A DNA stretch of 64,000 bases from an uncultured Clostridia bacterium (GTDB lineage Bacteria; Bacillota; Clostridia; Christensenellales; Borkfalkiaceae). The stretch's first letter is position 1; each line of letters begins with the position of its first letter. Both the position numbers and the translations under genes were made by a program. Below the pieces are notes generated by a model. That model had not been told where the DNA came from. It ran no database searches and worked only from the letters and a program-made list of their open reading frames with translations. The DNA is taken from NCBI GenBank assembly GCA_947624965.1, contig CANQMN010000002.1, positions 1 through 64,000 on the forward strand, given 5' to 3'. Positions 1 through 64,000 of the stretch are shown here, in pieces.

Positions 1-79
1 AATGATAAACAGCCGTCATTATCAAACGGCAAAAAGTAGTAAAAATTAGCCCTATTTAACGGCTACGGAACCAAAGGCT

Positions 80-107
80 AGGGATTCGAGTTCCTTACGG
101 CGCACCA
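80..107 (+). other. tRNA 3'-end-like fragment (T arm plus CCA)
   Basis: The sequence can fold as a 5-bp stem with the loop TTCGAGT, followed by seven acceptor-like bases, an A and CCA, which is the architecture of a tRNA 3' half. No matching 5' acceptor strand, D arm or anticodon arm is visible in the 79 bases before it. It is therefore at most a remnant or a mimic. It points toward the real tRNA-Leu on the other strand, and both CCA ends are followed by the same bases, CGTCGC. Confidence 0.3.
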
Positions 108-301
108 CGTCGCCGCAAGGCGTATTTTGCAAGAAGTTGCCCCAAAGGGCAACTTCTTTGCTTTTTGCGCCTGTGGCTCCTTTTCCCAAAAAATCTTGCT
201 GCACAATCTTTTTCGGGGGCCCCGATAATACAAAGCGCATTTTACAAGCCCTTGCTGTTTAGCAAGGGCTTGTAAAATGCGTCGCGTTGCGACGTGGTGC
301 C
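100..301. repeat. Hairpin-rich element between two CCA ends
   Basis: The stretch is bounded by imperfect inverted ends (CACCACGTCGC near 103-113 and GCGACGTGGTG near 289-299). It contains a perfect 12-bp hairpin (131-142 with 147-158, loop CAAA) and a perfect 20-bp hairpin (237-256 with 261-280, loop GTTT). No T-run follows the larger hairpin on the tRNA strand, so it is not a classical terminator. No convincing protein is encoded; open frames crossing it run into the tRNA. It resembles a small non-autonomous dispersed repeat, but only one copy lies in this window. Confidence 0.4.
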
Positions 302-381
302 GGTGATCGGGGTCGAACCGATACGGTATTTCTACCACAGGATTTTGAGTCCAGCGCGTCTGCCAATTCCACCACACCGGC
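295..381 (-). tRNA. tRNA-Leu (anticodon CAA)
   Basis: This is a class II tRNA with an encoded CCA. The acceptor strands GCCGGTG and CACCGGC pair fully, the D region reads TGGCAGACGCG as in the two other tRNA-Leu genes of this window, and the T loop is TTCGACC. Aligning the anticodon arm with tRNA-Leu(CAG) puts CAA at positions 34-36, so it decodes UUG. One U-U mismatch appears in the anticodon stem. It is transcribed away from polA. Confidence 0.93.
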
Positions 382-441
382 GAAAACAAAGACGATTATA
401 TAACAAATATGCGGAAAAATCAAGCGATTTCTTCGTTTTTC

Positions 442-470
442 TTGCAAAAACTTCCAAAGCGTGCTACAAT
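442..470 (+). promoter_or_regulatory. SigA-type promoter of polA
   Basis: TTGCAA and TACAAT are separated by 17 bp. The ATG of polA begins 6 nt after the -10 box, so transcription would start at or within a base or two of the start codon. No Shine-Dalgarno sequence precedes it. Confidence 0.6.
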
Positions 471-476
471 ATCTTT

Positions 477-3014
477 ATGGACAAATTGATTCTCATCGAC
501 GGAAACAGTCTACTCAATCGCGCGTACTATGCAATGTCGGTATTTTCCACCAAGGACGGGCTTCCCACCAACGGGATATTCGGTTTCATCAAACTGCTGT
601 TCAAGGTGATAGAGGATGAAAGACCGCAGTATCTTGCCGTCGCCTTCGATTTGCACGAGCCGACCTTCCGACACAAGATGTACGAAGCCTACAAAGGCAC
701 GAGAAAGCCCATGCCGGAGGAGCTCGCGGAACAGGTTCCCGTCTTGAAGGAACTGCTCCACGCCATGAAGATCAAGACGGTGGAGCTGGGCGGCTACGAG
801 GCGGACGACCTCATCGGGACGCTCTCCCGTGCCTTCGACAACGTGGAAACGCTCATTTACACGGGGGACAGGGACGCCTACCAGCTCGTGCGGGAGGGCG
901 TGAGCGTATACTTTACCAAGCGCGGCGTGAGCGATTTAGACAGGCTCACGGCGGAAAATTTCGTGCGGAAAACGGGGCTTACCCCCGCGCAGATCGTGGA
1001 CGAAAAGGCGTTGATGGGCGACGATTCGGACAATATCCCCGGCGTCCGCGGGATCGGGCCCAAAACGGCGGTCGAGCTCCTCGCGCGGTACGGCGACATC
1101 GAAACGCTCTATGCCCGCCTCGACGAGCAAAAGGGGGCGCTCCGCAAGAAGCTCGAAGAGGGGCGGGAGTCCGCGTTTCTCTCCAAAACGCTCGCCACCA
1201 TCGATACGAACGTCCCGATCCATGTGCCGCTCGAAGATTGCCTGTTGAGTTTGCCGTTCCCCGAAGAAGCGCGCATGTTCTTCGCGAAGCTGGAATTTCG
1301 TTCCCTTGTCAACAGCGCGCACTTTCCCGCGGAGCGGAAACAGTCGGTCCGCATCGTCGAATGCACGCGCGTGGAAGAGGCGCTCCCCGCGGCGGAGGCG
1401 GCAAAAACTTTCGCTTTCTGCATCGAGCGGAGCGCGTGCCATCTCTATTGCAACGAGACGGAGTACATTTTCCCCGTCCGCGATAATTTTCTCTCCCCGG
1501 GGTTCTTTTTTGAGGAATTGCGACCGCTTTTCGTTGTCCTCTTCACGGGAGATAAGACCGCGCTTGTCCCGGACGTGAAGGAGCTCTGCCACAGAATGGA
1601 AGAGATCGGACTTGCGGTCTCCTGCCGCGCGGAGGACGTTTCCCTGCTGCGCTATCTCGGGGATTCCAATCTCCGTCCCGCCAGCGCGACCGAGTTCGCC
1701 TCCGATTTCGCGCTTCCCGCCACCCATTGCGCGTATGCCGTCGAGCGTGCGTACGAACAGGCAAAGGAGCGGACGCAGGGAACGGAGGAGGAGCGGCTGT
1801 ACCGCGAACTCGAACTGCCCCTCGTCTACGTGCTTTTAGAGATGGAGCGCACGGGCGTGCGCGTGGATACCGATAAATTCCCCGAATTTTCCGAAAAGTA
1901 CAACCGCGAACTCGATCGGCTCTCCGCCGAGATCTATCGGCTCGCGGGCGTGGACTCTTTCAACTTAAATTCTCCCTTTCAGCTCTCCGAAGTGCTGTTC
2001 GAGAAGTTGGGCTACGATCCGCACGGCGCAAAAAAGAACATCAAGGGCGGGTACTCCACGAACGCGGACGTGCTCGAACGGCTTGCCGAGAAACACGAGA
2101 TCGCGCGGCTCATCCTCCGTTACCGCGAGATCCAGAAGCTGCTCTCCACCTATATCGACGGGATCCGCCCGCTCGTACTGGGCGGCGTCGTCCATACGAC
2201 GTATAACCAGACGATGACGACGACGGGGCGGCTTTCGAGCGCGAATCCCAATTTGCAGAACATTCCCGTCCGCAAGGAGGAGGGGAGAGAACTTCGGAAA
2301 CTGTTCGTCGCCCGCCCCGGGAACGTGCTCGTGGACGCGGACTATTCCCAAATCGAATTGCGGCTCCTCGCGCATTTTTCGGGTTGCCGACCTCTGATCG
2401 ACGCGTATAACGCGGGGGAGGATATCCATGCCGCCACCGCCTCGCAGGTATTCGGCGTTGCGCGCAAGGAGATCACGCCGCTCATGCGGCGGCGCGCAAA
2501 GACCATCAATTTCGGCATCATCTACGGCATGAGCGCGTTCGGGCTCGCGAAGGACCTCGGCTGTTCTTCCGCCGAAGCGCAGAGCTATATCGATAAGTAT
2601 TTTGCGACTTACACCGACGTAAAAGAGTACATGGAGGGGAACGTCCGCCAAGCGAAGGAATACGGCTACGTCAACACGATCTTGGGGCGGAAACGGCACA
2701 TCCCGGAACTGCGGTCTCCCAATTACAACATCCGCTGTTTCGGCGAGCGCGCCGCCATGAACATGCCCCTGCAAGGCAGTTCCGCGGATATCATCAAGCT
2801 CGCCATGCTCGGCGTCGCGAAGCGTCTCAAAGCGGAGGGACTGCGCGCCGAAATGGTCCTGCAAGTGCACGACGAACTCGTTCTCGATGCGCCCGTGGAG
2901 GAGGCGGAACGGGCGGCTCGCGTGCTGAAAGAGGAGATGGAGCGCGCCGTCAAGCTCAACGTTCCGCTCATCGCAGAGGTCTCCACGGGCAAGAACTGGT
3001 ATGAAGCAAAGTAA
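477..3014 (+). CDS. polA: DNA polymerase I
   Basis: The 845-residue product fills gaps in repair and removes primers. The N-terminal 5'-3' exonuclease is intact (GDRDAYQLV and GDDSDNIPGVRGIGPKTA, near residues 130-200). The middle 3'-5' exonuclease region lacks recognisable acidic catalytic motifs and is probably inactive, as in many Gram-positive enzymes. The polymerase domain has TGRLSSANPNLQNIP, motif A (DADYSQIELR), the O helix (RRRAKTINFGIIYG) and motif C (LQVHDELV). The frame is open upstream through the tRNA, but MDKLILIDGNS is the conserved N-terminus, so the start is at 477. The gene overlaps coaE by 14 bases, an arrangement common in Firmicutes. Confidence 0.97.
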   Translation: MDKLILIDGNSLLNRAYYAMSVFSTKDGLPTNGIFGFIKLLFKVIEDERPQYLAVAFDLHEPTFRHKMYEAYKGTRKPMPEELAEQVPVLKELLHAMKIKTVELGGYEADDLIGTLSRAFDNVETLIYTGDRDAYQLVREGVSVYFTKRGVSDLDRLTAENFVRKTGLTPAQIVDEKALMGDDSDNIPGVRGIGPKTAVELLARYGDIETLYARLDEQKGALRKKLEEGRESAFLSKTLATIDTNVPIHVPLEDCLLSLPFPEEARMFFAKLEFRSLVNSAHFPAERKQSVRIVECTRVEEALPAAEAAKTFAFCIERSACHLYCNETEYIFPVRDNFLSPGFFFEELRPLFVVLFTGDKTALVPDVKELCHRMEEIGLAVSCRAEDVSLLRYLGDSNLRPASATEFASDFALPATHCAYAVERAYEQAKERTQGTEEERLYRELELPLVYVLLEMERTGVRVDTDKFPEFSEKYNRELDRLSAEIYRLAGVDSFNLNSPFQLSEVLFEKLGYDPHGAKKNIKGGYSTNADVLERLAEKHEIARLILRYREIQKLLSTYIDGIRPLVLGGVVHTTYNQTMTTTGRLSSANPNLQNIPVRKEEGRELRKLFVARPGNVLVDADYSQIELRLLAHFSGCRPLIDAYNAGEDIHAATASQVFGVARKEITPLMRRRAKTINFGIIYGMSAFGLAKDLGCSSAEAQSYIDKYFATYTDVKEYMEGNVRQAKEYGYVNTILGRKRHIPELRSPNYNIRCFGERAAMNMPLQGSSADIIKLAMLGVAKRLKAEGLRAEMVLQVHDELVLDAPVEEAERAARVLKEEMERAVKLNVPLIAEVSTGKNWYEAK

Positions 3015-3582
3015 AAAATACGCCGTAACAGGGGGGATCGGAAGCGGAAAGAGTACCTTTTTGCGCGCGCTCGCAGAGGCGGGGTTTCCCGTGTTCTCCT
3101 GCGATGCGATCTACGCCGAAATGCGCGGCGATGCGCGTTTTCTCCGCGCGCTCGGCGAACTTTTCCCCGCCTGCGTGCGAAACGGCGCATTCGATTTTTC
3201 CCTTCTGTCCGAGCGCGTATTTTCGGACGAGGCGGAGCGCGCGCGGCTGAACGCGTTCACCCATCCGAAGATCATGGAACGGCTCATGGCGCGGATGGAG
3301 AAGGAGAAGGTTTCCTTCGCGGAAGTCCCGCTTCTCTTCGAGGGCGGCTACGAAGGGGCGTTCGACGGCGTCATCGCCCTTCGACGGGACGACGCCGCCC
3401 GCATCGCTTCCGTCTGCGCGCGGAGCGGGCTTTCGGAAGCGGAAGTGCGCGCCCGCATGGCGCGGCAGTGGGACGCGGCGCGGCTCGCCGAAAAAAAGTG
3501 CATCATCGTCGAGAACGACGGCTCGGAGGAGGATCTGCGCCGCAAGGCGGGGGAAGCTTTGCGGTCTCTCTTCGCTTCTTGA
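3001..3582 (+). CDS. coaE: Dephospho-CoA kinase
   Basis: CoaE phosphorylates the 3'-hydroxyl of dephospho-CoA in the last step of coenzyme A synthesis. The 193-residue product has the P-loop GGIGSGKST at residues 10-18, a conserved NAFTHPKI segment and the VPLLFEGG motif. Length and order match the family. The start lies inside the end of polA, so translation is probably coupled. Confidence 0.95.
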   Translation: MKQSKKYAVTGGIGSGKSTFLRALAEAGFPVFSCDAIYAEMRGDARFLRALGELFPACVRNGAFDFSLLSERVFSDEAERARLNAFTHPKIMERLMARMEKEKVSFAEVPLLFEGGYEGAFDGVIALRRDDAARIASVCARSGLSEAEVRARMARQWDAARLAEKKCIIVENDGSEEDLRRKAGEALRSLFAS

Positions 3583-3635
3583 TTGGTGCGCCGCCCGCCG
3601 AATTTTCTCCGCGGAACGGACATACTGTATGAGGA

Positions 3636-4163
3636 ATGAAAAGGACAGCCGCCGCTCTGTGGATCTTGTTCGCCGTGCTCGCATCGGCGCTCGTCGCGAC
3701 GGGCGCATTTTTTTCGCGGTATCCCCGCCCATATCGCAACGCCGTGGCGTCCTGTGGCGTGCCGCCCGCGCTCGTCTATGCCGTCGCAAAGGCGGAGAGC
3801 GGCTTTTGCGAGGACGCGGTGAGCGGAAAGGGCGCGGTCGGGCTCATGCAACTCAAACCCGCCACGGCGGAATTTATCTGCGCGCGCGAGGGAATTTCGT
3901 TTGAAAGAGAAAAGCTGACGGAGGGCGAATACAATCTTCGGCTGGGAGGCGCGTATCTGTTGTATCTCTTGCAAAAATTCCGCGCCGAGGAGACCGCGGT
4001 CGCCGCATACAACGCGGGGGAGGGGACGGTTTCCCGATGGCTGAACGACGGCGCGTTTTCCGCGGACGGACAGACGCTTTCCCGCATTCCCTACCCCGAA
4101 ACACAGCGTTATCTCGAAAAAGTTATGAAATTCAAAAAAATATACGAATTTTTGTACCGATAA
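3636..4163 (+). CDS. Lytic transglycosylase, SLT domain, membrane-anchored
   Basis: This 175-residue protein has one N-terminal membrane segment (about residues 5-25) followed by a catalytic Slt domain, so it should act on peptidoglycan outside the membrane. The conserved glutamate is in AKAESGF (E54), followed by GLMQLKPATAEF and AYNAGEG, the family signature. It follows polA-coaE at a 53-nt gap. A CATACTGT box ends 7 nt before the ATG and resembles a sporulation SigE -10 element, with a weak -35; sporulation expression is therefore a possibility only. Confidence 0.9.
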   Translation: MKRTAAALWILFAVLASALVATGAFFSRYPRPYRNAVASCGVPPALVYAVAKAESGFCEDAVSGKGAVGLMQLKPATAEFICAREGISFEREKLTEGEYNLRLGGAYLLYLLQKFRAEETAVAAYNAGEGTVSRWLNDGAFSADGQTLSRIPYPETQRYLEKVMKFKKIYEFLYR

Positions 4164-4235
4164 ATTGTTGACTTTTTTTCTCGGATGCGGTAAAATAACA
4201 AACGCTGTCGGAAGTATTTCGGCGGCGGAATGGAT

Positions 4236-4319
4236 GCGGTCGTGGCGGAATTGGCAGACGCGCAAGACTAAGGATCTTGTGGGATGACCGTGCAGGTTCA
4301 ACTCCTGTCGACCGCACCA
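4236..4319 (+). tRNA. tRNA-Leu (anticodon AAG)
   Basis: This is a class II tRNA with encoded CCA. The acceptor arms GCGGTCG and CGACCGC pair, the anticodon stem CAAGA/TCTTG is perfect around the loop CTAAGGA, and the T loop is TTCAACT. The anticodon is AAG, reading CUU and, if A34 is deaminated to inosine, also CUC. Confidence 0.92.
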
Positions 4320-4362
4320 CAAAAACGGGGATGGCGTTTAGCCATCCCCGTTTTTGTGGTGC
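4314..4362 (+). terminator. Intrinsic terminator that includes the tRNA 3' end
   Basis: A perfect 22-bp inverted repeat (4314-4335 with 4341-4362, loop GTTTA) contains a run of five T in its right arm. The left arm begins inside the tRNA, so the last bases GCACCA of tRNA-Leu(AAG) are part of the stem and could pair either with the acceptor stem or with the terminator. Confidence 0.8.
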
Positions 4363-4370
4363 GACACAAG

Positions 4371-4400
4371 CCGTAGGCGCAACTCCTGTCAGCGGCGCCA
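4371..4400 (+). other. Degenerate copy of a tRNA-Leu 3' end
   Basis: After the terminator, CCGT, AGGCGCAACTCCTGTC and a final GCGCCA reproduce most of the 3' third of the preceding tRNA-Leu, including the 11-base stretch CAACTCCTGTC also found at 4299-4309. No other tRNA parts are present. A decayed duplication, or an old attachment-site half, would explain it. Confidence 0.35.
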
Positions 4401-4479
4401 GATCAGTATATCCGAGCCAAACGCTCCAAGCGAGCGAGCGGTTTGGATCTGCTTTTTATCGGTAAACGCCGCCTGCTAC

Positions 4480-4508
4480 TTGCGTTCCCCCTGCTTTTAT
4501 AGTATAAT
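4480..4508 (+). promoter_or_regulatory. SigA-type promoter of the tfoX-like gene
   Basis: TTGCGT and TATAAT are separated by 17 bp. A normal leader with the Shine-Dalgarno GGAGGG precedes the ATG at 4544. Between the tRNA remnant and this promoter lies another hairpin (CCAAACGCTC pairing with GAGCGGTTTGG, then CTTTTT). Confidence 0.65.
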
Positions 4509-4543
4509 AAAGGGGCGATAAACGGAAATTCAGCGGAGGGATT

Positions 4544-4862
4544 ATGCCGTCAAGTAAGGAATATTTGAATTTCATTTTGGAACAACTGTCCGACTTAAAG
4601 GACATCACTTACAAGCCTATGATGGGTGAATTTCTGATTTACTACCGCGGCAAACTTGTCGGCGGCATCTACGACGATCGGTTGCTCGTAAAACCCGTGA
4701 GGTCCGCCCAGCCCTATCTTTCCCAAGCGGAGTGGTCCTTGCCGTATGAGGGCGCAAAGGAAATGCTCATTGTGGACAATGTGGACGATAAACTTTATTT
4801 TGATAGGATTATTTGAGGCAATGTATGACGACTTGCCCATGCCGAAAATCAAAAAGCGGTAA
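4544..4862 (+). pseudogene. TfoX/Sxy N-terminal-domain protein, frameshifted near the 3' end
   Basis: The first frame gives 90 residues typical of small TfoX_N proteins (ITYKPMMGEFLIYYRGKLVGG, PYEGAKEMLIVDNVDDK) and stops at 4816. The usual C-terminal ending of the family, GLFEAMYDDLPMPKIKKR, is present immediately after but in the +1 frame (from 4806 to the stop at 4860-4862). A single indel between these points would restore a full protein of about 105 residues. It may be a recent pseudogene, an assembly error, or a still-functional protein with an altered tail. The family's cellular role in Firmicutes is uncertain. Confidence 0.7.
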
Positions 4863-4904
4863 CATTCAATTCCCCCGCACGGGCGAAGGGGACGGAGACA
4901 AACG

Positions 4905-5474
4905 ATGGAAAAAAAGCGGTGTAATTTCAGTTTCGGCACGAATCGTCAATTTTCCGAAAAAGCGTTGCGCTACCACGATACGCGGTGGTGCAAGCCCGAG
5001 CATCGGGACAGGGAGCTCTACGCCATGCTTGTGTTGGAAGGAATGCAGGCGGGGGTGAGCTGGAATTTGATTTTGGAAAAGGAAGAGAACTTCCGCAGGG
5101 CGTTCGACGGGTTCGACCCGCAGATCGTGGCGGCTTACGGCGAGCAAAAAGTGGAAGAACTCATGCAGGACGCGGGCATTATCCGCAACCGCAAAAAGAT
5201 CCAAGCGGCGATCGCGAATGCGCGGGCATTTCTCAAAGTGCGGGAGGAATGCGGCAGTTTCGATTCCTTTATTTGGAGTTTTACGGACGGAAAAACGATA
5301 GATCACCGCCTAACGGACGGAAAAGATATGCCCGCAAAGGACGAGCTCTCGGAAAGAGTGAGCGCGGAACTCAAAAAGCGTGGGTTCAAATTCGTCGGCG
5401 CGACGATCGTCTACTCCTACTTGCAGGGCATCGGCGTTATCAACGACCATTGCGTCGACTGCGATTTTCGCTAA
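4905..5474 (+). CDS. tag: DNA-3-methyladenine glycosylase I
   Basis: Tag removes 3-methyladenine from alkylated DNA. The 189-residue product shows the expected zinc ligands, an N-terminal cysteine (KKRCNF) and histidine (YHDTRW) with a C-terminal NDHCVDC. It also has the catalytic-pocket segment LEGMQAGVSWNLILEKEENFRRAF and the helix-turn AGIIRNRKKIQAAI. A GGAG Shine-Dalgarno precedes the ATG. It follows the tfoX-like gene closely and probably shares its promoter. Confidence 0.93.
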   Translation: MEKKRCNFSFGTNRQFSEKALRYHDTRWCKPEHRDRELYAMLVLEGMQAGVSWNLILEKEENFRRAFDGFDPQIVAAYGEQKVEELMQDAGIIRNRKKIQAAIANARAFLKVREECGSFDSFIWSFTDGKTIDHRLTDGKDMPAKDELSERVSAELKKRGFKFVGATIVYSYLQGIGVINDHCVDCDFR

Positions 5475-5487
5475 AACGTTCCGCGCC

Positions 5488-5817
5488 TTAACCTTCGGCG
5501 CGCTTATATTCCGCGCCCCAATCGGACATCGCGTCGAGAATGGACCGCAACGACATCCCGAGCGGGGTGAGCGAATATTCCACGCGGGGCGGCACTTCCG
5601 CAAACACCGTTCTCTCGATGAGCCCGTCGTTTTCAAGCGCGCGGAGATTATCCGTCAGGACCTTTTTGCTGATCGCCGGGATCGACTTCGTAAACTCCGT
5701 AAACCGCTGTTTTCCATTGTACATGAGATTGCGGATGATCAAAAGTTTCCATTTGTTGCCGATGAGTTGCACGGTAGTCGCAACGGGGCATTCGGGCAAT
5801 TCGTTTTTTGTCAGCAT
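5488..5817 (-). CDS. HxlR-family winged-helix regulator
   Basis: The product of 109 residues matches HxlR proteins throughout: CPVATTVQLIGNKWKLLIIRNL, the recognition region ISKKVLTDNLRALENDGLIER and the wing PPRVEYSLTPLG. The cysteine near residue 10 is the residue that senses electrophiles or redox change in several HxlR proteins. The longer open frame upstream is not HxlR-like, so the ATG at 5817 is chosen. It is divergent from the cupin gene across a 189-bp AT-rich spacer, which suggests it controls itself and the cupin gene. Confidence 0.92.
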   Translation of the reverse strand: MLTKNELPECPVATTVQLIGNKWKLLIIRNLMYNGKQRFTEFTKSIPAISKKVLTDNLRALENDGLIERTVFAEVPPRVEYSLTPLGMSLRSILDAMSDWGAEYKRAEG

Positions 5818-6006
5818 TTTCTTTCCGCCTTTTTGAAAGTTTCCTCTATTATAGCACGCCGCGCGCGGTATTGTCAATAGTTCAAATCGGAAACCATGTT
5901 TCCGTTTTATTATCCGATAATAAAAAAGTAACGTTCTTGTATTTTTCTCGGATGTGTGATAGGATATTCCCACGATCGGTAAGATCGAAATTTTCGGAGG
6001 TGTTCC

Positions 6007-6363
6007 ATGACAGGTAATTACAGCAAGATCGGGCTCAAAGACGAGGCGCGCGTCGAGTTGCACGATGCGCTCAAACTCACGGGTGCGGAAGTGAGCGTCA
6101 ACGTGCTTCCGCAGGGAGCAAGCGTTCCCTTTGTACATTCGCACAAGCAGAACGAGGAAATTTACGGGATCCTCGAAGGGGAGGGCGTTGCCGTGATCGA
6201 CGGGCAAAGCGTTCCGCTCGCCGCCGGAGACTGGCTCCGCATTTCGCCCGCCGCCGCACGCCGCTTTTTTGCGTCCGAGAAGAGCGCGCTCAAATATGTT
6301 TGCATTCAGGTGAAGGCAAACTCGCTCGAAGGCTACACGGCGTCGGACGCCGTCATCGCGTAA
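6007..6363 (+). CDS. Cupin-domain protein
   Basis: This 118-residue single cupin has the first motif in PFVHSHKQNEEIYGILEGEG and the second in LAAGDWLRISPAAARRF. It is preceded by a strong Shine-Dalgarno (GGAGGT). It lies divergent to an HxlR regulator, a common pairing in which the cupin is part of a small stress or detoxification response. The substrate cannot be told. Confidence 0.85.
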   Translation: MTGNYSKIGLKDEARVELHDALKLTGAEVSVNVLPQGASVPFVHSHKQNEEIYGILEGEGVAVIDGQSVPLAAGDWLRISPAAARRFFASEKSALKYVCIQVKANSLEGYTASDAVIA

Positions 6364-6400
6364 CCGATCCGCAAAAAAAGCCGTCCAGCGCGGCGAAAAG

Positions 6401-6429
6401 GGGCGCAACCGCTTGGTTGCGTCCTTTTT
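6401..6429 (+). terminator. Intrinsic terminator after the cupin gene
   Basis: GGCGCAACC and GGTTGCGTC pair around the loop GCTT, followed by five T. Confidence 0.75.
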
Positions 6430-6620
6430 CGCGTTTTCCGATACGCAAAAAGAAGGGGCGTTCGGCGGGTGGGCGCAGGAGCGCGGGGAGCCGTTTGCCG
6501 AATGCGTTCTCTGCGGAACGCTCTTTGAAAAGACCTCTCCAATTTCGGCATTTTCCGATGGGATAAGTCTTTTTTTATGCTTTCACAGCCCTTATAATAC
6601 CATTCACGGAGCGAAAACGT

Positions 6621-7607
6621 ATGGTCGTCTACTGGGAATATGCGTTTGCGGAGAATTGTCTGTTGGACGGATTGCTGCTCTACCTTGCCTTGAAGATCGC
6701 GCGCGGGAAGGTCGCGGTCTCCCGCCTTGTCGTGGCGTCTGCCGTCGGCGGGGCGGAAGCGCTCGTGTTCCCGCTCATTCCGTTTCCCGTCTGGGCGGCG
6801 TACATCGTAAAGTTTGCGGGCGGCGCGCTCCTCGTCCTGCTCGCCGTCAAGCGCGGGACGAAGAAAACTTATTTCGTCGCGCTCGTCTCCTTCTTTGCGC
6901 TCACCTTTGCGCTGGGCGGCGCGCTCACGGCGATCTATTCCTTTTTCGGCGCCGAGTACGCGGAGGGGAGCGGCTACCTCGTGGAGCGCGCGCCCGCCGC
7001 GCTTGTGCTCGCCGCCGCGGGGATCTTTGCCGTGATATGCCTTCGGGCGGCGGGCGCATTTTATCGGTATCGGAGCTTGCGGCGCAACGTGTTTCCCTGC
7101 GAGATCAAGGCGGGGGACAACACCGTCATGTGGAAGGCGTTCGCGGACAGCGGCAACAGGCTCGAATTTCGGGGTGAACCCGTCTGCGTCCTGTCTCCCG
7201 CCGCCGCGCTTGCGCTCTTCCGCGGGCGGGAACGCGTCGGGCGCATCACGGTGAGCACCGTGAACGGAAGCCGCGACGCGCCCGTGTTCCGATGCGACGA
7301 GATGCGGCTGTTTTTCGGGAAGCAGACGAAATGTTACCGCGACGTCTGTTTCACGGTGGGCGATCTTCGCTCGAAGGAATATTCCGTCCTGCTGCACGGC
7401 GGGATGGCGGAGGATAAAAGTGAGAATTTTGATTGCGCTGAAAGCATGGCTGAAAAAAGTGAAGGACGGCGAGAACGTCGTCCATTATCTCTGCGGAAGC
7501 GAGGCGCTCCCGTTGCCGCTCTCTCCCGAGGAGGAACAGGAATACCTGCAAAAGATGGAGCGGGGAGAGGATGCGGAGGAGGTGAAGGCGAAGCTCATCG
7601 AGCATAA
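6621..7607 (+). CDS. spoIIGA: Sporulation sigma-E processing peptidase SpoIIGA
   Basis: SpoIIGA is the membrane aspartic protease that removes the pro-sequence of SigE in the mother cell. The N-terminal half has five or so membrane segments (residues 10-145) and the C-terminal half carries the DSGN active-site motif at residues 176-179. The conserved region ends near [10 protein letters not shown] (about residue 262). The frame then continues for about 62 arginine/glycine-rich residues that overlap the start of sigE in another frame. That tail is probably not part of the ancestral protein. The ATG lies downstream of a TATAAT-like box at about 6594. Confidence 0.9.
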
Positions 7608-8130
7608 TCTCCGTCTCGTCGTCTACATCTCGCGCAAATTCGAGAACACGGGCGTAGACGGGGACGACCTCATCTCTATCGGGACGATCGGGCTCATCAA
7701 GGCGGTGGGCTCCTTTCGGACGGACAAGAACATCAAACTGGCGACGTACGCATCCCGCTGTATCGAAAACGAGATCCTCATGTATTTACGGCGCACGGTG
7801 CGTTTGAAGAGCGAGGTCTCCTTCGACGAGCCGTTGAATACCGATTTCGAGGGGAACGAGTTGCTTCTCTCCGACGTGCTCGGAACGGACAGCGAGACGG
7901 TATACGGCGGCGTCGAGGAGGGCGTAGAGAAGGAGCTTCTCACCGCCGCGCTCAAAACGCTTCCCGAACGCGAGCGGCGGATCATGTACATGCGGTTCGG
8001 GCTGGGGGGAAGGGAAGAGATGACGCAAAAGGACGTCGCGGACGTCCTCGGCATTTCCCAGAGCTATATTTCCCGCCTCGAAAAGAAGATCATAGAGCGG
8101 CTGAAAAAGGAAATAGATAAGCTGGTATAG
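7420..8130 (+). CDS. sigE: RNA polymerase sporulation sigma factor SigE
   Basis: SigE directs early mother-cell gene expression. The 236-residue product begins with the amphipathic pro-sequence ([20 protein letters not shown]) that SpoIIGA cleaves. It has region 2 ([51 protein letters not shown]) and region 4 ([28 protein letters not shown]). The start is GTG with a GGAGG Shine-Dalgarno 6 nt upstream, within the spoIIGA frame, so the two are translationally linked. Confidence 0.97.
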
Positions 8131-8135
8131 CCGCC

Positions 8136-8166
8136 GCGCCCCGCGATCTCGCGGGGCGCGATTTTT
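8136..8166 (+). terminator. Intrinsic terminator of sigE
   Basis: GCGCCCCGCGA and TCGCGGGGCGC form a GC-rich stem followed by five T. A half copy of the same right arm plus T-run recurs at 8557-8580, upstream of the GH27 promoter. Confidence 0.8.
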
Positions 8167-8273
8167 GTCTGCACAAAGCTCCTTTTATTTACTTTCCCGA
8201 AGTATGACAGCAGTTTTTACCTCTTCACGTTATTTTTCCCTTCTCCCTGCGCTGTTTTTGTCTCTCTCGCGCC

Positions 8274-8549
8274 GTCTTGTTTAGCATCTCCTTCGTGTTG
8301 TTTTTTACCTCCCCCCTCGCGAACGAGGGGGGAGGGTAGGGTGGGGGGGCGAGTAAGGCGTCCGCCGCAAAGCCGCATGTCCCCCGAACGAGTGCGCGCG
8401 GCGGTTCTCCTATTATAATCTTTCGCGCTGTTTTTTCACCGCCTCGCGTTGTCTTGTTTAGCATCTCCTTCGTGTTGTTTTTTTACCTCCCCCCTCGTTC
8501 ACGAGGGGGGAGGGTAGGGTGGGGGGAGAACAAGGCGTCCGACGCAAAG
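8274..8549. repeat. Two direct copies of a GC-rich hairpin repeat
   Basis: Units of about 100 bp begin at 8274 and at 8451. Each has the same order: TCTTGTTTAGCATCTCC, then TTCGTGTTG, a T-run, CCTCCCCCCTCG with its complement CGAGGGGGGAGG, the trailer GGGTAGGGTGGGGGG and AAGGCGTCCG. The 77 bp between them contain no gene. A related unit lies at 34772-34838. No coding frame is credible in the interval 8167-8587; the repeats and the half-terminator are all that is seen there. Confidence 0.75.
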
Positions 8550-8587
8550 TCTCGCAATCTCGCGGGGCGCGATTTTTCTTTCCGCTC

Positions 8588-8616
8588 TTGACAAGCGGCG
8601 GAAAATCCTCTATAAT
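8588..8616 (+). promoter_or_regulatory. SigA consensus promoter of the GH27 gene
   Basis: TTGACA and TATAAT, both perfect, are separated by 17 bp. The transcript has a leader of about 30 nt that contains a small GGCGCC...GGCGCC-type hairpin and GGAGAG before the ATG. Confidence 0.85.
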
Positions 8617-8654
8617 GGTTGAAAAACAGGGCGCCTTTGCGCCGCGGAGAGAGT

Positions 8655-9779
8655 ATGATCAAGAACACGCCCCCGATGGGATGGAACACCTGGAACACCT
8701 TTGCAGCGAATATCGACGAATCGCTCGTTCTCTCGTCTGCCGATGCGCTCATCGCGTCCGGTCTGCGCGACGCGGGCTACGAATACGTCGTCGTGGACGA
8801 CTGTTGGGCGTTGAAGGAGCGCGACAGGGCGGGGCGGCTCGTTCCCGATCCCGCGAAATTTCCGCACGGGATGAAGCACGTCGCCGACGAACTTCACGCG
8901 CGCGGGTTCAAATTCGGCATGTATTCCTGTTGCGGGAGCATGACGTGCGCCGGCTATCCCGCGAGCCTCGGGCGCGAATACGAGGACGCGCGCACCTTTG
9001 CCGCTTGGGGGGTGGACTTTCTCAAATACGACTATTGCTATAAGCCCGCTTCCGTGGACGGCAAGACGCTCTACCGCCGCATGGGGCTTGCGCTCGCCAA
9101 CTGCGGACGGGATATCCTGTTCAGCGGGTGCAGTTGGGGCGCGGACAACACGCACGAGTGGATCGGGACGACGGGCGCGAATATGTGGCGTTCCACGCCC
9201 GACATCGTCGATACGTGGGACTCCGTGAAGGACCTCATCAAGCGGCAGTATTCCATTCTTCCGTACGGCGGCGTGGGCTGTTTCAACGATATGGACATGC
9301 TCATCGTCGGCATGCACGGAAAGGGGAACGTCGGCTTGAAGGGGTGCACGGACGACGAATACCGCCTGCACTTTGCGGCGTGGTGCATGTTCGCTTCCCC
9401 GCTCATGATAGGGTGCGACGTCCGCGAAACGGACGAGACGACGAGGGCGATTTTGAAGAACGAGACGCTTCTCGGGATCGCGCAGGATCCGCGCGGCAAC
9501 CGTCCTTACGTCAATCTGATTTGGGGATGCGACGAACTTCCCGTCGTCGTCCGCGCGCTGGCGAACGGGGATATCGCGCTCGGGTTCTTCAACCTTACGG
9601 ACGGGCAGGCGCATCTCTGGGCTACCGCGGAAGATATGGGCGTCCCCGAATTCAGCGGAAAGACGCTCGAAGGGGAGGAAGCGTACACGGGCGAAAAGAC
9701 GCGTTCCGTCAACGGCACGATCGCCGTCACTCTTCCCGCGCACAGTTGCGCCGTGTACCGCCTGCGCATCGTCGGATGA
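8655..9779 (+). CDS. GH27 alpha-galactosidase
   Basis: This 374-residue glycosidase has the GH27 signature PPMGWNTWN at the N-terminus and VVVDDCW in the barrel. The catalytic nucleophile is in the motif KYDYC (D126). The acid/base aspartate is in RSTPDIVDTWDS (D183 or D186, the latter by analogy with other GH27 enzymes). No signal peptide is present, so it should act in the cytoplasm on imported galactosides. The first in-frame ATG lies within the promoter region, so the ATG at 8655 after GGAGAG is preferred. Some GH27 members act on beta-arabinopyranosides, so the substrate is not certain. Confidence 0.9.
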   Translation: MIKNTPPMGWNTWNTFAANIDESLVLSSADALIASGLRDAGYEYVVVDDCWALKERDRAGRLVPDPAKFPHGMKHVADELHARGFKFGMYSCCGSMTCAGYPASLGREYEDARTFAAWGVDFLKYDYCYKPASVDGKTLYRRMGLALANCGRDILFSGCSWGADNTHEWIGTTGANMWRSTPDIVDTWDSVKDLIKRQYSILPYGGVGCFNDMDMLIVGMHGKGNVGLKGCTDDEYRLHFAAWCMFASPLMIGCDVRETDETTRAILKNETLLGIAQDPRGNRPYVNLIWGCDELPVVVRALANGDIALGFFNLTDGQAHLWATAEDMGVPEFSGKTLEGEEAYTGEKTRSVNGTIAVTLPAHSCAVYRLRIVG

Positions 9780-9964
9780 CCTGCGCGCGCTGTAACGAGC
9801 CGCTCACCTACAACGAATTGGGGCTCAATGCGAAATTCAACGCCGCGCGGGAAAAATTGTGTATCCGCTGTCTTGCGGAAAAGCTCGGCGTAACACAGCA
9901 GCGCCTGCGGGAAAAGACGGAGGAATTCATCCGCGCGGGCTGTACGATGTTCACGAAAGAATAA
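9776..9964 (+). CDS. Small conserved zinc-ribbon-like protein
   Basis: This 62-residue protein carries two CxxC pairs (MTCARC and KLCIRC) separated by about 25 residues, followed by a helical region (LAEKLGVTQQRLREKTEEF) and a C-terminal AGCTMF. It looks like a small clostridial zinc-binding family of unknown role. Its ATG overlaps the TGA of the galactosidase gene, so the two are co-translated, though no functional link is evident. Confidence 0.75.
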   Translation: MTCARCNEPLTYNELGLNAKFNAAREKLCIRCLAEKLGVTQQRLREKTEEFIRAGCTMFTKE

Positions 9965-9975
9965 AAATCGAGGGA

Positions 9976-10016
9976 ACGGGGTCGGAAAAAATTTCCGTCC
10001 CCGCGTTTTATTTTTT
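9976..10016 (+). terminator. Intrinsic terminator before sigG
   Basis: ACGGGGTCGGAAA pairs with TTTCCGTCCCCG, followed by TTTTATTTTTT. Confidence 0.8.
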
Positions 10017-10100
10017 GCGGATAAAAGTTTTACGGATCGCAAATACTTCTATTCCGCGGCAGTTCCGCCCCGCCACGCTCAATACATAGGAGGTGAGATC

Positions 10101-10871
10101 ATGCTCAACAAAGTAGTCATTTGCGGCGTAGATACAACGGGACTTCCCAAGCTCACCGCGAAGGAAAACGACGAGCTCATGCGCAAGCTCAAAGCGGGCG
10201 ACGCCGCCGCGCGGGAAAAATTCATCGTGGGGAATATGCGCCTCGTGCTCTCGCTCGTCAAGCGGTTTTGGGCGAAGAACGCGGGCGCGGACGACGTGTT
10301 TCAGGCGGGCTGTGTGGGGCTCATCAAGGCGATCGACAACTTCAATCTCGATTTCAACGTGAAGTTCTCCACCTACGCGGTGCCCATGATCCTCGGGGAG
10401 ATCAAGCGGTATCTACGGGACGGCAATTCGTTGCGCGTCTCCCGCTCCATCCGCGATACCGCTTACCGCATCCTCAAAGTGCGGGAGGGCTTGGAAGAGC
10501 GGGACGAGGAGGCGACCATCGAGCGCATCGCGGCGGAAATGCAGGTCAAGGAGCGGGAAGTCGTCTATGCGCTGGACGCGATTTCCGATCCCGTCTCTTT
10601 GTACGAACCCGTCTACAACAAGTCGGGGGACACGTTGGAACTCATGGACCAGCTCTACGACGAGACGCAGAGCGAGGAACGCTGGACGGAACGCGTTGCC
10701 CTGCGGGAAGCCATCGCGCGGCTCACCGAGCGAGAGCAGAAAATTCTCAAACTCCGCTACTATGAGGGAAAGACGCAGACGGAGATCTCCGCGGAAGTCG
10801 GCATCTCGCAGGCGCAGGTCTCCCGCCTCGAAAAAAATGCGCTCGGCGTCATACGGAAAGAGATCTCATAG
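10101..10871 (+). CDS. sigG: RNA polymerase sporulation sigma factor SigG
   Basis: SigG controls late forespore genes. The 256-residue product has the diagnostic N-terminus NKVVICGVDTTGLPKL, region 2 (NMRLVLSLVKRF, DVFQAGCVGLIKAIDNFNLD, FSTYAVPMILGEIKRYLRDG), region 3 and region 4 (EREQKILKLRYYEGKTQTEI, ISQAQVSRLEK). A very strong Shine-Dalgarno (AGGAGGTGA) precedes the ATG. No clear SigF/SigG promoter could be assigned in the 80 bp upstream. It is separated from sigE by the galactosidase gene, which is unlike the contiguous spoIIGA-sigE-sigG of Bacillus. Confidence 0.97.
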   Translation: MLNKVVICGVDTTGLPKLTAKENDELMRKLKAGDAAAREKFIVGNMRLVLSLVKRFWAKNAGADDVFQAGCVGLIKAIDNFNLDFNVKFSTYAVPMILGEIKRYLRDGNSLRVSRSIRDTAYRILKVREGLEERDEEATIERIAAEMQVKEREVVYALDAISDPVSLYEPVYNKSGDTLELMDQLYDETQSEERWTERVALREAIARLTEREQKILKLRYYEGKTQTEISAEVGISQAQVSRLEKNALGVIRKEIS

Positions 10872-10907
10872 CGAAACTTTTCCCGCCGCGCCGCATACAA
10901 TAGAAGC

Positions 10908-11237
10908 GTGGAGACGAGTTTCGGCGAATTGCGCAAAAAAGAGGCGGTCAATCTGTGCGACGGACGCAAGCTCGGAAAGGTTTGCGACGTCGTGTTCACT
11001 TGGCCCGAAGGAAGAGTGCTCGGCATCGTCGTCCCCGGCGGAAAGGGATTCCGCTGGGGCAAGGCGGATCTTTTCATCGACATCAAAAAAATCACCAAGA
11101 TCGGCGTAGACGTCATTCTGGTGGAGATCAAAGCGGCTCCGAAACCCGTAAAACAGCGGGGGAAGTGGGAGGACGCGCCGCCGAGAGACGCGCCGTCTTT
11201 TTCGGGCGATAGAAGAGATTACGGCGAATACGAATAA
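10908..11237 (+). CDS. ylmC: YlmC/YmxH-family sporulation protein (PRC barrel)
   Basis: The 109-residue protein starts with a PRC-barrel core (FGELRKKEAVNLCDGRKLGKVCDVVF, GIVVPGG) typical of YlmC/YmxH, which is usually linked to sigG in Clostridia. The C-terminal 30 residues are charged and probably disordered. The start is GTG. A CATACAAT box, identical to the SigE -10 consensus, ends 6 nt before it; a -35 match is poor. Confidence 0.88.
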   Translation: METSFGELRKKEAVNLCDGRKLGKVCDVVFTWPEGRVLGIVVPGGKGFRWGKADLFIDIKKITKIGVDVILVEIKAAPKPVKQRGKWEDAPPRDAPSFSGDRRDYGEYE

Positions 11238-11265
11238 AAAAAGCGGCTTTTTAGCCGCTTTTTTT
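11236..11265. terminator. Bidirectional terminator
   Basis: AAGCGGCT and AGCCGCTT form a stem with an A-run before and a T-run after, between two convergent genes. Confidence 0.85.
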
Positions 11266-11276
11266 GATTTTGCAAA

Positions 11277-11297
11277 GTATTATGTCAGACATTATTG
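11277..11297. repeat. Palindromic dispersed motif, copy 1
   Basis: The motif AGTATTATGTCAGACATTAT is one of four near-identical palindromes in the window (others at 48.01, 56.21 and 62.47 kb). Its right arm differs from the symmetrical form in two bases. It overlaps the stop codon of the DnaD-like gene and lies between that gene and the shared terminator. Confidence 0.7.
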
Positions 11298-13025
11298 CCC
11301 GTTTTTGCCCGCTTTCCGCGCGTCGTAGCAGTCGCAGAGCGCGCCGTTCGGGAGAAATCCCGTGTCCGAACATTTCGCGCAGGAATAGGCGGGCGCAAAG
11401 TCGCGCTCTGAAAGATGCAACCGTTTTAGCGCGGAGAGCCGCTTTTGCCGCGCCGCTTCGAGCCGCGCGTTCAGTTCGGGGAGCGAGGCGGGGGAATAGA
11501 TCTCCGCCTTCGCGAGTTCGAGCTCTCCCTTGTTGAGCGCGGCTTCCGCTTCGCGGTATTCCGCGTCCCGCAGGGCGATCGTCTGCGCGCGCTCCACGCG
11601 CCGCTGCGCCTTTTCCCGCAGGGCGGCATAGTAGCGTTCGCGCTCCGCGCGCAGGTCCGCTGCGATCGCCGCTTCCGACCGAAGATCGGGGCGCGGCTGT
11701 TCGGGCTTTGCCCGCTCGGGGATCTCGGAGGGGGCGGCTATGCCCGTCCGCTTCCATTCGGAAAGCAGTTTGTTCATATAGGAGAGCGGCGCGGCGGCGC
11801 CCGCGCTTCGTTTTGCCGCCTCGAAGATCATCGCGTCGGAGAAGTTCCAATTTTTCCACGCGGCGATCATATCGAGCGCGGATTGCGTCTTTTTTACGAC
11901 GCCGCAGACCGTTTGAATGTTTTGCAGAAGTCTGAACTCCCCGTCGCGCTCCGCGCAGTACGCCTTCACGCCCTCGCCGTCCACCACGCCGTCGCGGTAG
12001 AGCTTTTCGAGCAGCGTATCGAGCTCGGGGAACCCGTAGCCGAGTTTGAGCCCGAGCCCCGCGAGCAGGGCAAGGCTCTCCGCGTCGTAACCGCGGTCCA
12101 GCCACTTTTCGGCGTATTCTTCGCAGTAGGGGCGGGGATTTTGCACTTTGACGCCCAGCCGCTTCGCCACCCGAAAGACAACGGCGGTGAGCTCGTTCCG
12201 CCGCGCAAGGTACTGTTTTGCCTCGCTCTCGGTATGTATCTGCTTTTCGTGGAGCTCTTCGGCGAGCGCGTCGAGCGTCGCGAGCGAGCCCTTTTTCAGC
12301 ACCTCCGCCATCGCATAGAGCGCGCCCGTTTCCATGCCGCGCGCCGACCATTTGTCGAGAAATTCGTAGTCGCTCTCCTGCGGCTTCCGGTAGATCCCGA
12401 GCAGGGTGAAGATGCGGGAGAGCTCCTTTTCGTGCACGTTGTAGTCCGCAAGGTCCTGTTCCACCTGTTCGTAGGTGAATTTGCGTTCGCGGCACAGCTT
12501 CGCCGCCTTGTTGAGAACATGGCTCGCGGTGAGCTTTTCGCCGTCCTTTTTCGCGCAGTATTCGGCGACGAGGAGGAACGCCTGCTGTTCCATGGGATTG
12601 TCTTCGAGGAATTGCAAAATGCGCTGCATTTCGTAGGGTTTGAAATCCTTTTGCGCCTTTTGCAGAAGTTTATAGAGTTCGCGGTTGAACTCCGCGTACT
12701 TTTCGGGACGGACGGATTTCGGTCTGCCGACGGCGGCGTTCACGGGCAGATATTCGACATAGAGGGGCTCGCGGGAGAGGACGTGCACAAGGTCGCATTC
12801 CTCCCAGAAGTCGAAGATCTGTGTCAGCTTTTCGGGCGTGAGGCGCAACAGTTTCGCCGCGCTCGCGGCGTCGAATTCTTCCTTGCATTGGCAGAGGTAG
12901 AGCCCGTAGAGATAGACGCGCACGGCGTCCCCGCTCGCCTGCGGCAGATATTTCGTGATGAACTGATTTTCCACGCTCGTAAACATATTCGCGGTAAAAT
13001 CTTTGGAAAAGGCGGTGAAAGACAT
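11292..13025 (-). CDS. DnaD-type replication initiation protein with DnaC-like zinc tail
   Basis: The 577-residue product has an N-terminal helical domain like DnaB/DnaD of Firmicutes (GDAVRVYLYGLYLCQ, ASAAKLLRLTPEKLTQIFDFWEECDLV) and repeated DnaD-like modules (YEQVEQDLADYNVHEKEL, YEFLDKWSARGMETGAL, YAEKWLDRGYDAESLALL, AAWKNWNF). A basic coiled stretch follows. At the C-terminus is SCAKCSDTGFLPNGALCDCY with cysteines 549, 552, 564 and 566, the zinc site otherwise found just before the AAA+ domain of DnaC/DnaI loaders. No ATPase motif follows. It has its own promoter, divergent from sbcD. Its likely role is helicase loading at the origin. Confidence 0.85.
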   Translation of the reverse strand: MSFTAFSKDFTANMFTSVENQFITKYLPQASGDAVRVYLYGLYLCQCKEEFDAASAAKLLRLTPEKLTQIFDFWEECDLVHVLSREPLYVEYLPVNAAVGRPKSVRPEKYAEFNRELYKLLQKAQKDFKPYEMQRILQFLEDNPMEQQAFLLVAEYCAKKDGEKLTASHVLNKAAKLCRERKFTYEQVEQDLADYNVHEKELSRIFTLLGIYRKPQESDYEFLDKWSARGMETGALYAMAEVLKKGSLATLDALAEELHEKQIHTESEAKQYLARRNELTAVVFRVAKRLGVKVQNPRPYCEEYAEKWLDRGYDAESLALLAGLGLKLGYGFPELDTLLEKLYRDGVVDGEGVKAYCAERDGEFRLLQNIQTVCGVVKKTQSALDMIAAWKNWNFSDAMIFEAAKRSAGAAAPLSYMNKLLSEWKRTGIAAPSEIPERAKPEQPRPDLRSEAAIAADLRAERERYYAALREKAQRRVERAQTIALRDAEYREAEAALNKGELELAKAEIYSPASLPELNARLEAARQKRLSALKRLHLSERDFAPAYSCAKCSDTGFLPNGALCDCYDARKAGKNGQ

Positions 13026-13044
13026 GTTTCCTCCGAACGAACGC

Positions 13045-13102
13045 TTGCTTTTTTCCGTCGGCTGTTATATAATAGTATAGCATACTTCCGCGCAAAAAGC
13101 AA
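13045..13102. promoter_or_regulatory. Overlapping divergent SigA promoters (sbcD / DnaD-like)
   Basis: On the plus strand TTGCTT (13045-13050) and TATAAT (13068-13073) are 17 bp apart. On the minus strand TTGCTT (13102-13097) and TATACT (13079-13074) are also 17 bp apart. The two -10 boxes abut, so the promoters should compete for polymerase. Confidence 0.7.
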
Positions 13103-13142
13103 AGTGTTTTCGCGCGCGGGAAAAAATTTTCGGAAAACGGCG

Positions 13143-14294
13143 ATGAGGATCCTTCACACGTCCGATTGGCACCTCGGGAAACGGCTCATGGACAGGGAGC
13201 GTTTGCCCGAGCAAGAGGCGGCGCTCAACGAGCTCGTTGACGTCTGCGAAGCGGAAAAAATAGACCTCGTGCTCGTCGCGGGGGACGTATTCGATACCTA
13301 TCTTCCGCCCGCGGAGGCAGAGGAGCTCTTTTTCCGCGCCGTCAAACGGCTCGCGGGGGAGACCCGCGCGGTCGTCGTCGTCAGCGGGAACCACGACGAC
13401 GGCGTGCGCCTTTCCGCTTCCGCGCCCATCGCCGAACGGCAGGGCATCTACCTCTTCGGGAATGCGCCCGCCCGCTTCACGGCGGGGGGAGACCGTCCCG
13501 TGCGCGCCGTTTCCGTCTCCGAACACAGTCTCGTCATCGAGAACGGGGCGGGGGAGCGCGTCTTTATCAACGCGTTGCCCTATCCCAACGAGGCGCGCCT
13601 CAAAGAGGAGAAGACGGAGGAGAGCTATCCGGAAAAGATCCGCCGCTGGATCGCGCGCGGCGACGAGGGATACTGCGGCGACATGCCGCACATCCTTCTG
13701 TCCCATCTCTTCGCGGCGGGCGGAAAGACGAGCGAGAGCGAACGCGACATCGATCTCGGCGGCGCGCGCGCCGTGCCGCTCTCCTGTCTGCCCAAAGAGG
13801 GCTACGTCGCGCTCGGACATCTGCACAGGGCGCAGACGTTGGGCGAAAACGTCTGTTACAGCGGTTCGCTCCTCGCCTATTCCTTCGACGAGGCGAACAC
13901 GCAAAAGAGCGTCAATCTTCTCGAAACGCACGGAACGGAGATCTCCTTCCGCGCCCTCCCCATAAAAGCGGGGAAACGCCTCGTCCGTCTCGAATGCAGG
14001 GGGGTGGAGCAAGCGCTTCGCCTGCTCCCGCAGTACGGCGATTGTTTTGTGGAACTCACCTTGCTTCTCTCCGCGCCGCTCTCGTATGCGGAGACGCAGT
14101 CTCTTCGGGAGGCGTGCGAGGGGCTCGTCTCTCTCATCGCACGCGTGGAGGGGGAAGCCGCCGCGCCCGTCGTCAGCCGCGCCGCCATGAGCGCGGGCGA
14201 GCTGTTCGCCGCCTATTTCCGCGCGACGTTCGGGGAGGACCCGCCCGCCGCGCTCGCGGAGGAATTTCTCTCCGCGTTGGAGGAACAGCCGTGA
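13143..14294 (+). CDS. sbcD: Exonuclease SbcD (Mre11 homologue)
   Basis: This is the nuclease subunit of the SbcCD complex, which processes hairpins and double-strand ends. The 383-residue product has the phosphoesterase motifs HTSDWHLGK, VAGDVFDTY, VVSGNHDDG, ILLSHLF and LGHLHRAQ in order. The open frame extends far upstream over the divergent gene, but MRILHTSDWH is the family N-terminus. The 3' end overlaps sbcC by GTGA. Confidence 0.95.
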   Translation: MRILHTSDWHLGKRLMDRERLPEQEAALNELVDVCEAEKIDLVLVAGDVFDTYLPPAEAEELFFRAVKRLAGETRAVVVVSGNHDDGVRLSASAPIAERQGIYLFGNAPARFTAGGDRPVRAVSVSEHSLVIENGAGERVFINALPYPNEARLKEEKTEESYPEKIRRWIARGDEGYCGDMPHILLSHLFAAGGKTSESERDIDLGGARAVPLSCLPKEGYVALGHLHRAQTLGENVCYSGSLLAYSFDEANTQKSVNLLETHGTEISFRALPIKAGKRLVRLECRGVEQALRLLPQYGDCFVELTLLLSAPLSYAETQSLREACEGLVSLIARVEGEAAAPVVSRAAMSAGELFAAYFRATFGEDPPAALAEEFLSALEEQP

Positions 14295-16858
14295 GACCCG
14301 TCTATCTCGAATTTTGCGGGATCAACTCCTTCTCGGAGCGCGCGGAGATCGACTTTACCGAATTGCTCGAATTCGGTATCTTCGGCATCTTCGGGGATAC
14401 GGGCGCGGGCAAGAGCACCATTCTCGATTGCATCGGCTTCGCGCTGTACGGGAGCGTCGCGCGGGCGCGCGCGGGAAGCGCCGCCGATATCATCCATTAC
14501 AAGGCGGACAAGGCTTACGTCCGTTTCGAGTTCGAGATCGTCTTTGAAGGGTGCCGCCGCGCCTTCCGCGTCGAGCGGGAGATCAAGAGGAAGAACGCCT
14601 TGCAGGCGGCGCGCGTCTACGAGAAAAAGGAGGGCGCGCTTCTCGCCCTTGCGGAGGGCGTGCGCGAGAGCAACGCGCTCTTGGAGCGCATCATCGGGCT
14701 CGAACAGCGGGATTTTGAAAAATGTATCGCGCTTCCGCAGGGGGAATTTGCGCAGTTCGTGCGCTCCGCGCGTTCGGACAGGCTCAAACTCATCTCCCGC
14801 CTCTTCGATTTGGAGCGGTACGGCGAGGGGCTCGTGAAGCGGGTGAACGCCCGCTATGCCGAAGCGCGCAGCGCGTGGAAGATCGCGGAGACGAGGATGG
14901 AACCCTATCTCAACGCGAGCGAGGAGGCTTGCGGCGCGCTTGCCGCGGAGATCGCCCGCCTCGCGCAGGAGGATGCGTCCGCCGCCCAAGCGCTTGCAGA
15001 CGCGCGGGAGAGAGAAAAGAGGGTTTCCGCCGCGTCGGCGCGCAGACGGGAGCTGGAACGCGCGCAGGCGGAGTGGCGCCGTCTCGAAGAGGAAGCGGAC
15101 GGGATGGAGACGCTCCGCAGCGAACTCGCGCGGCTGGAACGCGCCGAAAACGCGCTCGCCGCCGTGCGGGACGGAAAGGTCGCAAAGGAGCGTTCGGAGC
15201 GTGCCGCGGAGGAACTTGCCGCGGCGGAAAAGAAGATAAAAGGGGCGGAAGAGGCGCTCGCGGCGCTTCCCGCCGAAGATGCGGAGCGGGAGGACGAGGA
15301 ACTCGCCCGTCTCGCGGAACGGCGGGCAAAGGCGGCTTCCGCGGAGCAAACGCGGGAAAAGTTGCGCGTCGCCGCCGCTTCGTTGCAGACGGTCGAGCGA
15401 AAACTGCGCGAGGAAGAGGGGCGGTGCGCGGAATTTCCCTACGGGGAACGCCGCGCCGAACTGGAAGCCCGCATCGCCGCGGCGGAGAGCGGGGATTTTC
15501 TCTCCTTTGCCGCGGCATGCAAGACGGAACTCTTGCGCGGGGAGTACGCGGTGTTTTACGGGGAGCTCAAAGCGCTCGCCGCCGCCAAGCCGATCGTCGC
15601 GGAGGACGTCGCGCCCCTCCTCGAAAAATACGCCGCGCTCTCGGAGGGGAACGCTGCGGAACTCGGCGAGCTCGTTCGCGCCTTCCGGGAGCGGGAGCGC
15701 ACGCTTTCCGCCGCGCGGGAAGAACTGTTGACCCTCGAACGCCAAAAGGCGGAGCAGGATGTGCGCCTTGCCCGTCTTGCCGCTCTGCGGGCGGAAAAGG
15801 CGCGCGCGGAGGAAGAGATCGCCCGCGACGGCGCGCTATTGTCCGGCGTGCCCGCACTCGCCGATGCGGAGCGGGAACTCTCCGAAAAAAAGCGGGAAAA
15901 GCGGGAGCGCGCGGAGGCGAGAAAGAGGGCGGAAGAACAGCGCAACGCGTCCGCCGAAGCGTACGCCGCGGCACAGGAGAAAAAACGCGCCGCCGGGGAG
16001 AGCTTCGCGGAGGCGAAAAAGCGGTATGAAGAAGCGCTTCGGGCGGGCGGATTCGCAGACGCCGCGGAGGCGGGCGCGCTTGTCGCGAAATACGGCGACG
16101 CGGAGGGCGCGCGGGCGCGGCTCGAAGCATACAGGGAAAAGACCGCGGCGACCAAGGCGCGCATTGCACAGCTCTCGGGGGAGGATCACGCCGCCACCGA
16201 GGAGGAGACCGCCGCGGCGAGGGAGGCGCTCGCCCAAGCGGAGGAGTCGGCTCTGCAAAGTGCTCGCACGCTCGCGCTCGCCCGCGCCGAGCTCGTCCGC
16301 GCGCAGGAAGCGCTCGAAAAGAGACGCGCCCTCGAAAAGGAATATGCGGCGGCGGGCAAGCGGGCGGAACTCTGCGAACGGCTGAAAAAACTGCTCGAAG
16401 GCAATAAATTCATGGAATTTGTCGCGGAGGAATATTTGCAGACGGTCGCGCGCAACGCGAGCGGACGGCTGTTGAACCTCACGGACGGCAGATACTTCCT
16501 GCGCTACGACGGGGGATTTCTCGTGGGGGACAACTTCAACGGGGGCGCGGCGCGCGGCGTGTACACGCTCTCGGGCGGGGAGACCTTTCTCGTTTCGCTC
16601 TCCCTCGCGCTCGCGCTGTCCGCGGAGATCTGCGCGAAGTCGCTCCGTCCCATCGAATTTTTCTTCCTTGACGAGGGGTTCGGAACGCTCGACGAGCGGC
16701 TCGCGGACGTCGTGATGGACAGCCTCGAACGCTTGAAAGGGGAACATTTCTCCATCGGGATCATCTCCCATGTGGAGACGCTGAAACACAGGATCGACCG
16801 TAAAATTACGGTGAAAAAGGCGACCGAGAGACACGGCTCGCAAATCATTACGGAGTGA
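14291..16858 (+). CDS. sbcC: Exonuclease subunit SbcC (Rad50 homologue)
   Basis: This SMC-type ATPase of SbcCD has Walker A GDTGAGKST at residues 35-43, the Q-loop region ALPQGEFAQF, a very long coiled coil, the ABC signature YTLSGGETFLVSLSLALAL and Walker B FFLDEGFGTLD. The 855-residue length is below the usual 1000 or more. No CxxC zinc hook is found in the coiled coil; the only central cysteine is in AAACKTEL. The start is GTG overlapping the sbcD stop. Confidence 0.95.
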   Translation: MRPVYLEFCGINSFSERAEIDFTELLEFGIFGIFGDTGAGKSTILDCIGFALYGSVARARAGSAADIIHYKADKAYVRFEFEIVFEGCRRAFRVEREIKRKNALQAARVYEKKEGALLALAEGVRESNALLERIIGLEQRDFEKCIALPQGEFAQFVRSARSDRLKLISRLFDLERYGEGLVKRVNARYAEARSAWKIAETRMEPYLNASEEACGALAAEIARLAQEDASAAQALADAREREKRVSAASARRRELERAQAEWRRLEEEADGMETLRSELARLERAENALAAVRDGKVAKERSERAAEELAAAEKKIKGAEEALAALPAEDAEREDEELARLAERRAKAASAEQTREKLRVAAASLQTVERKLREEEGRCAEFPYGERRAELEARIAAAESGDFLSFAAACKTELLRGEYAVFYGELKALAAAKPIVAEDVAPLLEKYAALSEGNAAELGELVRAFRERERTLSAAREELLTLERQKAEQDVRLARLAALRAEKARAEEEIARDGALLSGVPALADAERELSEKKREKRERAEARKRAEEQRNASAEAYAAAQEKKRAAGESFAEAKKRYEEALRAGGFADAAEAGALVAKYGDAEGARARLEAYREKTAATKARIAQLSGEDHAATEEETAAAREALAQAEESALQSARTLALARAELVRAQEALEKRRALEKEYAAAGKRAELCERLKKLLEGNKFMEFVAEEYLQTVARNASGRLLNLTDGRYFLRYDGGFLVGDNFNGGAARGVYTLSGGETFLVSLSLALALSAEICAKSLRPIEFFFLDEGFGTLDERLADVVMDSLERLKGEHFSIGIISHVETLKHRIDRKITVKKATERHGSQIITE

Positions 16859-16868
16859 GGTAACCATT

Positions 16869-18551
16869 TTGCCGAACACGATTTTAACGCCCGTAACCCT
16901 TTGGAAGGATTTCGACGAGACCCTTCCCTTCAACGAAAACGTCCTCACGGAGACGAGGGAGGACGGCGCGATCGTCCGCGAAGTCGCCTTTTCCGGGCGG
17001 AACACGGGGTCGGCGCGCGTGCGCATTTTTGCGACGTACGCCGTTCCGGAGGACAAGGAGAACTTCCCCGCCGTCATGGTGCTCTTTGAAGCGGGGCTTC
17101 CCTTCGACATGAAATTCGTCAAGCGGCTCATCGGGCAGGGGTACGGCGTTCTGTGCGTCGATTACTGCGGCGAGAACGGGACGGGCAAATATACCGCCTA
17201 TCCCGAGGAAGCGGATTATGCGAATTTCATGCGCGCGGGCAGACATATCGAGTACGCGGAACCCACCGCGCGCGAGACGAGCTGGTACGAATGGGCGGGC
17301 GTGGCGCGCTATGCGGCGCGCTGGCTCTCCGAACGCCCCGAAGTTACCAAGGTCGGCGCGATCGGGCTGCGCACGGGCGGCGAAGTGCTCTTCAAGATCG
17401 CGCCCTATGCGCCCATCTCCTGCATGATCTCCGTCTGCGCGGCGGGCTGGCTCGCCTATCGCGGCGTGGAGCGGTTCACGGACGGCGAGAAACCCGTGTT
17501 CGACGAGGAGCGGCACCGCTTCATCGCGGGCATCGATTCGCAGAGCTATGCGCCCTACGTAAAATGTCCCGTTTTGCTTCTCTCCGCCATCAACGATAAA
17601 AAGTACAATTACGACAGGGTTTACGATACCTTCCAGCAGATCAATCCCGAGGTGGAGAAGGCGATCTTGTTCTCGGCGCACGGAAACGGGCTCATCGGCT
17701 CGCATTCCCTCGCCAACCTGTATCTCTTCCTCGATAAATATCTCAAAGGGCGTTCGGTGTTCGTCAGCCGTCCCATCTCGCTCACGATCGAGGAGGACGA
17801 GGAGGGCAGGCTCGTTGCAAAGGGCACGTACGACGCCATGGGCGAGATCGAAGAATACGGCATTTTCTATACCGAGCGCGCCGCGGCGTTCAAGACGCGC
17901 GACTGGACGCGCGTGCTCGGGAAGGCGGAGGATCTGGCGGAGAACGAGGGGACCGTTCCGCTGGGCGCGTACGAGGGGAGCGATAAACTTCTCGCCTATA
18001 CCTTCGTGCGCTATTCCAACGGGTTTTCCGTCACCTCCAAGATACAGGAGTTCGCGCTCAAAAAGCAGTATAAAAACAGCCGCTACAAGAGCCGCGTGCT
18101 CTATTCCAGCGCGGACGGCATGAACGGATTCACCGCGTTCCGCCGCCGCGCCCGTTCCATCGCGGATTGTTTTGCGGACGGTTCGAGTTCGGACGTCCGC
18201 CTCGTGGCGGGCTACGGCGGGATCCGCGGCATCACGGCGGATGCGGGGCTCGTCTCCTACCGCGTGGGAGAATCCCGCTACGAGCCGCCCGAAGGCGCTT
18301 CCATCCGTTTCGACGCGTGGTCGGAACAGGATGCCCGCTTGAAAATTATCTTCTACAAGGACGCCGAGGAGAACGTCGGCTATTCCTGCGAGGAGACGAT
18401 AGAGGGCGGCGGAAAGTGGAAGAGCATCCTGCTCGACGCGGGCGATTTCAAGTCGGAGACGGGCGCGCCGCTCCGCGATTTTTCGGGGGTCGTCTCCCTC
18501 GTATTTTTCGGCGACGGGGAGATCCTCGTCAACAACGTCATATGGATCTGA
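16869..18551 (+). CDS. Alpha/beta-hydrolase-like protein with C-terminal beta domain
   Basis: The 560-residue protein has an N-terminal part resembling dipeptidyl-peptidase/acyl-transferase hydrolases: [54 protein letters not shown]. The nucleophile elbow reads GLRTGG instead of GxSxGG, so the catalytic serine seems absent. The remainder (about residues 300-560) looks like beta-sandwich modules, the last resembling a carbohydrate-binding fold ([20 protein letters not shown]). The start is TTG after GAGG. No signal peptide is present. Function is not known. Confidence 0.6.
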
Positions 18552-18733
18552 CGGTGCGCGCGGGCGACGTCGTGGAGACGAAGAAGCCCCATCCCTGCGG
18601 CGGCAGGCGGTGGGAGGTCGTCCGCACGGGCGCGGAATATAAGATAAGGTGCCTTACCTGCGGCAGGACGGTCGTTTTGGATCACGACGGTCTCGCCAAG
18701 CGGTTGCGCCGCGGGAGCGGAGAGGAGAGATGA
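18542..18733 (+). CDS. DUF951 small protein
   Basis: This 63-residue protein matches DUF951 throughout: [42 protein letters not shown]. It has one cysteine in HPCGG and a CxxC, suggesting zinc or nucleic-acid binding. The ATG overlaps the end of the preceding gene and its stop overlaps lepB. Confidence 0.92.
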
Positions 18734-19347
18734 AGAAAGTACGGCGTCCCGAAATGCTGAATAAGCGGGAGACGAACAAGGTCGCGATCGTTTTGTTGGG
18801 CGCGCTCCTCGTCCTCGTCGCCGCCATTCTTGCGTTCGAGATCTGGATCGACAGCAATTTTTTCATCATCACCGTCTCCAAGACGTCGATGTTGGACACC
18901 TTGCAGGACGGCGATATCCTGTACGCGGAAAAGGAATTCAAGGCGGAGCGGGGGGACATCGTCATCGTGGACGTCTCTTCGCACAAGGCGCAGTTCGAGG
19001 ATACCGAGCTCATCATCAAGCGCCTCATCGCGGTCGAGGGGGACGAGATCTGTTGCGAAGGCGGGGTCGTCTATCTGCGGCGCGCGGGGGAGAACGACTT
19101 TTCCGCGCTTTCGGAGAAATACGTCTCACCCGCCTACCGTACCCCGGATTTTCCCGTAACGGCGGTGGGCGCGGGCGAAATTTTCATTCTCGGCGACCAT
19201 CGGGACAACAGCAGGGATTCGCAGGACGTGGGGTGTTTCTCCTATGAGGACATCGTCGGCGTCGTGCCGCAGTGGGCGGTGGATATCAAGTCGTTTACCA
19301 ACGTCTGGGAAGGGTTCCGTTCCCTTCTGTACGGTTGGCTCTACTAA
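18730..19347 (+). CDS. lepB: Signal peptidase I
   Basis: The 205-residue protein has one N-terminal membrane anchor (about residues 18-41). The serine/lysine dyad is S53 in SKTSMLDTL and K97 in IIKRLIAVEGD. The conserved FILGDHRDNSRDSQDVG follows, then a second hydrophobic end. It cleaves signal peptides at the outer face of the membrane. ATGA overlap with DUF951 indicates coupled translation. Confidence 0.95.
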   Translation: MKKVRRPEMLNKRETNKVAIVLLGALLVLVAAILAFEIWIDSNFFIITVSKTSMLDTLQDGDILYAEKEFKAERGDIVIVDVSSHKAQFEDTELIIKRLIAVEGDEICCEGGVVYLRRAGENDFSALSEKYVSPAYRTPDFPVTAVGAGEIFILGDHRDNSRDSQDVGCFSYEDIVGVVPQWAVDIKSFTNVWEGFRSLLYGWLY

Positions 19348-19364
19348 ATAGGAGGCAGAAGCGC

Positions 19365-20207
19365 ATGGGTGTTAAACTTACGACGGACAGTACGGGCGAT
19401 TTGGGAAAATATGCCGAAGAGCGCGGGATCGGCATCGTGCCGCTCTCGGTCGTGTTGGGGGAGAAAAGCTACCGCGACGGCGTGGACATCACGCCGCAGG
19501 ATATTTTTTCCTTTGTGGCGGAGACGAACATCCTCCCCAAGACCGCCGCGCCGAGCATCGGGGACTACGAGGAGTACTTCGCAAAGATCGTGGATGCGGG
19601 GGACGAGGTCGTGCATTTCAATATTTCGTCCAAATCGTCCTCCTCGTATACGTACGCGCTGGCGGCGGCGAAAAATTTCGGCGGGAAGGTGCGCGTCGTG
19701 GACACCCGCGCGCTGTCGAGCGGGCAGGGCTTGCTCGCGATGAAGGCATCGGACATGCTTCTCGAAGGGTGCGGCGCGGACGAGATCGTGGAGGAGACGG
19801 AGCGGCTGCGCCCGTTGGTGAATACCTCCTTCATTCCGGATCGCCTCGATTATCTCTACAAGGGCGGCCGCTGTTCCCGCATGCAGATGTACGGGGCGAA
19901 TGTCTTGAAGATCCATCCGCTCATCGAAATGGAGGACGGGCAGCTCGTCGCCGAAAAAAAGTATCGGGGCAGCATGGAAAAGTGCGTTGGGGCGTATATC
20001 GACGACCTCGCCGCGCAATATCCGCAATACGATGCGCGGCGGTGCTTCATCACGCACAGCAGTGCGGACGAATCGCTCGTGGCGTTCGCAAAGGAAAAGG
20101 TCGCCGCGACGTTCTCCTTTGAAGAGGTGCTCGAAACGGTCGCGGGCTCCGTGGTAACGGGGCACTGCGGCAGAAATACGCTGGGCGTTCTTTTTATCGC
20201 AAAGTAA
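19365..20207 (+). CDS. DegV-family fatty-acid-binding protein
   Basis: The 280-residue protein has the DegV layout: TTDSTGDL at the start, IVPLSVVLGEKSYRDGVDI, TAAPSIGDYEEYF, FNISSKSSSSYTYA, VDTRALSSGQGLLA, FIPDRLDYLYKGGR and ITHSSADE. DegV proteins bind acyl chains; in many Firmicutes the FakB subset supplies exogenous fatty acids to FakA kinase. No fakA lies nearby. AGGAGG precedes the ATG. Confidence 0.92.
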   Translation: MGVKLTTDSTGDLGKYAEERGIGIVPLSVVLGEKSYRDGVDITPQDIFSFVAETNILPKTAAPSIGDYEEYFAKIVDAGDEVVHFNISSKSSSSYTYALAAAKNFGGKVRVVDTRALSSGQGLLAMKASDMLLEGCGADEIVEETERLRPLVNTSFIPDRLDYLYKGGRCSRMQMYGANVLKIHPLIEMEDGQLVAEKKYRGSMEKCVGAYIDDLAAQYPQYDARRCFITHSSADESLVAFAKEKVAATFSFEEVLETVAGSVVTGHCGRNTLGVLFIAK

Positions 20208-20230
20208 GACACGACGGAACAAAAGAAGAG

Positions 20231-20794
20231 ATGACCTTTCTTAAAATGCTCGCCGCGGGCGTGAAAGCGATTTTGAATTTGCTTGCCACGGGGCTGAAAA
20301 TCGTGTATAATGTTCTGAAATATCTGCGCATCCGCCTGCTTGCGCTCTATCTTCTCGTATGCGGTCTGTTACAGCTCTGTTTCGGGGTATTCGACGGAAA
20401 GGCGGCTTACTTTTGGGTCGGCTTCGCCCTCTGCGCGGCGGTAACGCTCGCGGGGTGGGGCGTGCGGCTTTACAAGCGGTTCGCGAAATTCGTGCCGCGC
20501 AAACGGACGGAGGAGCCCGCGGAAGAGGAAGAGCCCGCGGCGGAGGCGCCCGCGCCCATGCCCGCGCCCACCTATTCGCCCATTCCCGCACCGGGACCCG
20601 CGCCCGCTCCCGCGCCTGCTCCTATGCCTGCGCCCGCGCCGCCGAAGCCTTCTTCGCCCCGCTACTTTGAAGTGGAAGGGCACGCGGGATACTATTTTGC
20701 GGAATACGACGACAGGTACGAGCTCTACCGCAGAACGGAGCACGGGGACGAACTTTTGAGAACGGACGAAAAAAACGGAGAAAGCCATGGTTAA
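20231..20794 (+). CDS. Membrane protein with proline/alanine-rich linker
   Basis: This 187-residue protein has two adjacent hydrophobic segments (about residues 33-55 and 60-80), an acidic stretch (EEPAEEEEPAAE) and a low-complexity Pro-Ala tract with alternating PAP/PMPAP repeats (about residues 100-142). It ends in a small soluble region (YFEVEGHAGYYFAEYDDRYELYRRTEHGDELL). I do not recognise the family. It overlaps the next gene by 8 bases and both may form one membrane unit. Confidence 0.65.
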   Translation: MTFLKMLAAGVKAILNLLATGLKIVYNVLKYLRIRLLALYLLVCGLLQLCFGVFDGKAAYFWVGFALCAAVTLAGWGVRLYKRFAKFVPRKRTEEPAEEEEPAAEAPAPMPAPTYSPIPAPGPAPAPAPAPMPAPAPPKPSSPRYFEVEGHAGYYFAEYDDRYELYRRTEHGDELLRTDEKNGESHG

Positions 20795-21305
20795 ATTGTA
20801 TTCGGACAGAGATCTTTGGGAAGCCGTCATGCAAAAGCGGAAGATCCTCGCGGGCTTCTATGCGGCGACGGCGCTGTTCGTCGCGGGGCTCGTGGGGCTC
20901 ATCGTCTATTATACCCTGCTCCCCTATAACGACCCCAACGGCACGTGGGTCATTGCCGTAACGAGCGTTTGGACCGCGCTCTACCTCATCTTTGTGTTCC
21001 CCTATATGGGGATCTGTTTCAAGCGTTCGCGCGCCTATTGCAAAATGTTGAAATTCATCTCGGTGGGGCTGAAAGAGTATTTCGTCGCGCCCTTCGAGGG
21101 AATTGACGACTGGCGCGTGCACGACGGCGTGGACGTGAACGTCGCGACGTTCTCCGTCCGCAATATCAAGCGGGACGAGACGATGACCCGCCAAATTTAC
21201 GTGGACGGGGAAAAGGACTATCCCGACTTCCGCGAAGGACATGTCGCAAGGCTCATCACACAGGGGAATTTGCTCATCGAATACGACTTGGAGGAAGAGA
21301 AATGA
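20787..21305 (+). CDS. Two-segment membrane protein of unknown function
   Basis: This is a 172-residue product with two membrane segments (about residues 20-44 and 54-75) and a cytoplasmic C-terminal domain (WRVHDGVDVNVATFSVRNIKRDETMTR...). It overlaps its neighbours on both sides, indicating a tight operon with the upstream Pro/Ala-rich protein and the ACT protein. I recognise no domain. Confidence 0.65.
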   Translation: MVKLYSDRDLWEAVMQKRKILAGFYAATALFVAGLVGLIVYYTLLPYNDPNGTWVIAVTSVWTALYLIFVFPYMGICFKRSRAYCKMLKFISVGLKEYFVAPFEGIDDWRVHDGVDVNVATFSVRNIKRDETMTRQIYVDGEKDYPDFREGHVARLITQGNLLIEYDLEEEK

Positions 21306-21571
21306 GGGCAGTCGTTACCGTGTCCGGAACGGACAGAAAGGGCATCATCGCGCGGGTGAGCGGGTTTCTCTCCGAGCATAACGTCAACATCGAGGACATC
21401 TCGCAGACCATTCTCGGCGAACGGTTCGCCATGATCATGATCGTGGATACCTCGGAGAGCGACGAGGAATTTTCCGCGCTCGGGCAGGGTCTGGAACGGA
21501 TGGGCGCGGAGATCGGCATGACCGTTCGGTTACAGCACGCGGACATTTTCGACGCGATGCACAATGTTTGA
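21302..21571 (+). CDS. ACT-domain protein (UPF0237 type)
   Basis: This 89-residue single ACT domain starts [35 protein letters not shown], as in small UPF0237 regulators. It is nearly always adjacent to a PFL/UPF0210 gene, as here. The ligand is unknown. Confidence 0.93.
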
Positions 21572-21582
21572 GGCGGCGCGGC

Positions 21583-22938
21583 ATGTTCGGTAAATCGGAA
21601 GTTCTCGAAACGATAGACATGATCGAGAAGGAGCATCTCGATATCCGCACGGTAACGCTCGGGCTCTCGCTCCTCTCCTGCATCCGTTCCTCCGCGGAGG
21701 AGACGGCGCGGGCGGTATATGCGCAGGTGATGCGGAAGGCGGAAGCGCTCGTTCCCACGGCGGAGCAGCTCTCCCGCGAATATGGCATTCCCATCGTGAA
21801 CAAGCGGGTGTCCGTAACGCCCGTCTCCCTTCTCACCGCGGCGTTCCCAGAAGAGAGCGTCCTCGTCGGCAAGGCGTTGGACCGCGCGGCGCGGGAACTC
21901 GGCATCGACTTTCTCGGCGGCTATTCCGCGCTCGTGCACAAGGGAGCCGCCGACTACGAAAAGAAATTCTTGGCGAGCATTCCCGAGACGCTCTCGACCA
22001 CGAGCCGCCTTTGCGCCTCCGTCAACGTGGGCTCTTCGCGCTCGGGGATCAACATGGATGCCGTCCGCGCGATGGGCGAGATCGTAAAGGAGACGGCGGC
22101 GCGCACGGCGGAGAGCGGCGGCGCGGGCTGTGCGAAGCTCGTCGTATTCTGCAACGCGGTGGAGGACAATCCCTTCATGGCGGGCGCGTTCCACGGCGTG
22201 GGCGAGGGGGATACCGTCGTCAACGTCGGCGTTTCGGGTCCCGGCGTCGTATGGCATGCGCTCAAAGCCGCGCCCGAAGCCGATCTCACGGACGCCGCGG
22301 AGATCATCAAGCGCACCGCGTTCAAGATCACGCGGGCGGGACAGCTCATCGCCAAAGAGGCGGCGAAGCGGCTGGACGCGCGCTTCGGCATCGTAGACCT
22401 TTCGCTCGCCCCCACGCCGGCGCGGGGGGACAGCGTCGCGCATATTCTGGAAGAGTTGGGGCTCTCCGTCGTGGGGAGCCACGGGACGACGGCGGCGCTC
22501 GCCATGCTCAACGACGCGGTGAAAAAGGGCGGCGTTATGGCGTCCTCGCGCGTGGGCGGGCTCTCGGGCGCGTTCATTCCCGTGTCCGAAGATATCGGCA
22601 TGATCGAATCGGCGGAAAAGGGAACGATCACGATCGAAAAGTTGGAGGCGATGACGTGCGTCTGCTCGGTGGGGCTCGACATGATCGCCATCCCGGGCGA
22701 TACGCCCGCCTCCACGATCTCCGCCATCATCGCGGACGAGGCGGCGATCGGCATGATCAACAACAAGACGACTGCCGTCCGCGTCATTCCCGCCCCCGGG
22801 AAGAAGGTAGGGGACGAGGTGAACTTCGGCGGACTTTTGGGCAGGGCGCCCGTCATGTCCGTGCACGGCGGGGACGCGGGCAAGTTCATCGGGCGGGGCG
22901 GTCTCATCCCCGCGCCCATCCACAGTTTCAAAAATTAA
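21583..22938 (+). CDS. UPF0210/PFL-family protein
   Basis: The 451-residue protein matches the PFL family (DUF711): [73 protein letters not shown] and [12 protein letters not shown]. Members are glycyl-radical-like in fold, but the biochemical role is unresolved. A TTG start 15 bases upstream is possible; the ATG after GAGGCGG is preferred. Confidence 0.92.
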
Positions 22939-22948
22939 AGGAGCCTGT

Positions 22949-24718
22949 ATGGAAAGAAAGGACATAGCGGAAAAATATCTCTGGGACCTCTCGGACATCT
23001 ATCCGAGCGACGAGGCGTGGGAGGAGGGCTTCGCCGCGCTCGAACGCGCGGTGGACTTCGCGAAATACCGCGGGACGCTCACGACGGCGGAAAACGTGCT
23101 CGCCTATTTCAAGGCGGAGGAAGCGTTCAACCGCAGCGCGATGAAGGTGTACCTCTATGCGTATCTCAAACACGACGAGGATCTCCGCGATACGAAGTAC
23201 AATTCTTTCGTCTCGCGCGTCATCAATCTGCTCACGCGGGCGGCGGCGGAGACGGCGTTTTCCACGCCCGAGCTCACCGCGCTGTCGGACGAAGCGCTCG
23301 ACGCGCTCATCGCGGACGAACGCTTGAAGGAGTACGATTATACGCTCTCGCGGATCAAGGCGAGCAAGCGGCACACCCTCTCCGAAAGCGAGGAGATCCT
23401 GCTCGCGCGCGCGTCCGACCCGCTCAATGTCGCGAGCGATGTGTTTGAGATGCTCGACAACGCCGAGCTCAACGTTCCCGAGATCGAATACGAGGGCAAG
23501 CGCCAGCCGCTCTCGCACGGGCTGTATTCGCTCATCATGAGCGGACACGACAGAAATAAGCGCGCCGAGGCGTTCGGGCTGTACTATTCGGCGTATCGGA
23601 AGATCGTCAACACGCTCGCGACGACCTATTACGGCAACGTGAAGCGGGACATCTTTTTCAAGGACGCGCGAAAGTACGCGACGTCTCTCGAAATGGCGCT
23701 CTTCGAGGAGGATGTGGACGCGAGCGTGTACGACCGCCTCGTCAAGAGCGTGGAAAAGGCGACGCCTCTTTTGCACCGCTATATGGCGATGCGCAAGCGC
23801 GTTTTAGGCTATGAAGAGATGCACATGTACGATATCATGCCCTCCCTCGTGGAGAACGCGGAACTGCGCATGTCCTTCGAGGATGCGTTCGAGCTCGTGC
23901 TCAAAGGGCTCGCGCCGCTCGGGGAAGAATATCTCTCCGTGTTGAAGCGCGCCCGCGACGAGCGTTGGATCGACGTCGCGGAGACGGAGGGAAAGCGGAG
24001 CGGCGCATACTCCGCGGGCGTCTACGGCGTGCACCCGTACGTCCTTCTCAACTATCAAAGGACGACGCAGGACGTATTTACGATCGCGCACGAGCTCGGG
24101 CATGCGATGCATTCCTATTTCTCCAACGCCGCCCAGCCGTTCGCCAAGTCCGAATATAAAATTTTCGTCGCGGAAGTCGCGAGCACCGTAAACGAGACGT
24201 TGCTCCTCAAATATCTGCTCAAAGAGACGAAGGACGCAACCCTGCGGAAATATCTGCTCAATTACTTTATGGATACCGTCCGCACGACGCTCTTCCGCCA
24301 GACGCAATTTGCGGAGTTCGAGGAGAAGGCGCACGAGATGGCGGAAAGCGGGGAGCCGCTCAACAAGGACAATCTCTCCGAATTGTACTATTCTCTCAAC
24401 AAGAAGTATTACGGCGACGCGGTAACGCACGACGAGGACATCGCGATCGAGTGGGCGCGCGTGCCGCATTTCTACCGCTCCTTCTACGTGTACAAGTATG
24501 CGACGGGCATCACCGCCGCGATCTCCATCGCGGACCGCATCCTGCGCGAAGGCGCGCCCGCGGTAAACGATTATTTCCGTTTTCTCTCGGGTGGATCGGC
24601 GACCGATCCCGTTTCGCTCCTCAAAATCGCGGGGGCGGACCTCACGAAAGAGGAGACGTTCTCGGACGTCTGGAAGGAATTTGAAAACGCGCTGAACGCG
24701 TTTGAAGAATTGGCGTAA
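22949..24718 (+). CDS. pepF: Oligoendopeptidase F
   Basis: This 589-residue M3B metallopeptidase cleaves medium-length peptides in the cytoplasm. It shows the zinc motif TIAHELGHAMHSYFS (near residue 380), the downstream glutamate helix EVASTVNETLLLKYLL, and the C-terminal tyrosine-rich region FYRSFYVYKYATGITAAI. An 11-nt gap from the PFL gene contains a Shine-Dalgarno (AAAGGAG). Confidence 0.96.
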   Translation: MERKDIAEKYLWDLSDIYPSDEAWEEGFAALERAVDFAKYRGTLTTAENVLAYFKAEEAFNRSAMKVYLYAYLKHDEDLRDTKYNSFVSRVINLLTRAAAETAFSTPELTALSDEALDALIADERLKEYDYTLSRIKASKRHTLSESEEILLARASDPLNVASDVFEMLDNAELNVPEIEYEGKRQPLSHGLYSLIMSGHDRNKRAEAFGLYYSAYRKIVNTLATTYYGNVKRDIFFKDARKYATSLEMALFEEDVDASVYDRLVKSVEKATPLLHRYMAMRKRVLGYEEMHMYDIMPSLVENAELRMSFEDAFELVLKGLAPLGEEYLSVLKRARDERWIDVAETEGKRSGAYSAGVYGVHPYVLLNYQRTTQDVFTIAHELGHAMHSYFSNAAQPFAKSEYKIFVAEVASTVNETLLLKYLLKETKDATLRKYLLNYFMDTVRTTLFRQTQFAEFEEKAHEMAESGEPLNKDNLSELYYSLNKKYYGDAVTHDEDIAIEWARVPHFYRSFYVYKYATGITAAISIADRILREGAPAVNDYFRFLSGGSATDPVSLLKIAGADLTKEETFSDVWKEFENALNAFEELA

Positions 24719-24740
24719 AAACACAAAAGAGGGTTTTTCC

Positions 24741-26147
24741 ATGGCGATCAATCAAATGCCGCACAACTTGGACGCGGAAGCGGCGCTCCTCGGTTGCATC
24801 ATGCTCGACGAGGGCGTCCAGTCCGAACTTCTGGAAATTCTCCGCGAGGAGGATTTCTATCAGGAATCCCATCGGGTGATCTTGGAGGGGATGCGCGCGG
24901 TCTACGGGGCGAGAAAGCCCGTGGACCTCGTAACGCTCTCGGACGAGCTCGACCGCGAGGGAAAGCTCGAACGGGCGGGCGGGCTCGCCTATCTCACCGA
25001 GCTCGCGCAGGCGACCCCTTCGGCGGCGAACTATAAACAGTATTACGAGATCTTGCGGCGGGACGGCGTCAACCGCGCGCTCATCCGCGCGGCGAACGAC
25101 ATCATCGAAAACAGCATGAAGGGGCAGGACGACCGCGAAGCGCTCTCCTATGCGGAAAAGCGGGTGTACGACATCGCCAAGCGGGAGGACAAGACGTCGC
25201 TCTCCGGGCTTGCGGACGGCGAAGTCATCGGGGAAGTTCTGCACCGCTTCGAGGAGATACAGGCGGATCCAAACGTCCGCCGCGGCATAACCACGGGGTT
25301 CACGGGGCTCGACCGCATCACGGGCGGGTTGCAAAAATCCGACCTCATCGTGCTCGCGGCGCGTCCCGGCATGGGGAAAACTTCGCTCGCGATGAACATC
25401 GTCGAGCACGCCGCGATGCGGGGCGGAAAGATCTGCGCGGTGTTCTCCCTCGAAATGCCCCGCCAGCAGATCGTCCAGCGTCTCGTGTGCGCCTATGCGG
25501 GCGTGAGCATGGAGAAAGCGCTCTCCGGCAAACTCGTGCAGTCGGAGTGGAAAAATCTCCTGCTCGCGGGCGACAGGATCCGCAACAGCAAGATCTTCAT
25601 CGACGATTCCTCCCGCGTTACCCCCGCGGAGATCCTCTCCAAATGCCGCCGCCTTGTGGCGCAGGAGGGCGGGCTCGACCTCGTGATGATCGACTATATC
25701 CAGCTCATGGAGGGGGGCGGAAAGTATACCAATCAGGAGAACCGCCAGCAGGAAGTTGCCGCCATCACGCGCGATCTCAAAATCATGGCGAAGGAACTCA
25801 ACGTTCCCGTCATCGCGCTTTCCCAGCTCCGCCGTATCCAGACGAAGGAGCCCCAGCTCTCCGACTTGCGCGAATCGGGCGCGATCGAACAGGACGCAGA
25901 CATCGTCATGTTCATCAATCGTCCCGATGTTACCGCGACGCCGGAGGAGATGGCGAAAAACAACATCGTAAAGGGGGCGGCGGAACTCATCATCGCCAAG
26001 CACAGAAACGGCGCGCTCGGGAGGATCCAGCTCCGCTTCATCGGGGACAAGACGAAATTCGAGGACGTGGAGGATCAAGGGCGTCCCACGGAGGAGCCCA
26101 ACTATTCCCGCCCCAAGCCCGAAGAGGACGAGATCCCCGAAGACTGA
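24741..26147 (+). CDS. dnaB: Replicative DNA helicase DnaB
   Basis: The 468-residue hexameric helicase unwinds the fork. The N-terminal domain begins MPHNLDAEAALLGCIMLD. The RecA-like domain has Walker A ARPGMGKTS, GKICAVFSLEMP, Walker B LVMIDYIQLM and the arginine-finger region LRESGAIEQDADIVMFI. The ATG at 24741 follows GAGGG. A DnaD-type loader is encoded at 11.3-13.0 kb on the other strand. Confidence 0.97.
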   Translation: MAINQMPHNLDAEAALLGCIMLDEGVQSELLEILREEDFYQESHRVILEGMRAVYGARKPVDLVTLSDELDREGKLERAGGLAYLTELAQATPSAANYKQYYEILRRDGVNRALIRAANDIIENSMKGQDDREALSYAEKRVYDIAKREDKTSLSGLADGEVIGEVLHRFEEIQADPNVRRGITTGFTGLDRITGGLQKSDLIVLAARPGMGKTSLAMNIVEHAAMRGGKICAVFSLEMPRQQIVQRLVCAYAGVSMEKALSGKLVQSEWKNLLLAGDRIRNSKIFIDDSSRVTPAEILSKCRRLVAQEGGLDLVMIDYIQLMEGGGKYTNQENRQQEVAAITRDLKIMAKELNVPVIALSQLRRIQTKEPQLSDLRESGAIEQDADIVMFINRPDVTATPEEMAKNNIVKGAAELIIAKHRNGALGRIQLRFIGDKTKFEDVEDQGRPTEEPNYSRPKPEEDEIPED

Positions 26148-26148
26148 C

Positions 26149-27147
26149 ATGGAGACGCGCATTCTCGGCAACAGCCGTTCCGCCATGGAACTGGCGAAGG
26201 CGTATATAGAGGCGGGGGAAGCCGTCGCGTTTCACACGGAAACGGTGTACGGGCTGGGCGCGAACGCCTTTTCGGACGAGGCGGTGCTCAAAATCTATGC
26301 GCTCAAAGGGCGCCCCGCCGACAATCCGCTCATCGTGCACGTGCACAGGGATTACGATATTTCCCGCCTTACGGACGGGGAACCCGCCTATGCCGCCGCG
26401 CTCCGCCGCGCGTTTCTTCCGGGACCGCTCACCATGGTCTATCCCTCCTCGGGGAAGGTCTCCCGTTATGTCTCGTGCGGACTGCAAACGCTCGCCGTCC
26501 GCGTGCCGTCCTCGCCCGTCGCGCAGGCGTTCCTCAAAGCGGTGAACTTACCCGTCGCCGCGCCCAGCGCAAACCTTTCAAAGCACGTTTCGCCCGTTAC
26601 GGCACAGCACGTTCTGGACGATTTCGGCGGGAAGATCCCGCTCATCCTCGACGGCGGCGCCTGTACGGGGGGCATCGAGAGCACCGTATTGGACTGCACG
26701 GGGGAGGTCCCCGCGATCTTGCGGGAAGGGCTCGTAACGCGCGAACAGATCGCCCGCATCGCGGGGGATTGCCGCGTGTACGTTCCCGCGGAAGGGGAGA
26801 AGCCGAAGAGCCCCGGCATGGCATACAAGCACTATTCGCCCCGATGCAAAACGGCATGTTGCCGCAGTGCGGAAGAGGCGCTCCGTCTCTACGAAAACGA
26901 GGAGACGGGTGGCGGAAAACCGATGATCTTGTGCGAGAGCGCGCTGCTCCCGCGGTTTTCGGGGCGCGAGGTCCTCGACCTCGGCGAGACGGATGCGGAG
27001 ATGGCGCGGCGGCTGTATACACTGCTTCGGCAGGGCGAAAAGAGGGCGACTTTGCTCGTCGGCGTAATGCCGTCGGGAAGGGGCGGCGCGATGGCGGGCG
27101 TTCTCAACCGATTTACGCGCGCGTTCGGAGGGGATCATGAAACATAG
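26149..27147 (+). CDS. ywlC: L-threonylcarbamoyladenylate synthase (Sua5 type)
   Basis: It makes threonylcarbamoyl-AMP for the t6A37 modification of ANN-decoding tRNAs. The 332-residue product has the YrdC core (FHTETVYGLGANAF, KIYALKGRPADNPLIVHV, VRVPSSPVAQAFL, APSANLSKHVSPVTAQHV, STVLDCTG) followed by the Sua5 linker KPKSPGMAYKHYSPR and a C-terminal Rossmann-like domain. It overlaps the next gene by 11 bases, conserving the ywlC-ywlE-rpiB order of Bacillus. Confidence 0.95.
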   Translation: METRILGNSRSAMELAKAYIEAGEAVAFHTETVYGLGANAFSDEAVLKIYALKGRPADNPLIVHVHRDYDISRLTDGEPAYAAALRRAFLPGPLTMVYPSSGKVSRYVSCGLQTLAVRVPSSPVAQAFLKAVNLPVAAPSANLSKHVSPVTAQHVLDDFGGKIPLILDGGACTGGIESTVLDCTGEVPAILREGLVTREQIARIAGDCRVYVPAEGEKPKSPGMAYKHYSPRCKTACCRSAEEALRLYENEETGGGKPMILCESALLPRFSGREVLDLGETDAEMARRLYTLLRQGEKRATLLVGVMPSGRGGAMAGVLNRFTRAFGGDHET

Positions 27148-27589
27148 GAAGATCATTTTTGTGTGTACGGGCAACACCTGCCGTTCTCCCATGGCGGAAG
27201 CGGCGATGAAGGCGGAGTTGAAACGCCGTAAGATCCGTTGGTATACGGTGCAGTCGGCGGGCCTGCAAGCGGCGGAGGGAAGCCCCATTTCGGCGTTCGC
27301 CGCGCAGGCGCTCTCGGAGGCGAAGATCCCCTGCGCCGCGGCGTTTGCTTCCCGCCGCCTTACAAGGGAAATGCTGGACGGCGCGTATGCCGTCGTCTGC
27401 ATGACGGAATCGCAGAGGAGACAGATCGGCGATCTGCCCAACGTTACGAGTTTTTACGAGATCGCGGGATCGGAGATCCCCGACCCGTACGGAAGGGGAA
27501 TAGACGTCTACCGCGCGACGCTCCGCGCGATCCGCGAATGTCTGCCCCTCGTCATCCGGAGAATTTGCCCGCCTTTCGATGCGGAATAG
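27137..27589 (+). CDS. ywlE: Protein-arginine-phosphatase-like LMW phosphatase (YwlE type)
   Basis: This 150-residue low-molecular-weight phosphatase carries the P-loop CTGNTCRSP (C10-P18) and a general acid in EIPDPYGRG. A threonine at the position held by isoleucine in tyrosine phosphatases is what gives YwlE its phospho-arginine specificity. Position between sua5 and rpiB supports the same assignment. No McsB arginine kinase lies in the window. Confidence 0.85.
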   Translation: MKHRKIIFVCTGNTCRSPMAEAAMKAELKRRKIRWYTVQSAGLQAAEGSPISAFAAQALSEAKIPCAAAFASRRLTREMLDGAYAVVCMTESQRRQIGDLPNVTSFYEIAGSEIPDPYGRGIDVYRATLRAIRECLPLVIRRICPPFDAE

Positions 27590-27605
27590 AGGAGGAAAAA
27601 ACAAA

Positions 27606-28064
27606 ATGAAAATCGCGCTTGCATGCGACCACGGCGGTCTTGCGCTCAAAAACGCCGTCGCCGCCTATCTCGGACAGCACGGATACGAAGTCGCCGATTT
27701 CGGAACGACGACGGAAAATTCCTGCGATTACCCCGATTTTGCGCTCGCCGCGGCGGAAGCCGTCGCGAACGGCGCATGCGACAGGGGAATTTTCGTCTGC
27801 ACGACGGGGATCGGCATCTCCATTGCCGCCAACAAGGTCCCCGGGATCCGTTGCGCGCTCTGCACGGACGCGACTTGCGCGCGCCTGACCCGCGAACACA
27901 ACGACGCCAACGTGCTTGCGCTCGGCGGGGGCATCGTGGGGAAAAATCTTGCGCTCGACATCGTGGAGACCTTCCTCACGACGGAGTTTTCCAAGCTCGA
28001 AAAACATCAGAGAAGGATCGATAAAATTTCCGCCATCGAGCGGAAGTATCGGAGACCCGATTAA
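27606..28064 (+). CDS. rpiB: Ribose-5-phosphate isomerase B
   Basis: This 152-residue enzyme of the non-oxidative pentose phosphate pathway shows CDHGG near the N-terminus, DYPDFA, the catalytic-cysteine loop VCTTGIGISIAANK and LTREHNDANVLALGG. The loop has CTTG where CGTG or CGSG is more usual. A GGAGG Shine-Dalgarno precedes ATG. Confidence 0.95.
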   Translation: MKIALACDHGGLALKNAVAAYLGQHGYEVADFGTTTENSCDYPDFALAAAEAVANGACDRGIFVCTTGIGISIAANKVPGIRCALCTDATCARLTREHNDANVLALGGGIVGKNLALDIVETFLTTEFSKLEKHQRRIDKISAIERKYRRPD

Positions 28065-28087
28065 GTATCACGCGGGAGGAAGGGAGA

Positions 28088-29638
28088 ATGACCAAGGCAT
28101 TGCGCGATAAGATCGTCGAATCGCTCACCTCGATTATTCCCATCGCGATCATCATCATCCTTTTGAGTCTCACGGTCGCGCCGCTCGACACGGGTGTTTT
28201 CGTGCTGTTCCTCATCGGCGTTTTTCTTCTGATCGTCGGGATGGGTTGCTTTACGCTGGGCGCGGATATGTCCATGCTCGTCATCGGCGAGAAGATCGGT
28301 TCCGCCATGACGAAGAGCCGAAAAGTATGGCTGATCGCGCTCTTATCGTTTGTCATCGGCATCATCGTTACGGTTGCCGAGCCCGATTTGCAGATCCTCG
28401 CGGGACAGGTCCCTTCGGTCGCGGAAAAAACGCCCCTCGGGAATTGGCTGCTTATTCTCACCGTCGCGGTGGGCGTCGGCGTCTTTCTGACGATCGCGAT
28501 GCTCCGCATCGTGTTCGGCATCAGGCTTTCGATCCTGCTCATCGTGTTCTATGTCGGCGCGTTTATCGCGAGCATCTTCGTTTCGCCCTCCTTCTGGGCG
28601 GTCTCCTTCGATTCGGGCGGCGTTACGACGGGACCCATGACCGTGCCCTTCATTATCTCGCTCGGCGTCGGCGTCGCGTCCCTCCGCGCTGGCAAGGGGG
28701 GACAGGACGACTCCTTCGGTCTCGTCGCTCTGTCCAGCGTGGGACCCATCATCGCCGTGCTCGTGCTGGGGATCGTGTTCAAGATCGAGGATCCCGAATA
28801 TCTTTTGGACGTCTCGGCGAGTAGCGGGCTCGTGCAAAACCAGAATACATACGGCGTTCTCATTCTCTATTTGCGCGGATTTTGGGATTACTTCAAAGAG
28901 GTCGGCATCGCCATCAGTCCCATTTTGGCGTTCTTCCTCTTCTTCCAGATCTTCACCCGCTCCTTCCATAAGCGGCAGGTGCTCCGCATCCTCATGGGAT
29001 TTGTATATACCTTCGTCGGGCTCGTTCTCTTTCTCACGGGGGCGAACGTGGGGTTCAAGCAGGTGGGAACGCAGATCGGCATGGAACTTGCAAAACTTTG
29101 GGGCGGCTGGCTCCTCATTCCCGTCGGCATGATCCTCGGGTACTTTATCGTCGCCGCGGAGCCCGCCGTGCACGTTTTGAACAAGCAGGTCGAACGCATG
29201 TCCGCGGGCGCCATCAGCGCAAAGACGATGAAGCGGGGACTCTGCATCGGCGTGTGCATCTCGCTCGGGCTCGCCATGGTGCGGATCTTAACGCATATCA
29301 GCATCATGTGGATCCTCGTTCCCGGGTATGCCATCGCGCTCATTTTGACCTTTTTCACGCCGCCGCTCTATACGGGTATCGCGTTCGACTCGGGCGGCGT
29401 CGCGAGCGGCGCGATGGTCTCCTCCTTCGTGCTTCCGCTCGCCATCGGCGCATGCTATACCATCAACGGGGGGACGGCGGCGATCATGACGGAGGCGTTC
29501 GGTTGCGTGGCGTTCGTCGCGCTCACGCCGCTCATCTCCATCCAGATCCTCGGCATTCTCTATAAATATAAGACGAAGAAGATAAAACGGCATTTCCTTA
29601 CGGTCGAGGAAAAAATTCTCACGTACGAGGTGGACTGA
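28088..29638 (+). CDS. DUF1538 membrane transporter-like protein
   Basis: This 516-residue polytopic protein is made of two DUF1538 halves. Each half has the signature FDSGGVTTGPMTVPF or its second form FDSGGVASGAMVSSFVLP, and ends AEP(A/D). About twelve membrane segments are visible. The duplication with inverted-looking halves suggests a transporter, but the substrate is unknown. It is translationally coupled to a P-II-like gene, suggesting that uptake is controlled by a nitrogen or energy signal. Confidence 0.88.
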   Translation: MTKALRDKIVESLTSIIPIAIIIILLSLTVAPLDTGVFVLFLIGVFLLIVGMGCFTLGADMSMLVIGEKIGSAMTKSRKVWLIALLSFVIGIIVTVAEPDLQILAGQVPSVAEKTPLGNWLLILTVAVGVGVFLTIAMLRIVFGIRLSILLIVFYVGAFIASIFVSPSFWAVSFDSGGVTTGPMTVPFIISLGVGVASLRAGKGGQDDSFGLVALSSVGPIIAVLVLGIVFKIEDPEYLLDVSASSGLVQNQNTYGVLILYLRGFWDYFKEVGIAISPILAFFLFFQIFTRSFHKRQVLRILMGFVYTFVGLVLFLTGANVGFKQVGTQIGMELAKLWGGWLLIPVGMILGYFIVAAEPAVHVLNKQVERMSAGAISAKTMKRGLCIGVCISLGLAMVRILTHISIMWILVPGYAIALILTFFTPPLYTGIAFDSGGVASGAMVSSFVLPLAIGACYTINGGTAAIMTEAFGCVAFVALTPLISIQILGILYKYKTKKIKRHFLTVEEKILTYEVD

Positions 29639-30462
29639 TGACGGAAAAGAAAAAAGAAAATTCCGTTGTCGGCGCGGCAAAGAGCGTCGCGGCAATGTTG
29701 AAACTGACAAAACCGGTCGCCAAGGGGGGACCGCTCCGCGCGAAACTGCTCGTGAGCATCGTCAACCGCCGCGACGAAATACAGCTCAAAGAGGTCATCG
29801 ACGACAGGTCCGTTTCGCTCTCCTATGTATTCGAGGGAACGGGGACGGCGCGTTCGTCGGTGCTCGATTATCTCGGCATCGGGGAGACGGAAAAGTCCGT
29901 CGTCCTGTCCGTCATTCCGGAGAGCGACGAGGCGGCGATCTTGAAGTCGATCCGCGAAAAGATGTCCCTGTACCTCGTGGGAAGGGGAATTTCGTTTACG
30001 ATCCCGCTCACGGGGATCTCGCAGATCGTCGCGAAGGGCATCTTGGGCGCGGCGGCGAACAAAGGCATGGAGGGAGAGATCATGAAGAGCGCAGACAGAA
30101 AATACGACCTGATCGTGGCGGCGGTCGCCCTGAATTTCGTGGACGCCGCAATGGAGGCGGCGCGGGAAGCGGGCGCCGCGGGCGGCACCATCATCCGCGC
30201 CCGCACGATGCAAAACGCCAAGGCGGAACAGTTTATCGGCATCTCGCTCGTCGAGGGGCAGGAAATTTTGCTCATCCTCACGAAGAAGGAGAATACGCTT
30301 CCCATCATGGAGGCGCTCTCGGAGAAAGTCGGCATCAAGACGGAGGCGGGCGGCGTCATCTTTTCGCTCCCCGTAGACAGGACGGCGGGCATCTCGGCGA
30401 CGGACGAGGCGGAGATGAAGCGGGAACAAAAGGCGGAGGAGCCCGCCGCAAAGAGCGAATGA
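29638..30462 (+). CDS. Tandem P-II-like regulatory protein
   Basis: This 274-residue protein has two GlnB-like segments. The second is clear: KYDLIVAAVALNFVDAAMEAAREAGAAGGTIIRARTM, then ISLVEGQEILLILTKKENTLPIMEALSEKVG. The first, from LLVSIVNRRD, is more divergent. P-II proteins sense ATP/ADP and 2-oxoglutarate and gate partner transporters; here the partner should be the DUF1538 protein, whose stop overlaps this start by one base. The C-terminus is a charged tail. Confidence 0.82.
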   Translation: MTEKKKENSVVGAAKSVAAMLKLTKPVAKGGPLRAKLLVSIVNRRDEIQLKEVIDDRSVSLSYVFEGTGTARSSVLDYLGIGETEKSVVLSVIPESDEAAILKSIREKMSLYLVGRGISFTIPLTGISQIVAKGILGAAANKGMEGEIMKSADRKYDLIVAAVALNFVDAAMEAAREAGAAGGTIIRARTMQNAKAEQFIGISLVEGQEILLILTKKENTLPIMEALSEKVGIKTEAGGVIFSLPVDRTAGISATDEAEMKREQKAEEPAAKSE

Positions 30463-31160
30463 GCAGATATCTTCTCATCGGCGGCGGACAGGGAAAGGGG
30501 CGCGAAAAGGACCCCGAACGCCTGAAAATCGACGCGTATATTGCGGAAGAGGCGAAAAAAATCGCGGGCGAACGGCGCGCCTGCGGGCTGTTTATTCCTA
30601 CCGCCAGCCACGACTGTATGCCTTACTACAACACCTTTCACAAGGTGTACACGGGCGTATTCGGGCTGAAAACCGACGTCGCGCTCACCGTCGGGCGGGA
30701 GATCGACCCCGAAAAGATGGGGGAGAAATTCGCCCGCGCCGATTTCTTGTACGTCGGCGGCGGCGATACCGTCTTTATGCTCGACCATTGGAAGAAGAGC
30801 GGACTGTTGGAATATATCCGCGCGGCGCACGAGAGCGGAAAACTCATCTGCGGGCTGTCGGCGGGCGCGATTTGCTGGTTCGGGGAAATGTATACGGATT
30901 CGCTGGTGGAAGGGGAGTACCGCATGTATCCCGGGCTGGGCTGGATCGAAGGCAAAATTTCTCCGCATTACGGCGAAAGAACGCTTGACTTTGACGAGAT
31001 CGTGCGTTATAATAGGTATCGCGCTTGGGGCTTGGAGGACGACGCCGCGCTCGAAATCGCGGACGGCGCGCCCGTTAAAAGTATTTCGGAAGGCGGAAAG
31101 GTTTGGTTTCTCGACGGCTCCGACGGCGCGACCGTCAAAAAGACGGAATTTCATCGCTGA
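30459..31160 (+). CDS. Peptidase E-like (S51) serine hydrolase
   Basis: This 233-residue class-I glutamine-amidotransferase-like hydrolase has the nucleophile elbow CGLSAGAICWF (serine near residue 133) with VGGGDTVFML before it and a later histidine in SPHYGER, as in dipeptidase E and cyanophycinase relatives. It overlaps the P-II gene by 4 bases. Confidence 0.88.
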   Translation: MSRYLLIGGGQGKGREKDPERLKIDAYIAEEAKKIAGERRACGLFIPTASHDCMPYYNTFHKVYTGVFGLKTDVALTVGREIDPEKMGEKFARADFLYVGGGDTVFMLDHWKKSGLLEYIRAAHESGKLICGLSAGAICWFGEMYTDSLVEGEYRMYPGLGWIEGKISPHYGERTLDFDEIVRYNRYRAWGLEDDAALEIADGAPVKSISEGGKVWFLDGSDGATVKKTEFHR

Positions 31161-31181
31161 CCCGAGCGGGAAAGCACAAAT

Positions 31182-31264
31182 GCGGATGTGGCGAAATTGG
31201 CAGACGCGCAGGTTTCAGGTTCCTGTGGGAGACCATGGGGGTTCGAGTCCCTTCATCCGCACCA
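31182..31264 (+). tRNA. tRNA-Leu (anticodon CAG)
   Basis: This is a class II tRNA with encoded CCA: acceptor GCGGATG pairs with CATCCGC, the anticodon loop is TTCAGGT with CAG at 34-36, and the T loop is TTCGAGT. It decodes CUG. Confidence 0.93.
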
Positions 31265-31267
31265 CAA

Positions 31268-31299
31268 ACGGGCAGGGGCGTTTTTACGCCCCTGCCCGT
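31268..31299 (+). terminator. Hairpin after tRNA-Leu(CAG)
   Basis: A perfect 14-bp stem (ACGGGCAGGGGCGT with its complement) closes a TTTT loop. No T-run follows. The same position downstream of a tRNA-Leu is occupied by a perfect hairpin in the other two loci. Confidence 0.6.
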
Positions 31300-31433
31300 A
31301 TGTTATCCAAACCCATGAAGGGGCTCGAAGGGGGAGGCGATCGCGGGAGCGATCGGTTTGCGGTCATTTTGCAAAAGCGAGGACAAACCGTCCCCGCTCT
31401 CTTTGTATCCTGCCGAATGGATTTATCATTCGA

Positions 31434-31597
31434 TATCCTTTCGTCTTCCAAATCGGCTTTCAGATCGTCGCCGAAAAGTCTGTCCACCTTCCCGAGCAAA
31501 CAAAAATCGTCATCATTGACGGCGCGGAGCTTTTCCTTCCGCATTTCGGACATCTTTCGCCGTCGCAGGCAATGTTGCAACGATCGCAAAAGTTCAT
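31434..31597 (-). pseudogene. Frameshifted zinc-ribbon/DUF2007-like remnant
   Basis: From an ATG at 31597 the frame reads MNFCDRCNIACDGERCPKCG, a double CxxC zinc ribbon. The continuation typical of the clostridial zinc-ribbon/DUF2007 family (LRAVNDDDFCLLGKVDRLFGD...L) follows in another frame, so an indel lies near 31535. The rest of the family domain is not recognisable and the region runs into the tRNA hairpin. The gap 31265-31621 holds nothing else that I can support. Confidence 0.5.
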
Positions 31598-31621
31598 AAT
31601 GCGTCTCTGCAAAATCGGAAT

Positions 31622-32035
31622 TTACAGCTCGATCGTCTCTGTCTTGAAATCGCAGTAGTATTCGGCGGAGACGCCCTTGAATTTCAGCACGCAATAATCG
31701 GGATCGGTCACGCCCTGTTTATAAAACATCTTATCGCCGAACCGCCAGATCTCGTCCTTCGTCGCTTGATCGGTGCAGACCTGCATCTCCCCGATCATGG
31801 AAACGCCCTGATACTTGAATTTTCCGCGCTTATAAAAGTAGACGCACGCCTTATCGTTTGCCGAATACTGTTTTATCTTCTTGGACGAGGTGTTCGTCGT
31901 GAAGTAGATCTCATTTCCTTCTATCTTACGAGGGGCGAGCATGGCGCGGATCACGGGATAACCTTGCTCGTTGACGGACGCAAGAAACGCCGTTTTCTGT
32001 TCGGATATAAATTGAAAAATTTGTGTTTTATCCAT
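31622..32035 (-). CDS. Pyridoxamine 5'-phosphate oxidase-like flavin protein
   Basis: This 137-residue split-barrel protein resembles general-stress PNPOx proteins: FLASVNEQGYPVIRAMLAPRKIEGNEIYFTTNTSSKKIKQY, then KACVYFYKRGKFKYQGVSMIGEM. It probably binds a flavin. The ATG at 32035 follows GGAGAAAACC. It lies 23 bp from a co-directional acetyltransferase gene. Confidence 0.88.
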   Translation of the reverse strand: MDKTQIFQFISEQKTAFLASVNEQGYPVIRAMLAPRKIEGNEIYFTTNTSSKKIKQYSANDKACVYFYKRGKFKYQGVSMIGEMQVCTDQATKDEIWRFGDKMFYKQGVTDPDYCVLKFKGVSAEYYCDFKTETIEL

Positions 32036-32058
32036 GGTTTTCTCCGTAAAATCAAAAT

Positions 32059-32628
32059 TCATCTCTTATTTTTGAAATAATCTTCCCGCAGAATGCCGCG
32101 CTCCACGATGTCGACCCGTTCGCCCGTCGTGGGACAGCGGAAGAACTTTCTGCGCGTTCCTTCATAGACGAGCCCGCACTTTTCCATAACGCGGGAGGAG
32201 CCGATATTTTCCGCCGCGTGCTCGCCGTCGATGCGGAAAAATCCGACTTCCTCGAAGCAGTAGCGCAAAACTTCGGAAAAAGCCTCCGTCATGATGCCTT
32301 TCCCCCACCATTTTTTACCCATGCAGTAGCCGATCGTGCCGCGTTCCTGAACGTCGTCCGCGCGCAGGACGGAAATGTCGCCGATGAGGACGTTTCCTTC
32401 CCGCAGAACGATTGCCCAATGATAGATTTGGGGCTCCGCGCTCTCCTTTTCCCATGTTTTGAGAAGGGCGTGCGTAAACGCAATGTCCCCGTGGGGCGTC
32501 CATGTGAGATATTTTGTAACGGCGGGATCGTTCATCCAGTGCGAAAACGCCTCTTCGGCGTCGCTTTCCTTCCACCTGCGGAGAAGCAGCCGCTTCGTTT
32601 CAAGAATTTTTGTCCCTTTGTGTTGCAT
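32059..32628 (-). CDS. GNAT-family N-acetyltransferase (RimJ/RimL-like)
   Basis: The 189-residue product shows TKRLLLRRWKESDAEEAFSHW, the acetyl-CoA site IGYCMGKKWWGKGIMTEAF and SSRVMEKCGLVYEG, the layout of ribosomal-protein or aminoglycoside-type GNATs. The ATG after GGAGGAAAATCGTT is chosen over an upstream in-frame ATG. The target is unknown. Confidence 0.9.
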   Translation of the reverse strand: MQHKGTKILETKRLLLRRWKESDAEEAFSHWMNDPAVTKYLTWTPHGDIAFTHALLKTWEKESAEPQIYHWAIVLREGNVLIGDISVLRADDVQERGTIGYCMGKKWWGKGIMTEAFSEVLRYCFEEVGFFRIDGEHAAENIGSSRVMEKCGLVYEGTRRKFFRCPTTGERVDIVERGILREDYFKNKR

Positions 32629-32847
32629 AACGATTTTCCTCCGAAATGCTGTTTCATTGATTATAGCAGATCCGCGGGATAAAATCAAGCGCGGAAGAGG
32701 GGAATGCGCATAGGCGCAGATATGCAGAGGGTAGAAAAGCGCGCCCCAAAATCGCGGTTCCCGAGACCGAAAGAGTACAACAAAACGGTCCGGACAAGGA
32801 AAATTGCCCGAACAAGTTGCGCGCGCCTCCTGTGCCCGTTGCCGAAA

Positions 32848-33090
32848 TCAATCGTCGTCGAGATTATCGAAAGAGAAGAGCGGCGAGGCGAAGAACTCCG
32901 AAAGATCGACGCGGAATCCTCGGCACAGGTTCAGGAGCGTAGAAAAATTGCACGATTTGCACTTGCCGAGAACGAGGTTGGAAAGCGTGGAAGTGGGCAC
33001 GCCGCTTTCAAAGGCAAGGCGGTAAAAGGACCAGTCTCTTTCGTTGAGGAGCTGGACGATGCGTGCGGAGAGCGCAGAGATGGGGACCAT
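32848..33090 (-). CDS. Small XRE-family HTH regulator
   Basis: The 80-residue product is a single helix-turn-helix domain: SARIVQLLNERDWSFYRLAFESGVPTSTLSNLVLG, followed by STLLNLCRGFRVDLSEFF. It has no partner domain. AAGGAG lies 14 nt before the ATG. An extended -10 (TGTTAGAAT) is seen near 33132-33140, flanked upstream by direct repeats that look like operators. Confidence 0.85.
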   Translation of the reverse strand: MVPISALSARIVQLLNERDWSFYRLAFESGVPTSTLSNLVLGKCKSCNFSTLLNLCRGFRVDLSEFFASPLFSFDNLDDD

Positions 33091-33144
33091 GGTAGAATAA
33101 CGTACTCCTTTTGTAAAAAAATCGGTAACTATTCTAACATGGCG

Positions 33145-33175
33145 AAAAATGGGAATAATCCCAAAAATGGGAATA
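33145..33175. promoter_or_regulatory. Paired direct repeats upstream of the XRE gene
   Basis: AAAAATGGGAATA occurs at 33145-33157 and again at 33163-33175, 18 bp apart, with an inverted GGGAATAATCCC across the first junction. They cover the -15 to -50 region of the predicted promoter and fit an autorepressor site. Confidence 0.5.
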
Positions 33176-33324
33176 GCGCGGAAAAGCGAAACGGACAAAG
33201 TTCTGCGCGCCGCTTGCGGGAACAAAGACCGCCGTTACAGCAGAAAAACAGACCGTTCGCCGCTTCCCCGTCGGGAGCGAGGTTCTCTGCGATAAATTGC
33301 GCCGCCGCGCCGTTCGGACCGCGT

Positions 33325-33666
33325 TTACACGCGGTTTTTATCGCCCCAGTCGCACATTCCGTCGAGGATGGGCATCAAAGACTTCCCGCGCTCGGAAAGG
33401 CTGTATTCCACCTTCGGCGGGATCTGCGGATATTCTTTGCGGACGATCAGTCCGTCCCGCTCCAACTCCTTCAACGATAAACTCAACGTCTTGTACGAGA
33501 TGCCTTTGATGTAGCGTTGCAATTCATTGTACCGCACGACGGTGAACTCCATCAGCGCGTAGAGGATGGTCATTTTGTATTTTCCGTTGATCAAAGAGAG
33601 GGTATAACTGAAACCCGTATCGCACAGACGCTCGGAGGCTATGCACCTGATTTTATCGTTTTCCAT
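33325..33666 (-). CDS. HxlR-family winged-helix regulator
   Basis: This 113-residue HxlR protein has INGKYKMTILYALMEF, YNELQRYIKGISYKTLSLSLKELERDGLIVRKEY and the wing PPKVEYSLSERG. It is divergent from an NTF2-like gene and probably controls it. It is only distantly similar to the HxlR protein at 5.5 kb. Confidence 0.92.
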   Translation of the reverse strand: MENDKIRCIASERLCDTGFSYTLSLINGKYKMTILYALMEFTVVRYNELQRYIKGISYKTLSLSLKELERDGLIVRKEYPQIPPKVEYSLSERGKSLMPILDGMCDWGDKNRV

Positions 33667-33700
33667 ATGTTTCGCCTTTACTCTACTTTCGGTTAGTATC

Positions 33701-33747
33701 GCACATAAATGTGCGTACTTGATAGAACGATCATATCATATTATAAT
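33701..33747. promoter_or_regulatory. Palindrome and promoter between HxlR and NTF2-like genes
   Basis: A perfect palindrome GCACATAAATGTGC (33701-33714) sits between the divergent starts. On the plus strand TTGATA (33719-33724) and TATAAT (33742-33747) are 17 bp apart. The palindrome is the best candidate for the HxlR operator. Confidence 0.6.
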
Positions 33748-33812
33748 GGTTATCGTCAAGGCTGTTCAAAAAATTTTCGATCGGACAGCAAAAAATCGAC
33801 AAGGAGTAAAGT

Positions 33813-34196
33813 ATGAGAGCGGAATTGAAGGAGTATCAGGCGGTTGAAGCGGCGGCAATGAACTTTGTAAAGAGCGTTGCGGAAGGCGACAGCAGGTATG
33901 CGAAGCGGCTGTTCACCGACGAGACGGTGTTGTTCGGGTATTTGGACGGCAAGCTCGAACACGGTTCCATCGAACAGTTTTACCGCAATGTGGATTCGGT
34001 CGGCGGCGGAAAGAATTTCAAGGCGCGCATCGATGTGATCGCGCTGGAAGAGACGCTCGCCGTCGTCCGCGTGCTCGAAGAGGGCTGGGGAGACCGCATC
34101 GATTTTACGGATTATCTCTTGCTGTTGAAAATGGACGGCGAATGGAAATGCGTGGCGAAAGCCTATAACCAAAATTCGGATACGATCGCAAAGTAG
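33813..34196 (+). CDS. NTF2/SnoaL-like protein
   Basis: This 127-residue product begins with a helical segment (QAVEAAAMNFVKSVAEGDSRYAKRLF) and continues as the cone-shaped NTF2-like fold (DGKLEHGSIEQFYRNVDSVGG, DFTDYLLLLKMDGEWKCVAKAYNQ), most like lumazine-binding-related proteins. AAGGAG precedes ATG. Function is unknown; the divergent HxlR suggests an inducible role. Confidence 0.82.
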   Translation: MRAELKEYQAVEAAAMNFVKSVAEGDSRYAKRLFTDETVLFGYLDGKLEHGSIEQFYRNVDSVGGGKNFKARIDVIALEETLAVVRVLEEGWGDRIDFTDYLLLLKMDGEWKCVAKAYNQNSDTIAK

Positions 34197-34261
34197 GCGC
34201 GGCGCGGGAGCGCATGAAAAGCAACGGGAAGAGGGGATCTCTTCCCGCTGCTTACTATTTT

Positions 34262-34826
34262 ACCTCACTTGCGAAGGAGCTCAACCCCCACCCAACTCTC
34301 CCCCTTGAAAAGGGGGAGGTAAATAATATACTTTACCCACTCTCGCAGGCGCATTTACTTTTTTCTCGTATTACTTTTCTTACCCTCGCGCTTTGTGAAG
34401 GGGCTCAACCTGCAATGGGCGGGATTTTGAGCCCTGCATATTTTCTTACCCTCGCGCTTTGTGAAGGGGCTCAACCCCCACCCAACCCTCCCCCTTGAAA
34501 AGGGGGAGAGGAATAATATACATTACACACTCTCGCAGGCGCATTTACTTTTTTCTCGTATTACTTTTCTTACCCTCGCACTTTGCGAAGGAGCTCAACC
34601 CCCACCCAACCCTCCCCCTTGAAAAGGGGGAGGTGAATAATATACTTTGCCCACTCTCGCAGGCGCATTTACTTTTTTCTCGTATTACTTTTCTTACCCT
34701 CGCACTTTGCGAAGGAGCTCAACTCTCACCCAACTCTCCCCCTTTGGATGGGGGGAGGTGAATAATATACTTTGCCCTCCCCCTCGCTTGCGAGGGGGAG
34801 GGGTAGGGGAGGGGGAGGGTAAAAAA
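34262..34826. repeat. Tandem GC-rich repeat block
   Basis: A unit of about 124 bp recurs. It contains TCTCGCAGGCGCATTTAC, TCGTATTACTTTTC, TTACCCTCGC, a CTTTGYGAAGGRGCTCAAC box, CACCCAAC and a CTCCCCCTTGAAAAGGGGGA hairpin followed by ATAATATAC. CTCGCAGGC cores lie at 34342, 34532 and 34656. One copy has an extra 66-bp partial unit. The block ends with CCCTCCCCCTCGCTTGCGAG and a purine-rich trailer that resembles the 8.3-8.5 kb repeats. It fills the space between two convergent genes; no coding frame is credible. Confidence 0.8.
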
Positions 34827-34839
34827 CGTCCGCAAAATA

Positions 34840-34866
34840 AATCTCGCCCGCCGTGCGGGTGAGATT
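34840..34866 (-). terminator. Terminator of metA
   Basis: On the minus strand AATCTCACCCGC and GCGGGCGAGATT (with a G-T pair) form a stem followed by TATTTT. Confidence 0.65.
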
Positions 34867-34875
34867 CGTCTTCGG

Positions 34876-35781
34876 TTACAAGTTGTACGGCGTCGTCTGA
34901 TACACGAAATTCAGCCAGTTGTTATAAAACAGGTTGGACGAGGAAGCCCAATTCATATTGATGCGCGTTCCCTCTTTGTCCGCGAAGTAGCAGAAGGGGC
35001 GTTCGATGGGGAGCCCTTTGGCGAGGTCGCGCTCATACTCCTTTTTCAGCGTGTCGCGGTCGTATTCCATGTGCCCGAGCACAAAAACTTGGCTGTGGTC
35101 GAGATTGGAGATGATGCTCGCGCCCGCGCGGTGAGAAGTTGCGAGGAGCAAGAGCCGCCCGTCCCGCTCGATATCCGACTGGCGGACGGTGGAGTGGCGG
35201 GAATGGCACATATGAAATTCGTCGGAAATGCCGCGCGTGAGCGGATCGGGAATCTCGAACCGCGTCTTTTTGTGCGCGAACACGCCGAAGAGTTTGCGGG
35301 AAAGCGGGCGTTTTTCGATGCCGTAAAAGTAGTAGAGCGCCGCCATCGCGCCCCAACAGATAAAGATGGTGGAGGTAACGTTCGTCTTGGTGAAATCGAA
35401 CAGCCGCGTGAGCTCCTCCCAATAGGCGACGGAGGAATAGGGAAGGTCCTCCACGGGCGCGCCCGTAACGATCATGCCGTCGAAATGTTTGTCCTTCACT
35501 TCCTCGAAGGGGCGGTAAAAACGGTCGAGGTATTCCGCCTCGGTGTTTTTGGAGCGATAACTTTCGGTATGGATGAGCGTGATGTTCACTTGCAGGGGGG
35601 AGTTGGACAAGAGGCGCATGAACTGCGTCTCCGTCTCCCGCTTGGTGGGCATGAGATTGAGCAGGGCGATCTCGATGGGGCGGATGTCCTGCGTGCCCGC
35701 GCGCTCCTTATCCATGACGAAGATCCGCTCCTTCCCGAGCTCCCGAAAGGCGGGGATGTTGCGGTCGATGACGATGGGCAT
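34876..35781 (-). CDS. metA: Homoserine O-acetyltransferase (MetA type)
   Basis: It activates homoserine for methionine synthesis. The 301-residue product has the acyl-enzyme cysteine C142 in ICWGAMAALYYFYG, the catalytic histidine and glutamate in LGHMEY, and SRHSTVR. Residue 111 is glutamate (GAPVE), the residue that makes MetA use acetyl-CoA rather than succinyl-CoA. GGAGG precedes the ATG. It follows smpB by 18 bp and no SAM riboswitch fits in that gap. Confidence 0.94.
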   Translation of the reverse strand: MPIVIDRNIPAFRELGKERIFVMDKERAGTQDIRPIEIALLNLMPTKRETETQFMRLLSNSPLQVNITLIHTESYRSKNTEAEYLDRFYRPFEEVKDKHFDGMIVTGAPVEDLPYSSVAYWEELTRLFDFTKTNVTSTIFICWGAMAALYYFYGIEKRPLSRKLFGVFAHKKTRFEIPDPLTRGISDEFHMCHSRHSTVRQSDIERDGRLLLLATSHRAGASIISNLDHSQVFVLGHMEYDRDTLKKEYERDLAKGLPIERPFCYFADKEGTRINMNWASSSNLFYNNWLNFVYQTTPYNL

Positions 35782-35799
35782 GGTTTCCTCCGAAGTAAA

Positions 35800-36252
35800 T
35801 TAACGGGAATATTGCTTGGCTTCGCGGTCCGCTTCGCGCTTCGTTTCGCGCTCGGCGATCGTCCGCTTTTTGTCGTACGTGTGTTTGCCCCTGCAAAGCG
35901 CGACTTCCGCCTTGACGAGCGCGTCCTTAAAGTAAACTTTGAGGGGGACGAGGGTATATCCGCGCTTGTTGACGCGCCCTGCGATCTTGTCGAGCTCCTC
36001 CCTGTGGAGAAGCAGTTTTCTGTCCTTGCGGGAATCGCGCGTGGAAAACGCGCCGCTCTTGTCGTAGACGGCGATGTGCATGTTTCGGAGGAACGCTTCA
36101 CCGCCGCGCAGTTCGCAAAAGCTCTCGTTGAGCGACGCTTTGCCCGCGCGGAGCGATTTTACCTCGCTTCCCTCCAACACGATGCCTGCCTCGAATTTTT
36201 CCTCGATGAAATATTCAAAGGAGGCGGATCTGTTCACCGCGATGAGTTTCAT
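35800..36252 (-). CDS. smpB: SsrA-binding protein SmpB
   Basis: SmpB brings tmRNA to stalled ribosomes. The 150-residue product has AVNRSASFEYFIEEKFEAGIVLEGSEVKSLRAGKASL, FLRNMHIAVYD and the basic C-terminal tail KKRTIAERETKREADREAK. It lies after rnr, which also works in trans-translation. Its own promoter overlaps the end of rnr. No tmRNA gene is found next to it. Confidence 0.96.
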   Translation of the reverse strand: MKLIAVNRSASFEYFIEEKFEAGIVLEGSEVKSLRAGKASLNESFCELRGGEAFLRNMHIAVYDKSGAFSTRDSRKDRKLLLHREELDKIAGRVNKRGYTLVPLKVYFKDALVKAEVALCRGKHTYDKKRTIAERETKREADREAKQYSR

Positions 36253-36258
36253 ACCGCT

Positions 36259-36287
36259 ATTATATCACACCTTTCCGAGAATGAAAA
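36259..36287 (-). promoter_or_regulatory. Promoter of smpB
   Basis: On the minus strand TTTTCA and TATAAT are 17 bp apart. The smpB ATG lies 6 nt after the -10 box, so the transcript would be leaderless. Confidence 0.55.
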
Positions 36288-38381
36288 TCATTTTTCCCGC
36301 ATTTTTTCGAGAAGCGTAAATTGCGTTCTCCTTGCGCCCCAATCGACGGCGGCTACCGCGATGCGGATGCGCTCGCCGAGACGGAAGCTGTTTTTCGTGC
36401 CGCGCAGAACGCAGCGCGCCTCGTCGAAGAGGTAATAATCGTCCGGCAACGTCTCCACGGGAATAAACCCCTCCGCCGCGCCGTCCGCTTCGGCAAACAA
36501 TCCGAACGACGTTACGCCCGAGACGGTCGCCCCGTATTCTTCGCCGATCTTCTCCTGCATATAGGCGACGAGATAGAGCGCGTCTACGTCGCGTTCCGCC
36601 TCCGCCGCCCTTTTCTCGCAGCGCGTGGACTGCGCGGCGATCTCCGCCACGGCTTTCTTGAACCGTTCCCTCGCCCGCGCGGGATCTTTCAGCGTCTCTT
36701 TTACGATGCGGTGGACCGCAAGGTCGGGATAGCGGCGGATGGGGGAGGTGAAGTGGCAGTAGCAGGGGGAGGCGAGCCCGAAGTGCCCGCAGTTCTCGGG
36801 CGCGTACTTCGCCTTCATCATGGAGCGCAACATTACGCGGCTCACGACGGGCGAGAGCGGGCTCCCTTCGAGTGAGGAAACCAGCGCGGCGTAGTCGCGC
36901 GGGACAACGTTTTGCGGGTCGAAGGAGACCGCGATCCCCGCGCCGTTCAGAAAATCGCGCAGACTCTCCGCCTTTTCGGGGGCGGGGCGTTCGTGCACGC
37001 GGTAGACGAAGGGGACGTCCGCCTCGGTCATCAGCTCGGCGACGCTCTCGTTCGCGAGCACCATGAATTGTTCTATCATCTCGTGCGAGATCTTTCTCTC
37101 GTTGTCCGGGAGGATGATCTTCCCGTCCGTATAGAGAATTTTCGCCTCTTTCACGTCGAGCGCGATCCCGCCGCGCGCGTGCCGCGCCCGTTGCAGGATG
37201 CGCGTGAGTTCCGCCGCGCACGCCGTAAATTCCGCAAGGTCGGGATATTTTGCGCAGGCGGCTTTTTCTCCCTCCGCGAGCGCGGCGACTTCCCGATAGG
37301 TCATTCGGTGGCGGGAACGGATCACAGAGGGGACGAGCCGCTTTTTTACCGTCCTTCCGTCCGCGTCCACCGTCATGAGGCAGGAGAGCGTAAGACGGTC
37401 CGCGCCCTCGTTCAGCGAGCAGACGCCGTTGGAGAGCTCCTCGGGCAGCATGGGGAGAACGCGGTCGGGGAAATAGACGCTCGTCCCGCGGGCGAACGCC
37501 TCCCTGTCGAGCGCGCCGTCCGGGCGGACGTAAGCGGAGACGTCCGCGATATGGACGCCGAGGGAAAACGTTCCGTCCGCATTTTTTCGGACGGAGATCG
37601 CGTCGTCGATGTCGCGCGTGTCCTCGCCGTCCACCGTAATGATGAGTTCGCCGCGCAGATCTTCCCGCCCCGCAAAGTCCTTTTCGGAAAGCGCGGGCGC
37701 GGCGACAGAACGGGCTTCCGCCTTTACGTCCGCGGGGAACGTTTGCCGAAGTTCGTGCGCGCGGAGGAGGGCGGCTTCCTCGGGGAAGAGCTCGCCGCTC
37801 TTTCCGAATATTTCCACGATCTCGCCCTCGGGACCGTCCGCGCGGTAGGCGCAGATCTTCGCGACGGCTTTGTCGCCGTTTTTGCATCCGAGCGATTTCG
37901 CGCGGGGGATCGCGATCTCCGCGCAAAACCGCTTTTCGTCCGGGTACAGCACTCCCTGCGCGCCGACCGTGCGGTATACGCCCGCAACTTCGCGCATGCC
38001 GCGCGAGAGAACGGCGAGGATCTCGCCTTCGTCCTCCGAGCGTCCGCGGACGGGCATCGCGAGCACGGCGTCCCCGTGCAATGCGCCCGCGGCGGCGCGG
38101 CGGGGAATAAAGAGCTCTCCGCCGTCCTCGGCGGTGAAGAACCCGAACCCGCGCGCGTTGCCCGTGAAAGAGCCCGTCTTTGCGCCGAATTGTTTCGCCG
38201 TCCCATATCTGCCGCGGCTGTCGCGGAACAGTTTTCCCTCGCGGACGAGCGCGTCGAGACAGCCGCGCACGGCAAGCCCTTCCCGTCTGCCGAGCCGCAG
38301 TTTCCGCGCGATCTCCGCGTCGGTGAGGAGGGAGAACGTCCCGTCCTTTATTTTTTCATAGAGCGATTGTTTTGCGTTCAA
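36288..38381 (-). CDS. rnr: Ribonuclease R
   Basis: This processive 3'-5' exoribonuclease of 697 residues has an N-terminal winged helix (LTDAEIARKLRLGRREGLAVRGCLDAL), cold-shock domains, the RNB catalytic core (DIDDAISVRKNADGTFSLGVHIADVSAYV) with FASPIRRYPDLAVHR-like SPIRRYPDLAVHR, and a C-terminal S1 domain (GEEYGATVSGVTSFGLFAE). The start is a TTG 7-8 nt after GAGGT, since no ATG precedes the conserved domain within reach. It lies between secG and smpB as in most Firmicutes. Confidence 0.95.
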   Translation of the reverse strand: MNAKQSLYEKIKDGTFSLLTDAEIARKLRLGRREGLAVRGCLDALVREGKLFRDSRGRYGTAKQFGAKTGSFTGNARGFGFFTAEDGGELFIPRRAAAGALHGDAVLAMPVRGRSEDEGEILAVLSRGMREVAGVYRTVGAQGVLYPDEKRFCAEIAIPRAKSLGCKNGDKAVAKICAYRADGPEGEIVEIFGKSGELFPEEAALLRAHELRQTFPADVKAEARSVAAPALSEKDFAGREDLRGELIITVDGEDTRDIDDAISVRKNADGTFSLGVHIADVSAYVRPDGALDREAFARGTSVYFPDRVLPMLPEELSNGVCSLNEGADRLTLSCLMTVDADGRTVKKRLVPSVIRSRHRMTYREVAALAEGEKAACAKYPDLAEFTACAAELTRILQRARHARGGIALDVKEAKILYTDGKIILPDNERKISHEMIEQFMVLANESVAELMTEADVPFVYRVHERPAPEKAESLRDFLNGAGIAVSFDPQNVVPRDYAALVSSLEGSPLSPVVSRVMLRSMMKAKYAPENCGHFGLASPCYCHFTSPIRRYPDLAVHRIVKETLKDPARARERFKKAVAEIAAQSTRCEKRAAEAERDVDALYLVAYMQEKIGEEYGATVSGVTSFGLFAEADGAAEGFIPVETLPDDYYLFDEARCVLRGTKNSFRLGERIRIAVAAVDWGARRTQFTLLEKMREK

Positions 38382-38401
38382 AAATATACCTCTTTTTGCG
38401 T

Positions 38402-38427
38402 AAAAAAAGGGCGGCAATGCGCCGCCC
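38402..38427 (-). terminator. Terminator between secG and rnr
   Basis: On the minus strand GGGCGGC and GCCGCCC pair around GCATT, followed by seven T. It probably attenuates rather than isolates rnr, since no strong promoter follows. Confidence 0.7.
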
Positions 38428-38445
38428 GTACTGACCGTTTCGGTT

Positions 38446-38769
38446 TCACGCTCCCCAAATGCCGTCGATCTGCAAGATGAAGAAGATGACCGCAAGAACG
38501 CCGAGCACGATGAGACTGATCATCGTCCACATTTTCAGTTTGGCTTCGGTGGATTTGCCCTTATTCTTGCTGTAAAAGGTCTCGCTCGACCCGCCGAGCG
38601 CGTCGATCCCCTGCGAGTTGCCGGGGGTGAGCAGAACGAGCACGATGGAGACAAGCGCGGCAACGCCCATCGCAATGATGAGGATGAGGCTGACTGTGCG
38701 ATACGTCACGTACATTGCGTCGCTGGACACGGGCGCAAACAGATTGGACAAAGCAGAAAGTAAATTCAT
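38446..38769 (-). CDS. secG: Preprotein translocase subunit SecG
   Basis: This 107-residue protein has two membrane segments (about residues 25-48 and 82-104) with the SecG hinge SIVLVLLTPGNSQGIDALGG and ETFYSKNKGKSTEAKL between them. It is longer than usual at the N-terminus by about 20 residues. GAGGA precedes the ATG. Confidence 0.92.
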   Translation of the reverse strand: MNLLSALSNLFAPVSSDAMYVTYRTVSLILIIAMGVAALVSIVLVLLTPGNSQGIDALGGSSETFYSKNKGKSTEAKLKMWTMISLIVLGVLAVIFFILQIDGIWGA

Positions 38770-38806
38770 GGGACACGATCCTCTTTATTGCCTGAATACG
38801 GAGGGA

Positions 38807-38835
38807 ATTATACCATAATCCGTGGCAAAAGACAA
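38807..38835 (-). promoter_or_regulatory. Promoter of secG
   Basis: On the minus strand TTGTCT and TATAAT are 17 bp apart, giving a normal leader of about 30 nt with a Shine-Dalgarno. Confidence 0.65.
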
Positions 38836-38913
38836 CTTTTTTTGCGCCTCTTTTGAAAAATATTCTTTCAAAAACATTTTTTCTTTCGCACGCGGTTATT
38901 TGCCGCCGCGGAA

Positions 38914-38942
38914 TTGACATTTCCGCCGCCGTAAGTTATAAT
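38914..38942 (+). promoter_or_regulatory. SigA consensus promoter of aroK
   Basis: TTGACA and TATAAT, both perfect, are 17 bp apart. The start codon is 8 nt after the -10 box, leaving a leader of one or two bases and no Shine-Dalgarno. Confidence 0.75.
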
Positions 38943-38950
38943 GGACGGGT

Positions 38951-39457
38951 ATGGACAATCTCATCCTCATCGGCATGCCCTCCGCCGGGAAAAGCACGGC
39001 GGGCGTATTGCTCGCCAAAAAAATCGGCTACGGCTTTCTCGACTGCGACCTCATCATCCAGGGCGAGGAGGGCGCGCTTCTTTGCGAGATCATCGAAAAG
39101 AGGGGCGCGGAGGGATTTCTCGCCATAGAGGAGCGCGTGAACGCGGGGCTGTTCGCGAGCCGTTGCGTCATCGCGACGGGGGGAAGCGTGTGTTACTGCG
39201 CGAACGCGATGGAGCATCTCAAAGGGCTCGGCACCGTCGTCTACCTCAAAATCGACGCGGCGGAGACGGAGCGGCGCATCCCTTCGGCGGAAAAGCGCGG
39301 CATCGTCATGCGCGGCAATATCACAACGCTCCGCGAATTGTATGCCGAGCGCGTGCCGCTCTACGAGAAATACGCCGACGTAACGGTGGATTGTACGGGA
39401 AAAAATATCGACGAGACGGTGGCGGCGATCGCCGCCGCGACGGGGTTCGGATCGTGA
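38951..39457 (+). CDS. aroK: Shikimate kinase
   Basis: This 168-residue kinase of the shikimate pathway has Walker A GMPSAGKSTAG, the shikimate-binding DCDLIIQ and IATGGSVCYC, and VDCTGKNIDETV near the end. The lid motif is RRIPSAEKRGI. It starts an apparent operon with a ketopantoate-reductase-like gene (GTGA overlap). Confidence 0.93.
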   Translation: MDNLILIGMPSAGKSTAGVLLAKKIGYGFLDCDLIIQGEEGALLCEIIEKRGAEGFLAIEERVNAGLFASRCVIATGGSVCYCANAMEHLKGLGTVVYLKIDAAETERRIPSAEKRGIVMRGNITTLRELYAERVPLYEKYADVTVDCTGKNIDETVAAIAAATGFGS

Positions 39458-40416
39458 ACGTATGTATTTTCGGCGCGGGCGCGATGGGAACGAGCCTCGG
39501 CGCGATGCTTTCGGACGCGGGGCTCGCGTGCGATCTCGTCTCCCGCAATACGGCGCATGTGGAAGCGCTCAACCGCTTCGGCGCGGAGATAGAGGGCGCG
39601 GCGCCCGTCCCCGTCCGCGCGATCCATCCGGAGGGGATGCGCGGGCGGTACGATGTGATCATTCTCGCCGCGAAGCAGAAGGATAACGCCGAGATCGCGG
39701 AATTTCTTCTTCCCTTCCTTGCCGAGGACGGCGCGCTCGTGACCGTGCAAAACGGGCTTCCCGAACGGGGGCTCGCGGAAGTTTTGGGTTCGGACAGGGT
39801 GTACGGCGCAACGCTCGGCTGGGGCGCGGAGCGCGTCGGCGCGGGAAAAGTGCGCGTAACTTCGCGCGGCGGCTATCACGTCGCGCTCGGCGCGTACGGC
39901 GCGGGGAACTCGCTCGATTTTCTCGCCGCGATGTTCGGCGGGATCGCGCAGGTGTACAAAGGGGACCTTGCGGAGATCCGCTTCGCGAAACTTTCGACGA
40001 ACGCCTCGCTGTCCACGCTCTCCGCTATCTCCGGGCTGACCTTTTACGAGCTCGCAAAACGCCATCGCGAACTCTCGCTCGCACTTCTGCGCGAAACGTT
40101 TGCCGTCGCGCGGGCGTGGGGATGTAAAAAACTGCCGCTCAACGGGCACGACCTCTTCAAAGTATTCGGCTCGTTCGCCCGCTTTACGCTCCCCGTCGCG
40201 CTGAAAAACTATCGGGACACCCGTTCCGGAATGTTGCTCGACATCCGCGCGGGCAGACGGTGCGAAGTGGATCTCGTCGCGGGCGCGTGCGTGTCCGCGG
40301 GGGCGGAAAAGGGCGTCGGAACGCCCATGTTGGCGCGGGCGGTCTCGCTCGTGCATGAGATAGAAAACGGGCTCGCGGAGATCGCGCCCGAAAGTTTGGA
40401 ACTTCTGACCGTTTGA
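39454..40416 (+). CDS. Ketopantoate reductase-family protein
   Basis: The 320-residue protein has the NAD(P) motif CIFGAGAMGTSLGAMLSDAG, the segment VILAAKQKDNAEIAEFL, VTVQNGLPE and the substrate lysine region FAKLSTNASLSTLSAISGLTFYEL, with a C-terminal GRRCEVDLVAGACV. These match PanE/ApbA, which makes pantoate. Family members without a pantothenate context sometimes act on other 2-oxo acids, so the symbol is left open. It starts with GTG. Confidence 0.85.
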   Translation: MNVCIFGAGAMGTSLGAMLSDAGLACDLVSRNTAHVEALNRFGAEIEGAAPVPVRAIHPEGMRGRYDVIILAAKQKDNAEIAEFLLPFLAEDGALVTVQNGLPERGLAEVLGSDRVYGATLGWGAERVGAGKVRVTSRGGYHVALGAYGAGNSLDFLAAMFGGIAQVYKGDLAEIRFAKLSTNASLSTLSAISGLTFYELAKRHRELSLALLRETFAVARAWGCKKLPLNGHDLFKVFGSFARFTLPVALKNYRDTRSGMLLDIRAGRRCEVDLVAGACVSAGAEKGVGTPMLARAVSLVHEIENGLAEIAPESLELLTV

Positions 40417-40428
40417 AAAGGAGCAATT

Positions 40429-42069
40429 ATGGATCACCGTGCACTTGCGGAGCGTCTCTTTCCGGGAGAATACCCTCCGCCTGAATTTTACGAGCAAAAG
40501 TATCCTCCCCGCGATTTGCCGCCTCATGCGGAAGTTACCCGCCTTGCGCCGTCTCCCACGGGATTTATCCACCTCGGGAACCTCTTCGTCGCGATCGCGA
40601 ACGAGCGCATCGCCCATTTGAGCGGCGGCGTGCTCTATCTGCGCATCGAGGACACGGACGAGAAGCGCAAAGTGGACGGCGCCGTAGAAGCCGTGATAAA
40701 GGCGCTCGAATATTTCGATATTTCCTTCGACGAGGGCGCGGAGATCGGCGGCGACGAGACGTATGCGCCGTGGTATCAGCGTCAGCGCGCCGAAATTTAC
40801 CGCGCGTTCGCCAAACGGCTCGTCGCGCAAGGGCGGGCGTATCCCTGTTTTTGTACGGAGGAGGAGCTCTCCGCGCTCCGCGAGCGGCAGACGGCGAACA
40901 AGGAGATCACGGGCTATTACGGGAAGTACGCCAAGTGCCGCGACCTCTCCGAAGAGGAAGTTTACGCAAAACTCGACGCGGGGCTTCCCTATGTCATCCG
41001 GTTGAGATCGGAGGGCGACCCCGAAAAGAAACGCAAATTCCGCGACGCGGTGAAGGGGGAGATCGCCGTTCCCGAAAACGATCAGGACATCGTCATTCTC
41101 AAAAGCGACGGCATTCCCACCTATCATTTCGCGCACGCCATCGACGACCATTTCATGCGCACGACGCTCGTCATCCGCGGGGAAGAGTGGCTGGCGAGCC
41201 TGCCCATCCATATCGAGCTCTTCGAGACGCTCGGCTTCCCGCTTCCGCGCTACGGGCACAACTGTTCTCTCATGAAGCAGGACGGCGAGACCCGCCGCAA
41301 GCTCTCCAAGCGCAAGGACCCCGAACTCTCCCTCGAATTTTATCGGAAAGAGGGGTATTATCCGCGCGCCGTCAAGGTCTATATGCTCACCCTGCTCAAC
41401 TCCGATTTTGAGGAATGGTACCTCAAAAATCCCGAAAGACCGCTCGAAGAGTTTTCCTTCAAGGTCGGGAAAATGTCCAAGAGCGGTACGCTCTTCGACC
41501 TCGATAAACTCAACGATATCTCCAAGAGCGAGCTCTCCAAGCTCACGGAAGAGGAGACGTTCGCCTTCTTAAAGGAGTGGACGGAGGAGTTCGGGAGCGA
41601 TGCGCAGAAAGGGTATTTCGGCGAAGAAGAGAAGATGCGGAAGGCGCTCGCGCTCTGCATGGGGATCGGCGGAAAAAAGCGAAGGAAGGACTTCGTTACC
41701 GCCTCGCAGGCGATGCGGTTTATCGAATATTTCTTTGAACGTCCCGTTCGGCGGGAACCCTATCGCGCAACCGCCGCGTGCGTGAACGCACTGTTGACGT
41801 CCTTCCTTCAAACGTACGACCCCGCGGACGACGCGCAGGTCTGGTTTGCAAAGGTAAAGGCGGTCGCCGCCGCGCACGGCTATGCCGCCGAGATGAAGGA
41901 TTACAAGGCGGACCCCGCGGCATACATGGGAAGCGTTGCGGACGTCGCCGAGATGCTCCGCATCGCGGTAACGGGGAGGGCGAACACGCCCGACCTGTGG
42001 ACGATCATGCAGATTTTAGGCGAAGAGGAAGTTCGCATAAGGATCGGGGAGGGTATGAACCATGAGTAG
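40429..42069 (+). CDS. gltX: Glutamyl-tRNA synthetase
   Basis: This 546-residue class I synthetase carries the HIGH motif as SPTGFIHLGNL (near residue 45), LRIEDTDEKRKVDGAVEAV, HFAHAIDDHFMRTTLVIRGEEWL and KLSKRKDPELSLEFY as the KMSKS loop. It has a long N-terminal lead (about 35 residues) and a divergent C-terminal domain, typical of a distinct clostridial GltX subtype that may charge both tRNA-Glu and tRNA-Gln. AAGGAG precedes ATG; it overlaps thyA by 8 bases. Confidence 0.93.
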   Translation: MDHRALAERLFPGEYPPPEFYEQKYPPRDLPPHAEVTRLAPSPTGFIHLGNLFVAIANERIAHLSGGVLYLRIEDTDEKRKVDGAVEAVIKALEYFDISFDEGAEIGGDETYAPWYQRQRAEIYRAFAKRLVAQGRAYPCFCTEEELSALRERQTANKEITGYYGKYAKCRDLSEEEVYAKLDAGLPYVIRLRSEGDPEKKRKFRDAVKGEIAVPENDQDIVILKSDGIPTYHFAHAIDDHFMRTTLVIRGEEWLASLPIHIELFETLGFPLPRYGHNCSLMKQDGETRRKLSKRKDPELSLEFYRKEGYYPRAVKVYMLTLLNSDFEEWYLKNPERPLEEFSFKVGKMSKSGTLFDLDKLNDISKSELSKLTEEETFAFLKEWTEEFGSDAQKGYFGEEEKMRKALALCMGIGGKKRRKDFVTASQAMRFIEYFFERPVRREPYRATAACVNALLTSFLQTYDPADDAQVWFAKVKAVAAAHGYAAEMKDYKADPAAYMGSVADVAEMLRIAVTGRANTPDLWTIMQILGEEEVRIRIGEGMNHE

Positions 42070-42892
42070 AGCAGACGAAATTTTCATCGCGAATTGCAAG
42101 GACATTTTGGAAAACGGCGTATGGGATACCAATTTGAAAGTGCGTCCGCACTGGGAGGACGGCACGCCCGCGCACACCGTGAAAAAATTCGGCATCGTCA
42201 ACCGATACGACCTGCGGGAGGAGTTTCCCATCCTCACGATCCGCCGTACGGCGTTCAAGAGCTGTATCGACGAGCTCCTCTGGATCTGGCAGAAAAAGAG
42301 CAACAACATCAAGGATCTCGGCTCGCACATCTGGGACAGCTGGGCGGACGAAACGGGGTCCATCGGGAAAGCATACGGCTATCAGCTCGGCGTAAAGCAC
42401 AAATATAAGGAAGGGGAGTTCGATCAGGTAGACAGGGTGCTCTACGACTTGAAGCACGATCCCGCCTCCCGCCGCATCATGACGAATATCTATAACTTCG
42501 CCGATCTGCATGAGATGCACCTTTACCCCTGCGCGTACTCGATGACGTTCAACGTCTCGGGGGACACGCTGAACGGCATTCTCAACCAACGCTCGCAGGA
42601 TATGCTCACGGCGAACAACTGGAACGTCGTCCAATACGCCGTTCTTCTCACGATGTTCGCGCAGGCGAGCGGTCTGAAAGCGGGGGAGCTCGTGCACGTC
42701 ATCGCCGACGCACATCTCTACGACAGGCATATCCCCATCGTGGAGGAAATCGTCGCGCGTGCGCCGAAGCCCGCGCCCAAGTTCGTCGCCGATGCCAGCG
42801 TTACCGATTTTTATCGGTTTACGGCGGACTCCTTCAAACTCGAAAATTACGAATACCACCCGCTGTCGGTCAAGATCCCGGTGGCGATTTAA
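42062..42892 (+). CDS. thyA: Thymidylate synthase
   Basis: This 276-residue enzyme methylates dUMP to dTMP using methylene-tetrahydrofolate. Motifs are the dUMP-binding RRTAFKS, DLGSHIWDSWAD, the nucleophile in LYPCAYSMTF (about residue 155), QRSQDMLTANNWNVVQYAVL and HLYDRHI. The cysteine context LYPCAY differs from the common PPCH but fits one ThyA branch. It is directly followed by folA, which recycles the dihydrofolate made. Confidence 0.95.
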   Translation: MSRADEIFIANCKDILENGVWDTNLKVRPHWEDGTPAHTVKKFGIVNRYDLREEFPILTIRRTAFKSCIDELLWIWQKKSNNIKDLGSHIWDSWADETGSIGKAYGYQLGVKHKYKEGEFDQVDRVLYDLKHDPASRRIMTNIYNFADLHEMHLYPCAYSMTFNVSGDTLNGILNQRSQDMLTANNWNVVQYAVLLTMFAQASGLKAGELVHVIADAHLYDRHIPIVEEIVARAPKPAPKFVADASVTDFYRFTADSFKLENYEYHPLSVKIPVAI

Positions 42893-42902
42893 GGAGGCGT
42901 CC

Positions 42903-43400
42903 ATGCGCGCAATTTTTCACGCGGACAGGAAGTGGGGGATCGGAAAGTCCAACGGGCTCATGTTCTCCCTTCCCAAGGACATGAAGTTCTTTCGGGAGAC
43001 GACGAAGGGGAAAATCGTGGTAATGGGGTACAATACTTTGCGTTCCTTCCCCGAAGGCAAACCCCTGAAAAACCGTGTGAACATCGTGCTCTGCCCCGAA
43101 GATGCGGGCGAGGGCGTGATTACGGTCCACAGCCTTGAAGAGCTCTTTTCCGAGCTTAAAAAGTATCCGCCCGAGGATGTGTTCGTAATAGGGGGCGCGA
43201 GCGTATACCGCGCGCTCATCCCGTACTGCGAAGAAGTCCTCGTTACCAAGGTGGATGCGGACGGCGGCGCGGACGTCTTTGTCCCCGACCTCGACGCGGA
43301 CGAGAATTTCGCGCTCGTTGCGGAAAGCGGGGAAGAGGAGGACAACGGCTATCCGATCCGTTTTTGCACGTATCGCAACTTGCACAGAAAGACCGTTTGA
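42903..43400 (+). CDS. folA: Dihydrofolate reductase
   Basis: The 165-residue product has HADRKWGIGKSNGLMFSLPKDMKFFRETTKGKIVVMGYNTLRSFP, the folate and NADPH sites of DHFR, with VFVIGGASVYRALIPYC later. AAGGAGG precedes ATG and the gap to thyA is 10 bp. Confidence 0.95.
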   Translation: MRAIFHADRKWGIGKSNGLMFSLPKDMKFFRETTKGKIVVMGYNTLRSFPEGKPLKNRVNIVLCPEDAGEGVITVHSLEELFSELKKYPPEDVFVIGGASVYRALIPYCEEVLVTKVDADGGADVFVPDLDADENFALVAESGEEEDNGYPIRFCTYRNLHRKTV

Positions 43401-43408
43401 GATCTTTT

Positions 43409-43455
43409 CGGGAGCGGCGGCTTGCAGTGGCAAGCCGCCGCTCCCGAATTTTTTT
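43409..43455 (+). terminator. Strong terminator of the aroK-folA run
   Basis: A 16-bp perfect stem (GGGAGCGGCGGCTTGC with its complement, loop AGTG) is followed by a run of eight T. The -35 of the next promoter begins within that T-run. Confidence 0.9.
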
Positions 43456-43483
43456 TGACATTTCGCCCGATGCGTGCTATAAT
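43455..43483 (+). promoter_or_regulatory. SigA consensus promoter of the LemA operon
   Basis: TTGACA and TATAAT are 17 bp apart. The ATG is 11 nt after the -10 box, so only about four bases of leader remain and no Shine-Dalgarno is present. Confidence 0.75.
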
Positions 43484-43494
43484 AATGCCGAACA

Positions 43495-45330
43495 ATGTCG
43501 AATCGGGATACACAGAAGCAGGACGACGGTATTTTGGAACCTCTGTCCGCCTACAAAACTATATATAAGAGCGCTTTCAGGCGCAATTGCGAGGAATATT
43601 TCGACGAGCTCGTCAAAAAATCGGGCGTCGATCTCGCGGAGAACCGCAAGACCGTTGCGGCATATGCGGAAAAGACCCGCCTTGCCGAAGCGGAGGAGCG
43701 CTCCCATTCCCGTTATGCTTGCGCGCAGGCGCTCCTCATCGTCTGGATCGTGATAGGGTGCGTTCTGCTCCTTCTTTCCATCGGCTCTTTTGTGAAGGAA
43801 GCGACGATGCTCGGAGCGATCTTTGCCGCGGCGGGCGCGCTGTCGGTCGTCGCCGCGCCGCTCCTGCTTGTCTATCATGTCCGACCCGCCCTTCGGAAAA
43901 CCGCGGAACGGGAAACCGCCCTGCGCGAGAAGGCGGAAGAGCTCCTGCGGCGCGCATGGAAACAGACGCAGCCCCTCAACGCGCTGTTTGAAGACAAGGT
44001 TACGAAAAAACTCATCGAAAAGACGGTCCCGCTGTTGCAGTTGGACGACTATTTCAATGTCCGCCGATACGACTTTCTGAACGGGAAATACGGCTATGGC
44101 GCGGACGACCCCGAGACGTCCACGATCGGCATTCTGACGGGGGAGATTGAAGGGAATCCTTTCGTCGTAGACCGCGAGCTCGTCCATACGATGGGTTCCG
44201 AAACGTACACGGGCTCGCTTGTCATAAGCTGGGAGACGAGTTCGACGGATCCCGAGGGAAACCGTGTCACCGTCCATCATTCGCAGGTGCTCACGGCTTC
44301 CGTGACCCGCCCGAAACCCTTTTATCACGAGGAGACGCGGCTCGTCTACGGGAACGAAGCGGCGCCCGATCTGCATTTTTCGCGCCGACCCTCGCACGCG
44401 GAGGATATGAGCGAAGGGGAGCGGGCGAGAAAAGTAAAGCGCGGCGCCAAAAAGATCCGCAAAAAGCAGGAGGACGCGCTCGCGAACGGGGGTTCCTTTA
44501 CGGAGTTGGGGAACGAAGCGTTCGACGTCCTGTTCGGCGCCTTGGATCGGGACAACGAAGTGCAGTTCCGCCTTCTCTTTACGCCGCTTGCGCAAAAAAA
44601 CCTGCTCGCCCTCATGACGGACCCCGAAGGCTTCGGCGACGATTTCTATCTGCGAAAGTCGGGCTGTCTCAACTATGTGATCTCCGAACACTCCGCGCAG
44701 TGGGATCTCGACGAGGAGCGCGAACGCTATTTTTCTTACAGCGTCGCGCGCTCGCGCGAAGCGTTCTTGGCGTTCAACGAGCAATATTTCCGCTCGCTCT
44801 ATTTCGACCTTGCGCCGCTTCTGTCCATTCCGCTCTACCAGCAGATGAAGCCGCGCGAATATATCTACCGCGAGAGCGATCCGCGCCGTTTTACGCGGCA
44901 GGAGGCGGAGTACGCCGTCAACCGCATGAACGTGCGCGCGTTTGCCCCGCCGTCCGCCGCAACGCGGTGCATTCTCAAAACGCGCTTTCTCTCCCGCGAC
45001 GGGGAGAGCGAGCGCATCGGGGTATCCGCTTTCGCGTACAACGCGTACCAGCAGACGGAGTTCGTCCCCGTCTTCGGCGGAGACGGTTGTATGCACGCCG
45101 TTCCCGTGGATTGGATCGAATACGTTCCCGTCAGTTCGGAGACGACGGTGGAAATGAAGGAACTCGGTCTTTCGGACAGGGAGTTTTACGGCGAGACGTC
45201 AAGCGGCTCCCTCCGTGCCGCCATGGAGCGGTTCGGGAAGATCGCGCACGGGTACCATCACGGGATCCTGTGTTGCGTCGTGCCCGAAAACGAGGGCGGC
45301 TTCGACGAAGCGTTTACGATAAAAAAATAA
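43495..45330 (+). CDS. LemA-linked membrane protein of unknown function
   Basis: This 611-residue product has an N-terminal acidic helix, two membrane segments (about residues 74-99 and 105-128) and a large soluble domain. The part YFNVRRYDFLNGKYGYGADDPETSTIGILTGEIEGNPFVV recalls the LemA-associated DUF3137 type, but I cannot confirm the family. Further on are a basic segment (KRGAKKIRKKQ) and a region with repeated aromatic residues (FNEQYFRSLYFDLAPLLSIPLYQQ). It is followed by lemA at 16 bp. Confidence 0.75.
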   Translation: MSNRDTQKQDDGILEPLSAYKTIYKSAFRRNCEEYFDELVKKSGVDLAENRKTVAAYAEKTRLAEAEERSHSRYACAQALLIVWIVIGCVLLLLSIGSFVKEATMLGAIFAAAGALSVVAAPLLLVYHVRPALRKTAERETALREKAEELLRRAWKQTQPLNALFEDKVTKKLIEKTVPLLQLDDYFNVRRYDFLNGKYGYGADDPETSTIGILTGEIEGNPFVVDRELVHTMGSETYTGSLVISWETSSTDPEGNRVTVHHSQVLTASVTRPKPFYHEETRLVYGNEAAPDLHFSRRPSHAEDMSEGERARKVKRGAKKIRKKQEDALANGGSFTELGNEAFDVLFGALDRDNEVQFRLLFTPLAQKNLLALMTDPEGFGDDFYLRKSGCLNYVISEHSAQWDLDEERERYFSYSVARSREAFLAFNEQYFRSLYFDLAPLLSIPLYQQMKPREYIYRESDPRRFTRQEAEYAVNRMNVRAFAPPSAATRCILKTRFLSRDGESERIGVSAFAYNAYQQTEFVPVFGGDGCMHAVPVDWIEYVPVSSETTVEMKELGLSDREFYGETSSGSLRAAMERFGKIAHGYHHGILCCVVPENEGGFDEAFTIKK

Positions 45331-45346
45331 TTTGGAGGACATACAT

Positions 45347-46015
45347 ATGAACGAGTTGGACGAAATGACGGCATCGGCTTTGGACGAAGGCAACGACGTG
45401 AAGGTCATTGCAAAACAGCTTCCCGTAAAAGTGGGGGGCGGCTCGAAGTTCTTCGACATCATTTTGTGGTTTCTTCCCCCGATCATCGGTGGGATCGTCT
45501 GGACGATCGTCAAGGTGAAGGCGAAGAACTATTTTCAGCAGTTACAGCAGAAGATTCAGCACGACGCTTCGCAGATCGATAATTATCTCGAACAGCGCGT
45601 GCAGATCTTGCAGAACTGCGCGCGGCTCCTCGACAAGGCGATCGACCTCGACAAGGATACGTTTACGAAAATTGCCGCATACCGCAGCAAAGTGGGTCCC
45701 GAAGGCGACGCGGCGCGGAACGCCCATGCCGAAGACATCGGGGCGCTCTCCCGTTCCGTCAACATCGCGTTCGAGAACTATCCCGATTTGAAGGCGCACC
45801 GCGAACTCGCGGACGCCATGCAGCAGAATTCCTACTTGCAGAGGGAGATCACGGCGGCGCGCGAAGTGTACAACGATACGGTAAACACGTGGAACAGGGA
45901 GATCTTCAACTGGCCCGCCAAGCAGATCGTCGCCGCGCGCGAAGGCTATACGACGCGCATTCCCTTCATTGCGGACAAGGAGACGAAGGAGGCGGCGCGC
46001 GGGACGTTCTTTTAA
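45347..46015 (+). CDS. lemA: LemA family protein
   Basis: The 222-residue protein has one N-terminal membrane segment (FFDIILWFLPPIIGGIVWTIV), then a helical bundle with VQILQNCARLLDKAID, SRSVNIAFENYPDLKA and the LemA signature REVYNDTVNTWNREIFNWPAK. LemA proteins are helical and membrane-anchored; their role is unclear. The ATG at 45347 follows TTGGAGG. Confidence 0.92.
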   Translation: MNELDEMTASALDEGNDVKVIAKQLPVKVGGGSKFFDIILWFLPPIIGGIVWTIVKVKAKNYFQQLQQKIQHDASQIDNYLEQRVQILQNCARLLDKAIDLDKDTFTKIAAYRSKVGPEGDAARNAHAEDIGALSRSVNIAFENYPDLKAHRELADAMQQNSYLQREITAAREVYNDTVNTWNREIFNWPAKQIVAAREGYTTRIPFIADKETKEAARGTFF

Positions 46016-46050
46016 GCATTTCCGCACGTAAAAACGGCATGACGCATGCG

Positions 46051-46077
46051 CTCCCCGCGGGTATCGCGGGGAGTTTT
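46051..46077 (+). terminator. Terminator of the LemA operon
   Basis: CTCCCCGCG and CGCGGGGAG pair around GGTAT, followed by four T. Confidence 0.75.
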
Positions 46078-46117
46078 CCGCTTACGCAAACTTTTTCCGA
46101 AAACCGCCCCGTTTTGT

Positions 46118-46146
46118 TTGTATTTTTTCGGGAAAAGTATTATAAT
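46118..46146 (+). promoter_or_regulatory. Promoter of typA
   Basis: TTGTAT and TATAAT are 17 bp apart. A first in-frame ATG lies 5 nt after the -10 box, but the conserved start is a second ATG with GAGGA upstream. Confidence 0.65.
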
Positions 46147-46175
46147 TTGCTATGGATTTCAAGAGGAATTGCAAT

Positions 46176-48005
46176 ATGGTCAGAGAAGATTTACGAAACA
46201 TTGCGATCATCGCGCACGTCGATCACGGCAAGACGACGCTGGTGGATCAGATGCTCAAACAGGCGGGAATATTCCGCGAAAATCAGATCGTCGAGGACCG
46301 CGTGATGGACAGCGGCGATTTGGAGCGAGAGCGCGGCATTACGATTTTGGCGAAGAACACCTCCCTGCATTACAAGGGCGTGAAGATAAACGTCGTCGAC
46401 ACTCCGGGACATGCGGATTTTTCGGGGGAAGTCGAGCGCGTGCTCAAAATGGTTTCGGGCGTGCTCATTCTCGTGGACGCGGCGGAAGGTCCCATGCCGC
46501 AGACCCGTTTCGTTACGCAGAAGGCGCTCGAAATGGGACTCAAACTCATCATCGTCGTCAACAAAGTGGACCGCCCCGACGCCCGCGTGAAAGAGGTCAT
46601 AGACGAGGTATTGGAGCTCCTTATGGATCTCGACGCTTCGGACGAACAGCTCGAAAGCCCGTTCGTGTTCTGCTCGGGCAGGGCGGGGACCTCTTCGCTC
46701 GACGAGACGAAACAGGGGACGGACCTCACACCGCTGTTCGATACCATTCTGTCCCATTTTCCGCCCCTCGATTTAGACGACACGGGCGCATTGCAAATTT
46801 TGGTTTCCTCCATCGACTATAACGATTACGTCGGACGCATCGGCATCGGGCGAATCGAGCGCGGCGTCGCACAGCAGGGCGCGGACGTTACCGTGTGCAA
46901 TTACAACCACAAGGACGTCAACGCGCGCGGAAAGATCGTCAATCTCTATGAGATCGAGGGGCTCGAACGCATTCCCTGCGAGAGCGCGCGGGCGGGCGAT
47001 ATCGTCTGCTTTTCGGGCTTGGAGAAGATCAACATCGGGGACACCGTGTGCGCGTTCGGCGCGGAGGAGCCCGTTCCCTTCGTGAAGATCTCCGAGCCGA
47101 CGGTCGAGATGATCTTCTCGGTCAACGATTCGCCCTTTGCGGGCAAGGAGGGGAAATTCGTTACGACGCGGCATTTGCGGGACAGGCTGTACCGCGAACT
47201 GCTGCGGGACGTCTCTCTCCGTGTGGAGGATACGGACAGCACGGACGCCTTCCGCGTGAGCGGGAGAGGGGAAATGCACCTCTCCATTCTCATCGAGACG
47301 ATGCGCCGCGAGGGATATGAATTTCAGGTGAGCGCGCCGAAAGTGCTCTACCGCGAGATAGACGGCGTGCGCTACGAGCCCGTGGAACGGCTCATCGTGG
47401 ACGTCCCCGAGGACGGCACGGGCGCCGTGTTCCAGAGCATGGGCGAGCGCAAGGGCGAGCTCGTGCATATGAGCGCGATGGGATCCCGCATGCGGCTGGA
47501 ATTTCTCGTCCCCGCGCGCGGCCTGTTCGGCTATAAGAGCGAATTTCTCACGGACACCAAGGGCGAAGGCGTCATGAGCTCGGTATTTTTTGAGTATCAA
47601 CCCTATAAAGGCGAGATCGCCCGCCGCACGTCGGGCTCTCTCGTCGCGTTTGAAACGGGGGAGGCGGTAACGTACGGGCTCTTCAACGCGCAGGGCAGGG
47701 GAATGCTCTTCATCGGCGCAGGCACGCCCGTCTATGAGGGAATGGTCGTCGGAATGTCCCCCAAGGACGAGGACATCAACGTGAACGTCTGCAAGACGAA
47801 GCACCTCACCAATACGCGCTCTTCGGCTTCGGACGACGCGCTCCGCCTGATCCCGCCCAAGCGCATGAGTCTCGAAGAGGCGCTCGAATTTATCGCCGAC
47901 GACGAATTGTTGGAAATTACGCCGCTCAATGTGCGCGTCCGCAAGCGCATCTTGGACGGGGAATTGCGGGCAAAGGCGCGCGCAAAAGCGAAAATTCAGG
48001 TATAA
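46176..48005 (+). CDS. typA: Ribosome-associated GTPase TypA/BipA
   Basis: This 609-residue translational GTPase functions in ribosome assembly and stress. It has the G motifs AHVDHGKTTLVDQ, DTPGHADFSGE and VVNKVDRPDARV, with the switch region ERERGITI. The TypA C-terminal domain follows: SAMGSRMRLEFLVPARGLFGY, GQGRGMLFIGAGTPVYEGM-like QGRGMLFIGAGTPVYEGM, and NVCKTKHLTNTRSS. An AGAGGA Shine-Dalgarno supports the ATG at 46176 over the upstream 46152. Confidence 0.96.
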   Translation: MVREDLRNIAIIAHVDHGKTTLVDQMLKQAGIFRENQIVEDRVMDSGDLERERGITILAKNTSLHYKGVKINVVDTPGHADFSGEVERVLKMVSGVLILVDAAEGPMPQTRFVTQKALEMGLKLIIVVNKVDRPDARVKEVIDEVLELLMDLDASDEQLESPFVFCSGRAGTSSLDETKQGTDLTPLFDTILSHFPPLDLDDTGALQILVSSIDYNDYVGRIGIGRIERGVAQQGADVTVCNYNHKDVNARGKIVNLYEIEGLERIPCESARAGDIVCFSGLEKINIGDTVCAFGAEEPVPFVKISEPTVEMIFSVNDSPFAGKEGKFVTTRHLRDRLYRELLRDVSLRVEDTDSTDAFRVSGRGEMHLSILIETMRREGYEFQVSAPKVLYREIDGVRYEPVERLIVDVPEDGTGAVFQSMGERKGELVHMSAMGSRMRLEFLVPARGLFGYKSEFLTDTKGEGVMSSVFFEYQPYKGEIARRTSGSLVAFETGEAVTYGLFNAQGRGMLFIGAGTPVYEGMVVGMSPKDEDINVNVCKTKHLTNTRSSASDDALRLIPPKRMSLEEALEFIADDELLEITPLNVRVRKRILDGELRAKARAKAKIQV

Positions 48006-48010
48006 ACGAA

Positions 48011-48031
48011 GTATTATGTCAGACATAATAT
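48011..48031. repeat. Palindromic dispersed motif, copy 2
   Basis: TATTATGTC, A, GACATAATA is a perfect 9-bp inverted repeat around one base, preceded by AG as in the other copies. It lies 5 bases after the typA stop and just before its terminator. Confidence 0.75.
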
Positions 48032-48032
48032 G

Positions 48033-48061
48033 AAAAAACCCGCCCATTCGGCGGGTTTTTT
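48033..48061 (+). terminator. Terminator of typA
   Basis: AAAAAACCCGCC and GGCGGGTTTTTT pair around CATTC. Confidence 0.85.
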
Positions 48062-48072
48062 CGGCAATCATG

Positions 48073-48101
48073 GCATAATTGCGGCAAAGCGGCAATACAA
48101 T
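48073..48101 (+). promoter_or_regulatory. SigE-type promoter of yabP
   Basis: GCATAATT and AATACAAT, 13 bp apart, resemble the SigE consensus (GTCATATT, CATACAAT). In Bacillus yabP is SigE-dependent. The ATG is 5 nt after the -10 box, so the mRNA should be leaderless. Confidence 0.6.
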
Positions 48102-48106
48102 ACCGT

Positions 48107-48364
48107 ATGCAACAGGCGAACGTACAGAGCGTACTTACGGTAGAGCAACAGAGCAAGATCACGATGACGGGCGTAAACAGTGTAGACGCATTTTCGGATG
48201 GAAACATTCTTCTCACCGTCAACGGCAAGCGCGTGCGCATCAGCGGTTCCAAGCTCAAAGTGCTTTCCTTTTCCAACGGGAGCGGCAACTTCACCGCCTC
48301 GGGGGAGGTAACGCAGATCCGCTACGGCGGCGCGGCGAAACTTCTCTCCCGCTTCTTCAAATGA
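48107..48364 (+). CDS. yabP: Sporulation protein YabP
   Basis: This 85-residue YabP/YqfC-family protein reads SKITMTGVNSVDAFSDGNILLTVNGKRVRISGSKLKVLSFSNGSGNFTASGEVTQI, the family core. It is needed for spore coat or cortex development in Bacillus. It is coupled to yabQ by an ATGA overlap. Confidence 0.93.
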   Translation: MQQANVQSVLTVEQQSKITMTGVNSVDAFSDGNILLTVNGKRVRISGSKLKVLSFSNGSGNFTASGEVTQIRYGGAAKLLSRFFK

Positions 48365-48765
48365 CGGGCGGGGATCAATTTTTCGTCCTGCTCGTCTGCG
48401 TCAGTTGCGGCATTGCGAGCGGCGTCCTTTACGATGCCATTTTTTGTCTTCGCTATCCGTTCCGTTCGCGGTGGGTCGTCGCCGCAACGGACGTCTTTTT
48501 CTTTTTGCTCTTTGCGGCGGGCTTTCTCTATGTCTCCGTCGTGTTTGCACTCCCGGGGTTCCGTTTTTATATGTTTGCGGGTTGTCTCGTCGGGTTCTTT
48601 CTCTACGAAAAAAGTTTGCATAAAATCGTTGCTTTTTTCATGGAAAAGTTGTATAATAAACTTACTGGTAAATTTTCACGAAGGGAAGCACACGCATGGC
48701 GGAAAAAGAACGCAAGCCTCTCACCGAAGAACAAGCGAAGAAGATCGCCGTCGGCGCAACCGTAG
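48361..48765 (+). CDS. yabQ: Sporulation protein YabQ
   Basis: The 134-residue protein has three hydrophobic segments (FFVLLVCVSCGIASGVLYD, VVAATDVFFFLLFAAGFLYV, FYMFAGCLVGFFLYEKSL) in the YabQ order and a basic C-terminus. The last 23 codons overlap the divIC gene in another frame. It probably sits in the outer forespore membrane. Confidence 0.9.
   Translation: MTGGDQFFVLLVCVSCGIASGVLYDAIFCLRYPFRSRWVVAATDVFFFLLFAAGFLYVSVVFALPGFRFYMFAGCLVGFFLYEKSLHKIVAFFMEKLYNKLTGKFSRREAHAWRKKNASLSPKNKRRRSPSAQP
48629..48657 (+). promoter_or_regulatory. Internal SigA promoter for divIC
   Basis: TTGCTT and TATAAT are 17 bp apart inside yabQ. It would let the cell-division gene be expressed in growing cells, independent of the sporulation promoter of yabP-yabQ. 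Confidence 0.6.
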
Positions 48766-48983
48766 CGGGGGTCCTTTTGCTTATCTTTCTGCTTGTCATC
48801 CTCATCGTTCAATTCGTGCAGATCGGCGTGCGCAACGCCGAGGAAGCGGATCTCGAAGAGCAGATTGAAAAGTACGAGGATTTCATCGAGAGAGACAGTA
48901 CGGATCTGGAATATTATCAAACGCAGGAGGCGCTTTACCGCCTTGCGTTGGGGAGAAACTGGAAGTCCTCTTCCCAAAATTGA
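48696..48983 (+). CDS. divIC: FtsB/DivIC-type septum formation protein
   Basis: The 95-residue bitopic protein has a short cytoplasmic part, one membrane segment (about residues 18-43) and an extracytoplasmic coiled coil (NAEEADLEEQIEKYEDFIERDSTDLEYYQTQEALYRLAL). Position after yabP-yabQ is that of divIC in Firmicutes. It recruits FtsL and the septal synthase. Confidence 0.88.
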   Translation: MAEKERKPLTEEQAKKIAVGATVAGVLLLIFLLVILIVQFVQIGVRNAEEADLEEQIEKYEDFIERDSTDLEYYQTQEALYRLALGRNWKSSSQN

Positions 48984-48986
48984 GAA

Positions 48987-49844
48987 ATGAAGAAAGCGGT
49001 CATCGATATCGGTTCCAATTCCGTTCGCCTGATGCTGTGGGCGGACGGAACAACTTTATATAAGAAGATCTCAACGACCCGTCTCGGCGAAGGTCTTGCC
49101 ATCCGCCCCGTATTGAGGGAGGATGCGATGGCGCGCACGGCGGAAGCGGTCGCGCGGTTTGCCGAAGAGGGGAGAAGCGCGGGCGCGGACGTCTGCGCCT
49201 TTGCGACTGCCGCCGTCCGCACGGCGGAGAACGGCGCGGCGTTTTGCGCGCTCGTCCGTCGAACGAGCGGGCTCGCGGTGGACGTCGTCTCGGGCGGGCG
49301 GGAAGCCGAACTTGCGCTCTGCGGCGCGCTCGGGGGCGGCGACGGGACCGTTCTCGACATCGGCGGCGCGAGCACGGAACTCTGCATGAGAAGGGACGGA
49401 AAAAAGAGCTTTGCGGTCAGTCTCGACGTCGGCGCGGTCCGTCTCTACGATCTGTGCCGCGACGATCCCGCGCGGCTCGAAGCCGCTATGTCCGCCGCGC
49501 TCTCGCCGCTTGGCGGCGTTCGGACGGAGGGAAAAACGTACGCGGTCGGCGGCACGGCGACGACGCTCGCCGCGCTTCATCTCGGGCTCGGCTCGTACGA
49601 CGCTTCGGCGGTGCAGGACTGCCGTCTCACGCTTGCCGCCGTGGAAGAGCTGACGCGGAAACTGCTCGCGCTTTCGCCGCAGGCGCGCAAGAACTTGAAG
49701 GGGATGGATCCCCGCCGCGCGGATATCATCGCGGGCGGCGCGTACTTGCTGGAAAGCGTGATGCGCGCGCTGCAACTCGGCGCCGTATTCGCGTCCGACA
49801 GGGACAATTTGGAAGGATATCTATTCGGGAGCGTACTCTCGTGA
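48987..49844 (+). CDS. Ppx/GppA-family phosphatase
   Basis: This 285-residue exopolyphosphatase-fold protein has the ATPase-type motifs AVIDIGSNSVRLML, ATAAVRTAENG, VLDIGGASTELCM and AVGGTATTLAAL. It lacks the C-terminal HD domain of long Ppx proteins. The substrate may be polyphosphate or pppGpp. The gap to divIC is only 3 bp. Confidence 0.92.
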   Translation: MKKAVIDIGSNSVRLMLWADGTTLYKKISTTRLGEGLAIRPVLREDAMARTAEAVARFAEEGRSAGADVCAFATAAVRTAENGAAFCALVRRTSGLAVDVVSGGREAELALCGALGGGDGTVLDIGGASTELCMRRDGKKSFAVSLDVGAVRLYDLCRDDPARLEAAMSAALSPLGGVRTEGKTYAVGGTATTLAALHLGLGSYDASAVQDCRLTLAAVEELTRKLLALSPQARKNLKGMDPRRADIIAGGAYLLESVMRALQLGAVFASDRDNLEGYLFGSVLS

Positions 49845-50782
49845 GCGGAAGAACGAAACGCACTATCTATCATACGGTCGTATTGACGGCGTGGGTCGCC
49901 GCTTTGGTCGCGCTCGCGTTCATGATCGTCGGCTGGTATGCGGAGAGGAGCTACTCCCCGTGGGTTCTCTTTGCCGTCGCGCTCACGTTCGTTCTCCTGC
50001 CCATCCACATTTTTGTGCACGAGCTCGGGCACGCGCTGTTCGGCGCGGCGTGCGGCATGCGCTTTTTCTCCGTCCGCGCGGGGCTCTTTTTTATGTTGGA
50101 GCGGAAGGCGCGGGGCTTCCGTCTGCGCTTTGCGGGCGTTTCGGAGAGCGCGGGGGAGAGCATGTTTTGTCCGAAACGGGCGTATCCGCACCTGCGGGAA
50201 CGCTTTGCCGCGACGGCGCTCGGCGGCGCGGTCTGCGATCTCGTGTATGCCGCTGTCTTTGCGGCGCTCTATTTTGCTCTGCCGCATGCGCCCGCGCTCT
50301 TCTTTTTCGAGGCGTTTGCGCCCTTCTGCCTGTGCGAGGCGGTCGCGGCGCTTTTTCCCGCCCAACTCCCCGCGGGAAAGACGGACGGGGCGGTCGTCCT
50401 CGGGCTTGGAAAGGGGGATCCCGAGGAGCTCGTCGCGCTGTCCGTTCTCACGGCGCAAGGGATCTTGTGCGGCAAGACGTTTGCGGCTGTCCCGCGCGAG
50501 ACGCTGTTTTCCGTTCCCGTCGTGCGGGAGGATCTGCGCGCCTTTCACGCGCTCCTTTTGCTCCGCGTCCAATTTCTTCTCTTTTACGGGGAAGAGAAGG
50601 AGGCGGAAAAACAGCTCGCCCGTCTCGAAGGGCTCTTTGAATATCTCACGGAGGAGGACCTCGCCTGCGTCCGCCGTTACCGCGGATATTTCGGCGGCGA
50701 TTTTCAGGCGGGAGAGGAAACGCTGTTCGGCGTGCGCGCGCTCGAAGCGCAACTTTCGGAAAAAACAAAAAGTTCTGCATAG
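49841..50782 (+). CDS. M50-type intramembrane metalloprotease-like protein
   Basis: The 313-residue protein has several membrane segments and the zinc motif VHELGHALFGAACG (H60, E61, H64), as in site-2-protease relatives. A second M50 motif (NxxPxxxxDG) is not obvious; PAGKTDGAVV might supply the aspartate. The C-terminal 100 residues are cytoplasmic and helical (YGEEKEAEKQLARLEGLFEYL). It starts with GTG overlapping the ppx-like stop. Confidence 0.75.
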   Translation: MSGRTKRTIYHTVVLTAWVAALVALAFMIVGWYAERSYSPWVLFAVALTFVLLPIHIFVHELGHALFGAACGMRFFSVRAGLFFMLERKARGFRLRFAGVSESAGESMFCPKRAYPHLRERFAATALGGAVCDLVYAAVFAALYFALPHAPALFFFEAFAPFCLCEAVAALFPAQLPAGKTDGAVVLGLGKGDPEELVALSVLTAQGILCGKTFAAVPRETLFSVPVVREDLRAFHALLLLRVQFLLFYGEEKEAEKQLARLEGLFEYLTEEDLACVRRYRGYFGGDFQAGEETLFGVRALEAQLSEKTKSSA

Positions 50783-50888
50783 AGCAGAACCGAAACGCTT
50801 CTTTCGTAGAAAGCAGATTCCCGATGTCGGAGAATATGAAAAAGGGCAATGCGCCCGAAACGGAGTATTCAGTTGTAGACAAGCGGCT

Positions 50889-51092
50889 TTAATCCGATAA
50901 ACCGAGAAGGTAATCCGCGCTGACGTTAAAGTAGCGGGCGATCTTCACGATGTTATGGGCGGTAGGATCACTCTTATTGGTTTCCCAATAGCATACGATT
51001 CCCAGACTGACGCTCAGATCCCTTGCAACAGTCGCTTGTGAAAGGCCTCGTTCTTTTCTCAGTTCCATGAGCCGTTCTGAAAAAATCTTCAT
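50889..51092 (-). CDS. Small XRE-family HTH regulator
   Basis: The 67-residue Cro/CI-type protein reads SERLMELRKERGLSQATVARDLSVSLGIVCYWETNKSDPTAHNIVKIARYFNVSADYLLGLSD, a full HTH_3 domain. The ATG at 51092 is 6 nt from a TATAAT box, with no Shine-Dalgarno. The upstream frame extension is discarded. Confidence 0.92.
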   Translation of the reverse strand: MKIFSERLMELRKERGLSQATVARDLSVSLGIVCYWETNKSDPTAHNIVKIARYFNVSADYLLGLSD

Positions 51093-51098
51093 GGCTCT

Positions 51099-51138
51099 AT
51101 TATACTCTTTCTCCCGCGGCATTGCAATCATTTTGCAA
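51099..51138 (-). promoter_or_regulatory. Promoter and candidate operator of the XRE gene
   Basis: On the minus strand TTGCAA and TATAAT are 17 bp apart. The palindrome TTGCAA occurs twice (51122-51127 and 51133-51138), one copy being the -35 box, so the protein may repress itself there. Confidence 0.5.
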
Positions 51139-51235
51139 CAAATTTTTACAGAAAAGGGACAAAAATGCAAGGACTGTTCAGTTATTCAATATACTAATAA
51201 CATTATGTTGAAAATTTTGTCACATGGAGGTCGCT

Positions 51236-51727
51236 TTGCGCCTAAATTATCATAGATCCCACCCGTATCGCATTTTGTTCGTCTGCCACGGCAATATTTG
51301 CCGCTCCCCGATGGCGGAGAGCGTGATGGCGGATATGATCGGAAAGGAAGGGCTCGTCGGGAAGATCGCCGTTGCCTCCGCCGCGGCGCACACCGACGAG
51401 ATCGGCAACCCGCCGCACTACGGCACGCGGGAAAAATTGCGGCGGGAGGGCGTTCCGCTCGTTCCGCACAGGGCGCGCCTCCTCACGGCGGAGGACGGCG
51501 CGCGCTTCGATCTCATCCTCGGCATGGACGAAAAGAACGTGCGCGACATCGTGCATATCCTCGGGGCGCGGTATGCGGAGAAGGTGGGCATGTTGCTCGA
51601 TTTTTCCGAACGCCCCCGCGCGATCGCCGATCCGTGGTACACGGGCGATTTCAACGAGACGTACAAAGACATCCGCGAAGGATGCTTGGGGCTCCTCGGC
51701 GCGCTGCGCCGCGCGGGCGCGATATGA
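51236..51727 (+). CDS. Low-molecular-weight protein-tyrosine phosphatase
   Basis: The 163-residue phosphatase has the P-loop VCHGNICRSPMAE and the acid loop IADPWYTGDF. The isoleucine in the P-loop distinguishes it from the YwlE-type at 27 kb and fits tyrosine phosphatases. A TTG start 5 nt after GGAGG is preferred; an in-frame ATG lies 12 bases upstream of it inside the Shine-Dalgarno. Confidence 0.92.
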   Translation: MRLNYHRSHPYRILFVCHGNICRSPMAESVMADMIGKEGLVGKIAVASAAAHTDEIGNPPHYGTREKLRREGVPLVPHRARLLTAEDGARFDLILGMDEKNVRDIVHILGARYAEKVGMLLDFSERPRAIADPWYTGDFNETYKDIREGCLGLLGALRRAGAI

Positions 51728-51758
51728 CTTTTTCTCACTTTCACGTTCCCTTTTGAAA

Positions 51759-51787
51759 TTGACAAAGGGGAACGCGTTTCCTATAAT
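51759..51787 (+). promoter_or_regulatory. SigA consensus promoter of the GH127 gene
   Basis: TTGACA and TATAAT are 17 bp apart, with a leader containing GAGGA before the ATG at 51817. Confidence 0.8.
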
Positions 51788-51816
51788 GGTGATATTCTCA
51801 TCGAGCGAGGACGGCT

Positions 51817-54129
51817 ATGCAAACCGAAAAACTCAAACCGTTGCCCTTCGGCGCGGTGGAACTTACCGACGCGTACTGCAAAAATGCGCTGCAAAAGGAG
51901 ACGGACTACCTGCTCTCTTTGGAGGAGGGGCGTCTGCTCGCGGGCTTTTACGAAAACGCGGGACTGAAAACGCCCTACGTCCGCTACGGCGGATGGGAGA
52001 GCGGGCTCATCGGCGGGCACACGCTGGGGCATTTTCTCTCCGCGCTCTCGCAGGGGAGCGCGAACGCAGGCGTCTCTGCGGAAGATCGCGCGCGGCTATT
52101 CAAAAAAGTCCGCGCCGTTGTAGACGGGCTCGCCGAGTGCCAGCGCCATTCCAAGGGGAAGCGGGGCTTCCTGTGGGGTGCGCCCGCCGCCGCGGCGGGC
52201 TATCCGGAGGCGCAGTTCGACAACGTCGAGCGCGGCAAGACGAACATCAAGCGGGAAGCGTGGGTCCCGTGGTATACGATGCACAAGATCCTTTCCGGGC
52301 TCCTCGACGCGTACGAGATCGCGGGGTATGCGCCCGCGCTTGCGGTCGCGTCCGCGCTCGGAGATTGGGTCTGCGATCGGACGGGCGGTTGGGATAAGCG
52401 GGTCCGCCGCAAGGTGTTGGCGGTGGAATACGGCGGCATGAACGACGTTTTATACCGCCTCTATGCGGCGACGGGGAAGGCGGAATATGCGCGCGCGGCG
52501 CATCTCTTTGACGAGGACGAGCTCTTTTTCCGTTTGCTCGAACGGGAGGACAACGCCCTCGAAGGGCTCCATGCCAACACGACGATCCCCAAATTCATCG
52601 GCGCGCTCAATCGCTACCGCACACTGCACGGGAAGGTGTTCGACGGAAAGACGGTGGACGCCTCGCGCTACTTTGAAGCGGCGAAGGCGTTCTTCCGCGT
52701 CGTCTCGGAGCGCCATACCTACGTTACGGGCGGAAATTCGGAATGGGAGCATTTCGGCGCGGATTACGTCCTCGACGCAAAGCGGACGAACTGCAACTGC
52801 GAGACGTGCAACGCCTACAATATGCTCAAACTCGCCCGTATGCTCTTTTCGTTGACGGGAGACGTGCGGTATACCGATTTTTACGACAACGCGTTCACCG
52901 ACTCCATTCTCGCCTCGCAAAACCCCGAGACGGGCATGACGACCTATTTCCAGCCGATGGCGAGCGGATTTTTCAAGGTATTCTCCCGCCCGTACGATAA
53001 ATTCTGGTGCTGTACGGGGAGCGGAATGGAGAGCTTTACCAAACTCGGGGACAGCGCGGTCTATTCCGACGGGGACGATCTCTACCTCGAACAGTATCTC
53101 TCCGCCGTCGTCCGGTCCCGCGGCATCGTTTTGGAAACGGAGTGCGGCTTTCCGTTCTCCGATCGCGCGTACATCGGGATATGCGCCGCGCCGCGCCCGT
53201 TTCGGCTCTTCTTGCGTTTGCCTGATTGGGCGGACGGCGAGCCTGAATTGACCAAGAACGGGGAGAAGATCCCGCTCACCGCGTTGCGCGGGCACACGTT
53301 CGTTTGGGTGAACGAAGGAGATCGGCTCTGCTTCCGCATTCCCGTCGGCGTCTCGTTGAAGGGACTGCCGGACGGCGGCGCGCTCGCGTTCCGCTACGGC
53401 GGGGCGACGCTCTGCGCCGATCTCGGCACGGAGGACATGCGCGAAACGGAGACGGGCGTAGACGTGTGCATTCCCGCGCGGCGCTCGTCCCGTTCGGACG
53501 TCCTCGTGTTTCCCGATCTCGCGGCGGCGCTCTCCGCGCCCGAAAACCTGCTCGTGCGGGAAGGGGAAACGTTCCGCTTGCAGGGAGCGGATAAGCCGCT
53601 CGAATTTTGCCTCTACAACAGAAGATATCGCGAGCGGTACGCCGTCTATCTCCGCTTTACGGAGGGCGGGGAGGAGCGCAGGGAGGCGGCGGAGCCCCTC
53701 GACGTCGTGCAGGCGGGGTACGGACAGTATGAATCGGACGCCCTGCACGACCTGCTGGAAAAAAACAGCGTGGGCGTCGCCGCGGGGGAGACCTACCGTT
53801 ATGCCCGCGCGGGCGGGTGGTTTTCCTACGATCTTCTCGTGGACCCGCACAAGAGGAACGTGCTCTCCGTTCCGCTTCTCCGCAAAGAGAACGGAAAAAC
53901 GCTCAAAATCCGCGCGGGGGACGTTACGATCTTCGAGGGAACGCTCATGAACACGATGGACGAAGGGGAGTATCGGCGGGAGTTCGAGATCCCCGCGTCC
54001 GCGCTCGCCGCCGCGCGGGAAAAGACGGTGAACGGCGAAACGCGCACCGTGCTCCGCATCCGTTTTTCGGGGCATTCCGGCAGGACGAGCGCGAAAATTT
54101 GCGGCTTTATCCGTCTCTACGCAAAATAA
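51817..54129 (+). CDS. GH127 beta-L-arabinofuranosidase-type glycosidase
   Basis: This 770-residue enzyme of the GH127 (DUF1680) family has an alpha/alpha-barrel followed by beta domains. All signature residues of the Bifidobacterium HypBA1 enzyme have counterparts: glutamate in NSEWEHF (E309 or E311), the zinc ligands E329 and C331 in NCETCNAYN, and the cysteine pair C398-C399 in FWCCTGSGMESF, the first of which is the nucleophile. No signal peptide is present. It likely removes L-arabinofuranose or a similar sugar from imported oligosaccharides. Confidence 0.92.
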   Translation: MQTEKLKPLPFGAVELTDAYCKNALQKETDYLLSLEEGRLLAGFYENAGLKTPYVRYGGWESGLIGGHTLGHFLSALSQGSANAGVSAEDRARLFKKVRAVVDGLAECQRHSKGKRGFLWGAPAAAAGYPEAQFDNVERGKTNIKREAWVPWYTMHKILSGLLDAYEIAGYAPALAVASALGDWVCDRTGGWDKRVRRKVLAVEYGGMNDVLYRLYAATGKAEYARAAHLFDEDELFFRLLEREDNALEGLHANTTIPKFIGALNRYRTLHGKVFDGKTVDASRYFEAAKAFFRVVSERHTYVTGGNSEWEHFGADYVLDAKRTNCNCETCNAYNMLKLARMLFSLTGDVRYTDFYDNAFTDSILASQNPETGMTTYFQPMASGFFKVFSRPYDKFWCCTGSGMESFTKLGDSAVYSDGDDLYLEQYLSAVVRSRGIVLETECGFPFSDRAYIGICAAPRPFRLFLRLPDWADGEPELTKNGEKIPLTALRGHTFVWVNEGDRLCFRIPVGVSLKGLPDGGALAFRYGGATLCADLGTEDMRETETGVDVCIPARRSSRSDVLVFPDLAAALSAPENLLVREGETFRLQGADKPLEFCLYNRRYRERYAVYLRFTEGGEERREAAEPLDVVQAGYGQYESDALHDLLEKNSVGVAAGETYRYARAGGWFSYDLLVDPHKRNVLSVPLLRKENGKTLKIRAGDVTIFEGTLMNTMDEGEYRREFEIPASALAAAREKTVNGETRTVLRIRFSGHSGRTSAKICGFIRLYAK

Positions 54130-54155
54130 AGGACCTCCCCGTTCGGGGGAGGTCC
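54130..54155. terminator. Bidirectional terminator
   Basis: AGGACCTCCCC and GGGGAGGTCCT pair around GTTC between two convergent genes. On the minus strand it is followed by TTTATTTT, so it mainly ends aroA. Confidence 0.75.
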
Positions 54156-54171
54156 TCGGAATATTTTCCCG

Positions 54172-55437
54172 TCATACGCCTGTGATCCTGTCGAGGATCT
54201 CGAAGAAGTTACCGAACGTTTTCTTGCAACAATCGGGGTTGCGGATGGCGACGTTCCCCGTTACGAGTCCCACGAGCGAGAACGCCATCGCGACGCGGTG
54301 GTCGTCGAACGTCTCCACTTCTCCGCCGTGCAGGGGGAACGGCTCGATGAATACGTCGTTTCCCTCCGCGAATGCGCGCGCGCCGAGCGCGTTGACGTTG
54401 GAGACGATCGCGTTGATGCGGTCGCATTCCTGGTTGCGGATATGTCCGATATTGCGGAGGATGGAGGGGGAGGTCGCAAAGAGGGCGAGCGCGGCGACGG
54501 TGAGCGCCTGATCGGAAAAATCGCGCAGGTCCTCGTCGAAGCCGTTATAGGTGGGCACATTCCGCCCGTCCGCGACGATGCCGTCCTTCGTATCCACGAT
54601 CCGCACGCCCTTTTGGCGGAGCAGCGAGAGGAACGCGGCGTCGCCCTGCGCCGTATCCGCGCGGACGCCCTCCACGAGGACTTCCGCCCCGCAAAGCAGG
54701 GAGAGCGCGTAAAAGTAGCACGCGCCGGAGAGGTCTGGCTCCACCTCAAAGCTGTGCGGCGGGGAGACGAGCGGCGAAATGCGGATCTCGTCGCCGAACC
54801 GCTCGCAGGTCGCGCCGAATTGCTTCGCGAGCCCGCAGGTCATGTTGATATAACTGCTCTCCGTGCGCATTCCCGAAAGGCGGAGCGTAAACGGCTCCTT
54901 TCCGACGGCGGCGGCAAGCAGGACGCCGCTCGCATACTGGGTGCTGACGTCCGTATTTACCGTGAGGATGCGCGGTTTCACGCCCCGGGAGCGCATGCGG
55001 AACGGATAGTGTCCGCGTTCTTTCAGATATTCGATCTCCACGCCCGCATCGGCGAGGGGGGAGAGGACGTCCATGGGACGCCGTTGCATCTGCTCGGCGG
55101 CGAGGAAGGTGTATTCGCCGCCGCGGAAGGCGAGCGCAACGGGTAAAAAGCGCGCCGCCGTGCCCGCGCTGCCCACATCGAGCGTCGCGCTGCGTTTCAG
55201 TTCGCATTCGCCGTGGACGATGAGACCTTCTTCCGTCTCTTCGGTGCGCACGCCGAGGGCGTTGAGACAGCCGAGCATGGCGCGCGTATCTTCGCCCATC
55301 TCTCCCGCGCGGAGCGCGACCGTTCCGCCCGAAAGCCCCGAGAGGAGCAGTGCGCGGTTCATCAAACTTTTCGATGCGGGAACGCGCACGCGGAGCGTGC
55401 TGCCCCGCGGTAATTTCTTTACGCGGTACAGGTCCAT
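54172..55437 (-). CDS. aroA: EPSP synthase (3-phosphoshikimate 1-carboxyvinyltransferase)
   Basis: This 421-residue shikimate-pathway enzyme has PASKSLMNRALLLS, DVGSAGTAARFLPVAL, QMQRRPMDVL, the domain-crossing GFDEDLRDFSDQALTVAALALFA and DDHRVAMAFSLV. It is single, not in an aro operon, but close to tyrA. Confidence 0.96.
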   Translation of the reverse strand: MDLYRVKKLPRGSTLRVRVPASKSLMNRALLLSGLSGGTVALRAGEMGEDTRAMLGCLNALGVRTEETEEGLIVHGECELKRSATLDVGSAGTAARFLPVALAFRGGEYTFLAAEQMQRRPMDVLSPLADAGVEIEYLKERGHYPFRMRSRGVKPRILTVNTDVSTQYASGVLLAAAVGKEPFTLRLSGMRTESSYINMTCGLAKQFGATCERFGDEIRISPLVSPPHSFEVEPDLSGACYFYALSLLCGAEVLVEGVRADTAQGDAAFLSLLRQKGVRIVDTKDGIVADGRNVPTYNGFDEDLRDFSDQALTVAALALFATSPSILRNIGHIRNQECDRINAIVSNVNALGARAFAEGNDVFIEPFPLHGGEVETFDDHRVAMAFSLVGLVTGNVAIRNPDCCKKTFGNFFEILDRITGV

Positions 55438-55443
55438 GCCATC

Positions 55444-55471
55444 AGTATAGCAGTTCTTCCGAAAAAGTCAA
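55444..55471 (-). promoter_or_regulatory. Promoter of aroA
   Basis: On the minus strand TTGACT and TATACT are 16 bp apart; the ATG is 6 nt after the -10 box, again predicting a leaderless transcript. Confidence 0.6.
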
Positions 55472-55509
55472 GAAAATCACGATACCGTAGGAAAAAGCGG
55501 AGATTTTTC

Positions 55510-55538
55510 TTGAATTTGAGAGAAATAAATGGTATAAT
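55510..55538 (+). promoter_or_regulatory. Promoter of the YgjP-type gene
   Basis: TTGAAT and TATAAT are 17 bp apart; the ATG follows the -10 box by 7 nt. No Shine-Dalgarno is present. Confidence 0.65.
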
Positions 55539-55545
55539 CTGAAAT

Positions 55546-56193
55546 ATGTCGGTCGATTACGGAATACATATCATCAGAACGGATCGCAGATCGCTCGCAC
55601 TCACCGTAAACGGGAAGGGAGAGGTCGTCGTCCGCGCACCCCTCCGCGCAAAGGACGCGGAGATCGAGGCGTTTGTCGCCCGCCACGGAACTTGGATCGC
55701 CGCACGGCGGGAGGAGATCGCGCGAAAGCCGAAACTTTCTCTCGGCGACGGCGCGCGGTTCACCGTATACGGAGACGAGTACGAGGTCAAAACGGGGAAT
55801 GCCGCCCGCTTCGGAGAGGGCGTCGTCTTTCTTCCCCGCGACGGCAGGGAAGCGGCGCTCGTCCGCCTCCTCAAACGGGAGACCGCAAAGCGCATCGGCT
55901 ACATCGTGGCGCAGTTCGCCGAACGGTACGGTTTCACCTACAAGGGCATCCGCATCTCGTCGGCGCGCGGGAGATGGGGATCTTGCAGCAGGGACGGCAT
56001 GCTTGCGTTCTCCTTCCGCATCGCGTTTTTAACACATGAACAGGCGTGCTATATCGCCGCGCACGAACTGTGCCATACGCGCGTTTTTCGGCACGATGCG
56101 GCGTTCTGGCGGGAGGTCGAGCGCGTCTGCCCGGATTGGAAAGCGCTGCGAAAATCGTTGAAATCGCAAAGTTTTTACATGCAATATTTGTAA
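55546..56193 (+). CDS. YgjP-type metallopeptidase (DUF45)
   Basis: The 215-residue protein has YGIHIIRTDRRSLALTVN, then ISSARGRWGSCSRDGMLAFSFRI and the zinc site AAHELCHTRVFRHDAAFW with H173, E174, H177 and H183. This SprT-like family is often linked to DNA-associated or restriction systems, but its role here is unknown. It precedes tyrA by 57 bp. Confidence 0.92.
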   Translation: MSVDYGIHIIRTDRRSLALTVNGKGEVVVRAPLRAKDAEIEAFVARHGTWIAARREEIARKPKLSLGDGARFTVYGDEYEVKTGNAARFGEGVVFLPRDGREAALVRLLKRETAKRIGYIVAQFAERYGFTYKGIRISSARGRWGSCSRDGMLAFSFRIAFLTHEQACYIAAHELCHTRVFRHDAAFWREVERVCPDWKALRKSLKSQSFYMQYL

Positions 56194-56209
56194 TTTTGCG
56201 TTTTTCATA

Positions 56210-56230
56210 GTACTATGTTAAACATAATAT
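56210..56230. repeat. Palindromic dispersed motif, copy 3
   Basis: TACTATGTT, A, AACATAATA forms a palindrome with one G-T pair around one base, preceded by AG as in the other copies. It lies in the 57-bp gap between the YgjP-type gene and tyrA, 20 bases before the tyrA start. Confidence 0.7.
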
Positions 56231-56250
56231 AGGGAAAAACGGCGGAAATC

Positions 56251-57069
56251 ATGAAAATTGTCGTCTACGGATTGGGGATTATCGGCGGTTCGCTCGCCGC
56301 CGCTTTGAAGCGGGCGGGACATACGGTCTACGGAAAAAACCGCGGGGCGGATGCGCTTTCATATGCGCTTTCCCACGCGATGATCGACGGCGCCGTCTCC
56401 TCCTACGAGGGCGCCGACGTCGTATTTTTGGCGCTTCCCCCGAAGGTCGCGATGAAGGAGTTGGAGGAGGGGGACTTCCCCGCGGGCGTCGTCGTTTCGG
56501 ATATTTGCGGCGTCAAGCGTCCGCTCGAACGCGTCGTCTTTTCCAAACCGAGAGCGTATCGCTACGTCGGGGCGCATCCCATGGCGGGGAAGGAGACGAG
56601 CGGCATCGCTTCCGCGAGCGCGGCGCTCTTCGACGGGGCGAACATCGTACTCACCCGCTCCGCGCACACGGACGGGGATGCGCTTGCGCTTGTTCGTTCG
56701 CTCGCAAAGGAGATGGGCTTCGGGCGCGTCGTGGAGTGCGACGCCGCGACGCACGACGAGATGATCGCGCTCACTTCCCAGCTCGCGCACATCGTCTCGG
56801 GCGCCTACATCAAGAGCCCGCTTTCCGCCGCCTGCGAGGGGTTCACGGGCGGAAGTTTTCAGGACATGACCCGCGTGGCGGGTGTGGACGAAAAGGTCTG
56901 GACGGAGCTGTATTTTCTCAATCGGGACAATCTTCTCTCCGAGATCGGGCGGTTGAAGCGGTGCCTCGGCGAATTTGAGGACGCGCTTGCGCAGGAGGAC
57001 GGGGAGCGGATGCGCGCGCTCCTGCGCGAGGGACGCTCGTATCGGGAACGATTTTTTTCGCAAAAATAA
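56251..57069 (+). CDS. tyrA: Prephenate dehydrogenase
   Basis: This 272-residue enzyme of tyrosine synthesis has GLGIIGGSLAAALKRAGH (dinucleotide motif), VSDICGVKRPLE, YVGAHPMAGKETSGI, CDAATHDEMIALTSQLAHIVSGAYI and TGGSFQDMTRVA. No ACT domain follows, so it lacks that type of tyrosine feedback. CGGCGGAAA precedes ATG. Confidence 0.95.
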   Translation: MKIVVYGLGIIGGSLAAALKRAGHTVYGKNRGADALSYALSHAMIDGAVSSYEGADVVFLALPPKVAMKELEEGDFPAGVVVSDICGVKRPLERVVFSKPRAYRYVGAHPMAGKETSGIASASAALFDGANIVLTRSAHTDGDALALVRSLAKEMGFGRVVECDAATHDEMIALTSQLAHIVSGAYIKSPLSAACEGFTGGSFQDMTRVAGVDEKVWTELYFLNRDNLLSEIGRLKRCLGEFEDALAQEDGERMRALLREGRSYRERFFSQK

Positions 57070-57099
57070 ATTTGATCGGCTCGATTATCCGCGAAACGA

Positions 57100-57128
57100 T
57101 TTACAAATCGCGTTTTTTGTTTTATAAT
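57100..57128 (+). promoter_or_regulatory. Promoter of the DUF1934-like gene
   Basis: TTTACA and TATAAT are 17 bp apart; the ATG is 8 nt after the -10 box with no Shine-Dalgarno. Confidence 0.6.
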
Positions 57129-57136
57129 AGGCTCGG

Positions 57137-57538
57137 ATGGGAAATTGCACAATAGAGATCATTACCGTAACCGAGGGAGACGAGAGCGTTTTTCGCACCA
57201 ATGGGACGTACGTATTGGAATGGAACGCGCTTACCGTCTTTTACTGGCAGGACGGAGACGCCGTCTCTTTGCATTTGGAGCGCGACGGGCTTTCGATGCA
57301 GAGGAAGGGAAAAACGTCTCTTTCCGCGAATTTTTCCCCGGGACGGAAAACTTCCATGCGCTTGGAATTATGCGGTCGCGAAGCGGATCTTCCGCTTGAA
57401 ACGGACGTATATTCCGCATCGTTTTCGGAAAAAGATTTTACCTGTACCGCGCGGCTCGAATATTCCTTTGTTTCCGCGGCGGACGTTCGTAAGTTTCAGC
57501 TTGACATCAAGATCTTTCTTTCTGCGGAGGTCCAATGA
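57137..57538 (+). CDS. DUF1934/YwiB-like beta-barrel protein
   Basis: This 133-residue all-beta protein has NGTYVLEWNALTVFYWQDGD, GLSMQRKGKTSLSANFSPGRKTSMRLEL and the terminal TCTARLEYSFVSAADVRKFQLDIKIF. The layout is that of YwiB-type DUF1934 proteins, although similarity is moderate. It is coupled to the MBL hydrolase by an ATGA overlap and lies just upstream of rho. Confidence 0.75.
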   Translation: MGNCTIEIITVTEGDESVFRTNGTYVLEWNALTVFYWQDGDAVSLHLERDGLSMQRKGKTSLSANFSPGRKTSMRLELCGREADLPLETDVYSASFSEKDFTCTARLEYSFVSAADVRKFQLDIKIFLSAEVQ

Positions 57539-58173
57539 AAATACGCTATCTCGGGCATTCGAGTTTCCTTCTCGCGAGCGAAGCGGGAACGGCGGTCGTT
57601 ACCGACCCGTTCGGCGGGATCGGTTTTCCCATGCCCTCTGTAAAGGCGGACGCCGTAACCGTGAGCCATTCGCATTACGATCACTGCAATGTCTCGGCGG
57701 TCTCGGGGACGCCCGTCGTGTTTTCCGAGGCGGGGAAATATGTCTACCGCGATGTGGAGTTTTTCGGGCTTCCTTGCTGGCACGACGGGGAAAACGGCAG
57801 GCTCCGCGGAAAAAATCTCATTTTCAAGATGAATTTCGACGGACTTTCGGTCTGCCATCTCGGCGATCTCGGGGAACGCTGTTCGCCCGCGCTCGTCGGG
57901 GCGATCGGGCGCGTCGATATTTTATTTATTCCCGTCGGCGGCGTATATACGATAGACGCCCCTTCGGCGAAGGAATACGTGGAGGCGATCCGCCCCGCGA
58001 TCGCCGTTCCCATGCACTTTATGACGAAAGGGCTGAATATGCGGCTGGGGAGCGCGGAAGAGTTTGCGGATCTCTTTTCCCCGAACGCCGTCGGGCGGTG
58101 CGGCTGTGAGCTCGCCGTTTCGCGCCGCGACGTCGGAAATAAAACGAAAATCATTATCATGGAGCGTCAATAA
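57535..58173 (+). CDS. Metallo-beta-lactamase-fold hydrolase (UPF0173-like)
   Basis: The 212-residue protein has LGHSSFLLASEAGTAVVTDPFGG, the metal motif VSHSHYDHCNV, CWHDGENG, CHLGDLGE and PMHFMT, the UPF0173/MBL layout. The substrate is unknown. Confidence 0.9.
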   Translation: MKIRYLGHSSFLLASEAGTAVVTDPFGGIGFPMPSVKADAVTVSHSHYDHCNVSAVSGTPVVFSEAGKYVYRDVEFFGLPCWHDGENGRLRGKNLIFKMNFDGLSVCHLGDLGERCSPALVGAIGRVDILFIPVGGVYTIDAPSAKEYVEAIRPAIAVPMHFMTKGLNMRLGSAEEFADLFSPNAVGRCGCELAVSRRDVGNKTKIIIMERQ

Positions 58174-58176
58174 ACT

Positions 58177-59628
58177 ATGGAATCGGAAACGTTGCGCAAG
58201 CGGTATAAGGATTACCTCGATACATTGCCTTTGAGCATCTTACGCATCATCGGGAGAAACGAAGGGGTGGCGCAACCCGCCGCAAGCAATAAAGAACAGC
58301 TCATCGAGGGGATCGTATCCGTTCTCACGGGAGAGACGAGCCCCGTGCCGCGCTCCAACCGCGGCGCGCCCGTCAAGCAAAATTATATCGATCCGTCCGT
58401 CATTCAAAAACTTGCGGAGATCCGCCGCGCGGCGGACGCGGAAAAACCGCCGTGCGAAGTCAAACTGGAAGTGTCGTCGGGAGAGCCGCCGCGCGTCAGT
58501 CCGCTCGACGAGCCCGTCTATTCCGGCATTCTCGAAATCACGCCCAACGGTTACGGATTTCTGCGGGCGAAAAATTGCCAGCCCTCCAACAACGGGAGCG
58601 ACGTTTTCATCGCCGCCCCCGTGATCCACGCGCTCAGACTGCGGGAAGGGGACTTCGTCGTCTGCACCGCAAAGCCCCGCCTCAAAAACGATTCCCCTGC
58701 AATGGATACGCTTTTGAGCGTGAACGGATGCGCGGTGGGGAGCTATGAACAGCGACCCTATTTCGACGCGCTCACGGCGCGCTATGCGAACGAAAAGATC
58801 GCGCTCTCCGATGGGTGCGACCGTCTCTCGCTTCGCGTGCTCGATCTGTTCGTTCCGCTCGGGAAGGGACAGCGCGCGCTCATCATCGCCCCGCCCAAAG
58901 CGGGCAAGACGACGCTTTTGAAAGACATCGCGGGCGCGATCGGCGAGCGCCACAGAGAGATCAGCCTCATCATCCTTCTCATCGACGAGCGTCCCGAGGA
59001 GGTCACCGATATCCGCACGAGCGTCAGCGGCGCGCAGGTCGTCTATTCCACGTTCGACGAGGGGGCGGAACACCACATCCGCGCGGCGGAACTCACGCTC
59101 GCGCACGCAAAGCGGCTTGCGGAGCAGGGGAAGGACGTCGTTATTTTGCTCGATTCTCTCACCAAGCTCACCCGCGCGTACAACTACATCACCGAAAGTT
59201 CGGGCAAGACGCTCTCCGGCGGGCTCGACGCGGGCGCGTTCGCGGAGCCCAAACGCTTCTTCGGCGCGGCGCGCGCAACGCAGGAGGCGGGCTCGATCAC
59301 CGTGATCGCCACTGCGCTCGTGGAGACGGGCAGCCGCATGGACGATATCATCTACGAGGAATTCAAGGGCACGGGCAATGCGGACATCTTCCTCTCGCGC
59401 GATCTCGCGGAGCGGCGGATCTTCCCCGCGATCGACATCCGCCGCAGCGGAACGCGGAAAGAGGAATTGCTCCTCGCAAGAGAGGAACTTGCCGCCGTCT
59501 ACAAGATGCGCGAACGCGGGCTTACGGACAATGTGGCGGGGCTCCTCGATATGATGAAACAGACGGCGGACAACAGAGAATTTACGGCGCGCCTTCCGGA
59601 ATGGTTGCGCATCTATAAAAGCATTTAG
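58177..59628 (+). CDS. rho: Transcription termination factor Rho
   Basis: This is a 483-residue RNA-dependent ATPase hexamer. The N-terminal part has a Rho-N-like helix region (LSILRIIGRNEGVAQPAASNKEQLIEGI) and an OB-fold with YSGILEITPNGYGFLRAKN. Walker A is APPKAGKTTLLKD, Walker B VVILLDSLTKLTRAYN, the R-loop EEFKGTGNADIFLSRDLAERRIFPAIDI. It is only 3 bp from the MBL gene. Rho may limit antisense transcripts in this compact genome. Confidence 0.97.
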   Translation: MESETLRKRYKDYLDTLPLSILRIIGRNEGVAQPAASNKEQLIEGIVSVLTGETSPVPRSNRGAPVKQNYIDPSVIQKLAEIRRAADAEKPPCEVKLEVSSGEPPRVSPLDEPVYSGILEITPNGYGFLRAKNCQPSNNGSDVFIAAPVIHALRLREGDFVVCTAKPRLKNDSPAMDTLLSVNGCAVGSYEQRPYFDALTARYANEKIALSDGCDRLSLRVLDLFVPLGKGQRALIIAPPKAGKTTLLKDIAGAIGERHREISLIILLIDERPEEVTDIRTSVSGAQVVYSTFDEGAEHHIRAAELTLAHAKRLAEQGKDVVILLDSLTKLTRAYNYITESSGKTLSGGLDAGAFAEPKRFFGAARATQEAGSITVIATALVETGSRMDDIIYEEFKGTGNADIFLSRDLAERRIFPAIDIRRSGTRKEELLLAREELAAVYKMRERGLTDNVAGLLDMMKQTADNREFTARLPEWLRIYKSI

Positions 59629-59637
59629 GTAGAAAAT

Positions 59638-60591
59638 ATGGTCATCGGGATCGATTTGGGCGGCATGTCCGCGAAGGGCGCCCTTCTTTCGGACGGAAAA
59701 TTGCTCGGCAAGACGCGGATCGGAACTTCTGCGGAAAGATCCGCGGAGGAGACCGCGCGCGACCTCGCCCGCCTTGCCGAGGAGACCGCCGCCCGCGCGG
59801 GATATAACCTTGCGGATGCGGAGGCGATCGGCATAGGCGCCCCGGGCGTCGTCGACAGCGCGACGGGGACGGTCGTGAAGTGGTCGAATTTCGGCTGGGA
59901 GAACGTTCCGCTCGCCGCGCTCGTGCGGGAAAAGACGGGCAAAGATGTGTTCGTCGCCAACGACGCGAACGCCGCCGCGCTGGGCGAAAGCAGATACGGC
60001 GCGGGGAAGGGGTATGCGGACAGCGTGCTCGTTACGATCGGAACGGGGATCGGCGGGGGCATCATCCTCGGCGGAAAGCTGTTTGAGGGCTATCGCAGCG
60101 CGGGCGCGGAGATCGGGCACATGACGATCCGCCTCGGCGGCAAAAAATGCACGTGCGGCAGAAGGGGATGCTACGAATGCTATGCGTCCACGCGCGCGCT
60201 GATCCGCCTCACGGTTTCGCGGATGCGCAAGTTCCCCCAAAGCGCGCTGTGGAAATACGCCCCGTCCGAAGAAAGAGCGGACGGAACGACGGTGTTCTCC
60301 GCCCTTGCGGAGGGAGATCCCGCCGCAAAACTCGTGTTTGCGGAATTTATCGCCGCGCTCGGCGACGGGATCGTAAATCTTGCCAATCTTCTCCGCCCGC
60401 AGGCGATCCTTCTCGGCGGCGGGGTGTCCGCGGAAGGGGAGACGTTGCTCGCGCCCCTGCGGGAATATGTCTACCCCCGCCTGTACGTCTCCGAAAAGTA
60501 CGCGCCGCTCGATCTGCTGTGCGCCGCGCTCGGAAACGACGCGGGGCTGTACGGTGCGGCGCAATATGCCGCAGATAAACAAAAAGGCTAA
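59638..60591 (+). CDS. ROK-family sugar kinase (glucokinase-like)
   Basis: This 317-residue kinase has the phosphate loop IGIDLGGMSAKGALLS, GIGAPGVVDSATGTV, VANDANAAALGE, TIGTGIGGGIILGG, EIGHMTI and the zinc-binding CTCGRRGCYECYAS of ROK glucokinases. No helix-turn-helix is fused, so it is an enzyme not a repressor. It probably phosphorylates glucose. Confidence 0.92.
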   Translation: MVIGIDLGGMSAKGALLSDGKLLGKTRIGTSAERSAEETARDLARLAEETAARAGYNLADAEAIGIGAPGVVDSATGTVVKWSNFGWENVPLAALVREKTGKDVFVANDANAAALGESRYGAGKGYADSVLVTIGTGIGGGIILGGKLFEGYRSAGAEIGHMTIRLGGKKCTCGRRGCYECYASTRALIRLTVSRMRKFPQSALWKYAPSEERADGTTVFSALAEGDPAAKLVFAEFIAALGDGIVNLANLLRPQAILLGGGVSAEGETLLAPLREYVYPRLYVSEKYAPLDLLCAALGNDAGLYGAAQYAADKQKG

Positions 60592-60597
60592 AAAAAA

Positions 60598-60624
60598 CCG
60601 CCCCGATCGGGGGCGGATTTTTTT
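60598..60624. terminator. Bidirectional terminator
   Basis: CCGCCCC and GGGGCGG pair around GATCG, with an A-run before and a T-run after, separating convergent genes. Confidence 0.85.
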
Positions 60625-62410
60625 AATCTTTCCGATAGCTTCGCACCTGCAAATAGTAGCAGATCCCAAACACGACGATCCCGAAGAAGAAGAGGATGGG
60701 GATCGCAAGGAAGGTCGCCAGATCGCGCGGGGCGGAAAAGTCGATGGGGATCGCGAGCGCGACGATGAGAACGACGATGACGACGAGGATATACCCGACG
60801 ACGGCGTTCACGAGGATCAGCCCTGTTTTCCGCAGTGCGCGTTCGCCGTAGTGGTTGGCGTACAGAAGTCCCGTTACGAGCAGAAGGGCAAGCCCCGTCC
60901 CCCAGATGAAATAGGGATAGAAGAGGGGAAGAGAGTACGTCCCTTGGATGCCGATGACGATGCTTCCCTCCGCAACGCAGAGGAAGAACACGACGATCGC
61001 GCTCAAAAAGAGCGCTTTTCCTTTATTGACGAGACTTTCGGAGCGGATCGCCTCCTTCACGGGCTTTCCGCCCGCCGTCGTCAGCTTGATGCCGTCGTAC
61101 GCCGCCTTTGCTTCCACATCGGAGAAGTCCACGCCGTCGAGCGATTGCGCGCGCGTTTCATCGGCGGGGCGGCGCTCTGCGGGCTCTTCTTCGTGCGAGA
61201 CCGCGCCGGAATACAGCTTGCCCACGACGGCGCGGTAATCTTCGTCGTCGGGTTCGAGTCCCGCAGTCGCCTGTTGCGCGGGAAGTTCCTCCGTTTCCTC
61301 GGCGACGGGCGCGGTGTAATAGGTGTATTCGGTCGTATCGCGCTCCTGAACGGGAGGAACGTTGACGAGATTGACATAGTTCTGATGGATCAGCTCCTGT
61401 TCGCGGCGGTGGAAGAGGGCTTCCTGCTCCTCGCGGATGCGCTGTTCTTGTTCGGCGAGTTGCCGCTCGTGCTCCGCGCGCGCGGCGTTCAACGCCTCTT
61501 CGCGTTCACGGATGCGCTGTTCCTGTTCGGCGAGCGCGCTCTCATAGGCGGCGCGCTCCGCCTCGATCGCCTCTTCGTTCTCTTTGAGAATGCGCTCGCA
61601 CCGCTCCTGTTCGGCGCGGAGCTGTTCGTCGAACGCCTCGCGTTCCGCGCTCGCCGCATTCTGTCCGTCGCGAAGCATTTCCTGCCGCTCCGATTCCATG
61701 AGCCGTTCGCGCTCGGAGAGGAGCTTGTCCTGCTCCTCCTTTTCGATGCGGAGCTCTTCGCGGCTGCGGTTCATCTCTTCTTCAAAATTGAGACGCTCGG
61801 CTTCCAACGCCGCCCGCATCGTTTCGAGTTCCTTGTTTTTCGCCTCGTATTCCTGCGCGAGCCGCTCGTTCTCTTCGGAATTGAGCGGGGCGAAGGGGAG
61901 TTCTTCCTCGTCTTCCTCATCGCGGGAAGGCACGCGGGAGGTCGAACTGCGGAGCACGCGCATGTTCACCGAGGCGGGCGCGGGATTGGAGAAGTCGAAA
62001 TCCTTGTCCGAAATGAGGGAATCGATGACCGTTCTGGAATATTCCCATTCCGATTGGTTCTGCTCTGCGATCGCTCTGCCTTCGTCCGTCAGCGAGAAAT
62101 ACTTTCTTCTGCCGCCGCCGACGGAACCGCCCCAATAGGACGTGATGTAGCCGTCCTTTTCCAGACGTTTGAGCGCGCTGTAAAGGGAGGGCTGTTTGAT
62201 GCTGTACTGTCCGTGGCTCTTGCGCTCGATCTCGGCAATGATCTCATAGCCGTACTTGTCGCCGTCGCAGAGCGCACGGAGAATGATCGTATTGATGTGC
62301 CCGCGAATGAGATCGGAACTGATGGATCTGTCGTCCCGTTCCGCCTGCTCGTCCGTCTGTTCGTCCGAGGGGAGCTCCTCTTCGGGCTCGTCGCCGTATT
62401 GCTCGTCCAT
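60623..62410 (-). CDS. Membrane-anchored PadR-family regulator with long coiled coil
   Basis: This 595-residue product has an acidic lead (residues 1-30), a complete PadR winged helix (about 34-132: DLIRGHINTIILRALCDGDKYGYEIIAEIERKS, QPSLYSALKRLEKDGYI, wing GGRRKYFSLTDEG), and a linker. A Glu/Arg-rich coiled coil follows (about 185-335: repeats such as AEQEQRIREREEALNAARAEHERQ), then an acidic region and four membrane segments at about 466-488, 497-517, 529-554 and 564-587. Ordinary PadR proteins are about 100-200 residues and soluble. The ATG at 62410 has AGGAG 9 nt upstream; the frame further upstream is not homologous. It probably binds DNA from the membrane; ligand and targets are unknown. 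Confidence 0.85.
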   Translation of the reverse strand: MDEQYGDEPEEELPSDEQTDEQAERDDRSISSDLIRGHINTIILRALCDGDKYGYEIIAEIERKSHGQYSIKQPSLYSALKRLEKDGYITSYWGGSVGGGRRKYFSLTDEGRAIAEQNQSEWEYSRTVIDSLISDKDFDFSNPAPASVNMRVLRSSTSRVPSRDEEDEEELPFAPLNSEENERLAQEYEAKNKELETMRAALEAERLNFEEEMNRSREELRIEKEEQDKLLSERERLMESERQEMLRDGQNAASAEREAFDEQLRAEQERCERILKENEEAIEAERAAYESALAEQEQRIREREEALNAARAEHERQLAEQEQRIREEQEALFHRREQELIHQNYVNLVNVPPVQERDTTEYTYYTAPVAEETEELPAQQATAGLEPDDEDYRAVVGKLYSGAVSHEEEPAERRPADETRAQSLDGVDFSDVEAKAAYDGIKLTTAGGKPVKEAIRSESLVNKGKALFLSAIVVFFLCVAEGSIVIGIQGTYSLPLFYPYFIWGTGLALLLVTGLLYANHYGERALRKTGLILVNAVVGYILVVIVVLIVALAIPIDFSAPRDLATFLAIPILFFFGIVVFGICYYLQVRSYRKD

Positions 62411-62435
62411 GCCTTTTTTCTCCTTGTTTTTCTCT

Positions 62436-62464
62436 ATTATATAATATCCGACAAAATTTGTCAA
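62436..62464 (-). promoter_or_regulatory. Promoter and operator-like palindrome of the PadR-type gene
   Basis: On the minus strand TTGACA and TATAAT are 17 bp apart. A perfect palindrome GACAAAATTTGTC (about 62450-62462) overlaps the -35 box and spacer, as expected for an autorepressor site. Confidence 0.65.
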
Positions 62465-62472
62465 TAGACAAA

Positions 62473-62491
62473 GTACTATGTCAGACATAAA
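62473..62491. repeat. Palindromic dispersed motif, copy 4
   Basis: AGTACTATGTCAGACATAA matches the other three copies. It lies 9 bp upstream of the -35 box of the PadR-type gene, between it and the divergent YkvI-like gene. Its core ATGT...ACAT is the half-site type used by PadR proteins. Confidence 0.7.
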
Positions 62492-62549
62492 AAGTAAAAA
62501 AATTTCCGATTTTTTCATAATTATGTCAATTTTCCCGTAAATAAGGGAG

Positions 62550-63698
62550 ATGGGGATTTTCAAAACGGTATTCTTGATCGTCGGAACGAGCATCGGCGCG
62601 GGATTTTTGTCGGGGGCGGAGCTCGTCCGCTTTTTCCGCACGGGGTCGTACTTTTTGCCCGTGCTCTGTTCCGCCGCCGAATATTTCGCGTTGAGCGCAC
62701 TGCTCCTTGCCCTCGGGAGACGCCACGGGGGATATCGCGGCGCGACGGACGCGCTCTTCGGCAGGGCGGCGCCCGCCGTGCGGGGCGCGCTCCTTCTCTG
62801 CGCCTTCGTGCCCTGCGCGGGGATGCTTGCGGGTTTGGATGCGCTCGCGCCGCATTTCAGCCCGCTCCTCTCCTGCGCCGGACTGCTTTTCGTCTGCCTT
62901 GCGCTTTCGAGGGGCATGAAGGGGATCGCCGCGCTCAACGCCGCGCTCGTCCCCGTTTTGCTCGCGTTCGTGTTTTTTTTCACGCGGGGCGAAAAGAACT
63001 TTTTCCTGCCGACGGTCCCAAACGGGCTCGGCGGGTTCGCGGGCGGCGCGGTGTACGCGGGGATGAACGTCTTTTTCGCCGCGCCCGTGTTTTTGGAAGC
63101 GGGGAAGGACGTCTGCCATGTCGCGGCTTCTTCGCTGGGCGCCGCGCTCGTCATCGCGCTCTCCGCGCTGTGTATCCTCGGGATCGTCTTTCGGGAGGAC
63201 GCGCTCGACGCCGAGCTTCCCTTTCTGTACGCGTTGCACGGCGAAAGGAAGCTTTTCTCCCTTGCGGTCGCGCTCGCCATTCTCACGTCGCTCGCCTCGT
63301 CGCTCTATCCGCTCCTCTCCGCCTGCGACAGATTTCCGCGCGGCAAAAAGTACGCCGCAAAGGGCTTCGTGCTCTCTGCGGCGTTTGCGCTCTCCCGCTT
63401 CGGTTTGGGCGGGATCGTGCGGATCTTTTATCCGATCGTCGGCGTGTTGGGGCTGATCTTTTCAGCTCTCTGCGTTCTTGACGAGTATCTTTTCCAGAAG
63501 GACCACAAGAAAATACATTCCCGCGGCGAGCAGGCACAAAACGACGGTCGCGCTCATCACGAGGTCGAGTTTGAACACTTGCCCGCCGTACACGATGAGA
63601 TAGCCGAGCCCCGCCCGCGAAACGATATACTCTCCCATGATAGAGCCGATCCACGCCATTCCCACGTTGACTTTGAGCATGGAAATGAAGGAGGATAG
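62550..63698 (+). CDS. YkvI-like membrane protein (possible transporter)
   Basis: The 382-residue frame encodes about ten membrane segments and starts GTSIGAGFLSGAELVRFF, the pattern of YkvI/LeuT-fold amino-acid-transporter relatives. The conserved part ends near VGVLGLIFSALCVLDEYL (about residue 312). The next 70 residues are hydrophilic and are the antisense translation of the convergent permease gene, so they are probably not native. No Shine-Dalgarno is strong, and the ATG follows GGGAGA. Confidence 0.75.
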   Translation: MGIFKTVFLIVGTSIGAGFLSGAELVRFFRTGSYFLPVLCSAAEYFALSALLLALGRRHGGYRGATDALFGRAAPAVRGALLLCAFVPCAGMLAGLDALAPHFSPLLSCAGLLFVCLALSRGMKGIAALNAALVPVLLAFVFFFTRGEKNFFLPTVPNGLGGFAGGAVYAGMNVFFAAPVFLEAGKDVCHVAASSLGAALVIALSALCILGIVFREDALDAELPFLYALHGERKLFSLAVALAILTSLASSLYPLLSACDRFPRGKKYAAKGFVLSAAFALSRFGLGGIVRIFYPIVGVLGLIFSALCVLDEYLFQKDHKKIHSRGEQAQNDGRAHHEVEFEHLPAVHDEIAEPRPRNDILSHDRADPRHSHVDFEHGNEGG

Positions 63699-64000
63699 GG
63701 AGGAAGGGAGCACGAGTTTGCGCAAGATCTGCATCTTGCTCGCGCCCATGGAGCGGAGGAGCAAGATCTTGTTGGTGTCCGTGGCGATGAACGCCGTCAG
63801 CATGTGCATGATCGCCACGATGAGCCCGACGAGTACCGTCATGAACACGATCGCCTCGCTGCCCGTTCCGAACCAGATGATGATGAGGGGACCGAGCGCG
63901 ATCTTGGGCAGCGCGTTGAGCACGACGATATAGGGTTCGAGCACCCTGCGGAGGGTGTCGCTCCACCAGAGCGCGAGCGCGACGGTACACCCGAGCACGA
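63462..64000 (-). CDS. ABC transporter permease (NitT/TauT type), partial
   Basis: The window contains the C-terminal 178 or so residues, and the 5' end lies beyond it. Several membrane segments flank the coupling loop ATDTNKILLLRSMGASKMQILRKLVLPSSL. Other features are PKIALGPLIIIWFGTGSEAIV and MAWIGSIMGEYIVSRAGLGYLI, typical of permeases for sulfonates, nitrate or thiamine precursors. Substrate cannot be told without the ATPase and binding protein. Confidence 0.88.
   Translation of the reverse strand, partial: VLGCTVALALWWSDTLRRVLEPYIVVLNALPKIALGPLIIIWFGTGSEAIVFMTVLVGLIVAIMHMLTAFIATDTNKILLLRSMGASKMQILRKLVLPSSLSSFISMLKVNVGMAWIGSIMGEYIVSRAGLGYLIVYGGQVFKLDLVMSATVVLCLLAAGMYFLVVLLEKILVKNAES

Follow-up and report, generated by a model that had tools for sequence, protein, structure and literature searches.

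Polar sites confined to the chromosome terminus region of a Clostridia lineage suggest a possible replication-fork trap built on a membrane-anchored PadR protein

What kind of element is a short palindrome that recurs beside unrelated genes, always in the same direction? In the window, i.e., the whole stretch of 64,000 nt analysed here, AGTAYTATGTYARACAT is present with 0 mismatches at 11276, 48010, 56209 and 62472, each time on the plus strand and one base before the position given in the original prediction, which had described a 20-bp palindrome in intergenic DNA. At up to 3 mismatches the window held six matches, two of which arise from reading the same palindromes in reverse, whereas 100 dinucleotide shuffles gave an expectation of 0.04; this bears out the original argument against chance copies. 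The common orientation of the four copies was seen as well, and it arises because the whole window lies within one replichore. Searches against Rfam returned three tRNAs only in the window and assigned the motif to no RNA family; one of the three tRNA-Leu genes in the window, at 4236-4319, carries the anticodon AAG. Site 3 is located upstream of a prephenate dehydrogenase gene, and the equivalent position is occupied in the genomes G007, G015 and G006. Site 4 lies between a divergent gene pair, in the region upstream of the gene here denoted padR-4TM (Table 1); the hydrophobic protein encoded by the other gene of this pair has orthologues at the equivalent place in G015, G006 and G007.

Table 1. 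Coordinates of the polar terminus sites and of the neighbouring genes and domains in the window
Feature	Position	Strand	Details
Polar terminus site 1	11269..11296	+	AGTATTATGTCAGACATTAT at 11276; PWM 39.7 bits, reverse strand 20.5
Polar terminus site 2	48003..48030	+	AGTATTATGTCAGACATAAT at 48010; PWM 46.9 bits, reverse strand 32.0
Polar terminus site 3	56202..56229	+	AGTACTATGTTAAACATAAT at 56209; PWM 43.3 bits, reverse strand 27.1
Polar terminus site 4	62465..62492	+	AGTACTATGTCAGACATAAA at 62472; PWM 45.6 bits, reverse strand 25.2
padR-4TM, 595 aa, proposed site-binding protein	60623..62410	-	PadR winged helix, acidic/coiled-coil-like long linker, C-terminal four-helix membrane domain
PadR winged-helix domain	62069..62284	-	PF03551, aa 43-114, E 8.8e-20
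C-terminal region, four predicted transmembrane helices	60626..61153	-	Hydropathy
Divergent 382-aa hydrophobic protein, no Pfam match	62550..63698	+	Start 58 bp past site 4; context only

In the host's own genome (G000; 1,791,033 bases in 34 contigs), a search at ≤2 mismatches gave 20 match rows, corresponding to ~17 places because near-palindromes are reported twice, and a reversed-pattern control gave none; the motif is thus in genome-wide excess. All matches lie on three contigs (C2, C7 and C13) that together comprise 317,523 bases, or 17.7% of the genome, and dnaA was located on contigs without sites among the matches listed, in G000, G007, G015 and G206. At ≤2 mismatches, sites were found in 31 of the 34 genomes of the family, Borkfalkiaceae, and in 89 of 396 genomes of the order, Christensenellales, and each of the 24 further same-genus genomes searched had one match or more. 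A very small mobile palindrome, one of the options first put forward, is unlikely because the positions are orthologous across species; REP-type and other mobile palindromes were ruled out, the orthologous places lying beside unrelated genes. De novo dyad counting recovered TATGT-N3-ACATA on G000:C2 (6 vs 0.05 expected); this dyad was not among the top dyads in G206, and in G119 the count was 4 vs 0.07 for TACTA-N9-TAGTA. One exact copy of the 20-mer was also seen at 2220-2239 on the minus strand of a 47-kb IMG/VR contig (L364, viral_contigs).

We regard the existence of these terminus sites, and their polarity with respect to replication, as strongly supported. Site orientation flips at the GC-skew peak, beside an XerS-like gene, on six skew-peak contigs in six genomes. 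On G000:C2, the cumulative GC skew climbs to a maximum at 138 kb and declines beyond, and the sites are on the plus strand up to 134.6 kb and on the minus strand from 153 kb. A flip was also found on G007:C1 (skew peak at 115 kb), G015:C7 (48 kb), G006:C1 (49 kb), in another genus on G206:C1 (~590 kb, with two reversed sites at 641 and 647 kb) and, less cleanly, on G347:C1 (~225 kb; 11 right, 3 wrong, 1 ambiguous). An orientation-blind scan of 10 contigs from seven genomes yielded 116 core sites, and their orientation was called by a matrix trained without the tested clade. In this held-out test, 101 sites pointed with replication, 10 against it and 5 were ambiguous, the 116 sites not being independent because many are orthologous and shared by descent; when G006, a near relative of G007, was left out, the counts were 82, 9 and 5. 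Taking dif or the dif-adjacent xerS as the boundary gave 102 with, 9 against and 5 ambiguous, two of these nine being the sites next to dif in G007 and G006. Tandem site pairs occur within ~100-300 bp of dif in both genomes (G007:C1 109297-109337; G006:C1 43221-43260), and the dif-adjacent sites there partly break the polarity rule when dif is taken as the boundary. Gene direction does not account for the polarity: in a set of 78 sites from four genomes, lagging-strand, convergent and divergent contexts contributed 15 right, 3 wrong and 3 ambiguous. Polarity is claimed here for family f1 only, because in G119 (family f32) the sites are weak and show no clear polarity (12 with vs 7 against replication). 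Terminus-confined, polar to replication and conserved at orthologous places, the motif fits a chromosome-organisation or segregation site, which had been among the original suggestions.

The gene at the skew peak matched XerS as its best NCBIfam model (202.5 bits, below the cut-off of 267), and an exact dif-like repeat, CTATTCGCAAAA-N6-TTTTRCGAATAG, is found at this gene in G000, G007, G015 and G006. Because a separate dif-like site thus lies beside the XerS-like gene, a recombinase site, also proposed at first, became an unlikely identity for the motif, and we ruled it out. As in XerS/difSL, the XerS-like gene at the skew peak has a dif-like inverted repeat next to it; unlike in that system, the recombination pair neighbours the motif and is not the motif itself, the dif-like spacer measures 6 bp and not the 11 bp given in the available excerpts on difSL, and the XerS score stays below the model cut-off. 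An isolated half of the dif-like repeat (TCAATTTTACGAATAGTTA) was observed in the stretch from the full repeat to the xerS-like gene at G000:C2 ~134290, G007:C1 ~109100 and G006:C1 ~42880, and is degenerate in G015; it may serve to control the recombinase gene.

A polarity directed towards dif could also mark an orientation signal for a DNA translocase, similar to KOPS/FtsK, which would guide or load the translocase towards dif/XerS. KOPS are indeed leading-strand biased and densest near dif according to the available text of PMC5357621, and the gene of the putative reader is linked to xerS/dif (see below). KOPS, however, are described in the accessible excerpts as 8-bp sites with FtsK itself as the reader, whereas the sites here are ~28 bp long with a dimer-type symmetry and, instead of being short signals spread over the whole chromosome, are confined to 17.7% of the host genome; we therefore consider this reading quite improbable.

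The anatomy of the site is more elaborate than the simple palindrome first described. With sites oriented by position alone, the consensus reads W-W-R-C-A-W-A-G-T-A-Y-T-A-T-G-Y-S-W-G-R-C-A-T-A-A-T, with a T before it, and conservation spans -18 to +9. The core palindrome stood up to this analysis and the plain symmetric form did not: the site is asymmetric and consists of a strong palindromic core, TATG-N5-CATA, overlapping a weaker palindrome, CATA-GTAC-TATG, the weaker part being on the origin side. There, a third half-site, CAWA, creates the second overlapping inverted repeat. Scored as 3 of 4 letters, this auxiliary half-site occurred at 86 of 116 sites towards the origin and at 15 of 116 towards the terminus; where it was exclusive to one side, the ratio was 74 (origin) to 3 (terminus).

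The intergenic placement seen in the window does not extend to the whole terminus region, where some sites lie inside coding sequence. Gene calls were open reading frames made without a gene finder, and because they are rough, we claim a location inside a gene only for two Pfam-supported cases. In five same-genus genomes a site lies within spoIIIAE, with a third-position identity of 0.71 vs 0.48 (equally high values were reached in 3 of 361 windows). The site within dxs is intact in four of five genomes (0.66 vs 0.49; 34 of 556 windows as high), and its copy is degraded in G347. These sites bear on the idea of one global regulator, raised in the original prediction, in the form of an ordinary PadR-regulon operator clustered near the terminus by chance. 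Some sites do occupy promoter positions, and one copy of the motif nonetheless sits in the promoter region of the gene of its probable binder; yet the raised third-position conservation in spoIIIAE and dxs, the sites between convergent genes and a polarity that tracks replication, not transcription, make a simple operator highly improbable.

The candidate binder, PadR-4TM, combines a PadR winged helix (PF03551, 70.9 bits, above the Pfam cut-off of 27) with a C-terminal region for which four transmembrane helices were predicted in all 16 complete ORFs of one set (one with five) and in 18 of 20 of another. This C-terminal region was found in 30 of the 34 family genomes and in 3 of 362 other genomes searched. 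The PadR domain at E ≤ 1e-22 was detected in 259 of 396 order genomes, among the matches listed mostly in frames of 400-1000 aa, and PadR frames of at least 400 aa were, among 291 genomes of the class, confined to the order. Just upstream of padR-4TM and on the opposite strand, a site with ≤3 mismatches was present at all 25 loci listed from genera g1, g18 and g21; among the remaining five of the 30 loci listed, two had weak diverged sites, one an odd site and two none. In seven genomes with known replication direction, this upstream site is on the leading strand. Homologues of padR-4TM in other families, sampled at 20 loci picked for family diversity, lay near xerS or a dif-like repeat in 16 cases (within the retrieved stretch, xerS in 11 and a dif-like repeat, allowing up to 5 substitutions, in 7). 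By eye, palindrome variants were seen upstream of the gene at L330 (G053, f29), L333 (G070, f18), L334 (G189, f32) and L338 (G196, f19), which suggests that the promoter site predates the family. In f32, 18 of the 21 genomes whose PadR domain is close had sites, as opposed to 0 of the 7 whose domain is diverged (Fisher 1e-4, a value that ignores shared descent).

PadR operators are described as ATGT/ACAT repeats in the available text of PMC3506622, and the half-sites here match this class, with a spacing (ATGT-N3-ACAT) that is shorter than the 8-10 bp quoted there for LmrR and counts against the reading proposed below. Altogether, there is good reason to take PadR-4TM as the probable binder of the sites. 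A different protein might bind these polar sites, the PadR gene being merely a neighbour: conserved sites also adjoin several other genes, the pairing of PadR and site is itself deduced, and two genomes of the host's family, G329 and G320, have 8 and 3 sites with no long PadR found. Co-occurrence is imperfect elsewhere, too, as 0, 4, 4 and 3 sites were counted in four f32 genomes in which PadR did not reach the threshold, G383 and G365 encode the protein and have no site at ≤2 mismatches, and the gene also occurs in families where the motif is hardly found. The operator-class half-sites, the constant promoter site in the three genera and the association of the gene with the terminus in other families all argue against another binder, which appears unlikely.

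On this basis, we propose that the motif is a polar replication-fork trap site, RTP-like in its working, built on the membrane-anchored PadR-4TM and combined with a membrane hold on the terminus, a reading to which we assign a probability of roughly 55%. As the core overlaps a weaker palindrome on the origin side, the site could take up two adjacent winged-helix dimers of PadR-4TM, encoded at 60623-62410, one held more tightly than the other. A fork arriving from the origin would encounter the weak side first and pass, a fork that has run past the terminus would encounter the strong core first and stop, and fork convergence would consequently be kept close to dif. A further role of the C-terminal membrane domain would be to keep the terminus region membrane-bound, close to the XerS/dif machinery.

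The main rival, which may equally be a second function, is a terminus tether comparable to MatP/matS, in which PadR-4TM, bound to the sites, would fix the terminus to the membrane or septum; polarity would then be incidental, arising because sites are tolerated only in the orientation that does not block forks from the origin. The consistently predicted membrane domain, the spread of sites over the terminus region, the linkage of the gene to xerS/dif and the lack of MatP in 21 of 21 genomes agree with it. However, if the sites served as a tether and nothing else, a conserved asymmetric auxiliary half-site would be superfluous, and matS is palindromic, yet the asymmetry is strongly kept here; as the sole explanation a tether thus seems somewhat unlikely. 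The fork trap is favoured because the weak side faces the origin, as a trap needs, and because of the fold likeness described between PadR dimers and RTP. Against it stand the absence of RTP (PF02334) itself and the absence of RTP from the 60 PDB chains listed for the PadR profile. Peptides fused to the C terminus of RTP are also said, in the accessible portion of the source, to reduce arrest, which sits badly with the large membrane extension of PadR-4TM.

Fork traps have been described in a small group of bacteria only, as the two unrelated inventions Tus and RTP, in the available text of PMC10331603 and PMC13220808. More tentatively, and at somewhat less than even odds, the system may constitute a third, independently evolved fork trap and the first with an integral-membrane terminator, in which PadR-4TM, order-wide in its lineage and at the xerS/dif locus in several families, would stop over-running forks one-way and fix the terminus to the membrane. 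If true, a PadR-based trap would be a further invention, arising from a transcription-factor fold that is already RTP-like, and an example of a regulator turned terminator; its membrane domain would suggest a direct tie between terminus and envelope where MatP is absent. In a literature search that covered few subscription papers, no paper was found that links PadR either to the chromosome terminus and dif or to replication termination and the fork. The sites, the gene and the predicted polarity make the hypothesis testable now.

Among known terminus systems, MatP/matS shares with the present one many terminus-confined sites and a possible link to the division membrane; it differs in that the sites here are polar, with an asymmetric half-site, and that the binder is itself an integral membrane protein. 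MatP (PF06303) had no match at E 0.001 in any of 21 genomes, the E. coli control being positive. E. coli Tus/Ter has, in the excerpts available, polar sites in two opposed sets on either side of dif and a terminator gene with a site in its promoter, features shared by the sites and the putative terminator gene here; Tus, in contrast, is there a monomer on a non-palindromic 23-bp site, and its family (PF05472) was found in 0 of 21 genomes, again with a positive E. coli control. RTP/Ter of Bacillus subtilis differs in its binder, as PadR-4TM belongs to PF03551 and has no sequence kinship to RTP or Tus, and in that there are here a long linker with four transmembrane helices, another site sequence and more sites; PF02334 was above cut-off in 0 of 21 genomes (with one weak sub-threshold match in another family and a positive B. 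subtilis control). The likeness to RTP/Ter extends over several features. In the available parts of PMC10331603, PMC5295017 and PMC13220808, RTP sites consist of two imperfect inverted repeats and stop a fork that reaches the strong B side first, rtp is autoregulated, and dif and rtp lie in the middle of the sites. Here, as a sequence pattern, overlapping strong (B) and weak (A) inverted repeats with A facing the origin match the layout and orientation of the Bacillus RTP terminators; two opposed site sets, limited to one part of the chromosome, flank dif and the putative terminator-gene region; and the promoter of this gene carries a site at 25 of 25 loci of three genera. The candidate binder is by sequence a PadR winged helix, and PadR dimers are described as strikingly similar to RTP in fold in the accessible text of PMC3506622.
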